Shown: one piece after another, positions 1 through 64,000 of the stretch | Layout: every line of letters begins with the position of its first letter | Position numbering within the stretch: position 1 is the stretch's first letter | Source: Tribonema minus | Taxonomy: Eukaryota > Sar > Xanthophyceae > Tribonematales > Tribonemataceae | Length of the DNA stretch: 64,000 bases | Direction of reading: 5' to 3' | Assembly (NCBI GenBank): GCA_017506865.1 | Contig: JAFCMP010000334.1 | Span: forward strand, 434,001 to 498,000 | Position numbers and translations under genes: made by a program | Notes under the pieces: model-generated | The model's database searches: none | Seen by the model: the letters and a program-made list of their open reading frames with translations, nothing else | Told to the model about the DNA's origin: nothing

Positions 1-27
1 GACATTCATCAACTGGGCTTTCTCGCG
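1..27 (-). CDS. Possible start of DUF3684 gene exon 31 (cut by window edge)
   Basis: After a candidate acceptor (..catagag) the phase-0 frame reads REKAQLMNV to the edge. It is too short to test. Confidence 0.25.
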
Positions 28-3000
28 CTCTATGTGAGAAGCCACAAAAAGTACAAGCATCGAATACTTTGAAAGTACACTGTATCCACCAGGTAGCAAC
101 CAATTCAATCAGTCCAAATGGAGGACAGCGTACTCTTCCCCACACCGCAGCAATTACCTGGACTTCCCGCACCTCCAGGTGCGCAAGCAGTTCCAGGGCG
201 TTCTCTCGCAGCTTCCCGCGCGGCTCCACCTGGTGCCCGTTGGTGACCTCGTGTGTGAACAGGATGCGGCGCGCGGCGATGATGCCTGTGCGCGCATGTG
301 CAGGTTGAGCGGCTGACGCGTCAGTGATACATGTCACTGATTCAACGCACTCAGCAACGGAATGTAAGTTGAGCAGCTGACGCGTGAGTGATACATGTCA
401 GTGATTCAAAGCAGCGTTCAGCAATGGAGCGCAGTGTATTGTTTTTTTTACTTGACAGTACAGTACAGCGGGCGGCAGTAGGACTTATCAAGAGGAGGAT
501 GCGGCGTGCGGCGATGACGCCTGCGCGTGCACGCACAGGTTGAGAGCAGCTGACGCGTCAGTGACACTCGTCAGTGATGAAACGCGGCGCTCGGCAACGG
601 AGCGCAGCGTTATTTTGTTTGTTGTATTTTTTTTCCCCTGGGCAGTACGGTAGGCGGCAGTAGGACTCCTCAGGAGGAGGTGAAGCTCTCTGCCGCACTC
701 GGCGGTCGTGGATGAGGCATCCTTTTTGATAGGACAGGAGCAGCGCGGGCGTGATGAGAGAGTTTGGGAAAGGGTTAGGGTCAGGGTTAGGCCAGGAGTT
801 GCTGTGCACTATTCATTTGCAGTATGCTGCACATGAAGCATAGTGCGCTGTAACTGCAAGAGGCGCACCGCTGGCTGTCGGTCGTGTCCTGCACGTCAAA
901 TCCTCGCATCGGCGTGCTGCTTGTGGCGGCACATGCAGTGTACCCCAAGTGTACTTTTGGTGTACCCTGCAGTTTGCCAGTGTCGGCACATCAAGAACTC
1001 TGCGCTCTCTGCTGCTTCCACCGCATCTTGTATCAGCTGCTAACCGACCTAGGAACCACACGGGAAGGGTTAGGGTTAGGGTTAGCGTTAGGGTTTGGTA
1101 CCTTCCAACAGAGTAACCCCCCTGAACAGTACATGGTCAAGTATTTGAAGCTTATCTATACTGCGTGCATGACTGCGCACAGCGTACTGTAACCACAACC
1201 CAACCCCTAACCCTGAGCGAGCGGCCACTCAGCGCTATCCGACGCTAACATTAGACACTTTTTGCGGGGAGGCACAGCGGTGCCGCCCCCACAGACCTGC
1301 GACAAATCTTGCAAAATGATGCCGCAACTGCTTTGGAGGACATCACAGCACTTGTAGTGGACTACTTGAAGTACCTCGCATAGACGTGCTCCGCATGGTG
1401 GTGCGCAGCGTGCCGCGCGGGTAGTGCCGCCGCTCCAGCGCGTGGCTCCACAGCTGCGCGCCGAGGCACCAGTGCAGGTGCCTCAGCGCTGAGCACGCCT
1501 GCGGGGGGTTGAAAACCTCCACCAGATCCTGCGTCGGTGGTGGGGGAGGGGGGGGGTCACGTGAGTTGAAGCCAGCGTATTGGAGGGCAGGGCTCAGCAC
1601 GCTGCTCCAACTGCACCGTGTTCCATGTGAGTGGCTGTGCTACTTGAAGTATTTGCAGCTCCGTACCAGTTCAAGTGCCTGAGCGCTGAGCAAGCCTGCG
1701 GGGGTTGGACACCTCCACCAGGTCCTGTGTTGAGGGGTGGGGGAGGGTGGGGGGGTAGGGGCGGGAGGGTGGTCATGGAAACGCTTAGAAAGGTCGTAGA
1801 GCTCTAGGTGACAAGGTGCGGTCAGCCGTCAGTGACTTCCACCGGTAACCGCGGTCGCCGCTGCTGCTGCAATTGGCCATGGGTCGTGTTAGTTGAGCCA
1901 GCTCATTGTAGGGCAGAGTGAGCACGCTGCTCAAGTGCACCATTCGAGTGGCTGTAGTACTTGAATTACTTTGTCTCTCTGAAGTGAATGCTTGTCGACG
2001 TACACTCCTCTGCATGGCTGGCCCTGCCCCACACGCGACGTTCATGCGTTATACTCAATCCCTCATTGACTCAGTGACTGACAGTGTTGTCCATGACGAA
2101 GACGTCCGCGGCTTCACCAGCGCAATGACTCACTCAATGACTCATTTACTCAGGGACTCACAGTGTTGTCCATGACGAAGACATCAGCGGGCTTGACCAG
2201 CGCAAAGTCGCCCACCCTGTACAGGAATGGCAGCCTCTTGAGCTCCGCAATGAGGTCCTCATCCACGCTGCCTATGACGCTCTGCGACGGCAACACGCCA
2301 CGGCCGACAAAAGCATAATGCACATTTCAATACAAAAACCAACAGAACCCTTGCAAGCAAGTATTTCATATTGTGCTTTCAATGCTTCACAGCATCACCG
2401 GTTTGACCGGCGCCTGCATCAACAGGTACTGAGGTCATCATACAGTTATATACTACCGGACCAACAGAGTCTTCAGCTCTGCGATAAGGTCGTCGTCCAC
2501 GCTGCCTATGACACTCTGCGAGAGCGTCGCGTCGCCACCGACAAGAGCTGACTTTAAGATGAGGGTTAGGATCTAGGCTTAACGCTGAAACATACTTTTG
2601 GTTCCCAGGAAGACTGATGTTGAGAGCAATGTGTGAGACAATGCCGTGATCAATACCGTGATCAACGGCAAAGTGGACACCTTGATGAGTAGTGATCTCC
2701 TCGACAAGCATCGAGTGAATCTGTCGCGCACACAAGCAGTCGAGTCGCCTTTCGCGGGTAATGTAGTCGGGAGTGATCTGAGCAATGACAAAGTAAGGTC
2801 ATCGGCCATGCCTAAAGCGCCATGAGCTTGACGCGTGGCGGCATGTGAGAGTAAGAGGTGGCGGGTTACAAAAATCTACACGAAGTGAGGCCGCGCGCTC
2901 ATGCAAATGCCTCACACTCAGACCACCTGTCCAAATTTGTGCCAGCAGAACCCGCTAGTTTCACCGTATTTGCCTAATCGAAATTGCCGAGTGTACAAGT

Positions 3001-6000
3001 CGTTTGCTCTGAGCGGACATGTACCAGTACATACATACCCACTGTACCCACCTGTAGCTGCTCCAGAAGCCCCATGTACTCGCGTCGGTTGGCGGGCAGC
3101 TCTGGCCTGCAGCGCTTGAAGTTGGCGAGGAAAGCCTGCGCAGGCCCAAGGGACAACAAGCCTACAGTTTCAGTGTGCCCACAAAGCATGACGTTACGCG
3201 CTGTGGTGGGGGCACGATACACCTGCGGAACGTCACCGCAACAGCGCAGGTACTTCATACTTGAAGTAGCACCGACCACTGCAAAGTTGTACAACTGCAA
3301 AGCACCTCACAAAGTAACGCACACGCTGCTGCGGCGCTCTTAGCATGGCACACAGGCGCAGCACTGCATCACCCGGTGGCACAGGCAGCAGGGTTGAAGA
3401 GCAGTATGCCTGGTGCTGAAGGTCGGTGCGCCTAAAAGAGTAGGGTTACGATTAGGGTTAGGGTCAGGGTCTGACGCAGGCCACAAGACATCCCAAGAGC
3501 AGCGTGCAACCAGGCGCTTGCTGCGGCCCGCACTGCAGCAGACATGATGCATACCCCCGCTGCACCCCTTCACTATGCGAACCCCCCCCCCCCCTCCCCC
3601 CTTCGCTCGCACCAACGGGCCCGATGTACATGCGTCACAACACCACTCCCGGGGGACCTTCAGTCGTCAACTGCCACGCCATGATATAGCTCCTGGGCAC
3701 GTTGAATCGATAACCGCCACACCCTATTTTGCTATGTAACCATCCTTAGGTACGGGGGGAGGGCTGTACTCGCAGCAGATAACATGATGATTGTTGACGG
3801 AGCGCGCACCTGAGCCAGGTCGTTGGGTTTAAGTTCATCGCGCACGCCGGCCACGCACAGGAAGTTGTACCCGCTCCGTGTGAACTCCTGGGGGAGGAAA
3901 CAATGGGCGAGGGGGTGGGGGTCAGTGGGCCTGTACATGCTAGGAGGTGTGAGCGGTACTGCCTCAAGGTGGCATACATAGCAAAGGCGCCAATGGCTTT
4001 TGCTGGTGCCGTGGACGATGCCTTTAGACAGGAAACGTCACATGTAAGCAGGCTTGTCTCTTGCCATAGCCCATAGTCAAGAACTGAGGACAGGAACTGA
4101 GAACTTGCGAATGCGCAGCACATTCAAGGTGAGGGAGGGAGGGGTCAGACGGTCTGTACATAATAGGGGGCGTGAGCTTTGCGGATGAAGACGACATGGT
4201 GGTTCGGCCACCAAAACATGGACGCAACCTCTCCCATATGCAGCAATAGCCAATCGACAACAGAAGGTACCGAACGAAAGTGCTGCATGCATGTCGGCAC
4301 ATTACTAGATTTCAACGCTGCACATGTGTGGCGCCCCGCTTGCGAGTCGACAGAGCCGCAACGAACATGGCAGCCATGTTCAATGCGGCAGCACAGAAAG
4401 GGACGAGGCCATATGCTACACAGACACTCACTGTCCACTCTTCGACAACTTCACATAAATTCAATGCTAGTCTTCTTGACTGTGCAACCGTCAAGTCTGC
4501 ACAATAAAAGCATGAGAGCGTCCAAGAAGGTTATATCATTGAGTGAGGTCCATGCAACTTTGCACATGGTCCCTACCAGGCTCTCTACTGTGCTACAAGC
4601 AATCTTCAAAGGCAATTGTCACAGTCAAGGCAACTTACGTTACTCTCTATGTAGTCCAGCAGGGCACGATACCGCGCAACTGTACAAATGTCTAGTAGAC
4701 TCTAGTAGACTCTCTACCGTGCTGAAAGGATTATGTCATGGCAGTCGTCACAGCCAAGGCAAGGCGACTTGCGTTGCTCTCTGTGAAGTCCAGCAGAGCG
4801 CGGCACCGCGGAAGTCTCTAAACAGAAAGGTGTGAAATTGACGGAGGATCACCACACAATTTTACACAGGTTTCTGGTAGACTCTCTACTGCATCAAGTC
4901 CTGCATGTTAATAGTCACAGTCATGCTATCTCCCCGACGTCACAAGGCCAGGCGACTTACGCTGCTCTCTATGTAGTCCAGCAGAGCGCGGTACCGCGCC
5001 TTCTCATGTAATCAACGCCAGTCCACATGACTGCGCAACCGTCAAGTCTCCACAAGAAAAGTACGAAAACGCTCAACTAGAAAAGTGATGGCACACGTCA
5101 CAGCCAAGGCCAGGCGACTTACGCTGCTCTCTATGTAGTCCAGCAGAGCGCGGTAGCGCGCCTTCATGGCGCCCCAAAAGACGGCGGTGGGCCGCAGCAT
5201 CTGACCGCCCCTCACGGGGATCATGGGAATCTGCGTCAGCAGGACGGCAGCGGGATTTGTTAGTAGATAGCGCTTGTCAGTACATGGCATCGCGCTGTTA
5301 AGTGAGTGAATGCTGCACGCTGTAACGGCAGCTGACCGCCCCTCACGGGAATCATGGGGATCTGCGCCAGCAGGACAGGCAGCAACGCTCATCAGAGTAG
5401 AGCGTGGGGATCTGTATCAGCACGACGGGCAGCAACGCTCATCAGAAGAGAGCATCTGACCCTGCCTCACGGGGACCATGGGAGTCTGCGTCGAGGGTTA
5501 GGGTTAGGGTGAGGGTTAGGGTCGAAGGGCAGCGCCATTCGTCAGTAGACGGCATTCGTCAGTAGAAAGCATCGCGCTTCTTGGCAGATATCATCATCGG
5601 CACTGTCAAAGAATCTGCCCACCCTGCACCATGGAATTGTTCGGGTGCTTCAGCGGGACAGCAGCGCATTTCAGAAGAGGAGAGCGGCGCACTGGAAGGC
5701 TGAGCGCTGCTGTCAATTGTGGATCGGAATGCTGAGCAAGCATGGGCACACGAAAAAGGCGCCAGACGCATCAGCAAGACCACAGTGTACCAGAAAAGAA
5801 GCAATGCGTGCTCGGTGACTACAACCGCGAGCGCTGTGAATGACTCGTGGTGGCTCTGGTGCATGCCACCAGGTGCCGTTACAACAGGCCCTTTATGGGC
5901 GCTGCGCGAGCCTGCAGACGCATCAGCCGGGCAGCAGCGCACATCTGAATTGCAAGGATTCCAAAGAAGGCTCGGCTCTGAAGCGTGCATGTGCCGTGAG

Positions 6001-9000
6001 CGCGGAAGCTGTTGGACTGGGGTGCGCGCCTTGCATCCCAGACCGTCAAGCGCTTGTCGGAAGTCGCACAACATTTGCAGCATCTTACAAGCCTCTGCAG
6101 GCGGTCCATGTATGCGCCGCCTCTGAGGAAATCGCAGGCATGTGTGCGAACGCACGCGCCCCCTTGCAGCAATCGACCCGCTCTGACTTTGAGACCCTGT
6201 TTCAACCACTTCGTTCCAACAGACCAAAATGAAACTCCAATGTGGTGCTTGCCTGCTTGATTGCGGTAATCTGGTCTGGGCCTAGCTCCCTTGATCGTCG
6301 CCCTAGGTAATCGAACGCGTCTCGTGGGGTCCAGGTGCCCCCCCCGGGTATCGGTTCGCCGTCGCTCATGCCCTGAGGGTGCGGTGGGGGAGACATGGAT
6401 GAGCATCGTCAGCTTCACAAAATTCATGCGAAACGTCGCCGTCGCTCACGCCCTGCGGTTGCGGTGGAAAGATGTGGACGAGCATCACCAGCTTTGAGGA
6501 AATTCGTGAGAAACTTTGCCCAGAGCGCAAACAAGCCGATGTTGCGAGTGTGCACGAACTCATTTATTATGAAACCGGAGGCTGGTCACAAAAGAGGCAG
6601 CGCAATGACCTAATCCTAACCCTAAGGCACGTTACATTACTTATCATGTACAGCCTTACATCACCTGGCCATTGTGGGCTGTACCAGTGCGACGCGCAGA
6701 GAAAACATGATGGTACCCACGGCTCTCGTAAAACTCTGGTCGATGCTATAGGGAGTGGGCGCGCTGTCCAGTGTCGCAATCGCGCCGTGATATCCACCTA
6801 TTGGTGTGTTACACCACTACCGTGCCAGTGGATGGTCCCACTTTGCACCTGTTTCTGCCGCCTGACGTTCTCCGGCGCCCAGACGCGGAGCAAGACAACG
6901 CTTGCGCGGCCGACATGCAAATGCAATGTACTGCTACACTTCGGTACACGCACGACTGAAGCAGCACAAACAGGCGCATGGCTGCTTGAGCAGCGACACA
7001 AAGCCCCCGCAGAACACACGGCGCACACAACGCCAGCAGTTCGTGCATCACCGGCTCCCTGCGCACTCCAGGGACAGTCGCTGCTGCCTGAATATAGACT
7101 TGGCGGGTCTCCACTGCCCGGTGTGTGGATTTAGGCGACGGTCGCGTTGCCAAAACATGCATCGCAGTAGGTATATGACTGAAACACGGCAAGAAAGCGC
7201 ATGGCTATGTTGAGCCTGCGGGACACAAAGCGCGCACACGTCACCTTGAGCAACGCCAGCAGCTCGTGCATCTCCGGCTCCCTGCGCACGCCTAGCGACA
7301 GCAGCTGCTCCGCGTACGTCCTGCCATTGTGACGACAGCAGAACGCAACAGACACATAGGGGTGCGCATTGAGAGGGGTGGTTTGCACGCATCACGCAGA
7401 TGACTGGGCCTGAGAGATGAGCCGACAGTCGTGAGGACAAGTGCATGAGCCTGCCATTCGCCATTGTCGTCGTAAGCAGCACGGTCGTTCCCCTGGTCTG
7501 CATGCGTCACGCCAGTCAGACAGCAGCGCACGGCCGGGGGAGTGCGCGCTGAGAGAGAGGTTTCCGCGTCGTTCTTTCGCAGCACTGAACAGGTGGTGCG
7601 CCACAAGCCAATGGTCGCGAGGACAGCACAAATTGCTGCCACGCCACCCCCTCAAGGGGGTGGGGGGAGTATATCAGTAAAAGCGGCAAGCACACATCAA
7701 GGTCAGCCTGCAACTAGCATCACCAGGCCATGGTTAGCAGAGCAGAGCGCTGGCCAGTGGGCACAGAAGTCACCATATGGACACCAAATGAGTCCAGTTT
7801 CTGCTGCATGGTGACGGGAGCCGACCTTGCAAATAACAGCACACGCCGCGCACGCCAACTCGGGTAGTGCTTGTGCCCTGTGGGCATGTCACTGCGCGAA
7901 CGGCAAAAAACTTCACACCCACACAGCCACTGAAGCGGACCTTGCAGAAGGGCGCCGATGCGCACGCCAGAAGGGGTGGTCCTTGCGCCGTGTGGGGACG
8001 TCGCCGCCTAAACATCAACGACTTCAAGATTGCACGGGTGACGCAAAAGCCAACCTTGTCGATGGGCCCCAAACGACACGCACGCCAAATCGGGCCGTCT
8101 TTGTGCCGAGCGGACAAGTCACCGCACGAATACACAGCACCTTCACACCCACGCAGCGACTGACCTTGCGAATGGGCGCCACACGACGCGCACGCCAAAG
8201 GGGTGGTCCTTCCGGCCCGCATCTAGTTCGGGCTCCAGGTACAGCTCCGAGGCCTTGACGGGCAGCACTGAGCGCTGAGCCGTGGGCACGAAGGCCGCGC
8301 CGCAGGTCCTGAGGTACGTCTGCAGAAGCGCGGCGGCGGCAGTTGGGAAAAGGGCATGTACACAGTTGAAATACAGGCGTCATCGCAACACTCCGCAGCG
8401 CACTTTGCCAACTCCCGTACACTCGGCAGCGCACTTTCCCAGCTTCCGTGCTAAGGTACGTCCGCGGCCAGTGGCGGGCGACAAAGCGGCATGGCGGCGA
8501 TGACGGTTCGAGTATGTAAATGAGTGCTTCACGTCTGCAAAAGCAGGCGAGGACCGACGGCGGCAGTTGGGGCAAAGGTCATGTACACAGTTGAAGTACA
8601 GGCATCGTCGCAACACCTTCCGTTCTAGAAAAGCCCCCACCAATGCGAGCAGGTCCTGAGGTACGTCTGCGGCCAGTGGCGGGGCGAAGTACGGCGTGGC
8701 GCAATGGGGGTTGTGTAGGTGAGGGCTTCAAGTGCGTGAGATAAGTGCGTGCTCAGCCGCAGTATTGCAACGCATGGCGGGATGCTGTGAGCTGGCCAGC
8801 TCCATGCGAGAAAGCCCCCCACTTTAAATCTGAACCGAGGCAGTGGCGTCTAGCTGCGTGCAGCGGCGGACAAGGGCCATTGAAACCACATACTTGAAGA
8901 AATGCTGTTGCTTGAGGGCCATGCGCCAAGCATCGCACTGCCGTGACAGATGGCTTTAGTCAAGCCCGCAGCTGCTGACGACGGTCGCTATGCTTCTAAG

Positions 9001-12000
9001 CATGTGTCAGATAATTTTGAGGGTCTCAAGAAGCTGGCGAGACAGTGTGCGCTGGGATGACAGGCACACATTTGAGCTGGTGCAGATCGCCGCACGTGCG
9101 GTGCCAACGTACGCCGACAACGCAAGTGGGCCCGGCGTGTGCAGTCCCGGCGCAGCACGTTTCGGCCAGGAATATTGTTTCTGTGTTATAATTTCAAACA
9201 TGTTTCAACACTGCAACAAGCGTCGCTAAGCATCGCTGGCTTGTTGCAGCATCCCTGATCCAATAAGCTTGTGCCGCTCCAGATAATAACCACATGCACT
9301 TTGAAGTATGTATGACAACTCTAGGTTACCGGATGCATAGTAAACGATCACCCTGTCATGAAGTGTGCCTAGTCGCAAATGCTCTAGACTACCGTCTTGT
9401 CTATAATCAAGGACACTGGACGGCTTTTTTGTTGCCGCGAAAAAAGGGGGGGTGGACGTCCTTTTTGCGCAGCTAATTAAAAGGGGTGGACGCATTTTAA
9501 GAGGAGCACAAAGATCCACTTCTGTGCACTGCGTTCTACTTCAGGGATGATTCTCGCTCGCTCTCTCGCGAAACAGCGGAGCCGAAAAAAAAACGTTTCG
9601 CCCCTCGCCACTTTTGACAGGGTCCGCGTCCGCTTTTGAAGTGCCAGGCCTGGGTGAAGTGCCAGGTGCCGCTCTGAGAGCCAGTGCTGCTGTATATCCA
9701 TAGAACAGAGGTCAAAGCTGGTAAACAGCGCCTATTAGGCTTCAAGCCAGTCACGCAGCAACGTACAGCAGCACCGCCTGGCCCCAGCTCCAGCACCACG
9801 AGCAAGTTCAGCTTTGCTCTGAACACGGCGTGAACATAGTAATTGGACTGTGTGGCACACAAAGAGGGGTGAACATCTTATTGTTGAAGCAATTAAATAC
9901 GGGTGGACATCTTTCTGATGCAGCAATTAAAAGGGTGTCCTATGTTTTGGTTCTGGCGTTAAAACTAACAAAAAAGCCGTCCAGTGTCCTTAATTAGACA
10001 AGACGGTAATTGATACTTCTATATAGTAATTGTTCACCCTGTTGCAAAATTACGATTGTCATTGTGAACGCTACAAGCGGCGTACCTGAGCATCAGCAGA
10101 CTTGTAGAACGTTCCCAGGTGAGCGAGAAGGTACTCAAACGCCGACATGGCATGTTCCCACTCTGGCAAGCTGCAAGGAGGCAATGCGGCATTGCCAACA
10201 GGAAGCGAAAGAAAGTGGGGTGAGCTTGGGCGTGTCTGTGACCCATTGTGGGCGCATGAGATGCGTTCTTCGGCGGCGCAGCAACCGTGCTTACTACCTG
10301 ATGGAGCAGAGCTCAGCACATGTTGAGGTTCCTTGGTGAGCACTGACGTGCCCACTTCAGACAGGGTTCGCATCGTGTTCCTAATTCACTTCGTTCTGTA
10401 GCAACACATGCTCTCGTGAGTTGTGTCTGCCTGGCTGCTTGGTTGTCCACCTCTGGCACGGTGGTGGCGCTATGCGCTGTCATTACCCAAGATTGGGGTC
10501 ACCGAATGTGGGAGGGTCCCCCGCAGGAATGAGGTGCTACTTAGGTGCATCCTCATCCTTTCTGCGGCCAAGCACGGACGATTAGGCGTACAGCTTTGAC
10601 ATCAACCAATAAAACTATGCGGAGTGCCTGTGATTCATGACGCGCGCAACAGGTGAGTCGCCATATTTTTCGGGCCGCCACTTTGTCATGCATCGTCGAT
10701 TGCAGCAACCATGCCGCCATGGCTTGAGGTTCTACACAGAAAAGTGAATAGCAGAGCATGCGCAAGACCGATGCCAGCGTCTTTGCAGCACGGCCACGGG
10801 AGGTGTGTGTCAAGAACAGCATGTATGCGCGCATCAGGTACATAGCGGGGATGCCCCCTTCCCCACCACCACGTGCAAGAGCAGCTTGTAGTGCAATCAA
10901 ACGCTCACGTTTGTGGCTGAGCACTGCCGCAGCAGAACTCCGCAGCGGCACATTCGCGACCGCAACGCACGCCCGCCCTCTCACAGCGGCGTCATTCGCG
11001 TTCGCCGCTGCGTGCGCGCACTTGCACACGCGGACCAGCTCCTGCACGAATATGTGCCTTCCGTAGTGCCCTCAACAATCAGTTGTGGACCGAACACTGC
11101 CGGCGTAATGACTTGCAGCAGCACATTCACAATTGCCACGCACGCACACAACTCGTAGCGACGTCGTTCATAGACGCCCTCGACCACTTCATTTCAGCTG
11201 ATATTTGGTCCCGTGGCTGGCGGGCACTCAGAATCTCGGCCAGTGTAGCGTGCACCTACCTGCACGCGCAGACCAGCTCTTGCACGGTGAGCTGCCCCCT
11301 GACGCCGCCTATGATAAAAAAAAGTCGGACTAAGCACTGCCGCAGGGACGATACGCAGCAGCGGCGCTCACGGCCGCCGCACACGCCTACAAGCAGCGGC
11401 GTTCATGACCAACCCCGCTAGCACCTGCCTGCATGCACGCACCAGCTCTTGCAAGGACGGGCACCAGAGCCCAGTGCCTTCAACGATCAATTGGAACTCA
11501 ATCGTCCGCATGAATAATAGGCAGCAGCAGCGGCGCTCACGGCAGCCACGCACGTCTGCATTTTCACAGCGGCGTCATTCACGTCCGCCGCTGCGTGCAC
11601 GCACCTGCACACGCGGACGAGCTCCTGCACAGTCGGGTGCCCCCGGACGCCGCACATGATGAGGAAGTCGCTCTCCGAGGGCGTAAGGTCGCCGCTCCAC
11701 GGCACCGTGGGCAGGCCCATGTTCTGCATGTCGCGGGTGGGTATGTATAGGCCCTCCAGGCTGCGCTTCAGCTCGCTCCAGTCGGCGTCCGTGAGCGCGG
11801 ACTGCTGCGGCGCCAGGTATCTGCTCATAGGGTATGCAGGGACAAACGGTACGCCGAGATAAGCGATACAGTTGAAGTTTGAAATGCATTTGAGGCTGCG
11901 CTTCAGCGCGCTCTAGTCGGCGTCCGTGAGCGCGGACTGCTGCGGCGCAAGGTACCTACACACAAGGCGAGTATGTACAGACACAAAGTGTTGAGTTAGG

Positions 12001-15000
12001 TACTTTTAAAAGGTTGAATTTGCCCCTCTCAGGTAACTGTGTTGAAGTTATAGCTCGCTCCACTCCGCGTGCGTGAGCGCGGACTGCTGCGGCGCCAGGA
12101 ATCTGTACAAGGTAAGTATGTACAGACACAAAGTACTGAATTAAGTACTTTGAAATATGAAAATTGCCCTTCGGGTAACTGTGTTGAAGTTGAAGACGCT
12201 AAGGCTGCGCTTCAGCGCTCTCTAGTCGGCGTCCGTGAGCGCGGACTGCTGCGGCGCCAGGTATCTGCGCGAAGGGTATGTACGGACGAAGGGTGAACAA
12301 GGTACGCCGAGGTAAGCGATGCAGTTGAAGTTTGGAATGCGCTTGAGGCTGCGCTGCAGCGCGCTCCAGTCGGCGTCTGTGAGCGCGGACTGCTGCAGCG
12401 CGAGGTACCTGTGCACAATTTAAAATAATGTACAGACACAAAGCACTTCGAAGTATTGAATTAGGTGCGTAAAAATTGCCCCCTTCAGGTAACTGTGTTG
12501 AAGTTGAAGACGCTGCAGCGCGTTCCAGTCCGGGTCTGCTAGCGCAAACCGCTGCGGCGCCAGGTATCTGCGCATACAGTATCTTTAGACAAGGGATTTA
12601 CCCGTATAAGTGACCAATGCAAGTGAAGCTTAAAACACGAATCAATATTAATATGCTTGAGCTAGCGCAGACTGCTGCTGCGCCGGTGCAGGGTGTGTGT
12701 GCATAGCATACACGAAGTGTCGGACCAAGTACCTCCAATTTTCCCGTTAACTTGTACACATTCCAGGCGCGCTCAGAACCATTTCTGGAATCCGCTGGTC
12801 AAGTCCAGCAAATGCGAGCATAACATTGGTCGATGCACACCACATATTACTTTGATCTTCAATAGCTGTGTACATATAACTCATACCTGACAGCGCCCTC
12901 CCACGTGCTCGTCGTCAGCCGGCCCAGGAAGTGCTTGAGGACGACGCTGACCTGCGGCACTTCGCGCACGCCGATGTGCAGCAGGAACTGCCGGCCCACC
13001 TGCGCGCGCAGCGTCGCAGAAGCGTCGCACGTGAGCCATAGTATCTATTGCGGGTCAGGCTTGAAAGTAGTCAGTCACTCATATGTGCTCAAGTACTTCG
13101 CGCACGCCAATGGGCAGCAGAAACCGCCTGCCCACCTGTGGCGCAAGGGCAAATTCGCATCAGGGACAGGGTGAGGGTGAGGACTGAGCCCAAGGGATTC
13201 AGGTTGTTCAGGTCGTGAACTCATCCCAAGCTGGCCCTACTCCCAAGTGCTTTCACGGAATTGAGCATTGCGGTAACTTCGCGGACGCCGATGTGCAGCA
13301 GGAACTGCCTGCCCACCTGCTCGCACATGGCGGCAAAGCGGCGGCTTGCATGAATGCAGTGTTACAACGAGGGTTCGGGTTTGGGGTACGCAGCGAGGAC
13401 CGATCATGGCCTTCATTCATACATGAATAAACAATCACATGCCTCACGCTGTCGCCCCCCTGCGCGTACGGGCCAGCGTGACGCGCCGCCGCCGTTGCCA
13501 CTTGCAGCGTGCGTCACGGCGAGATTGGCATCAAGGCGAGATCACCGCGCTGCGCGCTTGTGAGATGCTGCATGATGACAGCGCAATACGGAGAGGCGCG
13601 CACATCTGCGGTCCTCAGCGGGGTCGGAGTTGGGATTTGAGTGCCGTCGCCTCGGGCACCAAGATGTGCCCGCGTCCAGGGTCAGGGTTCGTCATGGCTA
13701 TCAACGGCACATTCACATTCCTGTATTTGCAGGCCAGGAGCAAGTACCATGCCGCCGCTGCTGCCATACGTACCAACCCCCTGGCAGGGCCAATGTCATC
13801 ATTTCACTGTAGTGAAGTACGATGCAGCTGTTAAAAACGGTTCAGTGCAGCAGCTTGACGTAACGTGCGGCGGCTCGCCCCTGGTGTCCTGCAACTTGAA
13901 GAAGTGAAAAACGGTTCAGTACAGCAACTCGAAGTGACGTGCCACAGCTCACCCCTGGTATCTTGATGGGGCGCGGCAGGTTGCCAAAGTGCTTCTCGGC
14001 GGAGGCATCCAGCATGTACACCTCGCTGGGCTTACGCAGCACCACCGGCCCGCTTGCGGGTGCCTGCACAGGGCACAATCAAGGTTGAATGAACACGGGA
14101 GCAGCGAAATAAACGTATGAAACAGCAGGCAGCAGAAGGATTGTAGTGCGACTCGCCTGTTGCACTGTTGCCTGCACATCGCAGAGGAAACGATGAAAAA
14201 TTGTGTTGCGGGATACGTATACTTGACAGTACCAGACAGCGGGCAGTTGCGCATCGCAGCAGGACCTGCCGGCAGGCAGCCCACTTAGTCAGCGCTAACC
14301 CCAACCCTAATCCTAACCCTAAGTTAGCACGTGCCACCAGCGTCATCAAAAATGACACACTGAGCATGGACACCAGGCGTTAGGCCCCAACCCTAGGAGC
14401 AGGGCCAATCTACCTGTATTTGGGTGCGTATCCATACACCTGATGGATGGGGTACTTCAAAGTACGCGCACGCAGTGCTGCGGCGACACGCAGGTATGTG
14501 CGCATTTCTGTAGGAGGTCACTTTTTGCCAGGCCAAGGAACACAGAATACCGCTTCACAATATTTGCCCAGTGCGCGACCCCAAAACCTACCGCCCCATT
14601 CGCATAAAAATGATTGCAGATCGTAAAGCATGTTCAGCGAGGCGCCGAAAATCATACTTCTATGTTTGCATCAACCACATTGTTGCAATGACGTATTGAC
14701 ACGCCTAGTGGTGTTTGCAGCCATATGTCGCTTGTGAAGTGCAAATCACGTCACAGCGAATGTGATTTGCGCGTCTTCCGAGCCGGTGCGTTCGCGCTTA
14801 CGACGAGCGCTGCTGCTGCGGCATTGACACGTAGCCCTCCCTCCAGTAGTGTTTGCAACCATGTGTCACTAGTGAAGTGTACCCAAGTGAAAGCAGACGT
14901 GATTTGCACACCTTCTTGCCAAGTGACTTACCACCTTGGTTAGCAATCTTCACAAAAGCCTGTCACGAGTGAAGTGCATCTGTTTTCAAAGTAAACGTGA

Positions 15001-18000
15001 TTGCGCACCTTGCGCGCCGGTGCGTTGGCGCTCACGACGAGCGCTGTTGCTGCATGTATGTTTGCAAAAACCATATGTTTGCGATGATGAACTGACACGT
15101 AGCCCTCCAACCATGTGTCACTTGTGAAGTGCAGACCCATGTGAAAGCAGCAGACGTAGTTCGCGTACCTTCCGAGCCGGTGCATTGGCGCTCACGACGA
15201 GCGCTGCTGCTGCGGCGCGCGAGTCCAGCAGCCGCGGGGTCTCGCTGGGCACGCAGTTCATCGCCGCCAGCGCTGACACTATCTCCACCTCGTGGAGTTC
15301 GTCGAGCCTTGCGCATGACAGCAGCAAGAGAGATTTTTCATGTTCAGTCGCATTGTGATGCACAAAGCCAGCGCCGACACTATCTCCGCTTCATGGATTT
15401 CGTCGAGCCTTGGCGTGCAACGGCAAGGGGTGAGACATAAGGGAGAGAGGTTCTCGTATTCAAGTCGCATCGTGATGCACATATAACAATATTCAATTAG
15501 CATATGAATAATGATACAGCGACGGCTACGATATAAGAGCGCTCGATATAAGAGCGGCCACAGTATGAGAGCGGTCTGACGGCTGAACACGGATCTGGTC
15601 AATATAAGAGCGGTTTGGAGCTGCACGAGGCGGACCGCTCTTACATCGTGTCCACGTACCACCAGCTTCACAGCTGATTGCTGCGTAACGGCGGAGATGT
15701 AAGCCAAAAATCATGAGAAGCAATCTCCTTATCACAACATCATGCGCTCGGCACCGCAACCGCAGCTGCCGGGCGGTTGCTTCCGGGTTAATTCCGAAGC
15801 TAACTTCAGCTTTGGTCTCTAACCCTATTCATTTACTCCAAAACCTAGGGATAGGGTTAGGGCCAGACTAGGGTTCACCCTAACACTAATTAAGCCCAGT
15901 GACGATATAAGAGCGGTCACGATATAAGAGCGGTGAAGTTGGCGGGACGGACCCGCTCTTAAGGGGAGGATGGTCTCTTATTCAACTCGCATTGTCATGC
16001 ATGATAATGTGATGCACAGTAATGCAGTCACTATGGAGCAAGGGGTGAGAGGTCTCTCATTCAAGTCGCATTGTGGTGCACAATAATGCAGTCACTACAT
16101 ATGAAGCGAAGGTTTTCATAACTGCAAGGGGTGAGAGGTCGCTTATTAAAGTCGCGCTGTGCTGCACAATACCGCAGTCACTCCATATGGAGCAAAGGTT
16201 CTCAACAGCACGGGGTGCAAGGCCTCCTGTTCAAGTCGCATTGTAATGCACAATACTGCGGCCACCATGGAGCAAAGGATTGCGCGCCTGGAAGTGCAAG
16301 AAAGTTTGACAAGTAGTGCGTGCACCAGCAACCCGAAGATGCGCACAAACAACAATGCAAACGCTACACATTTGAGCACTGAGGGCCTCGTGGAGCGTCA
16401 CCACGAGCACTTCAAGCGGAAGTTACCTGTCGCGCTGCATCTTCGACCTTCGAGTGGACATCTACCACCTGGGCCTTCTCGCGCCCCTCAGCGAGGTTGC
16501 ATACATAAATTACAACCTACAATGCAAATGATATATATATTTCAGCATCAAGAACCTCGGGGAGCGTCGCCACAAGCACCGTGCGCGGCAGTTACCTGTC
16601 TCGCTGCACCTTCGATGCCACCAGGCCCAGCATGCCCGTGGCGAGCTCCACGTCCTGCATGGCGCAGGCAGGTATGTAGGTATGCGTGTGTTGGACCGAA
16701 TGCGCCATGTATGAAACAAACTCATAGTTAAAAACGCCCAAGGTAATTTACATTCGTGATCATCCTGCAAAGTGGACCAGATGCGCACAAGAGCATCAAT
16801 GCAACAAATCTTGGGTCTTGAAATCTATCCCAACAGGCGCAAAACAGTGCATCCTGCATGGCGCAGGCAGGTACGTATGCATGTGTTAGACCAAATGCGC
16901 TACACACCATGTCCCATCCCAGCACTTCCCGATCCTCTTCACTCAGCAGTGCCGTAGCAGCGCAGTGAACCACATTCATACTTCAAAAAAACCAAAGATT
17001 ATCTACTGTGCATTCAAGGTTCAGCGTGCAGAGTGAACCAGATGCGCGCAGGAGCCGGAATGCAACTTCAACTTCAATTTCTGTGTTGATGCCGGGAGCG
17101 GAGGCATCGCACCACGTCCATCACCGCACTCACGAGCGACATATGCAATGATGCAAATATACCCAGTCATGACCTGAAGGCTCCGGGAGGTGTATGCAAA
17201 AATTCTGTACCCATTCACAGCATGTACTGATGCATGCACACTCTATGCGCTGCCCCCACTTTGCACACACGAGCCGTACGCACTCCATGCGGCATGAGAG
17301 CCCACAGCGCTGCACATTGTCTTTGAAAAGATGAGGTGATTATGATGGCAGTTACATTCAGGACAGGCAATAATGGCTGTGGTTAGGGTTACGACTTCAT
17401 AAATCCCCCTATTTGTGCGCACACCTGCCACAGGGACGCCCTCTGCTGCGTCACGTACTCCCACCAGCTGCACGGCGGCGCCACGGGGCCCTCGCCCAGC
17501 TTGACGGCCCTGCTCTCCTGCTGTTTCGCACGCGTGTGAAAGAGTGGAAGTGAGAGGGAGGCAGAGGGACAAAGAGGCGAGAGAGAGACATTAGAGAGCA
17601 AGAACAAGAGAGAAAGGGAGGGGAATGAGGCTGTGAGGTGACAGGGTGAGGGGGAAGTCGCACAGTCGCGTCGGGAGCAGCGTAAACGCTTGCCGCTGTG
17701 TACCCCATGTGGTAACGGGATAGAGAAGCCTCTGCCTTGCCAACAACCTAATCCTGCGTTGTGATGAAGTGAACATGGAGCAGTTCTGCTGGCTCACCTT
17801 TGCCCGCGTCGCGGAGGATATAAATTGCAGGGATTGCAGGCCCAGCCAGTGGCCTGCAGTCGCCAGAAGCAGCAGCAGAGCGGAGGTGTGTGTCAAAAAA
17901 CAGCCCGCAAGGTCGCCGGCGGTCGACGCAGATGCCATCAGCTTATTAAAAGACATGTCAATCATATATCATGTGTATTCCAAGCATCTACAGCATGCGT

Positions 18001-21000
18001 GTACGCAATACGCGCTTCACAAGGTTGTTTCTGATGTATCGCAAAAACACGGGCACTGTAGTTGGTGGCGCAAGTTGAGCAGTGTGCACTGGAGGCTGGT
18101 CGTTGAAAAAAGTTTTCAAAAAACACGGCCTAGACGTTTCACTCTCTTCAGAACTGTTGTCACACTTCGTAGGCTTCAAACACATGCTTCATTAAATTGT
18201 ATCAAATTCATCCCGCTGTGGAATTGCATACTTTGAACTGCTTGACAAACTGTTGCTGGGTGCCGATACACGTTTCAGACGAGAGCCTGGCGTCCAACCA
18301 CGTGAGCGTCGTCCCAGCCTCAAGTGCATCACCCTTCGTCCCTATGTCAATTAGCCTCACCACTCACTGAGGTCCGCAGCAGCGCACAAGAGCTCGGACA
18401 GGGTGAGTGGCAGCAGCGCGTGCAGCTGTCGCTGAGCGCTGCCACAGCCTTCACACGAAAGCGGTAGGTATGAACCAATGACTCACTGAGGTCAGCCGCG
18501 GATAAGAACTGGGACAGCGCGATGGGCAGCGTGCGCGTCGGCAGCAGCTGCTGAGCGCTGTCGCAGTCATCACACGAGCGGCAGCTTATCCGCCCATGAG
18601 TGTACTTGGAACCTTCAGACGTAAGTGAGGACTCACTGAGGTCGGCGGCAGAGAAGAACTGCGAAAGCGCGATGGGCAGCGTGTGCGGCGGCAGCGGCAG
18701 GCCCACGTAGTCGCTCTGCCCCTCGGCGTGCGTTTCGTAGTGCGCCAGCGTCGTGGTCGTCTGCCGCAGGTCCTGGATGTCGAAGCGCAGGCTGTTGTGA
18801 AATGGTCTGCAAGCGAATAAATGGTGGGCGGGGAGGGGGGGGGGGGAGGGGAGGGGCGGGGGGGGTATTATAAGCGAACATGTTGAGGCGCAGGCAGTTG
18901 TGGAATGGGCTGCATAGCAGGTGAACGAGCGGGGCGGGGGTTGGGGGATGGGGGGATATTAGAAGAGAATTCAGTGCAGATTGAAAAGAATTGCATCCAT
19001 CGTACAGGCCATACCAGCAGGCATGAAGTATGTTACACATGCATTCCATCGCGTTTGGTGCTAGATGATCATGCACACCTCCGCAAACAGAAGCAGATGT
19101 AATGAGGATTGCGCAAGTATGAGCATGGGGTCACCACCGGCCAGTGCTGCTGCGAGCAGTGTCACACCTCTCAGCACACACTGTACAGTGTGCGCTTGAG
19201 CCTTTTTGATTAAAGTATACTTCGAAGTACGCCGGGGAAATCGACGCTTTCAATTAAAGAGTACTTCTACATCAAAGCATACGTTCAAGTGCCAGCACAC
19301 ACAAAATCGCGTGCCTGCATATTGCGCGCCTGAGCTTTCATGATCTATGCCAGGAACCATCAAGATCTTAGTTCAAGAAGTACTTGAACATATATATCAG
19401 ATGACTTCAAGCTTATTGCGCGAGCGCTGCCTCATTCAGCTCGCCTGCGGGCAAACTCACGTACCTATACACGGTTCGGTGCTGTGACTTCTTGATCCAC
19501 GCCAGGTACCAGCGCAGAACGTCGACCACTTCCGCCAGCGACAGCACGCGGCGGGGCAGTACCTGCGCATCAGCAAATGCACGTTGAGATGCATGTACTC
19601 CAAGATGAGTAAAAGGGGTGGGCCCTAGTGTACGCATTCGCTGCTTTGTGCCTGCGACATAACGACCTGCGGGTAAGCAGATGCACACGTGGTGATGCAT
19701 GAAGTTCAATATGGAGAGGGGTGGAGTCTCAGCGTATGCCTTTGCTGCTTTGTGCGTTGGACACAACAAACGCACGTGCACGCGTGAGATGCATGAACGT
19801 CAACTGTACTGCATAGGGTAGGACACATGCCCTTGTCCCGCGATGCATTCGATGAGCGCAAAGCAGGAAAGCTTGCACCTCAGAACACAAAAATAGAGGG
19901 GACGTCAACCGCGCTGTCCTTTGATCCGTCTGCGCGTGGCGACTCAACATTTGTGGCCGCTGCTATGCACCATTATAAGGCTTTTTCGAATGTAAATAAG
20001 AACATCGCGTTTTGAGTGCAGATGGTCGTCATGCAACACAAGGCATAGAATGTGAACGCAGGGATCACGTGCATGCTAAAAATGCAACATACGACATAGA
20101 ATTAGAATATGAACCCAGAGATCGCCTGCATGCTGAAATTGCACCATGAGGCTCAGGACATGAACGCAGAGGCCACCTGCATGCTCAAATACGTCGTACA
20201 CGCACTAGCTTACCTCTACTTGGTGAAGTTGAGGACTGGCCGCCTTGCGCTTCGAAATTTGTATACTTCGTACGTACATGTACAGTCCAGTACTTCACGA
20301 GATGACGAATCTACAGCATGCACACACGCACACGCATGTAATGTACGCAACACACACTTACCTCTACTATGTCAAACTTTGATAAGGGCAGGGACAGGCC
20401 GTTCTGAACTTTAAAATATGTACTTCAAAGTAGTTCAAAATGAGTACGTTAACAGTCAAGTACTAGATGTGGACTACCTTAGAAACGTGCACACGCATAC
20501 ACGCATATAAATACACGCAGAGACTTACCTCTACTATATCATCCATGGTAAGGTCAGGCACAGGCCGCCCTGCTGCCTTGACTGCGTCCTTGGCGCCAGC
20601 CTTCTTCTTGCCATAGTCAGATCCACGCCTCTCTGCTCACATGTAGAAACGAGAAAAATCGCCTAACAGTGATCACCTCTGACGGCAGCATGCTCCATAG
20701 TACATCTCGTAGTGAAGTTCATTGAATATGAAGAACATCTCGTAGTGAAGTTCATTGAATATATAGAAACGAGAAAATCGCCTATCAGTGATCACCACTG
20801 AAGGCAGCATGCTCCATAGTACATATCGTAGTGAAGTTCATTAAACATGTAGAAACGAGAAAAATATGGCGACATGCATTTATGACACACCAGCACCTGG
20901 TTTTGGGTCAGAATTTGGTCGACTGCAGATGTAATCCTGACTTGGTGTTTTACAAAGTGCTACCCAGCACAAAGGGGGAACAGGCCTCGGAATGTGTACT

Positions 21001-24000
21001 TGTTGCGAAGAGTCCAAGGTGCATTGTCCACTGCAACGTGTCCGTCTTCAACTGCCTCACACCATAACTGGCCCCGTTGCTGTTGGGTTCATGTGGCACA
21101 ACCACTACATGTTGTGCTGCGTACCTGACATTGTCTGCCAACCTGTGCGTTTCGACTGCCTCACACCACAACTTGCCCCGTGCCTGGTGAAGTCATTTGA
21201 CACCACCACAATATGTTGTGTTGCGTACGTGCGGGCAGCATTGACCTCACACCGTACGTTGTCCCATTGCTGGAGGGTTCATCCGGCACCACTACAACAT
21301 AAAACGCTGCATACCTGACATGGCCCACCTGCAACATGTACGTTTTCAACTCCCTCACACCACAACTTGCCCCGTTCCTCGTGAAGTCAATTGGCACCAC
21401 CATTGTGTAGTGCTACACCACCAGTGTCTATGCTAGCCTACCAGCTAAGTACCGCATTATCTATAATTAAGCCCATGGGGCGAGTTGTTCTTATAAAATT
21501 CCGAGCCCTCATAAAATGACGCCCCACCCTTGATCTTCGCTCATACAAATGTGCCCCCCCCCCCCCCCTTTCATTCTCATATGCATACGCAGCATGTACC
21601 CTCTGCGTACGTGTACTTTGCACACTCAGTGACTCCTGCTACATCACCACATTATGCGTGCGCCTGCATGGCATTGCGCTGTCAGCAACGTGCAGAGCAG
21701 AGAGAAAGGCAGCTAACAATGTAGCCAAACCCACAAAAAGGCTCCGAGAGGCAGCAGTTGGCTTTCCGAAAGTTGAACTGGTTTCAGGAGCGGCGTAGAA
21801 GCATGCTGGCACCTCATGATGGTGTTAGACGAGCTGAAATGGCTCAAACATTAATGCACCCCACCCTTTACTCTCCAAATATTAATGGCGCCCCACCCCC
21901 CTTTGTTCGCTCTCATAAAAAAACTCGCCCCATGGGCTTAATTATATATGACACGGTAGTACTCTGCTGCTGCTGCTACGTGCCTACACTTGCTGGATGG
22001 TACCAGTCGAGAAGTGATGCAGGTGCTGCTTCCTCCCCCTGGGCTCCATCGCAAAAAGTACACATTCCGAGGTCTGTTCTCCGTACTGCGCTGCGTACCT
22101 GCAATACTCCACCTGCACCGTACACGTCCTCAAATGCTTGACACAACAACTTGACCCCGTTCCTGGTGAATATCATTTGGCACCAGCATTGTGTCATTTG
22201 GCACCACGATTGTGTGTTGCGCTGCGTACCTGCGGGCAGCGCGGCCGCGAAGAAGTGCGCGCAGCGCGCCGCTATCGCCGCGGGCACGAGGGGCAGGCCC
22301 AGGTAGCGGTCGATGCCCATGAGCGCAGCGGGCACTGCGCGGAACAGCGAAACACACGCACAAAGAGCGAGCAGCAACATGACAAAGCCAAACACACGAC
22401 AACAGAGCAGGGTCAAAGGCTCATCGTGTCAGAGTGCACACCGTGTCAGAGTACTTCAAAGTATACATGTACAGTTGCACGTGTGAGGTGGGGAGAGTCA
22501 CCGAAGGGGCCAAATCAACGCAGGTACTTGGTGGTATTATCACGGGCGTTTTAATCACAGTATTTGACTATGGCGCTGAATTGTTCGCTCCTTCTATATA
22601 TGCGCTCTCTCGCTACAACTTCAACATGAGAGCAAGATAAACAATACGGTCGAAACCGACGCAGTTGGCTCCAGTGACGCACACCAAAACTCCGCAGAGC
22701 ACGCTTTGAGAAAGTTCATTGCTCAAAGTGCGCAGCGGTTTCAAGTGTCGAAGTGTCGGTCAATACAATGATAGCATCGCGCGCCTAGCCGCGCCTCCAG
22801 CAAGCGCCTGAATGGTGACCTTTTGCTCCGCTTCAACGCGGCAAAGCTGTGCGCATGGGCCTGCTAAGTCGGCGTCCCCTTGCCCTCTGTGCTGCCCTAC
22901 CAACCAGCACTCTGCTACAGCTGCTGCGTGCCCAGTCTTGCTGGTCATTGCCCAGCAAGAAGCGATGCACACACGCTGCCGCCTCTCCCGGATTTCTTCC
23001 AAGAACGTCACACTCTTTTAAGTCCCATTCCCCCTCTCAGTGTGTGGCATAATATTGTTATAATATTATATCTTCAGAGAAGGCAAGCATCCTGCAAGTA
23101 GCAAGCTCGCTCCACAGCAACGAGAACTCTGTCGGCTGAGCTGCTCCATTTCATGGGTGGTGCGGCACTGCTTCACAGATGCAACTTCCATGCGCCCACT
23201 GAGGAGATGACAATGGAATCAGCAAGGCATAAAGAGCAGTCGAAGACATGTGAGCATCGCGCACCTTGCCGCGCCTCCGTCATGGGGCGCACGCCGAGGG
23301 ACGTGAGCAGCCGCAGCGGCGGCGCGCGCGCGTTGCCGCGCTGCCAGAACGCATCGCGCACGCACGCGCCGATCGCATCCAGCGGGCGCGCCGGCACGGA
23401 GGCGTGCGCGCTCAGGATGACCACCTGCAGACGCGTGCAGAGGCAACATGTCAGCCGATCGTGCAATTCACACGGATGAATGTGCTGTGCCCGTACTATG
23501 ACAGCTTCCGCATCGTGCAGCAGAGCATCCTCACAACAACATACATGCGATATCATACGTCACTCAGCGGGCGCACGCAGGCGCGTCGCGGTTGGATATC
23601 TCAGCACGCATGTGCACGCGGCGCGCTGGTGTGTGAAACTGTGGCGCCGCTGTGCTGCGAGGGCTGCAAAGCGGGATCACCGCCTGCAGACGCGTGCAGA
23701 GGCAATGTGTCAGGCGATCGGAGCGCTGGTGCGCGCGCGCACGCGTGCTGCTGCTAGGGCTGCTGCAACTGTGCAGCGTCGCAGCGATTCTCAGCGGTGC
23801 TGGATGTGCACTATGTACGCGTTGATCGCGTACCAGCGGGCGCGCCGGCACACACACGCGCATGTTCAGGGTCCCCTAATGCAGGAGCAACACGTCAGAA
23901 GGCCGGCGAGCAAGCGTGCGCACGCGCTGGACGCGCTGCCACTGCGAAGCGCTGCGACACTTTTCAGCACTTGGTGGGCACTTCGTGCAGACGAGCGTCA

Positions 24001-27000
24001 ATAGTTGTCTCCTGAACCAGGCGCGCCGGCATGGACGTGTGATGACCTCCAGCAGTCACATATATGCGTGTGCGCGCGCTGGCCTGGAGGTGCCGCAACG
24101 GCGACGCGCTGCAGCAGCTCTCAGCAGTATATGATGAGCACTGCATTCCCGTGATTGCGCGTGCCAGCAGGCGACACGATGATGCAGGACATAGGTTCAC
24201 ATCGCGCGACAAGTGTAGCATACCGTATCGAGTGCCGCACATCGGAGCATCCTCCCACCTACATACCTACGGTATGGTGTGTGTGCTGAGCCGCTGCAGT
24301 GCTGAGCTGCTACCACGACACGCCCAGCAACTGACCTTCTCGTACCCATACGCACGGCAATCCATGTGCGCTGAGCCCTCACCATGACAGCTTCAGCACC
24401 GCTCAGCGGCGCGTCCTCGCCCTGCGCGTACCCATACATACGGTAATCCATGTGTATTGAGCCCTCACCATGACAGCTTCAGCATCAGAGCATCTCTTAC
24501 CCATACGCACGGCAATTTATGTGCGTTGAGCCCTCACCATAACAGCTTCAGCATCGCTCAGCGGCGCGTCCTCGCCCTGCGCGCAGCCGCCCACAGCCGC
24601 CTCCGCCGCATCCGCCTTCCCCTTTTGCGACGCGCTATTCCTCTTCTTACTGGAAGTCGAGCTTGCATTTGGATCCCTGTCTCCCGTCCCGGCCGCTGTG
24701 CTGTCGAGCGCTGCCACCTGCGTCCTGACGGCGGCGATGCTGGAGGACGCCCACGTCGGTTTTGCGCGCCCCGCGGCGCCTGCTCGCAGGTCCCGCGACA
24801 GAAGCGGACAGAGTCTTGAATTGCGCGCGTGCCGACATGGCAGTCATCGGTCGAGGAAACACGTACTCACGTGTGCGACTGTACGCTTGACATGCTTGTA
24901 CACCTCTAAACAAGCATGTAGACATTCAACATTGACTAAATGAATACGAATCGAGTGACGCCCACGACGGTCTCTCGCACCCCACGGCGCCTACTGTCAG
25001 ATTCCACGACAGAAGGTGACGGCGTCGTGAGTTGTGCTTGCGCTGACACCGCAATTGCGGGTCAAGAGTGATGTATTTCTACATGAAAATACAATTCTTG
25101 ATGTGTGTCAACACCTCTGCAGGTAGGCAGTGCGATTCACATACATGTTTCATGTGCGCCCTTGTCGGTTCTGCGCGCAACTTGACACGTGATGGCGGAT
25201 CCCGCGACATTGGCAGACAGTGTCTCAAAATCATGCGGGCGCTGATCCTGCAATCGCCGGTTTTGGAGTATGCCAATTTTATACTTGATGCACTTCTACA
25301 ACTTCATCTACTTCGAAGTATACAAGTTCTGGTCCATCTGCCTGCACAAGTGTACATTTGGGCTCTTGAGCAACACAGCAGGCATAGGCATGCGATGTAC
25401 ATATGCTTATGCGGTGTTTTGGGTAAGTTCGTGAGGTACCTATATCATTACGAGGCAGATCGCGCACTCGGGCTGCCTGTCGCCCAGCGGCGAGCGTACC
25501 ACTTCGAAGTACCTAGACAGTCCTGCAGAGTGGCTACGCAAAGTACAGTACCGCGTCCACGCAACTGGGCTGCCCGCCGCCGCCGCAGCGAGCGACGCCG
25601 CAAGGCGTGGCTGCGTAGCTGGTTCACAGACATACTATAAAAAAGATACTATAAATTCGAAGCATGGTCAGTACGCACATGTACACAAAAAGCCGAGCAC
25701 TACTGGAAAGCGGCTACACAAGTACCACGTTTGCGCACCTGGGCTGCCCGTCACCGCCGCAGCGTGTGAGCGACGCGACGAGGCGGGGCTGCGCAGCTGA
25801 GTCACAGACATACTTTCTGTTTTTCAGTAGAATACACGTCAAAGTAGGCGAGCAGTACTGCGAAGCGGATGCGCAAAGTGCCACATTCATGCACCTGGGC
25901 TGCCCGTCACCGCCGCAGCGAGCGACGCACCAAATTGGGGTTGCGCAGCCGAGTCAATGGCATACCTTCGGTGTTTCAGTGCACGTACACGTCAAAAGCA
26001 GGCGAGCAGAACTGCGAAGCGGCTACGCAAACCACACAACCGCATTCGCGAACCTGGGCTCCCCGTCGTCGCCACCGCAGCGGTGCAGCCGCGCTACATA
26101 CCAGGCATGCTTGCCTCCATGGCAACATGGGCTTTGAAAGTACAACTTTAAAGTACCAAGGCAGTACTGCAAAGCGTCTATATTCAAAATACAGTACACC
26201 ACGTTCGCGTACCTGGGCTGCCCGTCGCCGGCGCAGCGAGCGACGCGCGCCGCGGGCCGTCCAGCTGCGGGAAGAGCTCGTGGTAGCCGCTGCCGGGCAG
26301 CGCGGCGGGCGCGGCGTCGTAGGCGCGCGTCACGCGCTCAAACTGCATAAGGACGTGACATGGGTCAGGGCAGAACTTTCTTAACCCATGCACTGGGATG
26401 CATCTGAGCATGTCGAGTAGCCCTAACCCTAACCTAGCCCTAGTCCCAACCACCTAAAGTTTGTGGGCACGGCGGTGCTGGCCCGCGTCAACTGCCAAAG
26501 CGCAGCAGATCCCGGTCCAGCCGCCGATGAACTTATCCTGCACTTCCAGGGACGTCGAGCTCTAGCCGTAACCCTCGCCCTAGCTTTCAACCCAACCCTG
26601 ATGCACATGATGGAAAAAAGTGCGTTGTCGCCTGGTAGTCGTAAAAGGCGCGCGCGACGAAACCGCGGCAGTGCAGCAGGTCCCGGTTCCAGCCGCCGAT
26701 GAACTTATCCTGTCCGTCCAGGCACGTCAAACTCTAGCCCTGACCCTGACCCTTTCCCTAGCTTTCGGCCCAACCCTGATGCACGCAGTGAAAAAAATGT
26801 CAAGCTCTCGCCACAATCATAACCCTAACGTTAGACTTTGACCCAGCCCTGATGCACACAGTCTTTGTCACCTGATAATCATAGAAGGCGCGCGCGACGA
26901 GGCCGCCGCAGTGCAGCAGGTCCCGGTTCCAGCCACCAATGAACTTGTCTTGAACGTCCAGCGATGTGCGTTCCATGGTGGGCCACAGCGGGCCGTTCAG

Positions 27001-30000
27001 GTGGTAGCCAGTGCCGGTGGTCTGGTGCGTGTCCATGCCCACAAACACCTGGTGGCAGGGCAAGAAAACGGTAGGAATGGGGGTTAGCGTTGAGAGATTG
27101 AAGTCGGGAGGTTGAGGTAAGGATTAGAGGTACTTCAGGGCGTACAGGTGCAGTTCACATGGTAGCCGGTGCCGGTGGTCTGGTGCGTGTCCATGCCCAC
27201 AAACACCTGGTGGCAGGGTAAGAAACGGTAGAAATGGGGGTCAGGGTTAAGAGACTGGGGATGAGAAGTTGGTGTAAGTTTAACAGTTTGTAGCATAGGG
27301 CGTACATGTGCATTTCAAGTGGTCACCGGTGCCGGCGGTCTGGCGCGTGTCCGTGCTCACAAACACCTGGAGGCAGGGTCAAGATAGCGGTTAAGGTGAG
27401 CAGGATGGGGGCAGGATGAGGGTCAGGCAACAGGAGGGCTGTTCGGGTGGCAGCCGGTGCCGGTGGTCTGGTGCGTTCCCGTGCCGACAGACACCTGGTG
27501 TAAAGGGAGGTTAGTGTGAGGGATGGGGCCCGGGCATAGCGTGCCCGCTTGTGCCTGTAGATGCGGGTGCCACTTAGGGGTAGGGCACAAAGATCAAGAG
27601 CGTGAACACGAGTGACAGCGGCCAATCGCCCCTCTCGTGCGCCGCCGCGCCGCTCCACCTACCCTGATCATGCGCTACAGCCTCCGCTGAAGTATAGCTT
27701 TTGTGTGAAAGCACTGCACACACAACATATTGTTACACAGTGAAGTACTTCGAGGTACGCAATCGGAGAAACGGGCCTTGCCGCGGCGCGGCAGCGCTGC
27801 ACACGCTTCAAGCAGGTACCTCAACACCATGAATATGAGCTCACGACACGCAATGATCCCACAGCAAACCCCAATGGAGTTCGGAATTTAGCTTACAGCG
27901 CGCAACAACTTCTACAGCATAGTCCACTCGAGCACGTTGATTACGAGGTGTACTTCAACGCTGTACATACATACCTTGCCGCACGGCTCCGCGCCGCAGC
28001 GCGTCGGCGACACGAGCGACAGCAGCCAGTCGTCGCGCTCTTGCGCCGCCGCCGCGCCGCCGCCTCCGCCGCCGCCGCCGCCGCCGCTGTAGTCGAACGT
28101 CAGCGACACGATGGGCGCTGAGGGCGGCGCTTTGAGCAGCTTCTTGGTGAGGCCGGCGATGAACGGCTTGCACTGCTTGGTCTCAACGCTCAGTGCGCCG
28201 TGCACGAGCGCCAGCGATGCCGTAGAGACGGTCGTGTCGGCTGACGCGGAGTCTGCGGAGTCTGCTGCGGCGTTGTCGCCGTTGGTGGTGTCGGGCGCTG
28301 CGCCTGGGGCCGCAGGGGGGGGGGGGGGGGGGGGGAGAGGGTGTGTGTGTTGGGCAATTGAGTTGACTTGATGACCCTGACAAGTCCGGACTAACTACCT
28401 TGTTTGGTGTTTCATCATTACAGAGTGTTGTGGTGATTTATCACAACAGGCCGAAATCATCACGATGATCTTGACTGCCTCATTAGGCAAACTTTACCCG
28501 TCGCTTGTGCAATAACTCCAAATGAAAAACGAATCAAAAGATCGTTGAGCTCTAGGTGACAAGGGATGGTTAGCCGCAAGTGCCTTCCACCAATATCCAA
28601 ATGTTCTACTTGGGAATATGTATTCGCATCACACAACAGCGCTGATGAAGCCCGCCGACAGTGCATTTGCATGCGTGATTGGCATACATCATGCGGTCCG
28701 GCAGTTCCCCTCTATATCACGCTTCTGTGTTTTGCACGCGTTCGCATCAGCGCCGCAAACGATGGCCACACAGAGGGGCGCAGCACCTAACCCTAACCCT
28801 AACCCTATAACCCTAACCCTAACCCTAAGGAGACAGCGCAGCACCTTTCAGCTCGACAAACTGAGACAGACCACATCAAAACGCGGCGCGCACTTGTATT
28901 ATAGCACAATGCGCATTAGCGCGACCGTTTGCGATAGCAGCACCATGGAACACGGGGCGCCCTCAAGCCGCAAGTCACCTTCAATAGCAAACTGCAAAGT
29001 TCAGACCAACTTCAAGTTTGACTGCGCCTCACCTTCATGCTGCTCGTACTTCAAAGCTGCCTTCAACAGCCAAGTGCAAGCTGCAGCTGACTTCAACTTC
29101 AGCCGCGCCTCACCTTCAATAGCAAACTGCAAAGTTCAGACCGACTTCAAGTTTGACTACGCCTCACCTTCATGCTGCTCGTACTTCAAAGCTGCCTTCA
29201 ACAGCCAAGTGCAAGCTGGAGCTGACTTCAACTTCAGCCGCGCCTCACCTTCAGCCGCGCCTCACCTTCATATACGGACTGCTGCTGCGCGGACTCAGAA
29301 GGAGCTGCCTTCGACAAAAAATTTAAATCTCGAACTGACTTCAATTGCAATCGAAGCCTCACCTTCATCTACAGAGCCCTGCTGCTCGGACTCCGAAGGA
29401 CCTCCCGCCGGGGTGGCGGCGGCAGCGGCGGCTGTGGCATGGCGCGTCAGCGTTAGCCGCAGGTCCTGCACGGTGATGTTGCCTGCGCATTGCACACGCC
29501 GTGGCTTCTGTTCAGCACAGTAATTGTGGCTGGTGTTCAGCACAGAGTAAGGGAATATGAACATACACGTCGCCGCACTTGTCAGCAGAGTGAGTGCGGC
29601 AGACTGGACAAACGATGCCGCGCCTCTGTGGGCAGAATGATTGCGGAGGGTGGACAAATCAAGTCGCAGTACTCGTCAGCAGAGTGATTGCGGAAGGCTG
29701 GAAAAACACGTCGCGGCACGTGTCAAGAGAGTAAGTGGGGGAGGCTGACCAGACAGGTCGCATCATCCGTCAGCAGAGAGAGTGAGGGAGGCTGCCCGAC
29801 GGGGCAGAACAGGTGAAAAATTGTAACTTTTTCATACGCAGATGTATAGTGCTGGAATTTTTTGGGTAGCTGAGACGTGCAGTCACTTGCTGCCGCGACA
29901 GGTCATGCGGCAAGTCCTGCACGCCCAGCTGCTTAAAGCTTGACACACGCAGTGACGTCTGGATTTGGGATGCAAATCTGTGAATTTCGGCTACAGCAGC

Positions 30001-33000
30001 GGCTTGAACGACGCCATTGGAGACCAGGGATCATAGAGAAACGATGGTGCTGCCAAGAGGTTCACCTAAAAACCGCCGTGGTAGGGTAACACTGTTTGCG
30101 CTCGCAGTCTGTCCTCATTACGCGTTGCAAGCATGACTTCTGCAATCTCTCTAATAAACAAGACAAGAAAAAATCATGTCAGCAAACTCTCTGGTGCGCA
30201 AGACAGGAAAAAATTACGCACCGCATGGGCCAGCAGGGGTCATCTGCCCACCGCTGACGCCATCGAAACGGCTCCGGCGGGACTGCACTTCGCTTCAGGG
30301 CAGTTGCGAGTGATTTTGGCACACACTGACACTTTCGCTCTCAACTCACCAAGTAAGTCCGACATGTCAGCTCAAGCGTTATATCAAACGTCAAGGTCAA
30401 ATGAGAACCCTGTTCACACACACGAGGACTCCCCCTGAAGTATGGCGGCGGTGCTTCATGCAGGAGACTCGAGAAAATTTTGCCGGATACTCCCCAAAAC
30501 CTATGGCGACTCACTCCACACCTTGCCCTGCCCGCAGCGCAGCTACCCTCAGCTCACCAGGCAAGAATAGCTTCGTCGGGACTCGTTGAAGTATTTGGCG
30601 GCGTTTGTATTTACTATGTACTCCATACACTCCCCTCCCCCCGGCAAGAGCGACCTGAGCTCACTAGCGAGAAGCATTTCACGAATACTCCTTTAAAAAG
30701 AGGCCAGCGGTGACCCATTCTAGACCCTGACCCCAGCCAATGCGACCTGGGCTCAACTGGCGAAAACAGCTTCGTCGGTGACTCCTTGGGCAGGCCGGTG
30801 GCGATCGGCACGGCGTACGCCTGGCCGCACTCGCGGCAAAAGCGACCGTTGAGGTCACCGATTTCTACTCCACGCCCCACCCTATACCCTGGGCAAATGG
30901 CAGAAGCAACCTGGGGCTCACCTAGCAAAACAGCTTCGTCAGATCCTCCTTTAGAGGCCGACGGTGACTCATTCCACACCTTGCCCCCTGGGCGATGGCA
31001 GAAGCGACCTGAGCTCACCTGGCGCAAACAGCTTCGTCAGGGACTCCTTGGGCAGGCCAGCCGCAGAGTTTTTTTGCTGGCAATGTACTCCATGCGTTAC
31101 CCTGTGCCCGGCAAAAGCGACCTGAGCTCACCGACTTCAGGCAACGGCAAAAGCGGCCTGGGGCTCACCTAGCGAGAAGAGCTTCGTCGGAGACTCCTTA
31201 GACAGGCCGGCGGCGATCGGCACGGCGTACGCCTGGCCGCACTCGCGGCAAAAGCGACCTGAGCTCAGCAATTTCTACTCTACACCTTACCCTACCCCCA
31301 GACAACGCAACCCTGAGCTCACCTAGCGAGAACAGCTTCGTCGGCGACTCCTTGGACAGACCAGCAGCGATCGGCACGGCGTACGCCTGGCCGCACTCGC
31401 GGCGTATCGCCAGCGCTGTCGCACCGTCCACCAGCACCTCTATCAGCGCCAGGCGCTTGGGGAACAGCAGCGCCTTGAGCAGGAACACTTGAAGTTCGTC
31501 GAGGTCCCACGTGCACGCCTGCGCGCGCCGGGAGGGGGGGGGGGGGGGGCGGGATGTATGAAAGAGGGACTTGAGCAGGAAGAACACATGAAGTTTGTCG
31601 AGGTCCCACGTGCACGCCTGGGGGGGGGGGGGGTGGTATGTATGAAAGAGGGACTTGAGCAGGAACACTTGAAGTTGGTCAAGGTCCCATGTGTACGCCT
31701 GCGCGGGGGGATGTACTTCTGTGACGCAAGGAGTGGCAGCGGCGGCGTGAGATGGCGTTGTTTCAGCGGCTTGCGCTGGCGGTCAAGCGCAATTCTTGCC
31801 GCGTGCTTTGGCGCGGCGATACGCTGACGCCTCGAGACGGCGGCATTTCGGCTTGCAGTCAGAGTGCAGCAGTGGCGGGGCGTGCTTGCACCGGTCGCAC
31901 GATGGCGCTTGCGGTACTTACGGGCACACAGAGTGTTCAAAGAGCACACGTCTGCAGGTTAGTGTCAAAAACAGAGCGTGGGCACTCGAAGCTGATGCAG
32001 GTCCCGTGTGCACATGCCTGGCTGCATAATGCAGCGCAAGAAACAGGATGAGCAGGGTGTGCACCAGGGGGCAGCGATGCCCGGCTTGCGCTCTAAGTAT
32101 GGTTACAGCAAGCGTTCTAGGAAATAAAATAAAAGTTTTGCTGTGGCGCAAACCGAGTGCACACCATCGTGCGCCTCAGCACACAAAGCTTCTGTTGAAG
32201 TTGCCCGAAGTGCGCATACGAGCAAGAAGTGCGCAGCGTGCGCAACTTCATTGGGCCTTACACTGACGTGGTCATCACCCGACACGGCCTTGATCTGCGC
32301 CCACTTACATGGTCTCATGCAACTTCAACAGAATGGCAGAACGACTGCAGATGGTGACGTGCCCAAGAGTCAATGACACCCACTGACTGGTGAACGAAAC
32401 CGGTTCTGAATGTTGAAGGTTCGAGTCCTTAAATTTCCGTTCTATTTAATTCATTAATGAACTCTTTAAGCTAAGCTTGGTTCAATTTTGTTCCTTATCG
32501 AGAAGTTTGTGGCTGAAGTAAGAAAAATTAAAATTGGCGATAAAATTGCTGGTCGAGCGTCGCAAAAAAATATTAAAATTAGCTAAAGGTTTTCGAGGAA
32601 CTCATTCGAGACTGGTTTCCAAGGAAACACTGGGGTAATTGTTATTGCGGCAACAAACCGTGTCCTTAAAAAGGTACCCCTTCTCCCGAAGTTACGGGGA
32701 GGACAGAATTTTTTTAATTCTAGACGGTTCGGATTATTTCTACCCCTAAGAAAAAAATGCTTTAGCTTACACAATTATTGTAGCAGCAAACGCCCAGCGG
32801 TGTGTCCTTCCCGGTCCTCTCGTACCATTTTTTAAATGCCCTTAAACGAAAATCTAACATAAAGGGTGGTTCTAGCTGGTTCAGGTTACGCAAGAAATTT
32901 TTTAATACCTCAACAAAAAAGGTAAAACAAAGAATAATTTGTGGACCGTGAAATTACGCGGTCTTCGTGCGCCTTTCAGCGCCCGGTCCGACTCATGTAC

Positions 33001-36000
33001 GCTTGTGGCGTTGAGCACGCGTCGCGCAGCGCAGCTGGCTGGCGAGGCCACGGCACCGCACTTCAACCCCGCAAAAGACCTCAAAAAGATTGAAGTATGT
33101 ATTATGACCTGCGGCTGCATAACGCGGGCACACGCACCTCCTCTGCATGGGCCTTCGGATTAGATTCGACGGACGTCCGGTCGCCGGTTGATCACACAGG
33201 CACTGCAAAAACGCCCTGAGAGGACAATAAACTATAGTAAAGACACTGTGAAATCAATAGGCGGCGGACAAAAAATTGAGCCACCCACGCACCTCCGCGT
33301 CGGCCTTCAGGTCGAACTCGAAGATGTCAGGTCAGCTGCTGCTGGATCACAGATCAATTTGCGCGCCCTCAGGCATTTATTCCAAGTTTACGTTTTTTCT
33401 ACGGCCTTGTATTATGAATTCATTTATAGAAAGTACATGTTGCCAATCAAGATATCCCAACAGGCACACGGCGAACGACGCGTTCTGCCATCAAAGACGA
33501 AGGCGGTCCTCAGGCTGATCACACTTTTGGAGTCCAATCCATACGGTTCGTCAGACCGCCCAGTCCATACGGTCGGTCAGACCGAGGAAGTCAACAATAT
33601 AAATACACAGCAGACCAGGCGATCTGCCACCATGCACCTCCGCATTGGCCTTGAGGTCGAACCCGAATGCCGTCCAGCCGCTGCCGTCGTCCGGAGCGTC
33701 CTCGCTGTGCGTGAAGAGCTTCTCGCCGTCGGCGCCGCCAAAGCCAAAGCTCTTGCAGCATTTTGATACTCTTCAAGTTTTCAACGCCCCTGTTGAGGTT
33801 TTGGTTATAAATGTGAAAACCAATACATCAAACCAAACACACGCGTTCAGCCACCACGCACCTCCGCGTTGGCCTTGAGGTCGAAGTGGAGAAGTCAGTC
33901 CAGCTGCTGCTCGATCACAGAGGCCTTATTGCGCCCTCAAGCGTTTTCACACCTGGTTAATTAAATGTGTATACACATAGTGAGAAAAATTCTCTCAACA
34001 ACGACAGCACAAGAAAACACGGCGAAGCACACTGCAGGTTCAGCCGCCACGCACCTCCGCGTTGGCCTTGAGGTCGAAGTCGAAGGCGGTCCAGCCGCTG
34101 CCGTCATCCGGCACGTCTTCGCTGTGCGTAAAGAGCTTATCGCCGTCGGCGCCGCCGAAGCCAAAGCTCTTTGCAGCATTTTTACACTCTTCAACTTGAA
34201 GTTGTCAATGCCCCAGTTGATTATTTGGTCGTGAATGTGATGATACCATGAAGTCATCAAACCAAACATACGCGTTCAGCCACCACGCACCTCCGTGTTG
34301 GCCTTGAGGTCGAACCCAAATGCCGTCCAGCCGCTGCCGTCGTCCGGCACGTCCTCGCTGTGCGTGAAGAGCTTCTCGCCGTCGGCGCCGCCAAAGCCAA
34401 AGCGCATGCGCTGGCCGCTGGAGGTGATGGTGGGGCCGTCCGACAGGGCGAAGACGGAGAAGAAGCCCACGCCAAAGTAGCCGACCTGTTTGGCGCGCAC
34501 AAGATGGCGAGTAGGTGTGGGTGGTGAGTAGGTGTGGGTGGTGTAATACTGGCTTGTCATAGGGAGGGGGGCGCCAGTCATTTCGCAGGTATACTTCGAA
34601 GCATAATCATTGAGCAGCAACCAGCAAAGCAAAGTCAGAGACGAAGTCCACGCCAAAGAGGCCAACCTGCTGTCACGTGCGTCATGCGCCATTATGCTGG
34701 CGCCTGCAACTGAGACAAGAAAAGGGGGGGGTGACACGTTGTAGAACCACCGCCTCAACAGTGGTGTGTGATAGAGCGAAGCCTGACCAGAAAGGCATGA
34801 CGAAGCAGCCAATCCGCATGCGCGCGTCGCGCACGCGCAATCGCCGACAGACCGGGGCGGCACTCTCTGACAGCTCGTTTTTAAAAAACCGAATTGCACT
34901 CGTTGCTTCACATGGATGATGAGGTTGAAATCACTGGCAGACGTTTTGATCATGTGAGCGGGGGCCGCAGTGCTCAGCACCGCTGAGTGCCGATGGCGGC
35001 GCGCACCAAGAAACACACACAGACCGAGAAGCGGCCCGCATGTAACCCTAACCCGTACCCTAACCCTCACCCTATGTTGGTCATCCGGTGCAATTGCAAT
35101 CGGCGCGGCTCAGCGGCGCCGCGGACAGAGCTTCAGCGCATTGCGACGGTGGCACGCTGGGAAGCTGCCTGTGAACATCGAGACGGCATATCGCGCGCGA
35201 CATGGGCGCTGCAAGAGATGGCGCGCAAACATGCCCGCGTGAAAAGGAAGCTGACAGCGCACAGCTTACTTCATGTTGAGGTTGCGTCCTGTTGGGCAGT
35301 GACGTGGGTGTTCAAGGTTTTGCCTCCTGGCTCTCAATGATCACTTCTAGCAGCACATGCCCTACTAGTCTTGTGTCTGATCGGGACCCCCTTCGTTATC
35401 CATCTCTGGCACGGTGGTGAGCTATGCGCTATCAAAAGCCATGCCGTGGCTGATGCGCACCACTTCAGTGCTCATTTGATGTGCAACACTGTGGGTGTTG
35501 CAGCGCTCACCGAAGCGGAGTCCGGGTTGCCGCCGGCGATGGTGGTGATCCTCTCCCAGTCGCTGCTCTGGAACGGGCGCCCGTTGTTGCGCACGACGAG
35601 CCGCGAGAACGTGCCCGTACCTGCACGTGCAGCACCAGTGTCTGCAAACTTGAATGATACTTCGAAATATGAAAACAGACCTCATGCACAGAATGCGCAA
35701 GGGAGGCAGTTGTAGGCGCGCTTCTGACCATCCTCCGCAGTGCTTCTTAGGGTTAGGGTTAGGGTTGGAATTAGGGTTAGGGTGTGCTTCTGGGGCATGC
35801 CGCCAGACGTAAAAGGTGTCAATGCTTGCGAGGCACTTCGGGGCGCGCACAACCCAACACCAGTGTGAATCAATGATGTATCTATCACTTCAAGTGCAAG
35901 TGGGGCCTCAGAAGGCCGCCGCTGCCGATTACAGCATGCAAGCTGTGATTGTATGCAGGCACGAGCCCTGCGCCTGACACCAGCTCTACCATATGCATGG

Positions 36001-36871
36001 CACGCATGCATGATCGGCTGCTGTATAGAAGTATGTGAGACGTGCCCTTGACATACTGGGGTCCGTCAGTTACAGCGTCAGTTACAGGTAACGCACACAG
36101 GGGGAGCGTCAGCATCGCGCGCAGCCACCTCCGCCTGCGCGTGCCGCCGCCGCCAAACACTGGCTGCACGCTGAGCAGCACTGGCTGCAGTTGCCGTGCC
36201 TAAAGACTGCTGCATACAGTCGCGGACGCAAGCTTCACAAGGTTTACCCGCCTTTTTTCAATATATTGTTTCAGTTTTTTCGGGGATTTTCTTCCTAATT
36301 TTAATCACGACAAACATAAGCATATGTTCTTAAATTGAAACATCGCCGCATCTGTCTGTTCCGCTGACAAGACTCTCGCGCGATCATGGCCACGCTTCAG
36401 TTGTGGCTGTTGTCAACTGGAACCGAATTCTCGCGCCGCAGAAGTGGTAGCTGGTCGACAGCACGGCAAGATGCTGCGCACACTGTGCCTGAATGGGTGC
36501 TGCTGCACTGCGGCGTCTGCATGGAATCCTTGCGCGTTTGCCGCTGGTGGCCCTTGGAAATCGTTCCAGGCACGCGGCGATTGCAGTCTCTGCTTCTTGA
36601 ACACACAGTCGCCTGCAGTGCCAGTACTGTTGTGAACATACTCTCATACTCACATGGAGCTTGTTGAAGCATGGGGTATCGACACACATATCACCAACAC
36701 AATAGAATCTCCAATTGCACGCGCACCTGGTGTGGCACTGCGCGTCAGGCGTATCTGCACGTGCGTTGCGCCCGCATCGTCGGCGTTCTGCACCAGCTCC
36801 TTCAGGCTGAAGAAGTCTGTGGCATAGCGCGCCAGCACCTTGACGATCAGGCTCCGCTGATTGGTCTTCAC
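1..36871 (-). CDS. Sacsin-like HATPase protein of DUF3684 type, 30+ exons, 3' end beyond the window
   Basis: One spliced gene, about 1370 codons recovered. The N-terminal 150 residues form a GHKL-type ATP-binding fold as in sacsin/Hsp90-like proteins: ELVQNADDA (Bergerat N-box, exon 1), VRNNGRPF and IAGGNPD (exon 2), GYFGVGFFSVF (exon 3). Downstream exons follow, in order, landmarks I know from fungal DUF3684 proteins: GMDTHQTTG (exon 7), LPLPPHTLPIALSQF (exon 14), VVLRKPSEVYM (exon 18), FLLHIGVREVP (exon 19), LPTVPWSGDL (exon 20) and RILFTHEVTNGH (exon 30). Exon ends carry GT (once GC) donors and AG acceptors. Phase agrees at every junction except exon 14/15. The initiator exon was not found; exon 1 opens directly after an acceptor. 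The biochemical role of the family is unknown to me; ATP binding is inferred from the motifs. Introns average about 1.1 kb and are full of copies of exon edges. The family match is confident; individual exon borders are predictions from sequence only. Confidence 0.88.
158..285 (-). CDS. DUF3684 gene exon 30
   Basis: Encodes GIIAARRILFTHEVTNGHQV then EPRGKLRENALELLAHLEVR. The 'R.LF.HE.T...' stretch is near the C-terminus of the family. Phase 1 in, 0 out, donor gtaatt. Confidence 0.82.
310..620. repeat. Tandem repeat and exon-30 acceptor echo
   Basis: Three copies of a unit containing agctgacgcgtcagtgat and a following cagcaa(c/t)ggagcgcag segment. At 478-545 there is a degenerate copy of the 5' part of exon 30 with its acceptor (gatgcggcgtgcggcgatga). 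Confidence 0.75.
770..1097. repeat. Interstitial TTAGGG tracts
   Basis: gggttagggtcagggttagg near 772-790 and a longer tract with four units at 1067-1097, both inside the exon 29/30 intron. This is not a chromosome end, because coding exons lie on both sides. Confidence 0.8.
1375..1528 (-). CDS. DUF3684 gene exon 29
   Basis: Encodes DLVEVFNPPQACSALRHLHW then CLGAQLWSHALERRHYPRGT and ends after SMR-like residues at donor gtactt. I chose the upstream acceptor because a C-rich tract precedes it and the same segment is present in the echo at 1.63-1.74 kb; an acceptor at 1499 also keeps frame. 'LGAQLW..AL....Y' matches the family 'LG...LSSLV...Y'. Confidence 0.78.
1625..1745. repeat. Echo of exon 29 acceptor edge
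   Basis: A degenerate copy of the exon 29 start and its preceding intron tract: cctgagcgctgagcaagcct, then the copy of the acceptor region and a G-rich stretch matching that upstream of exon 29. Confidence 0.7.
2068..2548. repeat. Echoes of both edges of exon 28
   Basis: The donor edge is repeated at about 2083-2120 (gttgtccatgacgaagacgt). The acceptor edge is repeated at about 2468-2547 (gtcgtccacgctgcctatga and the adjoining intron). The real exon lies between. Confidence 0.75.
2162..2281 (-). CDS. DUF3684 gene exon 28
   Basis: Encodes SVIGSVDEDLIAELKRLPFL then GDFALVKPADVFVMDNT, 40 codons, phase 0/0, donor gtgagt. It matches 'L.....P.L.......L..P.DI.I.D..' of the family. Both edges have echoes. 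Confidence 0.84.
3052..3135 (-). CDS. DUF3684 gene exon 27
   Basis: Encodes AFLANFKRCRPELPANRREY and MGLLEQLQ, phase 0/0, donor gtgggt. An alternative acceptor 26 bases upstream would add a short out-of-frame extension and is not preferred. Confidence 0.78.
3810..3887 (-). CDS. DUF3684 gene exon 26
   Basis: Encodes EFTRSGYNFLCVAGVRDELK and PNDLAQ, phase 0/0, donor gtgcgc. It is a second occurrence of the 'FL...GV..E..P.D(I/L)A' block seen in exon 23. Confidence 0.83.
4620..5010. repeat. Echo array of exon 25 donor edge
   Basis: Three degenerate copies of the last ~45 bases of exon 25 plus donor (gctctctatgtagtccagca) at about 4.63, 4.77 and 4.96 kb, downstream of the true exon. Similarity to the exon is highest in the nearest copy. 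Confidence 0.78.
5123..5230 (-). CDS. DUF3684 gene exon 25
   Basis: Encodes IPMIPVRGGQMLRPTAVFWG then MKARYRALLDYIESS, donor gtaagt, phase 0/0. Echoes of the donor edge lie at about 4.63, 4.77 and 4.97 kb, and acceptor-edge echoes at about 5.34 and 5.46 kb. Confidence 0.84.
5325..5495. repeat. Echoes of exon 25 acceptor edge
   Basis: Two copies of the exon start and acceptor (ctgaccgcccctcacgggaa; catctgaccctgcctcacgg) upstream of exon 25. A TTAGGG tract follows at about 5497-5525. Confidence 0.7.
6253..6372 (-). CDS. DUF3684 gene exon 24, followed by a GC-AG intron
   Basis: Encodes GMSDGEPIPGGGTWTPRDAF then DYLGRRSRELGPDQITAIKQ, exactly 40 codons, phase 0/0 between exons 23 and 25. The donor is CAG|gcaagc, the classic GC-donor context. 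The helix 'YLGRRSRELGPDQ' followed by exon 25 'IPMIPV' matches the family's 'L..R..EL...DI..L....FIPV' order. Confidence 0.78.
6295..6500. repeat. Duplicated acceptor edge of exon 24
   Basis: About 75-80 bases including the exon 24 start (cgtcgctcatgccctgaggg) are repeated upstream near 6437-6500 (cgtcgctcacgccctgcggt), together with the following gagcatc(g/a)(t/c)cagctt stretch. Confidence 0.75.
7010..7095. repeat. Echo of exon 23
   Basis: A degenerate copy of most of exon 23 and its donor (acgccagcagttcgtgcatc ... ccggctccctgcgcact), about 235 bases downstream of the real exon; the frame is broken. Confidence 0.7.
7245..7320 (-). CDS. DUF3684 gene exon 23
   Basis: Encodes TYAEQLLSLGVRREPEMHEL and LALLK, donor gtgacg. 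It matches the repeated family block 'FL..CGVK.EP...E(I/L)A..L'. One echo lies near 7.0-7.1 kb. Confidence 0.87.
7845..8140. repeat. Echo array of exon 22 donor edge
   Basis: The exon 22 end with donor (cgcacgcca, then ..cttgc at the donor) recurs at 7849, 7961 and 8079, ahead of the true 8189: spacing 112, 118 and 110 bases. Each copy keeps a caag|gt-like donor. Confidence 0.8.
8165..8319 (-). CDS. DUF3684 gene exon 22
   Basis: Encodes TYLRTCGAAFVPTAQRSVLP, then KASELYLEPELDAGRKDHPF and GVRVVWRPFA plus two bases at donor gtcagt. The 'A.FVP' and 'P...LYL' motifs fit the family. The exit phase 2 is exactly that needed by exon 23, which fixes this unusual donor. Confidence 0.82.
8430..8700. 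repeat. Echoes of exon 22 acceptor edge
   Basis: ggtacgtccgcggccagtgg near 8455 and ggtacgtctgcggccagtgg near 8660 copy the start of exon 22 plus adjoining intron. The repeated catgtacacagttga(a)(a/g)tacaggc segment (8353, 8580) belongs to the same unit. Confidence 0.72.
9390..10008. mobile_element. MITE-like palindromic element 1
   Basis: About 42-base terminal inverted repeats: accgtcttgtctataatcaa... from 9391, and its reverse complement ending at about 10007. No transposase ORF in the ~0.6 kb interior, which holds several ggggtggac-type subrepeats. It lies in the exon 21/22 intron. A non-autonomous DNA transposon is the natural reading; the superfamily is not determined. Confidence 0.75.
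10086..10170 (-). CDS. DUF3684 gene exon 21
   Basis: Encodes LPEWEHAMSAFEYLLAHLGT and FYKSADAQ, phase 2 in and 0 out, donor gtacgc. It matches the family segment ending in 'YF...Y..FY'. Confidence 0.83.
10318..10500. repeat. Dispersed repeat, copy 1
   Basis: Shares a diverged ~180-base stretch with 35270-35450 (catgttgaggtt at the start; ccacctctggcacggtggtg versus ccatctctggcacggtggtg near the end). Both copies lie in introns of the same gene, in the same orientation. Confidence 0.6.
11000..11475. repeat. Echo array of exon 20 donor edge
   Basis: Three degenerate copies of the exon end (accagctcctgcacg, accagctcttgcacgg, accagctcttgcaagg) with the adjoining intron 'ctcacagcggcgtcatt' segment, downstream of exon 20. 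Confidence 0.8.
11605..11820 (-). CDS. DUF3684 gene exon 20
   Basis: Encodes YLAPQQSALTDADWSELKRS, then LYIPTRDMQNMGLPTVPWSG, then SDFLIMCGVRGHPTVQELVR, donor gtgcgt. This order (helix, 'LP...W.G', 'FL...G.R..P...EL') is exactly that of DUF3684. It has the largest echo arrays of the window on both sides. Confidence 0.9.
11880..12700. repeat. Echo array of exon 20 acceptor edge, six copies
   Basis: The segment gtgagcgcggactgctgcgg and the acceptor next to it recur at about 11926, 12073, 12235, 12379, 12538 and 12661, after the true copy at 11791. Spacings are 135, 147, 162, 144, 159 and 123 bases. Copies retain a recognisable acceptor; several carry in-frame stops (for example gac-tag), so they are not exons. 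Confidence 0.88.
12887..12999 (-). CDS. DUF3684 gene exon 19
   Basis: Encodes VGRQFLLHIGVREVPQVSVV then LKHFLGRLTTSTWEGAV plus two bases, donor gtatga. It matches the family block 'FLLALGVRK..'. Two echoes of its acceptor edge lie upstream. Confidence 0.88.
13085..13345. repeat. Echoes of exon 19 acceptor edge
   Basis: Two copies of the exon 19 start (cttcgcgcacgccaatgggc; cttcgcggacgccgatgtgc) with the acceptor side, about 135 and 315 bases upstream of the true exon end. Confidence 0.78.
13953..14063 (-). CDS. DUF3684 gene exon 18: KPSE block
   Basis: Encodes ASGPVVLRKPSEVYMLDASA and KHFGNLPRPIKIPG, phase 0/0, donor gtgagc. 'KPSE.Y' followed by '.LP.' is a recurrent DUF3684 signature. Confidence 0.88.
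14295..14325. repeat. Interstitial CCCTAA tract
   Basis: ccccaaccctaatcctaacc and flanks, a short degenerate telomere-type tract in an intron. Confidence 0.7.
14740..15060. repeat. Echoes of exon 17 donor edge
   Basis: Two copies of the exon 17 end (gccggtgcgttcgcgcttac near 14783; gccggtgcgttggcgctcac near 15016) with donor and adjacent intron, including the 'catgtgtcact(a/t)gtgaagtg' segment found next to the true donor. Confidence 0.8.
15169..15307 (-). CDS. DUF3684 gene exon 17
   Basis: Encodes LDELHEVEIVSALAAMNCVP then SETPRLLDSRAAAAALVVSA and NAPARK, donor gtacgc. The 'L....CVP' stretch just before the KPSE exon matches the family order. Confidence 0.83.
15355..15425. repeat. Echo of exon 17 acceptor edge
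   Basis: cagcgccgacactatctccg and following ttcgtcgagcctt copy the first part of exon 17 with its acceptor. Confidence 0.72.
15530..15960. repeat. Short direct repeat 'gatataagagcgg'
   Basis: The motif (g/c)atataagagcgg(t/c) recurs about seven times at 15531-15660 and 15903-15935, some in inverted form (ccgctctta). Further copies of a longer unit (agtcgcattgt..tgcacaataatgcagtcac) follow to about 16.27 kb. Function unknown. Confidence 0.65.
16385..16885. repeat. Echoes flanking exon 16
   Basis: The donor edge is copied near 16390-16460 (agttacctgtcgcgctgcat). The acceptor edge is copied near 16848-16880 (catcctgcatggcgcaggca). The true exon lies between, so both edges are duplicated outward. 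Confidence 0.75.
16596..16654 (-). CDS. DUF3684 gene exon 16 (short)
   Basis: Encodes DVELATGMLGLVASKVQRD plus two bases, donor gtaact. Phase agrees with exons 15 and 17. Echoes of both edges lie in the flanking introns. Confidence 0.72.
17425..17520 (-). CDS. DUF3684 gene exon 15
   Basis: Encodes ESRAVKLGEGPVAPPCSWWE and YVTQQRASLWQ, donor gtgtgc, phase 0 at the 3' end. The protein sequence continues the family from exon 14, but no acceptor here gives the phase that exon 14 needs. Confidence 0.72.
18355..18560. repeat. Echoes of exon 14 donor edge
   Basis: Two copies of the exon 14 end with donor: actcactgaggtcagccgcg near 18480 and actcactgaggtccgcagca near 18360. A minus-strand reading stays open across all copies. 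Confidence 0.8.
18637..18806 (-). CDS. DUF3684 gene exon 14: PPHTLP block
   Basis: Encodes FHNSLRFDIQDLRQTTTTLA, then YVGLPLPPHTLPIALSQFFS and AADL plus one base at donor gtgagt. PPHTLP is a conserved family landmark. The exit phase (1) does not fit the next recognised exon (see findings). Confidence 0.82.
19465..19562 (-). CDS. DUF3684 gene exon 13
   Basis: Encodes VLPRRVLSLAEVVDVLRWYL then AWIKKSQHRTVY plus two bases, donor gtacgt. The 'L...F/LRW' helix matches the family. Confidence 0.82.
20190..20410. repeat. Echoes of exon 12 donor edge
   Basis: Two copies of the exon 12 end plus donor (cttacctctacttggtgaag near 20210; cttacctctactatgtcaaa near 20356) downstream of the real exon. Confidence 0.72.
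20529..20632 (-). CDS. DUF3684 gene exon 12
   Basis: Encodes RGSDYGKKKAGAKDAVKAAG and PVPDLTMDDIVE, donor gtaagt. The PDLTMDDIVE segment leads into exon 13 as 'ITVADI..' does in the fungal family. Phase 1 in, phase 0 out. Confidence 0.78.
20641..20862. repeat. Tandem repeat of about 115-120 bases
   Basis: Two near-identical units beginning tagaaacgagaaaa(a)tcgcct and containing gcatgctccatagtacat and cgtagtgaagttcatt(g/a)aa, plus a partial third. Directly upstream of exon 12. Confidence 0.8.
20990..21430. repeat. Echo array of exon 11 donor edge, outer part
   Basis: About three units of ~115 bases sharing ctcacaccacaacttgcccc and tgcgtacctg-type donor copies. The same unit resumes at 22.08-22.22 kb next to the exon; MITE-like element 2 separates the two blocks. 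Confidence 0.78.
21450..21957. mobile_element. MITE-like palindromic element 2
   Basis: Terminal inverted repeats of ~36 bases: taccgcattatctataatta... at 21450 and its reverse complement ending ..cacggta at 21957, sharing aagcccatggggcgagtt. Flanked by AGT on both sides if the ends are read as ACCG/CGGT. No transposase ORF. It interrupts the exon 11 echo array. Confidence 0.75.
22230..22334 (-). CDS. DUF3684 gene exon 11
   Basis: Encodes PAALMGIDRYLGLPLVPAAI and RCAHFFAAALPA, phase 1 at both ends, donor gtacgc. Its donor edge is repeated several times in the downstream intron. Confidence 0.8.
22765..22805. repeat. Echo of exon 10 donor edge
   Basis: gcatcgcgcgcctagccgcg copies the exon 10 end and donor (gcatcgcgcaccttgccgcg). 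Confidence 0.65.
23265..23424 (-). CDS. DUF3684 gene exon 10
   Basis: Encodes VVILSAHASVPARPLDAIGA then RDAFWQRGNARAPPLRLLTS and LGVRPMTEARQ plus one base. It resembles the DUF3684 segment around 'EEAFW...ILSS.G'. Phase 0 entry, donor gtgcgc. Confidence 0.83.
23555..24065. repeat. Echoes of exon 10 acceptor edge
   Basis: Degenerate copies of the exon start and acceptor at about 23.56, 23.69 (cgcctgcagacgcgtgcaga), 23.83 and 24.02 kb (gcgcgccggcatggacgtgt). Confidence 0.7.
24360..24500. repeat. Echoes of exon 9 donor edge
   Basis: ccctcaccatgacagcttca occurs near 24376 and 24467 ahead of the true 24531. The first copy also repeats gctcagcggcgcgtcctcgc from the exon. Confidence 0.8.
24538..24779 (-). 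CDS. DUF3684 gene exon 9, low-complexity linker
   Basis: Encodes SSIAAVRTQVAALDSTAAGT, a Ser/Lys/Ala-rich linker, and QGEDAPLSDAEAVM at donor gtgagg. Phase 1 in, phase 0 out agrees with both neighbours. Similarity to the family is weak here, as expected for a linker. Confidence 0.75.
25460..26085. repeat. Echo array of exon 8 donor edge, five copies
   Basis: Copies of the exon 8 end plus donor (cctgggctgcccgtcaccgc and variants) at about 26053, 25894, 25738, 25564 and 25467, after the true 26212. Spacings 159, 159, 156, 174 and 97 bases. The units between copies also align (aagtactgcgaagcgg..-type segments). Confidence 0.85.
26213..26342 (-). CDS. DUF3684 gene exon 8
   Basis: Encodes FERVTRAYDAAPAALPGSGY and PQLDGPRRASLAAPATGSP plus one base, donor gtacgc. 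Its 3' edge and donor are repeated five more times downstream at about 159-bp spacing. Confidence 0.8.
26480..26745. repeat. Echoes of exon 7 donor-side half
   Basis: Two copies of the 3' half of exon 7 (cagccgccgatgaacttatc at about 26519 and 26690), each with an adjoining CCCTAA-type intron segment. Confidence 0.8.
26872..27048 (-). CDS. DUF3684 gene exon 7: THQTTG signature
   Basis: Encodes VFVGMDTHQTTGTGYHLNGP, then PTMERTSLDVQDKFI and WNRDLLHCGGLVARAFYDYQ. This is among the best conserved stretches of DUF3684 proteins and is the firmest family evidence. It is 59 codons, phase 0/0, donor gtgaca. Confidence 0.92.
27150..27505. repeat. Echo array of exon 7 acceptor edge, three copies
   Basis: ggtgccggtggtctggtgcg or variants followed by acaaacacctgg(t/a)ggcaggg at about 27160, 27325 and 27455. 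The first copy is nearly identical to the true exon edge at 27.0 kb, acceptor included. Confidence 0.88.
27600..27660. repeat. Echo of exon 6 interior
   Basis: cacgagtgacagcggccaat and the following gccgcc stretch match the segment of exon 6 encoding the linker after the glycine tract; not in frame. Confidence 0.6.
27975..28303 (-). CDS. DUF3684 gene exon 6, with poly-glycine tract
   Basis: Encodes HGALSVETKQCKPFIAGL, then APIVSLTFDYSGG followed by about ten Gly and four Ala from a CCG/GCC repeat, then DDWLLSLVSPTRCGAEPCGK at donor gtatgt. The alignment with DUF3684 around this segment is good, but the glycine tract is an insertion typical of unstable GC-rich triplets. Phase 1 in, phase 0 out. 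Confidence 0.85.
28785..28832. repeat. Interstitial CCCTAA tract
   Basis: Six to seven units (ctaaccctaaccctaaccct, ataa, then three more units); the longest telomere-type run of the window, inside an intron. Confidence 0.85.
28960..29280. repeat. Tandem 133-base repeat, echoes of exon 5 donor edge
   Basis: Two nearly identical ~133-base units (starting tcaccttcaatagcaaactg at about 28977 and 29110). Each holds cgcctcaccttca, the exon 5 donor edge, more than once. This makes an artificial plus-strand ORF of 301 codons. Confidence 0.85.
29363..29482 (-). CDS. DUF3684 gene exon 5
   Basis: Encodes NITVQDLRLTLTRHATA followed by an Ala/Ser/Glu-rich linker. Phase 1 at both ends closes the frame between exons 4 and 6. 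Donor gtgagg; the donor edge is repeated downstream. Confidence 0.8.
30515..31225. repeat. Echo array of exon 4 donor edge, six copies
   Basis: agcttcgtc and neighbours recur at about 31180, 31030, 30932, 30768, 30673 (degenerate) and 30569, after the true 31334: spacings 154, 150, 98, 164, 95 and 104. The copies at 30.78 and 31.2 kb extend further and are almost identical to the exon (gcgatcggcacggcgtacgc). Confidence 0.87.
31323..31518 (-). CDS. DUF3684 gene exon 4
   Basis: Encodes TWDLDELQVFLLKALLFPKR then AIRRECGQAYAVPIAAGLSK and ends KLFSL plus one base at donor gtgagc. It corresponds to the segment after the ATPase lobe in DUF3684 proteins. Both edges are echoed many times in the flanking introns. 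Confidence 0.82.
31525..31720. repeat. Echoes of exon 4 acceptor edge with poly-G tracts
   Basis: Two copies of the exon 4 start (aggtcccacgtgcacgcctg) separated by long G runs (the C-rich acceptor tract on the minus strand), plus a third variant near 31.68 kb. Confidence 0.85.
32400..32940. other. Mosaic of plastid DNA fragments (NUPT) in intron 3
   Basis: Abruptly AT-rich DNA built of short plastid pieces. Plus strand, in order: rpoB (EVRKIKIGDKIAGR, about 32494-32556), rpl20 (RRKKILKLAKGFRGTHSRL, 32558-32614), ftsH (NTGVIVIAATNRV, 32626-32664), atpA (AYTIIVAANA, 32765-32794). Minus strand: two 23S rRNA pieces, ccgtaacttcgggagaagg (32669-32699) and the sarcin-ricin region ggtacgagaggaccgggaag (32795-32826). 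A T-arm-like ggttcgagtcc lies near 32425. None is a working gene. ftsH together with rpl20 and rpoB favours a red-lineage plastid. Confidence 0.85.
33638..33751 (-). CDS. Duplicated exon copy of exon 3 (candidate alternative or extra exon)
   Basis: This is a 114-base copy of the 3' part of exon 3, preceded by an AG and followed by gtgcat. It stays open and phase 0/0, encoding SFGFGGADGEKLFTHSED and GSGWTAFGFDLKANAE. It differs from exon 3 by only a few residues. If used, it would repeat 38 residues of the ATPase lobe; it may equally be a non-functional echo. Confidence 0.4.
34055..34168 (-). CDS. Second duplicated copy of exon 3 (candidate extra exon)
   Basis: Same length (114 bases), same phase and same relation to an AG acceptor and gtgcgt donor as the copy at 33.64 kb. 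It is open, with D/K substitutions (GGADGDKLFTHSED). The intervening sequence is also partly duplicated. Use as an exon is unproven. Confidence 0.4.
34291..34485 (-). CDS. DUF3684 gene exon 3: HATPase GxxGxG block
   Basis: Starts VGYFGVGFFSVFALSDGPTI, the glycine-rich ATP-lid block, and ends GWTAFGFDLKANTE at donor gtgcgt. It is 65 codons, phase 0 on both sides. The 3' two-thirds is copied several times downstream (33.1-34.2 kb), and the acceptor side once upstream near 34.6 kb. Confidence 0.88.
34575..34675. repeat. Echo of exon 3 acceptor edge
   Basis: gtccacgccaaagaggccaa with flanks copies the exon 3 start (cccacgccaaagtagccgac) and its acceptor. Confidence 0.72.
35040..35075. repeat. 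Interstitial CCCTAA tract
   Basis: taaccctaacccgtacccta and two more units; another TTAGGG tract lies at about 35749-35783 in the same gene. Confidence 0.75.
35270..35450. repeat. Dispersed repeat, copy 2
   Basis: Partner of the 10318-10500 repeat (catgttgaggttgcg ... ctctggcacggtggtgagct). Confidence 0.6.
35511..35620 (-). CDS. DUF3684 gene exon 2: HATPase NG motif
   Basis: Encodes FSRLVVRNNGRPFQSSDWER and ITTIAGGNPDSAS. The NNGRPF and GNPD segments match the second ATP-site block of sacsin/DUF3684 proteins. Phase 1 entry and phase 0 exit join exactly to exons 1 and 3; donor gtgagc. Confidence 0.87.
36727..36871 (-). CDS. DUF3684 gene exon 1 (first recognised): HATPase N-box
   Basis: Encodes VKTNQRSLIVKVLARY then FFSLKELVQNADDAGATH, the Bergerat N-box helix that binds Mg-ATP in GHKL proteins. 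It opens after an acceptor (..caacag) with GTG, so an upstream exon must supply the start codon. It ends phase 1 at donor gtgcgc. A short ATG-led reading at 37755-37793 was considered as the initiator but has a poor donor. Confidence 0.85.
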
Positions 36872-38010
36872 CTGTTGCGTGCATCAGCAGGGATTATTGC
36901 CAAACGGATGAGAATGTAGGCCGCAAGCGGTGGCGCTAGTGTAAACACCGTGCAGAGGACATGCGCATGAAGGAGTGCTTCTGCTGACGAAGGCGCGCTT
37001 GATGAGGCTTTGCTAGTTGGTCTTCGCCTATCCCATGTACATATTAGCAGGGGTGATCATAGAGCAGCTGAGGAAGTCGGCAGTGTCAGTGGGCCAAGTG
37101 TGGCAGGTGATCTGCGTCTTGCCTACAATTGCGTCAGCAAGTGTGTCAGTGCTAAAGAGCATGTGAAGCAGCGGATGCAGTGGCACTGGCGACGGTGTAG
37201 CCACACCAAGGCCTGCCCCATACCCACTATATTCTGTTACGATGACTGATCAGGCAGGTGAAAACCCGTTTTCAAGAGATTCTGCCGAGCCACCGCAACG
37301 CACACGTACACCTCGTCACTGGCTCAACGGCTTTGCATCAGCTAGATCTGCCGGCAAAGTGAGCGGGCAATGGTCACTGCTACTTCATATTCTTGACTGA
37401 GGATGCAGGATGCTAGGCTTCTAGAGCATGCTTGGTTGATTGCCAGCAAGTCATGTGCATGCAGGCGACATTGCAGCTCTGTGCTCATGGCAGTAAGCCA
37501 CGCATGTCAAAACAGCGACATGCACACAGATCACGCATTGGAGCTCTCAAGCCCACGCAATGAGGCATGCTGCCCCTTCAGCAAAGGTACCAATGATTTG
37601 CGAGTTCTTTCCGAGAAGCTTGTATGACCACCACCACAACCAGATCAGGGCATGCAAGATCGTATCATCACCTCTTCGGTGCGGACATTGCCCTTGGCCC
37701 CCTCCATGACGCCCTGCTGTGGGCTTCCTCAGGACGTGGTCAATCACTCGCCACTGAATCTCCAGCAGCTCTCATCGTGCCATCTGTCTCCATGGCTCCA
37801 CTGCGTGCGCTGACAGATTTGGATCGCAACTTCAACTTCCAGTTTACCGTTGAGAAAAAACAACAAAAAACGTAGAGATTGACCACGGGAGATGGGAAGG
37901 CTGCACAGCTTACGCTCTAAAACTGCAGCATCAGTTGTGAGTTTACCCTACAGCAAGTACATTCAGGGGCGTTGCCCTGGACTGTGCATCCCAAATCTCT
38001 CACATACACA
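36872..38010. promoter_or_regulatory. Interval between divergent genes, probable shared 5' region
   Basis: Lies between the first recognised minus-strand DUF3684 exon and the plus-strand TTL start. It should hold both transcription starts and the missing first exon of the DUF3684 gene. A degenerate copy of the exon 1 acceptor edge (gatgaggctttgctagttgg) is at 37000-37030. No recognisable promoter element is visible; plus- and minus-strand ORFs here resemble nothing I know. Confidence 0.4.
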
Positions 38011-39039
38011 ATGGAAGACAGACCGCAATGGAAGTCGGTCAAGTGGAATGCGGTGTTCAACGGAGCCTGCACAGCGCCCTTTCTGTTCATGCGGAGTGGG
38101 CTCATCAGGAAGGACCTGCTGCACCAGATCCTTGCCGGTGACCCATGCGTTCCTCGGACGTACACACTGCACTCCGCAGGCGAACTGCAGGCGCTGCTCT
38201 CCACAGCACAGCTTCAGCAGCACTCGCATGTCTGGGTGCTCAAGCCCGCGCGGAGCAGCAATGCAAACGGCATCCGATTCATAGACGTGCGCGCTATCAC
38301 AGACGAGCTGCTAGCGGACCTGGCCAAGGGCTGGTCAGACGGCGCGCCCAAACTGCTACAAGAGTACATCATTCCGCCGCTGCTACCCGGCCCGGCGCCG
38401 GCAGAGCACGGCCCACCTGGCGAAAGCTTGCGCGGCGACGCAGTGGCCACGGGAGACGGGGCGGCGGCGGCGGGGGGGCACAAGTGGCACCTGCGCGTCC
38501 TCGTGCTCGCCGTCGGCCGCCTGAAGGTGTACGTGCGGCGCGGCATGGCGGTGCTCGTCGCGCCGGAGCCGCTGCCGCAGCCGCCGTCGTCCGACCTCGC
38601 CAGCGCGCACGCGCACGTCACGAACCGCGCGCACAACGCCGCGCACCCGCGCTACCGCGCCGCCCTCCACTGCCTCGCGCTCGGCGGCAGCCGCTGCGGC
38701 GCCGCGCTGCTGCCCGTGGCGTCGATCCGCGCGCAGGCGGCGCGCATCTGCGGCTACGCCTTCGCGGCGCTCATGCGCGCGCCCGCGCCGGGCCAGCGCC
38801 GCCAGTTCCTCCCGCTCGCCAACTGCTACGAGCTCTACGGCTTCGACTTCATGCTCGACGGGGCGAGCGGACAGTTGAAGTTGCTGGAGGCGAACCCGGA
38901 CCCGAGCCTGGCGATGTTCAGCCAGACGTACGCCGACGTGCTGCCCGCGTCGCCGCTGCAGCAGGTGCCGGAGGACTTTGATCTCGTGTACGATTTCGAC
39001 GCCGACGGCGACAGAGGATCCGCAGCCATGTTCGCGTAG
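38011..39039 (+). CDS. Tubulin-tyrosine-ligase (TTL) family protein
   Basis: ATP-grasp amino-acid ligase of the TTL/TTLL family, which adds Tyr, Glu or Gly to tubulin tails in the cytoplasm or axoneme. From the ATG chosen here (342 residues): GLIRKDLL near residue 31; the nucleotide-binding WVLKPARSSNANGIRFI near 75-91; LLQEYIIPPLL near 115-125; KWHLRVLVLAVGRLKVYVRR near 158-177; YELYGFDFMLD near 275-285; and LLEANPDPSLAMF near 291-303. The last two carry the acidic and Asn metal/ATP ligands. The frame is open for about 25 codons upstream (from about 37935), so a longer N-terminus or an upstream exon is possible. GC content rises sharply after 38380. Substrate specificity cannot be told; the C-terminus ends in an acidic tail. 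Divergent from the DUF3684 gene. Confidence 0.88.
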   Translation: MEDRPQWKSVKWNAVFNGACTAPFLFMRSGLIRKDLLHQILAGDPCVPRTYTLHSAGELQALLSTAQLQQHSHVWVLKPARSSNANGIRFIDVRAITDELLADLAKGWSDGAPKLLQEYIIPPLLPGPAPAEHGPPGESLRGDAVATGDGAAAAGGHKWHLRVLVLAVGRLKVYVRRGMAVLVAPEPLPQPPSSDLASAHAHVTNRAHNAAHPRYRAALHCLALGGSRCGAALLPVASIRAQAARICGYAFAALMRAPAPGQRRQFLPLANCYELYGFDFMLDGASGQLKLLEANPDPSLAMFSQTYADVLPASPLQQVPEDFDLVYDFDADGDRGSAAMFA

Positions 39040-41070
39040 CCGTTTGTGTCGTCGCATCACAGAGTGATGTCGTTTAGTCAGGGTGACGCGCCGATTCACC
39101 TGGCACAGCCAGCGTTAAAGTCGCCGAGGTGCTGCAAAGATTGGGGGCCCAATTCCGTTCATTGTGTGTGCAAGTGATGGAAAAAGTGTGCCCCCCTTGG
39201 GGGGCACTTGCAATTTGAAACCGAATGCACTCTACCGATTATGTGGTTTTCGGAGTGGAGAAGGCTTGCGCCACGCTCTATTGCGCTGCTTACTTGGGTG
39301 TTGTCAAAAGCGGCTTTTCATTTTCACCACCGATGTTTCAGCAGCGCATACTGCTTACTGTCTCAGCCCCTTGCCCTGCGGTCAAACCCACTCGCCCTGC
39401 TACACAGCAGATCTTCCTTGAAGGTGCATGTTTGTGATGTGGAAACCTCTGTCTCGCGGTTGAGCTGGGCAGCCTCGCTTGCCGTGATGCGGATGTTACA
39501 ATGTTGCACAATTAGGGTTAGATGCCCTAATTGAAGTTTGCACTTGATGTTGCAGTTGAAGTGCCGTTTCATTTGCGAGCTGTTCGAGATCAGCTGTTCG
39601 AGATCAGCTCCAGATCATTGCTTTAGGTGACTCAGCAAACTGAGCTGGCACGCGCAGGTTTGCTGTTGATAGTGATATCATTTCTTCTTCACCAGCTTCC
39701 GTTCCGGCAACACCACCAAGTGTGTGTGTCACCTTGTGGCTGCCACCGTTTGCCTCTGCGTTATGCATTGGTGCGGTGTGGCGTGCTAGCCTGCACGCGT
39801 GATTTTCTTTCCGGAGAGGCATAGTTGACAGCCGTTGGCGATCGCAAGACAGCAGTCACTTGTCAGATGTCAAACCAGGTTTTGCCTAGTTGTGTGATGG
39901 CGTAAATTGTTGACACCTGTACATTTCAAAACAATCGGCAGTTACCTGCTGACCCCCATGAGGGCCACAGCCTGACCGTCGCTTTACATACACCTACATA
40001 AAGTCCTGAAGGTTGAGAACTGGGCCTGGCTGCAGCCGTACCCGCTCACTTGACGGTCAATAAAAGAACTCATTTTGCCATGATGAAGCTGATGACAATG
40101 GTGCTCTATATATGCTGTTCTTCATGGCAGGCCTATGGCCTAGGTACACCACATGCGCCAGCAAACCGATTGTGCACTCCTGATGAGGCCTGCAAGACTA
40201 CCAAACCAAACATCGGTACCTTTCAAGTATTGTTGCCACAATCCCAGGGAGCATGCATGCGCACCTTTGCAAGCATAGCTCAACTCACAGCCATAGCACT
40301 ACCGCTCATGCGCAGCAGCTTCAGTGGAATTGCAATGACGGCAGGCGCGCACATGCATGATGTTGAGACTACAGCCACATCAGGCTTCATGCACGAAGGT
40401 CCATCAGTGCCGTATCTGCCGTGCACAAGGGTCGTACATACTTACACCGATCAAAGTAAATACTTACACCGGTCAAAGTAAGGCCCAGCCTTTCCGCCGA
40501 GTGCACGTGACAGGTCTGAGAGGGTAAGGTACATGGTTGGTGGAGTGCATCAGGGCGCCGTTGTGCAGCCGTGACCATGAGCGTGTAGGCATCCAAGCAT
40601 CAGTACTGCACAGTGTCAAATCAAACTGATCAGTGCATGCAAGGTGGCAGGACAGTGTGGCAAGCAGCAGCAGAAGTTGTGGAGCAAAGTGTTGTCTCAT
40701 TCAGCTACTGCATAACTTATACTCACAAGGTAGTAGAGTGTGTACTCGTGCAGTGCACACATCGTTAAGCTTTTCATCTCCACCAGAATGAATCTGCTGC
40801 TTCAAGCAGCAGCAACAACTATGCCACCATGAGCACCTTGACGCGCATTCATCATCATAAACCCTGAGGTGATGCCCTCATCGTGATTCTCCATGTACAG
40901 GACAACTCCCTGCCACAGAGGCACCAGCTGAGACCATGAGCTACATATGCCATTAAAGACAATGAAGTACTATCTTCCAGGCCATACACCTGTGCACATG
41001 GTCACCGCTGCAACGTCAGCCTAGACTATCAACTTCAACTACAGCCGCCAGCACCCACTGCCGTGGCTGT
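39040..41070. other. No gene recognised
   Basis: Presumed 3' region of the TTL gene and intergenic DNA. A perfect hairpin gtgccccccttggggggcac sits at 39188-39207, about 150 bases after the TTL stop. ORFs are short, of average composition and without familiar motifs. Confidence 0.4.
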
Positions 41071-43707
41071 CTAAACAAACGCCAGCTCATACGTGATGGG
41101 GCCAACAAAAAAGGGGGGCCGTTGACAGAAAACTCCACTACCAGCGTGCCTGGCCCCTTAACCTCAATCATGTACGCAACGGCGCCGTCGCATGCATAGA
41201 AGGGGGGGTCCACCAGCCCCTTGGGGCTGGCGGGGAATATGAAGTCGGGGCGGACATTGGGGTCGACGTAGTCAATGAGGAAGCTGTCGGATTGCTTTCA
41301 TGTCTCTCCCCGCAAGAATACCTCCAGCTCTTGTCATGGTGGCCTTCTTGACCCTGCAAGCTTGTGGCATCAAGGTTGCGTCAAAGTTGTGCTTCTAGAG
41401 CTCATACTGCTAAATAAATACTGCTAAATGTATTGCCCTGCAGACGAAGTTCAATGCAATTATTAGGAAACACTAGAGTGTGCTTTGACGTGATCGTGTG
41501 ATCATTGCTGTGGAGACATAACACGAGCTTGCGGGAGTAAGCACTGCAACACTAACCAGGGCCTAGTGCGCTGTCACATCATGCTGAGTAGGGGAACAAT
41601 GTGGCAGACAACTCAAACATCTTGTGTTCAAGCGCAGCAGCCGTGTAAGGAGGCACTTCACGTGTGGATCTCTGATTTCATGCAGCTGAGCAAACAGTTG
41701 TGTGATGCAGTACAAACAGCAGACATTTGATGGTCACAACAAATCTTGTTTGCAAATGGATGACACCAAGTCCAATTGATATGTGTGTATTGCACGTGCA
41801 TGCATAGGCCGTGGGCCAATGTATTATTGATAATCAATATCCAACCCAGAAGCCGCTGGGCTGCGTACGCATACAACATCCAAATTTGCAGCATACCGGA
41901 CATTCAAGACCGAGGGGGGCCAGCGAGCCCAGGAAAAGCACTAAGCGCACAGCACATTAGTGTACTGCTGTTTGTGTGAGGGAGGCGTCCTCACATTACA
42001 AGCAAGCGCGTGCGCTTTAGTGTTCTTTACTTTACTCACAGCGGCAGATGCGTGGCCAACCGAGGCAAAGGCCTCTTCTGGTAGCTGTACGGTCCGCGCT
42101 GCACCCGTGAGGATCAAGGGCTTTGCGCAGTGCCAACATATGCTCTTGGCACGTACCATAATTGCTCCATGCACCCATTGCACGTCAGGAAGCTGGTGTA
42201 GCTACCCCTGCCCGTTGCAGTCAGGCAGACTGTATTTCCCTGGCGTTCTGTGTGTATGCGGAAGTATGGGGTGTCGTAGTCTCGCTCCCACTGCCCCGCT
42301 GGGTCTTCGGTGAAGAAAACAGACATCTGATTCTGCATATCCCAATCGGCGTCGCAGACACTCCCAAGAGCGTTTGTATCACTGAAGTCGTTGATGCAGC
42401 GTTGGTTCTGCAGGCTGCCGTCACTGACTGTGTAACTGCCAAAGAAGTAAGGCGGTGGGGAATGACACATGTGCGAGCGCAAGCGCATGTTAGTCAGCGT
42501 CATGCGCAAGCGCCGCATTTTCATGATGATCGATGCACTCACACCACCCGCAGCCCTGAGCTGCTTGCGTGCATTTGAAACAAATAAATGATGAACGGAC
42601 AAAGGGGGGCACCATCCCTGCGCCACTGATGGAAATACTTCAGCAGCCAAAGCAACCTTTTCCAATACATGTGAGGGTCACAGTGGCAGACTGCGCACCC
42701 CAAAACTTGCAGATAGCAAGATAGCACCGCGCAATGCGCGTGTACTACTAGTAGAACCAGCCAGCAGGTGAGCACCCGCTTCGCCAAGCTCAGCACAAAC
42801 AAACGGCGGTGGCGGCGCCAGCAAACGACAGCTGCGCGATACACCACCAGCTACATCTGACATAATATCACGAGAACTGTACAGGCATTCATGATGGGTC
42901 AGAGCTGCACTGACGGGGCGAGTACCACAGCAACAGCCGCTGCAGCAAAATGCCAATCTTCAAACTTTGCAGGTGCTCGCTGAGAACGCTAGTACACTCA
43001 CCTGAGCATACCGTTCATGGTGAAGTACTGCCAAGGCTTGTCCCCTGCGAGCAAGACGACAAAGCACGGCGGGGAATCAGCCTGAGGATTAGCCTTGAGT
43101 CACTTGGATGCTTGAAGCATATATGTAGCGGAGGCGCCGGTGAGTCGGACTCATGAGCTGATCACTTTTGCATGAGTGGTGACCCAAAAAAGTGTACCGA
43201 CTCGCGTTAGTTCACCTCCGCACGACCACGTGCCCAGCGCCAGAACGTTGCACTCAGTCTGACTCCAGTCGCAAGGATAGTTGAGCGGCTCCCCTGGCCA
43301 GTAACCAAATTTGTCGCCATCAGGGCAGCTCGCCGTATAAACAGGGACTCCGTCCAGTCCATCCAACTCCCGGTGGATGGACTGTTCTCCATGTAGGCGT
43401 TGAATTTGTCTGTGCCTTCAATGGAGCAGAGTTGGTGCTGACCCAGCTCGTCGTACCAGTAATGCGTCTTGAAGCCGCCATCCAGGCAAAACTTGTCAAT
43501 GGCGGAGTAAATGGGAAGGCCCGCATACGGCTTTTGCGGGTCGGGCGGCGAGTTTTTGAAGGCCTCGAGAACAAAGCCAACCACATCTGAAACCACGCCC
43601 GTAGGATCCACGCCAACTTCAATCGCTGCCACAGGCGGCAACCGCAGTGACAGGGCTATGAGCCCAGCGAACATTACACCCAGGACCTGCTTCTGCTGCA
43701 CGTACAT
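41071..43707 (-). pseudogene. Secreted-protein gene A, two frameshifts (pseudogene or sequence error)
   Basis: Five exons can be chained: 43216-43707, 43002-43044, 42206-42435, 42040-42098, 41071-41294. The start MYVQQKQVLGVMFAGLIALS, followed by LRLPPVAA, is a good signal peptide. The mature part is rich in Cys, Trp and Gly (FCLDGGFKTHYWYDELGQHQ; DKFGYWPGEPLNYPCDW; DADWDMQNQMSVFFTEDPAG). The last exon, GLVDPPFYACDGAVAYMIEV, is clearly homologous to gene B at 53.95 kb. Frame is broken twice, each by one base: in exon 1 near 43375-43400 (one base short, near a GGG) and in exon 5 at the C6T6 run near 41109-41120 (one base extra). Otherwise phases fit. Function unknown; secretion is inferred. 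Confidence 0.7.
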
Positions 43708-45689
43708 GCTGCTGCTGTGTTACTGTGCCGTGTAAACTTTAGACTGCTGCGTGTGACCCCAACTATCAGCGGGCGCGGACCCCACACAGCAGGCATCCCG
43801 GCCATTCCGAGAGCTTTCTTGCGGGGACGTTGTTCCCGATACGTTCCTTCACACACTCCAGAGTTTTTTTCTTCGTTCTTAGTTTGTGTTGAGACCCTCC
43901 GGCGGGGGGCCGCCCACAACCCGCAGAATGGTGGCAATGGAATCTGAGGCTGCTGCAAACGGCATGGGGGACATGATGGCCAAACAGGACAATTTTGTCA
44001 AGGCGCAACGCCATGGCAACAGCTGCTGTAACCAGTACAGCAGCAGTGCAACCACATTGCACGCAGCCTTGTCAGGTACCATTCACCTGCAAGTTATCAT
44101 GCATGGCAATAGTGCACAAAGGCAGCATGTGGGGCTATGCACCTGGAGTGGCATACATTTGACAACTGGCAGTGCGCAAGCTGCAGCAAGGTATAGAAGA
44201 ATTGCACAAACACAATTGTGACATGAAAAAAGTGCATAACACAATGTTGGCACAACATACTGAGTCATCGCATGCAAAGCTGCATTGACACTTGTAAAAA
44301 AGCTGCAGGCCCTGGGTGGTGAACTGCAAGACTGCACATGTGCATACACCGCCAAAGACATTGTGATACGAAAAATGACGGTGGTGACATGTGTGTGCTG
44401 TGGGATGAGTGATGCTATGTTGAAGCTTCGTAGCGGGAGCGGTGGCGAGTCCCAGGGTGACCATCTACTTGAACGCGCTGCGCTTGCGCAGCTGCGCGGA
44501 GCTCCAAGAGGAGGGGGAGGCAGCAAACTATTCAGCAGGAACAGGACAACATCTTAGTGCTCAGTTTGCTAAGCGTGCGCGCTGGTGTGCCAGCCGGGCA
44601 TTGCAGGACCTAGCAACTGGCAGCGGCAGCAGTCTGCAGATGCTCCCTTGAGCAGATGCACAGCATGCTGCATGGAGCAGGATCAGCGGTGGACGCGGCG
44701 CATGCAGCCCAGGCACAACAGTGGGTGTTGCAATTCAGCCTTGCCGTCTGCAACAGCTCCGATTCACAGATCTTCCCCTCTCTCATACTGACAGCCTCAC
44801 AGAAATGTTTTGTCTCATCAAGAGGACGTGGTGTCGCAGCCTTGGCGACATGCGGCAGCTGCGGCTACTGGTGACGTTGCCTGCGGGCTTCGCTTATCTT
44901 CTTCAACTTTCAACAAAGCACCTGAGCGCTGCCTGGCTCACTCACTACACCGGGCGGGTGTACCCTCCTGCAGTACGTCATACACTGGAAAAGTGCTACC
45001 AGCGGGGGGGAGGGTCATTAGTTGACTTCTGGACATATGTATGGCCTGTCTGAGTGTGGCTATAGCCTGTAGCAATACTTCAGTGGCAGACTCAACACTC
45101 ATTGACACGTGCTATCAGCAGTCAAGCGTTAGCCGGGAAGGCGCGAGCCATTGGCGGCGTCCTGATTTCATGTAGTGTGGGCTCACAACTGCAGTTAACT
45201 TGTACCCCCTTGGCGAAGATCTTACTCCAGCCACCTGCGGCAACGGTGTCACAGAGCGCAGGGATTTGCGGAGAGCAGCTTATGGCTGTTTTGAAGTTCA
45301 TGCAGCCAAGCAGCGAAGAGCGCCTTACTTGGTGTCAGGGCGAGCCTATGCCATTGGACATAGTCCTGGCAGGGACACACACACACTGAGCGTGCACGCA
45401 CTGTTTGCAAGGTGTTTTGGATTGTCCAGGCCCTGCATTGCACAGTGCACGCTCAGCAAGATTCATGGTTCCTAGTTGACACACTAGCCCAGCTGGAATC
45501 GTTCGATGGCATGTGCCACAGTCATATGCTTGGTACTACTAGTAGAGACCCTCAGGCTGTGTGTGAGAGGCGTCTTATTTGGCATGCCTTGCATATTGAC
45601 TGCATGTGTACGTATGGACTTGTATTTATAAAGGCCCAAGGGAGGCCGGGTTGCCTATGCAATCGAAAAGCTTGCGTCAACGCAGCAGC
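43708..45689. other. No gene recognised; may include retrotransposon 3' sequence
   Basis: The part next to 45690 is probably the 3' untranslated end of the minus-strand retroelement. No poly-A tail or target duplication was identified. The rest shows only short, unfamiliar ORFs on both strands. Confidence 0.35.
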
Positions 45690-48600
45690 CTAGTCTGCGC
45701 TGTGCCCTAGGAGTTTGGATACCGGCGCCGCAACACAGCCCAGCATTCGCGCTCCACGTGTGTATGCCATGACGCGCTCCGCCAACTCCCGCGCCAGCGA
45801 TATGCTCAGCTCAATGTGGATCTGACGCTTAGCTAACCCGGCCTTGCGTAACACATCTGCCTTCCCCCCCCCTGAGCACAGTGCTGAGTGCATTGCCAAC
45901 TCCTTAACAAAAAGGCTTGTCTGCTTGCCCAGCCGTCCGTACGACTCCTGCACGAATGGCACAAAAGCCCAAGATGACGTCAAGGTGCCGGTGTGGTGCT
46001 TGACCTTCGCGTCCTCCCCCACCCCAGCAGCATAGCCGTCCGTGTTCGAGGCATTTGTTTTGCCTGTCAGGTACGAGCTCGCTGTGGGCGCGCGCACACT
46101 TGTGTCTAGCACTATTCCCTTGTTACGGTATGCACTGCTAAAGTGCAGACACCCTGGGTCAATGACTGTGTCCGCCCGATACCCCGGTACCTTGAAGACG
46201 CTAGCGTCCTCATTGCGGACAATAGAGACATGGTGCTGTCTCAAGATGCGCTGTAGGCACCGCTTTTGGGCAGTGTGTGTCGCGTTGTGCCCCCGTATGT
46301 GCTGGCTGGGGCAGCTGATCGCATGCGTGGAGGTGGGGCTCACGTCACTGCACCGCCATGGGCACACCTCGCCCTGTATGCCCCACCCGTCTATAAAGAT
46401 CGCAACCATAATCATCGTGGCTGCTGCCATACTGGACATGGGCGCCGCACCCGGGCGGTCATTGGCAGCGGGTGGCACGCTCATCCACGCCATTGCCCCG
46501 GACGCACGCTGGCTGCGCAGCTGCGCCAGGACCCGCGCGCTAGCCTGTTGGCGGCGGCGGCTGGTGTCACGCAAGTCACCAATAAGTGTAGCCTGCGTCG
46601 GCTTGCCCACGGCACCAGCCGAGGCAGCCTCTAGGTCCTCCACCAGGCAGTCCTCGTATTGACGTCGAAGAACATTTGAAAGGCGGGCTTGTAGTCCGTG
46701 CGTGAAGTGACCGCGCCGGCGGCGGGGCACTACCTTTCTGCAGATCTCGTCAGCATAGGCCTCCCAGTCGTCGTCGTCGTCCTCCTGCCCGCCGCTGCAG
46801 CTGCTTTCTTCCGCGCTAGTTTGTGTTTTAGCGGGCGTGGAAGAGGCAGCCGCGGCAGCGGCTTGAGGGCCAGGTACGGTCGCCGCCGCAGCGGCCGCCT
46901 CGGCGCCAGGCACAATGCCGTGGGTGTGTGGGGCTGGCTCAGTGGTCCCCGTCTCCGTGACGGCAGTTGCGGCGTAGATCGCTTGCACCGCAGTGGGGAG
47001 CGTCGACGCTGCGGCCGTTGTATCCGCTGCCCACCGTAGCAACGATGCTGGGAGCTGCTCGGCCACAGCTGTGCGTGATTTTTCGCCGCCATCAGCTGTC
47101 AGCGCTCGCGTAGAGCGTCGCACGGCCTCGATGATTGGCGGCAGTCCCTGGTCCTCGCGTATTGCGCATGAGTGCTGCGCGAACCAGGTGACTGCGCCGT
47201 GTTCGTCAGTGCCGAGCCTCAGGGCCCCTGCTGCCACAGTGGCATGAATTATTGCAGGCCGCAGTGTTGTGCATGCCTGGGCCGTGTATGCGGCTGGTGC
47301 CAGTAGCCCCAAAAGCGGCATGCCCAGACCGCCTCGTCGCTCCGGCAACCGTGACGCCCGCAGTGGCACTGCGATGTCCGTGAGTTCTGGCGGGCCCAAG
47401 CGCGGCAATACCAGCACGCTGCCACTGCTGGCTACCTCATTGTCACCAGCAGTGCAGGCGGCCAGCAGGTGTGACTTCATGACTGCCGCGGTAGCGCAGC
47501 CGTGCAGGTGCAGCATGCGTTCAAGCGTCCATGCACAGAACCCGTCAAATGCGTGCAGCCATGTCTCACTCAAAGCCGTGTCAACGACCCGAGCTAAGAA
47601 GCCCATCCGCTTCGTCAGTGACCTGCGCAGAATGAACTGTGCTGCCTGTAGGTGATGCCGCGCCATCCCAGCTAGCTGCCACGACAATCGCCATGTCCCT
47701 GCGTCAACAAGATGCTTGCTCATGGCAGCATGCACATAGGCTGGGTGCCCTACCGGTACCCCGACCGACGTAAAGCCCTGACTGGATTCTGGCATGGTGG
47801 CGTCCACAAACGGTATGTCAAGGGCGCGCAGGCGTGCTCTGGCCGCTTCATCAAACACTGTGCCGCGCATGGCAATGGCCAGCGACTTGTCTGGTCGAAC
47901 GCGTAGGCCCCCTGCCGCAAGCCGACGGATCACCTCTGCCACCCCAGCGGCCGCTGCATCGTCGAAGTAGGCAGCTTGCAGCACGTTGAGGTCATCCAGG
48001 AAAGCGCAGTGCGGGGCTGGCGGTTCCGCTGTGCTGTGGCCGTAGGCCGGCATACTGCCGGGCGTCGCATTCACTCCATCAGGGTAGAAGAGTAGGAATG
48101 CCGCTGCCACTGCAAAGTACAGCGGCCCTAGAGGGTCCCCTTGCTGGCACCCTAGGTGGGAGCAGATAATGCGAGCTTCAACGTTCACCTCCACTCGCAT
48201 CTCTGGGGCAGTGTCACCACAGTATACGGACTCAAAGTGCGGGAGCAGCTCCGGACAGAAGAGCATAAGTCCCCGCACAATGGCGGCGCGATCCACACTG
48301 TTAAATGCGTTCTCACAGTCCAGCTGGATTGTGGTGCCATACAGCTCGTGCCACACGCGCGCGCGCGCTGCCACATGCTCGACGCCAGACCGGTATCCTA
48401 CGCCAAACTGCGACATGGAGGCCAGCAGCCCCGATATTTTGCCCTTGACACCCCGTGCCGCTGTGGACCCGAGGAGTCTGCGCCAGACACTGGAGCAGGC
48501 GATCGGACGCCGCTTCTGTCCTATGCCTGAGAGGGCCGCGGCGCGGAGAAGCCGTTGCGATTGCTCCGGCAGCAGTTCGGGCTCAACAAGCAGCGTCGTG

Positions 48601-49367
48601 AACACCTTGGCCAGGTGATGGGCGAATGCCGGTTCCATCACATCCGATTCTGAATCACCAGCTAGTCCTGGCGAGGCACTGCCCACGGGGCGGGTGGCTG
48701 CTTTCACTGGTGCACCAGGCCCAGCGGCCATCAAGAGGTGTTCATAGCGTAGGCCGTCCAGCCCTCCTGCCTTCCCCGCCCCTGCTGCGGACAAGGTCGA
48801 CAGTATGTCTGTCGCCTCCACCTCGAGGCGCCGTCCGGCTGCGCTGGCAGCATCCTCAGGCCTATCGCTGCGATCATGCGCCTGACCCGATTCGAAGACG
48901 GGACTGCCGCTGCCAGCGGGCCCGGCGGTCGTTGCCACCCCTGCGCCGTGCAAGCAGTGCCGCCGGGCGTCGCGTACCAGGCCGCGCACTTGCTCCATTG
49001 GCGTATCGACTACCCCGGGCCGGGTGCCAGTTTCAGGGTGCTTTGCTGCCAGCACCTGTGCCGTGACCTCGTCTGCTGGGGCGCATGCTTCACGCGCCTC
49101 TAGTCGTGCGGCAGCCAGGCCTACCCCCCGTCGCTTGCCTGAGAGGGCAGCGCATGCTGTTTGCTGCCTGGAGTCAGCCTCCGTCCAGTCGGCATCGAAG
49201 TTCGTTTGTGCCGACGCCGTAGCTGCGTTGTTTGGTTTGGGGGCCCGCAGCGCCGCTGCTGCTGACAGCGTCTTTCTCAGTAGCTCCGCAAAGTCGCCAG
49301 ACAGCAACGCTGCCAGCCGGACTGCATGTGTACAGGAGTCATTGCAATGTGCAGCATCGGCTTGCAA
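45690..49367 (-). mobile_element. Non-LTR retrotransposon ORF, reverse transcriptase with C-terminal REL-type endonuclease
   Basis: An uninterrupted frame of 1225 codons. The reverse-transcriptase core shows QLDCENAFNSVDR (motif A, first catalytic Asp, about residue 343), HLGCQQGDPLGPLYF (motif B, about 405) and AFLDDLNVL (motif C, the Asp pair, about 454), followed by a thumb region. Near residue 1000, CPWRC..HAISC has the spacing C-x3-C-x8-H-x3-C of a zinc knuckle. After it come GYRADTVIDPG and GIVLDTSV, which look like a restriction-like (PD-D/E-K) nuclease. RT, then CCHC, then REL nuclease is the layout of R2/NeSL-type elements; the clade is inferred. The frame opens after a TGA with no early ATG (first ATG at about residue 120), so the 5' end may be truncated or use another start. 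Lack of stops suggests recent activity. Confidence 0.82.
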
Positions 49368-50090
49368 GTCAGCGACTCATGTCGCATAATATTACGTTTA
49401 CTTGCCCCCCCTTTGCAGTACCCTTTCCAATTTAGGGGGGTTAGCTGACTGTGGTCACAGGATGTTTGAGTCACTGTGGCACCGTGACCTCAGGCTGTGA
49501 CTGTTACACTTGTGGGAGTTGTACGATTGTTTTCGGTGGTTAGCTCAGAAAAGAGCAGCAGCCCCATGATACTACAGTACACATAGCACAGTCCGGCCGG
49601 ATGTGTTGTGTGTGGGTTTCTCGCCTGCATTGTTCCCTGCACTTGTTCAAGTGTAGTACGGAAACCAGCGTTTCAAACGAAGATCCTCAGTAAATCCCCA
49701 CTTGTACTCATACATGCAGCCTACCCGCGTGATGCCGCAGCACCTACTAGTAGTACGCGTGCACCGTTTTTCAAATGCGCCACGCAAGCCTAGGCCAGCA
49801 CCGTGCCTGATGAGAGTGCTGCTTGAGGGCACGTACCAGCAGTAATAATACCTACCAGAGCACCATGACTTATCTACCGTCACTTGCTCGCTGTGGTGAG
49901 AGGACACGTAGTGTTTAATGTGTTCTGACCGCAGGCTGGCACTTCGCTGCACTGAAGCAGGGTGACGGTGTGCCAGCATGCACTGCAGCACCTAGCACTG
50001 CACGCGCAATTGACCACAAAGTAAGCAAAATGCAGATCACATGATAAGTTTAAAAAGCAAGACTCACTCACAACCAAAGTTTGAATCACC
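49368..50090. other. No gene recognised
   Basis: Probably the 5' flank of the retroelement. Short ORFs only. Confidence 0.35.
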
Positions 50091-50343
50091 TGAGAGGCCT
50101 CCTTCGTGATCTTCTGACGAGTGAAGGTGGGACCATGTGACAGTGGTGTGGGTTATTGAGTCGTAAATTATCGTGCCAGACTAGTGTGCACATGAGAAGG
50201 TGGACTTGGAGCTGAGGCCTCATGACGAGGCGCCAGCAGCTGCAGCAGTGCCGTTGAGCTCTGACGCACTGTCACAAGCGGCCTAGACCAAGAAATTGAA
50301 GCCTTCAAAGCCACTCAATGTGCAACGAGAGCTGAGGCAGAAG
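50091..50343 (-). pseudogene. Decayed copy of exon 1 of secreted-protein gene B
   Basis: Diverged match to 57083-57297: cagtggtgtgggtt, ctgaggcctcatgacgaggc, agcagctgcagcagtgccgt and gcaacgagagctgaggcaga align in order with gene B exon 1. The start codon and frame are lost. Matches continue upstream (50.40-50.48 with 57.34-57.45 kb; 51.51-51.60 with 57.72-57.79 kb), so a segment with the 5' end of the gene was duplicated. Confidence 0.6.
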
Positions 50344-52385
50344 GTCGACAAACAGAATCAGTTGGCCAGGCAGTACAGTCGACGAGCAGCGTCAATTTGA
50401 AGCCGAGAGTTGTCAGTGCAAATCATCACAACAACGCCAGAATATTGCAGCTGCTGGTGCGTCGTTAGCTTTTGGTTGTATGTCAGCTTCCTCCCAGGGC
50501 GCGTTTTTCAGCAAGGACGACACATACTGCAGCCCATAGTATACTAAATTTTAGTTGCACACATCATCATGTTTCAACAATCATTTACATATGTCACAAG
50601 AAAGACCCTCCCTTAATCCTCCGGAGGTAGGGGGCGAGGGACCCCTAGTGACTTTGTGAGCAGGCAAGAAAGCCTTAGTTACGTTGCGCTCAAAGCGGAG
50701 TCAGAGACCTCACAGCAAGTGTTTTCTGCTTTTAAATTGCGAGTTGCCTGCGTCATTCTGAGTCATTCAACATGCATACTGTTTTTGTGTTGCACCTATG
50801 ATCATGAGAATATGCACACACATAAATGCACGTCATTATCACTCTGCCTTGCCGGTGCTACACGCATCGTCGAATTCCAGCAACTTCAAAGCCGTTACGC
50901 ACAACTTCACTTCCTGAGTCGCAAAAGGTATGTACATGCATGGGAAACGCCCTGCGGGCCGTGAAGCGTGGCCGCAGGCTTCAGACTGAAGAACGATACG
51001 TGCCAAGCGTCAATAAGCTGCACGCGCTCAGCGCCGCCTGTGCAGCAACACCGCACGCGCTGGAGAGCCAGCGCCATAATAAGCTCGAGGCTTCCCTGTT
51101 CCCGCTGGGAGCGGCAACTCGACTCCAGCGCGCTGATTGGTGAACAGTTGCAGCGATACGCACGGCATACGCACGGGTCGCAAAAATCAGCACGCCCAGA
51201 TGCATCGGTATACCTATAGTGTGGAGAATCGCGCGCGCGCCGAAATACTTAAGAAGGCTCGCGCCCTGAAGGGTCCCTCGCCTATGATGGACTCAGCCAT
51301 GACGGTAGTACCAGGCAGTACGTTCAAACATCAAGGCTAAAATTTGCTTTGCTGGTCAACACGCTGGATGCAGCGCGCACCTCACGCTGGCGTTGGATCA
51401 TGATGCGGTTTCGCAGGTTGCAACAACTGTTACAGCCTAATCATTGAGAGCTCGAGCAGTGCGCCTTACGCCTTAGGGTACCACATCTCAAACAACTTGT
51501 GAGCTCACCTGCCTCAGCGCTTCAGAAGCTCCTGGACGGTAGTCGGTGGACGCTGCCATTTGGTGATGCTGCAGTGGACTGCTTTGCAAGGTGGCGTGCC
51601 TGGCAGCACGCGCGCAGACAGCTGTGACACACAGCGAGCGCCGACAGCGATGAACGGAGAGCATCTGCCGCGGCATCGTTTGATCTGATCTGCGAGTGAA
51701 TTCATACTTAGTTCAGTCGTCATTACTGCCCTGCACCATGCCTGACGGCATGTCTGAACATGCAGCGATGCTGATCATCTTCATCCAGCATCTTGAGGCT
51801 TTGGTGAAAAAGAGTGGCGACTGATCTGCTGATTCAGAGTGTCCATGCATGACCATGCCCTGGGGTCAAGTTTTGACTGATGATCACATGCTGCAGATGG
51901 GCACCCTCAACTGGCATCAGCTCAAGGTCTCTCATTTGACACAATTTGCAAGGTCTGAATCTTTTTTCAGCAAGGCCGCCCCCCAAGGAGGTGCAACCTC
52001 CACATCAACCAGTGCCAAGTGCTACAGAGTATCTGCTCCATTTCTGGCGCCATTCACACCACCACGCCAGCAGGAGCTGCTAGCTGTACAGAACGTTCAG
52101 GCGTGTGTCGCCAACTTGTTGACATCAAAGTCTGGATGGCCAAAGGACTGAGCACCAACCGCTTTGAATCAGATTTTTTGTAGAACCTAGAGAGCTCTAG
52201 GGAACCGGGGGGGGCGGGGGGGGGCTTGCAAGGGGGCGTGCTACACTGATGTAGTGTATGCGGCAACTTTGAGGCACTCTCAGCATATGCCCACTGCAGT
52301 TGCGCTTTGGTGTTTGAAGAAAAGTATCAGGGCATGCAATGGTCTCGAGTGTGCTACGCTTATGTCCATGAACCAGTTAACATAG
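50344..52385. other. No gene recognised
   Basis: Contains the flanking part of the gene-B-derived duplication noted at 50.09 kb. gccgccccccaaggaggtgc near 51980 and an inverted repeat cctccggagg near 50618 are minor palindromes. ORFs are short and unfamiliar. Confidence 0.35.
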
Positions 52386-52955
52386 TACCGTAAATGCCCG
52401 AGTAAACGCCCCCCCCCATGTACAAGCCCATCCCCCCTGTAAACGCCCATGGGCGTGCTTGCCGGGGCAAAGTGGGTAACAACGCCCACCCCCCCCCTTG
52501 TAAACGCCCCCTAGCAACCATTATGGCTGCAGGTTGGCACGGAGCTTGCAAAAACAGCAGGAAATAACGAATTTAGCCGAACTTCAAGCCGAACTTGAAC
52601 AATCGCTTCGAGTGCTTCTCTACTGCCGACGATGGTCACACAGGCAACAATGCTCGCTTGACAAGAGCTGTCGTAGCTGCAGCGGCTTCGCCAGCACCGC
52701 CATTGCTGTCACCAGAGATGTCCGCTATCGCCACCACAACTTTGCTCGCACCCTTGTAAACGCCCTCCGGGCCCTAGTAAACGCCCCCTCCCCCCTTGCA
52801 TACGCCCCCTCTACTAGCTGGCAAGTCAAAATGGAGCAGCTAAGCCCCCCCCCCCCCTTGCACAGGCCCCTCCCCCCTGTAAACGCCCATGGGGCGTGCT
52901 GTGCAAAGTTCCAGATCCGCTCGCCCGGGGGGGCGTTTACTCGGGCATTTAAGGT
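52386..52955. mobile_element. MITE-like palindromic element 3
   Basis: Terminal inverted repeats of about 30 bases: taccgtaaatgcccgagtaa at 52386 and its near-perfect reverse complement at 52926-52955. The interior holds several taaacgcccatggggcgtg-type subrepeats in both orientations and C-rich runs. No transposase. The terminal TACCG is shared with the other two palindromic elements. Confidence 0.8.
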
Positions 52956-53953
52956 AGCAGTCTCAGAGGCTCTGCATAATCTTTACAGCCTGTTGTCACA
53001 GTTTCTGTTTTGGTGCCCCCGCGTGAGCTCCACTGGCTCCTGCAACTCCTATTGGGTCCTGTTGCCGGATCTTTGACTAGCGCAGTAGCAAAGAATGGCT
53101 AATGTATATCGTCGCATACCCCCAGTGTGGGCCTGGCGCTGGCCCCGTCCAGCTAGCCCCATGTATCACTCTGCGGTAATGAAGCTTTGCATAGGCAAGT
53201 GTTACAGATTCTATCTCATGTACAACTGGATCAGTATGTGCTTATATAAACACGATAAGTTTAGAGAGTTTTTGCTGTACATAGGTCTTGAAGTTCTACT
53301 TTGGAAATCCTTGTAGTCTCTGGCCGGAGGTTGAGAACTGGTGTCGCTGACTTCACGTGACAGGAGTTTGCTGGATTTGTGACTTTGTTTGGAGTATACA
53401 TAGCTTAATATTTTCAAGTGTACCAGAGGGTCAAGACTGTGCACAACTGACAAGGCGGTTATTTGGCTTACCCAACACAAGCTTCTGGCATTTATGAGTA
53501 CACAAAAAAGTCAGGATGATAACTCATACATGCAGCAATATGTAAAACCGAGTGTCCGCAGACAGCATCATAAGTGCTAATAAATAATGCCTGACATCAT
53601 CCAACTATTGTGTATTTATGCGGTGCACATGGTGAAATCAGCACAGACCACTACAATACAGTGTGCTGCAACCACTGTGAGCAGCAGTCCTACTCACCGA
53701 GCATCCTAATATGCTATCTTCCCCACAATAACCCCCATCGTCAGTTCCCTAACTTCGAAGAGCGCCCTCCAAAGGCCTCATGCGGCATTCAATGAGAAAA
53801 CGAGCGGTGCCGCGCAATGAGAAAACGAGCAGTGTCACGGCCAAGCGTGCAGACGTGCGTCCGGCATTTGGCCGCCACTGTGTTGCGTCTGCCCCCCCTG
53901 AAACGGTCACTTCACGTCAAACCGCCAGCGCACGCCAATGCTGCGGCTGGTGC
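52956..53953. other. No gene recognised
   Basis: 3' flank of secreted-protein gene B on the minus strand; more AT-rich than its surroundings. Short ORFs only. Confidence 0.35.
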
Positions 53954-56900
53954 CTAGACGAAGTTCAGCTCGTACCGGATGGGGCCGACAAAAAAAGACG
54001 GGCTGCTGACGGCGGACTCCACTACGAGCGTGCCGGGCCCGTTGACCTCGATCATGTACGCAATGGCGCCGTCGCACGCGTAGAAGGGGGGGTCCACCAG
54101 CCCCGTGGGGCTGCCGGGAGTGATGATGTTGACCTGGACGTCGGGGTCAACGAGCGTGACGAGGAAGCTGTCGGTCGTCAGCGTGCGCTTCTTCTGCGGC
54201 ACCGTGTTGCCGTTGACGCTCGCGGTGAGGGCGCCGTCCGTGTTGAGCACCTCCTCGGCGAAGGAGATGAACGTCCCGGGCGTGGTGTCGTCGAAACAGG
54301 CCTCCTGCACGGCGCCGTGCGGCGGTGCAGAGGCGCAGGGGCACACTGGCGTGTTTGGGATGCTTTTGCGATTTCAAGGCATTGCATTGAAGCGTGCCAG
54401 CGGGTGCCGCAAGCTGTTCTGGCGTCAGGCGCATGTGATGACAAGTCTGAGGGTACAGATGAGCATGCAGGCACGAACAAAGCGGTGCTGTCACACAGCA
54501 CCAGTCCAGTGCGCAACACTTTAAGCAGCTTTCAACCCCCCTGACCGACATCACATGTCTGCAGATAGAAGAGACCTTTTCATATGGCAATGATGCTTGA
54601 CCAGCTGCGAGCTGGCAGTGCTCGGAGCTCCTGTGCTCTAAGTAGTTTACTTTGACGACCTTCAGCAACACTTGCTATCTTTTGAAGATCAGAGCGCAGC
54701 CAATCAGCGGGGCATACCCCTGCGAGTTGTCCGTGACAAGGAACTATCATGTGTGTATGAGCTCTATAGCCAGTTCCGCATGCACTTTCTGCTCTCTGCA
54801 TGCACTTGAGCGTGCCGTGCCAACACCATGACGGGATATGAGCACACATTATCAAAGAAGTGGAGAAAACAGGTGGAAAAACTGGCAGGCAGTAGAGCTC
54901 ACCATGATGAGAAGTTTGCATGCATCTGCATCTGCGAAGCCCGCACAAAAGGCTGGGTCGGCGATTCCCGCAAAGTTGTAGATGGGCACATACAGGAACT
55001 GCAAGAGTAAATGCAGCAGAGTAGAGGAAGCCAGGAATTAATCAGTACAATGACACTTGGGCAGGGGTGCTTCGAGCGTCAGCATTTCAAGCTGTCACTC
55101 TTGAACGACCAAACAAGCAACTGCGCGACAGAAGCACCTGCACTCCGCTGAGACCACCACAGCAAGGCATTGGTACTGTATGACATCACAGGGCGCAATT
55201 GCGGCTGCCCTCTTTCCTGTGTCTGCAGTCATCCTCAGGTGGCAGCTCTTCATAGCACTGTATTCATTTCCGCTTGAGGGGCGGAAGCCCTGTGAAAAAT
55301 GCAAGACGCTGCAACTCTTGTGCTCGTGTCAAGCGCGTGTGCTCATGCGCATATTTGACAGCAGCGGGACGCAAAAGTACATTGAAATCTGCCAGGGGGA
55401 CATCGCGCTTGCGCGTGATGGGCGTCGGCACCGCGCCGTTGCACGCGTCGGGGTTGTCAGCCAGCTCCGCGTCGGTGCAGATGACCCCGCCCAGCAGCAG
55501 CACGGGCTTCGGCATGTTCAGCAGCATGTACTGCTCGGCCAGGGCTGAATCGAGCTGGAAGGCGAGCCTACGGAGGGGTCAGGATTGAATGTTTCATGTT
55601 GAGTGAATGAGTTGGCGTGCTGTGCGAGCGCCAATCACATCATTTTGCATTGTCATCAATGGCTATCATCTAGTGACAGGCGTTGGTCTGAAGCAACACC
55701 GACAACGCTCAGGAATGAACTGAATGGCCGCTGAGAAAGTACTGCAGCCCCCTTGTCAGCGAAAGTGGGAACCATGGCATGATATGGAGACAAGCATCAG
55801 TGGCTTTACAAGGACAGCAGGGTTTGCACACACGCTGGGCAGGTGCAGTGTGGCAATCGTGTCAGCCGCGCGCGCACAGTGCAAGCTACTGGAGCAGAGG
55901 GTGTCATGGCAGCATGCAGATGCTGGTGGACCATAATAGGCATGCCGTGCTCCAAGGCTTGTTCCAGCGCTTTCGAGGTGGGCATTGGCTGTAATGAGGT
56001 CTGCAGGACTTGCACCAGTGCAGGTACCCCTTTAAAGGTGGTGTTGAGTAACGTGAGTCTCCTTTCACGCCCTGCAATACTGGAACACATTCGAACCGCT
56101 TGCAGCTTACCTACACATACCCGGCGTTGGCGAGTGTTGCAGGGGACACGCAAGCTGTCTGCCACAACTTACAGCAGTCTTAGCGTTGTCGCATGGTCAG
56201 AACCCGACTCACTGTCTGCAGCGTACCTGGTGTTGTCGGTTTCAGCGACGTACTTCCAGAACTCGTCGCCGTACTCTGTCAGCGTCTTGCCATCAACCTT
56301 CTTGTTGCACTTGAGGATGCTGCAAGTGGGATAAGATGGCAGAGATGGTGCTGTTGAGATGCTTCACGATGTGGCACAGCCCCTAAGTCTGACATCACCC
56401 TGTCTGAAGAACTGAACCAAGAATACAGATGCACTGCTGCCAGTGATAATTCCTGCTCAGGCAGCTGCAGCAGCAGTGCAAAGAATTGATGTCATGTCAG
56501 CTGGTGAGTGCCACAGCCTGTTTCCAGCGATGAGTTTGTACTCTTCCGTCCTCCCCCTCTTACTTATCCTTCACACGGGGTGAATCAGAAGAGGGGCCCA
56601 TGTAGCTTAATCTTCAACATCTCAAACCTGAGCCAGCGCGGTGATGCCACACTTTCATTACTTTGAACCATTGCTGTCAGCTAATGAGATATCGTAGCCA
56701 ATTGTGCCTACGCAGCGCCTTATCAGGTGCTGCCACTGATGGCAACATGTAGATTGGCAAAGTACTGCATATTCTATATATTTGTAACATGCAAGCTTTT
56801 GTGACGATTTTATATACACATATCGTCAAGAGCGCTGCATATGCAGGCAAACTGATGGTCAACTCTAGATCCGTCAAGAAGGCAGAACAGTGAAGTGAGG

Positions 56901-57297
56901 TCCATCAGGCGGAGTACAACCCCACTGACAGCAACATCTGAAGTGCAAAAATTCCAGCTGAAAATGATTGCTGGCGCCCTACTCAGTTTCACAACTCCGC
57001 CTTGCAGTGCACGCACAGCGCAACACAGAAGTGGAGCAACCTCTAAATGTGAACGGCACACAAACACAGACTGAGAGCGTACCTGTATGGCGCCTCACAG
57101 TCCTTGTGATCATCCGACGAGTGGGACGTTGTGCCAGTGGTGTGGGTTGTCGTGTCGGGGGGGTGTGACGACGAGCTCAGGCCACGCAGTGAGGCGTTAG
57201 CTGCAGCAGCGGCGTTGGTCTGGACGTCCTCTGACGCCGCGCTGCCGGCTTGCAGGGCCAGGCAGGCCATTGCGACGAGAGCTGAATGAAGCTTCAT
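53954..57297 (-). CDS. Secreted-protein gene B, four exons, unknown function
   Basis: Exons 57083-57297, 56227-56319, 55381-55567 and 53954-54304 join in phase (2, 2, 0) to give 281 residues. The start MKLHSALVAMACLALQAGSA is a typical signal peptide. A Ser/Thr/His-rich linker follows (SSSSHPPDTTTHTTGTTS), then ILKCNKKVDGKTLTEYGDEF, MLLNMPKPVLLLGGVICTDA, and the C-terminal block GLVDPPFYACDGAIAYMIEV...RYELNFV ending at a stop. The C-terminal block is shared with gene A at 41-43.7 kb. The start was chosen at the ATG directly before the hydrophobic stretch. I recognise no family. Introns are 0.65-1.1 kb without the exon echoes seen elsewhere. Secretion is inferred from the signal peptide. Confidence 0.8.
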
Positions 57298-58524
57298 GAT
57301 GGAAGGCCTGCGCACAGCGCCGAGATTCCCACTCAGCTGATTGGTGCGTCATATCATGACCACAATGTCAGGATTCTGCAGCTGCTGTCCACTTTTGTCA
57401 ACTTTGAACTGCATGTCACCTTCGCCTGATAGAAGTTGCTGGGTGCGGTTTTGCAAGGACAACACCGTGTGACAAACTTGCAACCTAATTGCAGAAATGT
57501 TGTGCCCAAGTACATGATTAGCAGCGGCACGTGAAATTATCTTTGAAATTGACTTTTGCTGATACGGTGACATGATTGAAAGCGGAAATGTTCTGCTAAC
57601 ACCAACTGGCATTATGATGCAGTTCCTGGCAGGCCGATTCCAGAAACAGCACCACCAAGCATTGCGCTTTACACCTTTTGAGCCTTTGTCATGCGCTCAC
57701 ATCATATACCTGTACACGTGATCAGCTCACCTGCTGAAGCGTTTTGAAAGCAGGTAGACGGTGGCAAGCGTCAGACGCTGCTTTCTGTAAGGACAAAATG
57801 GGCTGCTGCTCTGCGATGTGGCCTAACGCCTTCGGCCGACAGAGTGACAGAGTGACGAGCACACTCTTAGCATGTCTCGTGCTCATCTTGAATTGCCGAC
57901 AGAGTCCAGTTTCTCTTCGCAATGACCCTATCTGCCTGCCTCGACCCGCTACCCCGCTTTGCAACACCTTGGTCAAGCGACACACTGACGCTGATCGACT
58001 TCAACAGTTCCATCTGAACTTGAAGTGTATGTGATATAGTTGGTGAAGTAAGAAGAGTTGGCCTGTGCTGCCCGCGGCGTCGACTTCCAAATAACAGTAC
58101 ATATGAGCTTTTAGAATGGCAGACTCTACCACTGTTGTGGCGCTCATCAAGGTGTGAGTGGGACATTGAGACCAAAGTCGGAAGCCAAGGGACTTGCTCT
58201 GCTACGTTGCGGAGGACCGCGGTGGGCCCACAGAGCAAGCAGTTGAAACATCCAAGAAAAACTGCCAACTGGCAGCAACGAACAGCACTTGTGCACATCT
58301 CAGCGGCACCAGCTGCCCGGGTGTTGTCGGGGCGGGAAGCACAAATTTGGTAAGTCAGGAGTCAGATGGGCGATGCGCAAGTGACCCGGACAGGACCAGG
58401 TCGCTGGCGGAAGTGCGGCAGCAGCGAGGTGACTAACAGCTTGCATCCAGGGCAAGCAGCAGCTTCCAGCCTGAGCTCAGGAATGCAGTGAGGCAGGCAG
58501 CTGCCTGTGTGTGTCGGCATCGAC
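57298..58524. other. Intergenic, divergent between secreted gene B and the WD40 gene
   Basis: Holds 5' sequence duplicated around 50.4-51.6 kb. No motif or gene recognised. Confidence 0.35.
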
Positions 58525-58610
58525 ATGATGTTCACGACGATGCGTGACAGGCGGCGCAGCACGAGGAGCGCCTCTGCGGCGCAGTGCTGGGCGCAACGCG
58601 CCCGCGTCAG
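58525..58610 (+). CDS. ERCC8: ERCC8-like exon 1
   Basis: MMFTTMRDRRRSTRSASAAQ then CWAQRARV plus two bases, donor gtcagt. Basic N-terminus as in CSA. Confidence 0.65.
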
Positions 58611-61600
58611 GTCAGTACGATGCATGCACATGATTTTCTTGCTTGCAATACAACGTCATGTGGGATTGCGCGCTGCCTCAGTGAATCAGGATGCCTCAGT
58701 AAGCCAGTTGTAGTGCGGTGTTTCAGTAAGCCAGTTGTAGTGCGGTGTCGAGATTCCGTTGCAAGCTTTGTGCACGCACCAGGCGCCGAGTGGTGCAGCC
58801 TCCCAAGTGCTTTGGGACTGCTGCGGCCGCCCTCTATGCTGCCGCCACTGCCGCCGCCAGTCGCAGCAGCAGCACCGGCGGTGTGCATGGACACTGTCGC
58901 ATGCGCTGTGTGCGCTTGTGCCTCTGCCTCCATGTGGTGTGCATCGCACATGCAGGCGTTTGAACTCGCCTCGCCTCTTGTAGTTCATCGCAGCGACATG
59001 ACCGTAGCAAGCACCAGCAGAGCAGGATGACCGCGCGCCATTTGCGTGCAGTTGCGCGAAACTGTGCAGGAGCGCTCGTTTACCACAGCAGGCACTCTCA
59101 GGCAGCTTCACTCATCACCACGGCCACTGCTGGTCTACCATATTCTGTTCCACGCCATGCCATCCTGCAGGCAATTGAGATACAGCACAATTGTCAAGCT
59201 TCACGGTCGGCCCATCACTGGTGGTCAGCCGCCTCTGCTGCCCTCAGTCACCCGCACTTGCACATTTATGTAACCCTAGGCTTCAGGTGCCCCAAACTGA
59301 GCATCGCCCCTCCAGTTTCCGTTACACTAGGCTACCCTGCATGCTACTGATTTAGTACAAAGCTTGGCCAACTGCAGTTGAACTGTCAATGCCACGGTGT
59401 GCAGGAGGCTAGAGTTTGACTTTAGAGCAAAGGTCTGGTCGGCTGCCCTTCCCACCAAGCTCGAACGTATTGAAGTTGATTTGTTGTAGTTTCGTGCGCA
59501 TCCGCTCTTTGGGCGCCTGGAGTCGAACATGAACTTGAGCTGGCCGCCGCTGTGATGCCCAATGTACAAATCATGCGCAACTGCATTGTAGTCTCACCCA
59601 AAAGCCTTGCAGACTACAGCCAGGTATTCAAAGTGTTACTAATCCACGGACGACACTGCCCCACACGTGCCTGGAGCTGAGACGGAGGTGAAGCTACAGC
59701 CGCATTGCTGCCCAATGTATGTGTCTGTTTGCATCTCTACCTCTTCCCCCCTTGCCACCTTGAGGTACATGAATATTGCTTGCGCTTGACACTGTTCTGC
59801 AGGCGCCTCGAGCTGAACACGGATGTTGAGCTGCAGTCGCCGCACCGCTGCCCCGTATCGTGGCTGGACGTCGATCAGTCAGAGGGGAGGTACCTGCTCA
59901 CTGCCGCGGCGGACGGCGCCATTGCGCTCTTCGACCTGGACTCGAAAGGAGGTACGCGCGATGCTGCTGCCATGCTGGAAGTAAATTGTTGATGACAAAT
60001 AGGGCATTCACATTTAAAGGCATTCTCCAATATCAGATGATGGTGATTGCCGTACCTCAAGGGTGTCATGAGTTGAGCACAAAGAGGGGAGCTACCTCCG
60101 TGCCGCTGCTTCGTCGCTGCCGTGGGCAATGTCACGATGCGCTTCAGTTTGGATATGGAAGGAGTGCAGGCAGCGACGATGCTCAGCTGAAAACCGCAGT
60201 CAGTACGATGCATCTGCCAACCGCCAACAGCCACTAGGTTCACGCTTCTATACGTTTATACCGCCTGAAATGAACTCCACACAAGTAAGCGCAGAACTTG
60301 GGGCACGATCGACGAGCGTTTACTGCACGGTATGAAAGGAATGAGTTGGCGCTGCCAGCTGTTGCTGCTGCATGTTCGGCTGCTGCGCACTGCCTTCCCA
60401 CCTTCGAGGCTGCCCAGGGGTGTTTGCGGCAGGCACACAATGCAGTGCTAAGCCAGCTGACACTCATGGTGACAGTCCGAACCGCCTCTCCTGATTCGGG
60501 TCTTGCGCAGCGCCGGCGGCACAGCGGGGCTTCGCTGCAAGCTGCTGTCGCGCTACTCGTTTTAGCTTCAAAGGAGGAAACGGCGTCCGCGAACGAATCA
60601 CGCAGACTTGAGCTACATGCAGCAGTCGCATGTTGGAGCTCTGGAAAGCGCTCCACCGCACCTCCACCACAATATTCGCCTGCCCACACTCAAGACCGTC
60701 GGCGGAAGTACATGGGGGTACTGCAAGAGACTCACCAACGCATCTCGCTGTCATCTTCACCGCTTTCTTCTCTGTTACAGTCATCACGGACGCTGACGGC
60801 GGTGGGCAGCTCAGGCGCAGGATCAAGCGCCTGAGCCTGGCGCCGCGCACTCCGCCCGCGGCGCACCGCACCGCCGAAGCAGCGCTGCGCGGGCACTGCT
60901 ACGCCGCCAGCGCAGTTCAGGTGATGCATCGCTCACGTGCTTTGGGCTGAGCAATGAGGGGCGCCGCTCAAGTCATCTCTGGGAGGCTGTATGCGCTTTG
61001 AAACGCGTCCCTTGCGGTATTGCACTGGTGCCTGCGCTTGAATGTGTGTGTGTTGAGCGTCGCTGCCCTGCCGCAGCAGCGCTCTGCGACACGAGCGCTG
61101 CAGGTGAATCTGTCGCAAAACCGTGCACGCACTGTACTGTACATCAACGCATTGCGACGAATGGCGAGAGCAAGACGCCGCAGCCTCTGACGCGCGTGCT
61201 GCGTCACTGTTTACGTACGTACCTACAGCTGCCCGCATCCACCCTCCTGCCCTCGTGAGGCGAGCATTTCAGTTGAAGTATCGACTCAACGGCTGACGTA
61301 TCTCAACCCAACCCGTATGGCTCACAGTTCTATGAGTGCTGAGATCTTGACTAAGAGCCCACTGCAGTCTGTCCGCGCTCTGCGAATGACTTGCTGTCAC
61401 AATTGTCGTATCACACACGCAGCACACATGACCAAGTATTTGCACACGCAGCACACATGACCAAGTATTTGTTATCGCGCGCACAGTCCTTTTCAGCCAC
61501 TCTGCTTTGTCTTGCACTCGACAATGACGCGCTGGAGTGTGAGAGCAGTAATACATGCCCGATTCGTCGACTCGCCACCTATCGGTGTTCTGCTACGCGC

Positions 61601-63014
61601 TCATGTGACTGCAGATTTGTTGGCCTGGCTAAATGAGGCGCTGCTGCGTGCCATGTGTGTCTGTGCAGTGGTACCCCGTGGACAACGGCCTGTTCATATC
61701 CGCTGGCATGGACGGTGTGGTCAAGGTACGCTGTACTTCAAGTTTGCGCCTGCGATTATTTGCCTCAGATGCAGTGCAATTGAGTACCGATATAAAGAAT
61801 GTAGTGCATTCAGCCAATTCTACCCAGCATTACGCAGAGAGCAGTCAGCACACGCCGTCTGAAAGTACATTGCACTTTCATGGCGGCTCACATTGAGAGT
61901 AGCAAGGATCGAATTTTGTAGCAGTGACTGTATTGTATTCAAGGGATTATTAGGGACTGGGGGGGGTATACACTGACGGCAATCTAAACCCCTGGTGACC
62001 AGACATTAAAATCAGAAAGCAGGCATTCACCTGGCCGCCCGCAGGTGTTTCTCGATGCAAAACGTCGTCCGGCACGCACGCTAAATGTCGCAGGCAGGTC
62101 GCGGGGCAGCCGGCGTTTGTACAAACACAGCTGTGCTCAGTCTGCGCAGCGACATTGCTTTTGCCTCACGTGCCTCCTCCTAGGCATGGGACACAAACAC
62201 ATTCAAGGTGGTCCTGGACTTCAACCTGCCCGCCATGGTGTTCGCCGCCGCGCTGCCGCCGTCAAGCGCAGGTGAGCATGCCTATTGCTGCTGGTGCAGA
62301 CACTGGTCATAGTACACCAAAGCTACGCTTCAGTATAGGTGGACGCTCGCGTTTACCTGTGATAAAGGAATTTGCATTCAATTTATTGCAGCGCTTACTC
62401 ATTAGTTGTGCATGCACACGCACTTGATGTGCATCACATGCGTCCTAGGTATACCTTTGCATGAAGCACGTTGCACACAGCGGCTCAAAAATGATGGGTC
62501 AGTGACGTTGTGGCAAGCTTCGCAGTGCCACATCGGGCATCGTGTTTTTTGCTGTCATTTGCGTGTTTCATGGCCCTTCAAGTCATCCATGTAGGTGGAT
62601 GTCAAGGTAGATCACATTGTCAAGCACGTGGAGCAATGGCTTCCGCTCTTTTGTGTTCAATGGTAGCGCTCAGGTCAGTCATGATTGTGCCTGTTGACGG
62701 CAGATGCGATATAGACGTAAAAAAATGCGATATACGCCTAAAAATCAAGGGTTTTGCAAATTTGAATTGGTGGCCATTACTGTACTGCAGGTCAAATGCT
62801 GAAGCACAAAGTGCTTGGATTGTGTTACTACTCTGGCCACTTCTGGCTTTGACCTTGATAAGACAGGCACCAGAAGTGCAGTGCGCGTCTGATTGAGATT
62901 GTCTTGCTCTTGTTTGTCTGCACTTGCCGCAGCTCAGCACAGCCTGATTGCGACGGGCCTGAAGGAGCCGTCTGTCAGGTTGTGCGACCTGCAATCAGGG
63001 GGGTGCACCCACAT
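58525..63014 (+). CDS. ERCC8: WD40 protein like ERCC8/CSA, 5' part, continues beyond the window
   Basis: CSA is the WD40 substrate receptor of the nuclear CUL4-DDB1 ubiquitin ligase in transcription-coupled repair. Six exons chain in phase: 58525-58610, 59803-59951, 60781-60920, 61669-61725, 62184-62271, 62933-63014 (about 200 residues; human CSA has about 396). Landmarks in human order: RARVRLELNTDVELQ, WLDVDQSEGRYLLTAAADGA, SAVQWYPVDNGLFISAGMDG, AWDTNTFKVVLDFNLPA and SLIATGLKEPSVRLCDLQSG. The junction of exon 1 to 2 restores Arg before LELN, and donor/acceptor phases match throughout. Exon 1 begins with two adjacent ATGs; the first is annotated. Introns 1, 2 and 3 hold degenerate copies of exon edges. 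Another WD40 family cannot be excluded, but the match of VQWYP...VWDTNT-type blocks is specific. Confidence 0.82.
59380..59720. repeat. Echoes of ERCC8-like exon 2 acceptor edge
   Basis: Two to three degenerate copies of the start of exon 2: gcaggaggctagagtttgac (about 59400), ggcgcctggagtcgaacatg (about 59513) and gcctggagctgagacggagg (about 59668). Each is followed by a copy of the next ~40 exon bases. Confidence 0.72.
59803..59951 (+). CDS. ERCC8: ERCC8-like exon 2 (first WD repeat)
   Basis: LELNTDVELQSPHRCPVSWL then EGRYLLTAAADGAIALFDLD, donor gtacgc; the closest match to CSA. Confidence 0.85.
60050..60590. repeat. Echoes of ERCC8-like exon 2 donor side
   Basis: aaagaggggagctacctccg...atggaaggagtgcaggcag near 60080-60175 follows exon 2 from EGRYL to the donor, degenerately. 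A weaker second copy ends near 60580 (agcttcaaaggaggaaacg). Confidence 0.6.
60781..60920 (+). CDS. ERCC8: ERCC8-like exon 3
   Basis: ITDADGGGQLRRRIKRLSLA, an Ala/Pro-rich stretch, and RGHCYAASAVQ at donor gtgatg; 47 codons with the carried base. Confidence 0.8.
61669..61725 (+). CDS. ERCC8: ERCC8-like exon 4 (57 bases)
   Basis: WYPVDNGLFISAGMDGVVK, phase 0/0, donor gtacgc. Confidence 0.85.
62184..62271 (+). CDS. ERCC8: ERCC8-like exon 5
   Basis: AWDTNTFKVVLDFNLPAMVF then AAALPPSSA plus one base, donor gtgagc. Confidence 0.85.
62933..63014 (+). CDS. ERCC8: ERCC8-like exon 6
   Basis: QHSLIATGLKEPSVRLCDLQ then SGGCTH plus two bases, donor gtgaga. The next WD repeat must lie right of the window. 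Confidence 0.82.
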
Positions 63015-64000
63015 GTGAGAGGCTGCCAGTACGCCTGCATATGAAAGTTGTACATAGTGGTACACTTCTATAGTGTTCGGTAAATTGTTTTTAGCGTTAC
63101 AAAAGTTCTAGCTTCTGCTTTGAGTTGTGCACTGGCAGCTGCCATTCCCCTGAAGCAGTGTGGTGTCAACTGCCATCCTCTCCCTTTCCCAATGTGCTTT
63201 TGCATGACACACCCCCCGTGCTGTTATTGACCATGCCGCGTAATCAGGAAGTATGAATGGCCCATGGCCTTGTTCGGCTCCTGTTGCCGACTGTCGCAGC
63301 CAACAGAAGTAGTAATTTTGAAGCCAGTGGCTTGCTGCCTTCCTCTACGCCTGCTGGAGGCCTGCAGGCCACCAGTTGCGGGTATGCCGTGGTGCACTGC
63401 TGCTTCATGCTACTGATGGAGTATTGAGCGTAGCGGAAACACCCGACGCGCTGTTTTCATTGTCACCCGCTGCTTTCAAAAGGGATGCATGCGGTACTGC
63501 AGGATGCCCAAGTGGCGGGTATCCAGCAGTACCAAGTGTCCTGTACTTATTGAGACAAGCTGTACTTTATACACTACCCAGCGCCATGTTGTGAGCCCGC
63601 CGTGTTGTCTCATGCAACTTGTGGTACAGCGCCACGGCATCAGTGTAGCAATTGCAAGAAGGGGCATGCACCACTGCAGACAAGCAGACTGCGGCACAGG
63701 GTCAAGTGCTGAAGACCAGATTTCACACGGGCAGGGTTGCCCTTACAATGCGGTGTCATTGACCACAAGAAAAACTAAATCACTCCAGGCGTCAAGGCAC
63801 CTGTCCACACCTCGACCTTGGAGTGTTGCCAGCAAGAACCAATAAGCGCAAGCTATGACCACAAACATTTTTCTCAAGCTCTGATGACTGCGTATTGACA
63901 ATCAGACAATTTGTTGTACATGTAGCGAATGACAGATTTTGGGTATTTTGAGACCCAGATGGTCTGAGATTGCATTGGTATCAAGTTGACTGTGCCGCAA
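63015..64000. other. Intron of the ERCC8-like gene; nothing recognised
   Basis: No candidate WD40 exon found to the right edge. Confidence 0.4.

Follow-up and report, generated by a model that had tools for sequence, protein, structure and literature searches.

Intron lengthening by means other than transposons is, to our knowledge, poorly documented. Tandem arrays also occur inside introns as intronic minisatellites, which ordinarily have no anchor on exon edges. Among algae, the brown algae stand close to Tribonema. Autosomal introns of the brown alga Ectocarpus have a median length of 524 bp (PMC12477816). In potato RdRp, a single tandem duplication crossing an intron-exon junction has been described (Ma et al. 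2016, PMC4974935); the Rogers/Hellsten AGGT model, presented in PMC3443670 and PMC4974935, derives intron gain from exonic tandem duplication, which PMC3443670 proposes as a genuine route. Introner elements are the subject of PMC9860276, in which the word 'tandem' is absent as far as the main text goes.

In a DUF3684 gene of Tribonema minus, the ends of many exons recur, together with their splice sites, in the adjacent introns as arrays of copies, here called echoes. The author of an earlier note made from the same DNA knew of no described class of intron built in this way. A search of the open-licence literature likewise found no account of exon-edge arrays on this scale; the single junction-crossing case in potato (PMC4974935), however, makes the duplication an already known type of event.

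The DUF3684 gene and its exon-edge copies

The window analysed is a stretch of 64,000 nucleotides (contig C334, positions 434001-498000) from an assembly of 158 Mb in 554 contigs. When the exon pieces were joined and used as a protein query, five proteins were retrieved. The best match, JKP88DRAFT_241511 [Tribonema minus] (P0001), carries PF12449 (DUF3684) and a sacsin/Nov domain name in its listing. Mapping of P0001 places 22 junctions on the minus strand, with a single GT-AG solution for each, and several echo copies serve as exons in this public model; the conservative set of 26 exons used here omits them. In this set, the 13 junctions within exons 1-14 and the four within exons 15-19 all keep phase; it is broken at 14/15, 19/20, 20/21 and 22/23, which indicates that exons are missing or mis-ended at these points: the 3' half of the exon model is incomplete. 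Splice sites of exons 20-26 were chosen by hand, and the exon 14 donor, which is one base off in the repeat-coverage and circular-shift counts, misfits exon 15 in phase. The gene probably extends left toward position 143 or beyond. In the alignment with the homolog P0002, exons 1-4 adjoin one another: residues 195-258 of P0002 correspond to exon 3 and residues 255-326, next in order, to exon 4, which leaves no space for echo copies between them. No internal repeats were found in P0002-P0005 at E 0.001.

The exons and echo arrays concerned are the following; exons 20 and 22 of the earlier note are exons 19 and 20 here.

2162..36871, minus strand: DUF3684 / sacsin-Nov-type gene, modelled part, 26 exons (P0001 mapping)
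34291..34485, minus strand: exon 3 (VGYFGVGFFSVFALSDG...KANTE) (P0001 junctions; P0002 alignment)
33276..34290, minus strand: exon 3 donor-edge echo array, offsets 236/429/653/998 and a weak fifth at 1153 (z=35.1)
34055..34168, minus strand: exon 3 echo taken as an exon by P0001, 114 nt, in frame, with its own AG and GT
33638..33751, minus strand: second exon 3 echo taken as an exon by P0001, 114 nt, in frame, with its own AG and GT
31323..31518, minus strand: exon 4 (ACTWDLDELQVFLLKALL...KLFSL) (P0001 junctions; conservative exon set; P0002 alignment)
31519..31705, minus strand: exon 4 acceptor-edge echoes (z=27.8)
30513..31322, minus strand: exon 4 donor-edge echo array, offsets 154/304/401/566/765, weak ones at 191 and 658 (z=23.1)
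27049..27500, minus strand: exon 7 acceptor-edge echo array (z=51.4)
26499..26871, minus strand: exon 7 donor-edge echoes (z=25.6)
25468..26212, minus strand: exon 8 donor-edge echo array, spacings 159/159/156/174/97 (z=20.1)
24312..24537, minus strand: exon 9 donor-edge echo (z=36.8)
15308..15427, minus strand: exon 16 acceptor-edge echo (z=26.2)
14661..15168, minus strand: exon 16 donor-edge echoes (z=31.4)
11605..11820, minus strand: exon 19 (YLAPQQSALTDADWSELKRSLEGLYIP...ELVRVC) (conservative exon set)
11821..12689, minus strand: exon 19 acceptor-edge echo array, spacings 135/147/162/144/159/122, the outermost copy without AG (z=35.5)
10942..11604, minus strand: exon 19 donor-edge echoes (z=24.4)
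7840..8193, minus strand: exon 20 donor-edge echo array, spacings 110/118/112 (z=11.6)
5231..5492, minus strand: exon 23 acceptor-edge echoes (z=25.3)
4449..5122, minus strand: exon 23 donor-edge echo array, offsets 162/350/484, the nearest copy 98% identical over 61 bases (z=48.9)
2282..2548, minus strand: exon 26 acceptor-edge echo (z=20.4)

Each exon edge (50 exon and 25 intron bases) was compared with its own adjacent intron, with dinucleotide-shuffled versions of that intron as the null. A copy at z>6 is present for 28 of the 47 edges, which confirms the earlier observation of edge copies above shuffled background, and 26 of these 28 matches span at least 3 bases on both sides of the junction. 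Donor and acceptor edges are repeated into the adjacent intron, as had been claimed: the own intron outscores each of 23-24 other introns of the gene, taken at the same length, for 33/47 edges, and against the intron on the other side of the exon the level of six standard deviations is reached by 1 of 45. At least one edge exceeds z=6 in 17 of the 26 exons. The spacings given in the earlier note were reproduced exactly at the donor at 26213 and, but for a last value of 122 rather than 123, at the acceptor at 11820; those at the donor at 8194 are the same in reversed order, and the donor at 31323 gives 154/150/97/165 when the weak site at 191 is omitted; sites are also present at 658 and 765.

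The repeats are local and direct. Pairs at most 1.5 kb apart number 145 direct and 4 inverted in the window extended by 10 kb on its left; 102 of the 109 direct self-matches of the window lie inside the DUF3684 gene, at most 1.6 kb apart, and repeats cover 34% of the gene versus 0.4% of window positions 37030-64000. Echoes are thus present, but the description of the introns as made of them was overstated: local repeats of any sort cover 34% of intron bases, about two thirds of the intron sequence is without a detectable local repeat, and intron interiors carry tandem duplications too. Contiguous repeat pairs (n=92) have a median spacing of 134 bp and mostly fall within 60-200 bp, with no claim made for a lower limit, since spacings below 60 bp, absent from the BLAST list, do occur among those found by Tandem Repeats Finder. 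A nucleosome-length unit was considered and dropped because the histogram of spacings is broad over 60-200 bp, with no clean peak.

Divergence and position of the copies

Alignment of 55 echoes at 28 edges to their exons gives mismatches of 77/881, 82/874 and 164/868 at codon positions 1, 2 and 3 (8.7, 9.4 and 18.9%), and of 246/1392 (17.7%) on the intron side, splice dinucleotides excluded. This ratio of about 1:1:2, with about 2 on the intron side, fits a neutrally changing echo compared with an exon that changes at silent sites only. Of 25 gaps on the exon side, 24 break the frame. Change in the echo copies is that of non-coding DNA. Similarity to the exon is commonly, though not invariably, highest in the nearest echo, so that the decay with distance from the exon described earlier is a tendency rather than a rule; in nine usable hand-chosen arrays, exon and echo are about as close as echo and echo, which is roughly the form of a star.

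Splice dinucleotides are retained in 44 of 49 echoes (GT in 25/29 donor echoes, AG in 19/20 acceptor echoes; six more echoes are unaligned over the dinucleotide), in agreement with the rows of decoy splice sites reported before. Scored with a position weight matrix built from the gene's other junctions, donor echoes have a median of 6.7 versus 8.6 for true donors and -2.1 for all GT of the gene, and acceptor echoes 7.1 versus 7.4 for true acceptors and 0.1 for all AG. Because retention of the splice sites is about that expected from neutral decay alone, no selection for or against the decoys is claimed.

The copies are direct and adjacent, and their units hold both exon and intron parts, as in tandem duplication across a splice junction. 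Spacers were compared at 24 of the 28 echoed edges, with one echo taken per edge, and the exon 18 acceptor, which mapped to itself, was dropped; the spacers adjoining exon and echo are homologous at z>4 in 17 of the 23 usable cases, and significant homology is absent in the other 6. The usual unit is therefore a short tandem duplication straddling the junction, which supports the type of unit that the earlier note had proposed; that such duplications made the introns grow is what the arrays suggest. Two of the freshest copies, one at offset 162 (61 bases, 98% identical) and one at offset 136 (80 bases, 99% identical), match in the exon core only. Plain tandem duplication fails to explain these two, and their pattern points to conversion or another copying step.

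Repeat coverage within 20 bases of a junction is 0.54-0.58, compared with 0.28-0.35 from 300 bases inward in introns and 0 at more than 120 nt into exons (82 positions). Repeats cover 28 of 50 junctions of the gene, versus 16.4 after shifting the junction map around the gene. Uniform tandem duplication was simulated with protected exons, silent-site drift, deletions and indels, the parameters being set by hand such that other settings could shift the numbers; it yields junction coverage of 0.17-0.20 at intron coverage of 0.29-0.38 (0.34 observed), with a maximum of 0.26 at junctions among eight runs of the closest setting, and lower junction coverage still without deletions. When 40-70% of duplications are aimed at junctions, exon-side coverage rises to 0.43-0.51 and intron-side coverage to 0.39-0.47; these runs are flat to 80 bases into the exon where the real data drop faster, and no simulation fits the exon side well. 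The gene holds 102 repeat pairs, versus simulation means of 42-88 obtained with slightly different BLAST settings. The analysis supports a junction enrichment in the DUF3684 gene that exceeds the neutral uniform-duplication model, so that exon edges appear to be either favoured sites of duplication or favoured survivors.

Other genes and the origin of the arrays

The pattern is shared by other genes of the genome, in weaker form. Repeat coverage of eleven 10-kb stretches ranges from 0 to 39%, and the window together with loci L005-L024 holds 318 direct and 7 inverted repeat pairs. Echoes were found at 3 of 10 edges of an isoaspartyl dipeptidase gene (P0006), whose public model passes over a strong echo of its exon 2, and at 1 of 8 edges of an endonuclease gene (P0007). 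Repeats touch exon ends in four of the first five kinesin loci, of which three were chosen on hints of repeats in a hit table and two for their many exons; examples are an exon ending GAGKTHTM (L020) and one ending PADSNM (L021). Local repeats are all but absent from kinesin locus L022 and from the window's right 27 kb. Five further kinesin loci, chosen by consecutive exon hits 300-1500 bases apart (a fitting sixth, C479, was omitted, and a table of overlapping hits naming C545 was already known), show 5 of 26 edges at z>6, edges here being ends of profile hits rather than mapped splice sites, and 13 direct and no inverted repeats. A survey of kinesins by profile hits, too insensitive a method, found 11 of 82 adjacent pairs overlapping by at least 8 positions, with clear echoes just in C246 and C511.

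Outside the DUF3684 gene, and leaving aside the five further kinesin loci, repeats cover 15 of 52 junctions versus 10.1 expected from circular shifts (P=0.04), or 14 of 52 versus 9.4 with a stricter margin (P=0.055); one L021 junction without a valid coordinate counts as a miss, and one L023 donor is placed about 30 bases inside its exon. Junction enrichment there is marginal. A link to intron-rich stretches was dropped, as repeat coverage is not predicted by a coding scan: L016, with three exon-like segments, has 32% repeats, and L007 and L009, with many segments, have 0-3%.

The best explanation, to which we give a probability of about 0.72, is that recurrent short tandem duplications, often straddling a junction, lengthen introns with decaying exon edges. 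Short tandem duplications (mostly 60-200 bp) would arise again and again in the introns of the alga, and in the DUF3684 gene those straddling junctions would be the most often found or the longest-lived. Duplication of a unit made of exon end, GT and intron start, or of intron end, AG and exon start, would spare the exon body and the junction; the extra copy, exon piece included, would turn into intron, and splicing would stay at the site adjoining the exon body. With that site still used, the protein would be unchanged and the duplication tolerated; duplication within an exon alters the protein, but one confined to an intron or crossing a single junction may leave it as it is, and duplications of the junction-crossing sort can therefore accumulate. 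The copies would mutate freely while the exon, under selection, would remain the common reference of the array, and further duplication, perhaps with gene conversion between exon edge and echo, would add or refresh copies. The outcome would be introns extended by rows of decaying exon edges that bear decoy splice sites. The growth of introns over time, the use of the exon-proximal site alone and the cause of the junction bias are parts of this account that we infer from the arrays.

Were the arrays tandem or alternative exons included in mRNA, the repeats would be protein repeats rather than intron debris. P0001 indeed takes echoes as exons, two exon 3 copies are open and in frame at 114 nt with their own AG and GT, and splice signals are mostly retained. 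Nevertheless, frame-breaking gaps and a codon pattern expected when a neutral copy is set against an exon under constraint lead us to reject coding or alternative exons as the general case: open frames under coding constraint are not what the echoes present, their third-position excess being just 2-fold. The echo-free exon set is in phase over 13 consecutive junctions, P0002 has its exon 3 and exon 4 segments adjoining, P0002-P0005 lack internal repeats at the threshold given above, and the P0006 model skips the echo of its own exon 2, all of which makes inclusion in mRNA improbable. An assembly artefact of collapsed or mis-joined repeats can hardly be credited, as copies differ from one another by about 1-30%, the pattern occurs on many contigs and very few copies are inverted.

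Uniform tandem duplication along the gene, with edges conspicuous merely because their slow-evolving exon partner stays recognisable, would agree with exon-side codon positions 1 and 2 differing half as much as the intron side, with the repeat coverage of 28-35% in intron interiors and with the marginal junction excess outside the DUF3684 gene; it is nonetheless unlikely, since the simulated junction coverage falls below that of the intron interior (0.17 versus about 0.32), the opposite of the data from this gene, although a neutral model with different deletion or age parameters could bring it back. A variant of the best explanation deserves serious weight, at a little short of even odds: duplications would be seeded anywhere, arrays containing an edge would be maintained by the exon, always at hand as a donor in gene conversion and unequal exchange, and the junction bias would reflect survival. 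The two fresh copies identical in the exon core alone, the roughly star-like relation of exon edge and echoes, and the excess of repeat pairs over the simulations, that is, multi-copy arrays, speak for it, although conversion would have to spare the exon too. That junctions themselves direct duplication, through some transcription- or splicing-linked process (repair at nicks or R-loops at exon ends, for instance) that repeatedly copies edges outward, in a lineage whose splicing is unusually able to ignore good decoys, seems doubtful to us; the present results fit this and survival of edge-containing arrays alike.

Significance and comparison with known systems

If recurrent junction-straddling duplication is the correct reading, intron growth leaves readable and countable steps, each with a date given by its divergence and with a conserved exon as its anchor. 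The arrays would also constitute a natural test of splice-site choice, in which several good donors or acceptors follow one another and the one adjoining the exon body is to be picked, and they prompt one to ask how the cell passes over such a number of decoys. Echo copies can mislead gene annotation, as P0001 suggests. Should junctions direct duplication, exon ends would be the growth points of introns.

Like minisatellites, the DUF3684 arrays are tandem and lie in introns; in contrast, their unit holds an exon end and a splice site. As in introner elements (PMC9860276), which are found partly in algae, the intron sequence draws on repeated DNA. Introners, however, are dispersed genome-wide insertions, whereas echoes are local and direct, each array resembling its own exon; within the DUF3684 gene no one family was found in many introns, the own intron being the best match for 33/47 edges, and local inverted repeats are nearly absent. 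A dispersed element is disfavoured by the local nature of the matches. In the Rogers/Hellsten AGGT model, as outlined in PMC3443670 and PMC4974935, splice sites are likewise supplied by tandemly duplicated exonic sequence, but there the duplication lies inside an exon and the new intron between the copies, whereas DUF3684 copies lie outward of existing junctions. The potato RdRp case, as far as it is set out in PMC4974935, resembles the DUF3684 arrays in that the duplication crosses a junction and the copy carries the splice signals of the parent junction; there, one duplication gave one new intron and inserted exon sequence. Unlike potato RdRp, Tribonema has many duplications per intron, at many junctions and in several genes, which apparently lengthen existing introns and probably leave the protein unchanged.

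Neighbourhood of the DUF3684 gene

Local repeats cover 0.4% of the window between 37030 and 64000, whereas they cover 34% of the adjoining DUF3684 gene, and the change from repeat-rich to repeat-poor DNA is sharp and lies close to the 5' end of that gene. The features of the window considered here are as follows (window coordinates).

37921-39036, plus strand: open frame of 372 aa matching tubulin-tyrosine ligase (TTL), adjoining the DUF3684 gene
45690-49376, minus strand: open frame of 1228 aa matching RVT_1 (reverse transcriptase) weakly, with a score of 28.7 bits
1066-1095, 5494-5522, 28786-28828 and 35747-35783, either strand: runs of AGGGTT/TTAGGG-like hexamers

The RVT_1 match falls slightly below the curated cut-off of 29.6, and the frame is perhaps a retroelement. 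The hexamer runs, short and telomere-like in unit, occur within the DUF3684 gene region on both strands.

The deposited gene model

The public protein mapped to this gene (P0001, JKP88DRAFT_241511) is probably partly wrong, because its model appears to count echoes (worn direct copies of exon edges with their splice sites) among its exons and to end prematurely inside an echo of exon 19.

Repeats and copies at other loci

Elsewhere in the Tribonema minus assembly (G000), local direct repeats cover 37% of the 30 kb at C145:90001-120000 (loci L018, L010 and L017), through which exon-like segments are scattered, some of them ankyrin-like as judged by eye. In the isoaspartyl dipeptidase gene (L008, minus strand, 2283-2498), the donor edge of exon 2 has a copy 136 bp downstream that is 99% identical over 80 bp; comparison of the DNA intervening between edge and copy gave no match. 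The copy is fresh and takes in the exon core alone.
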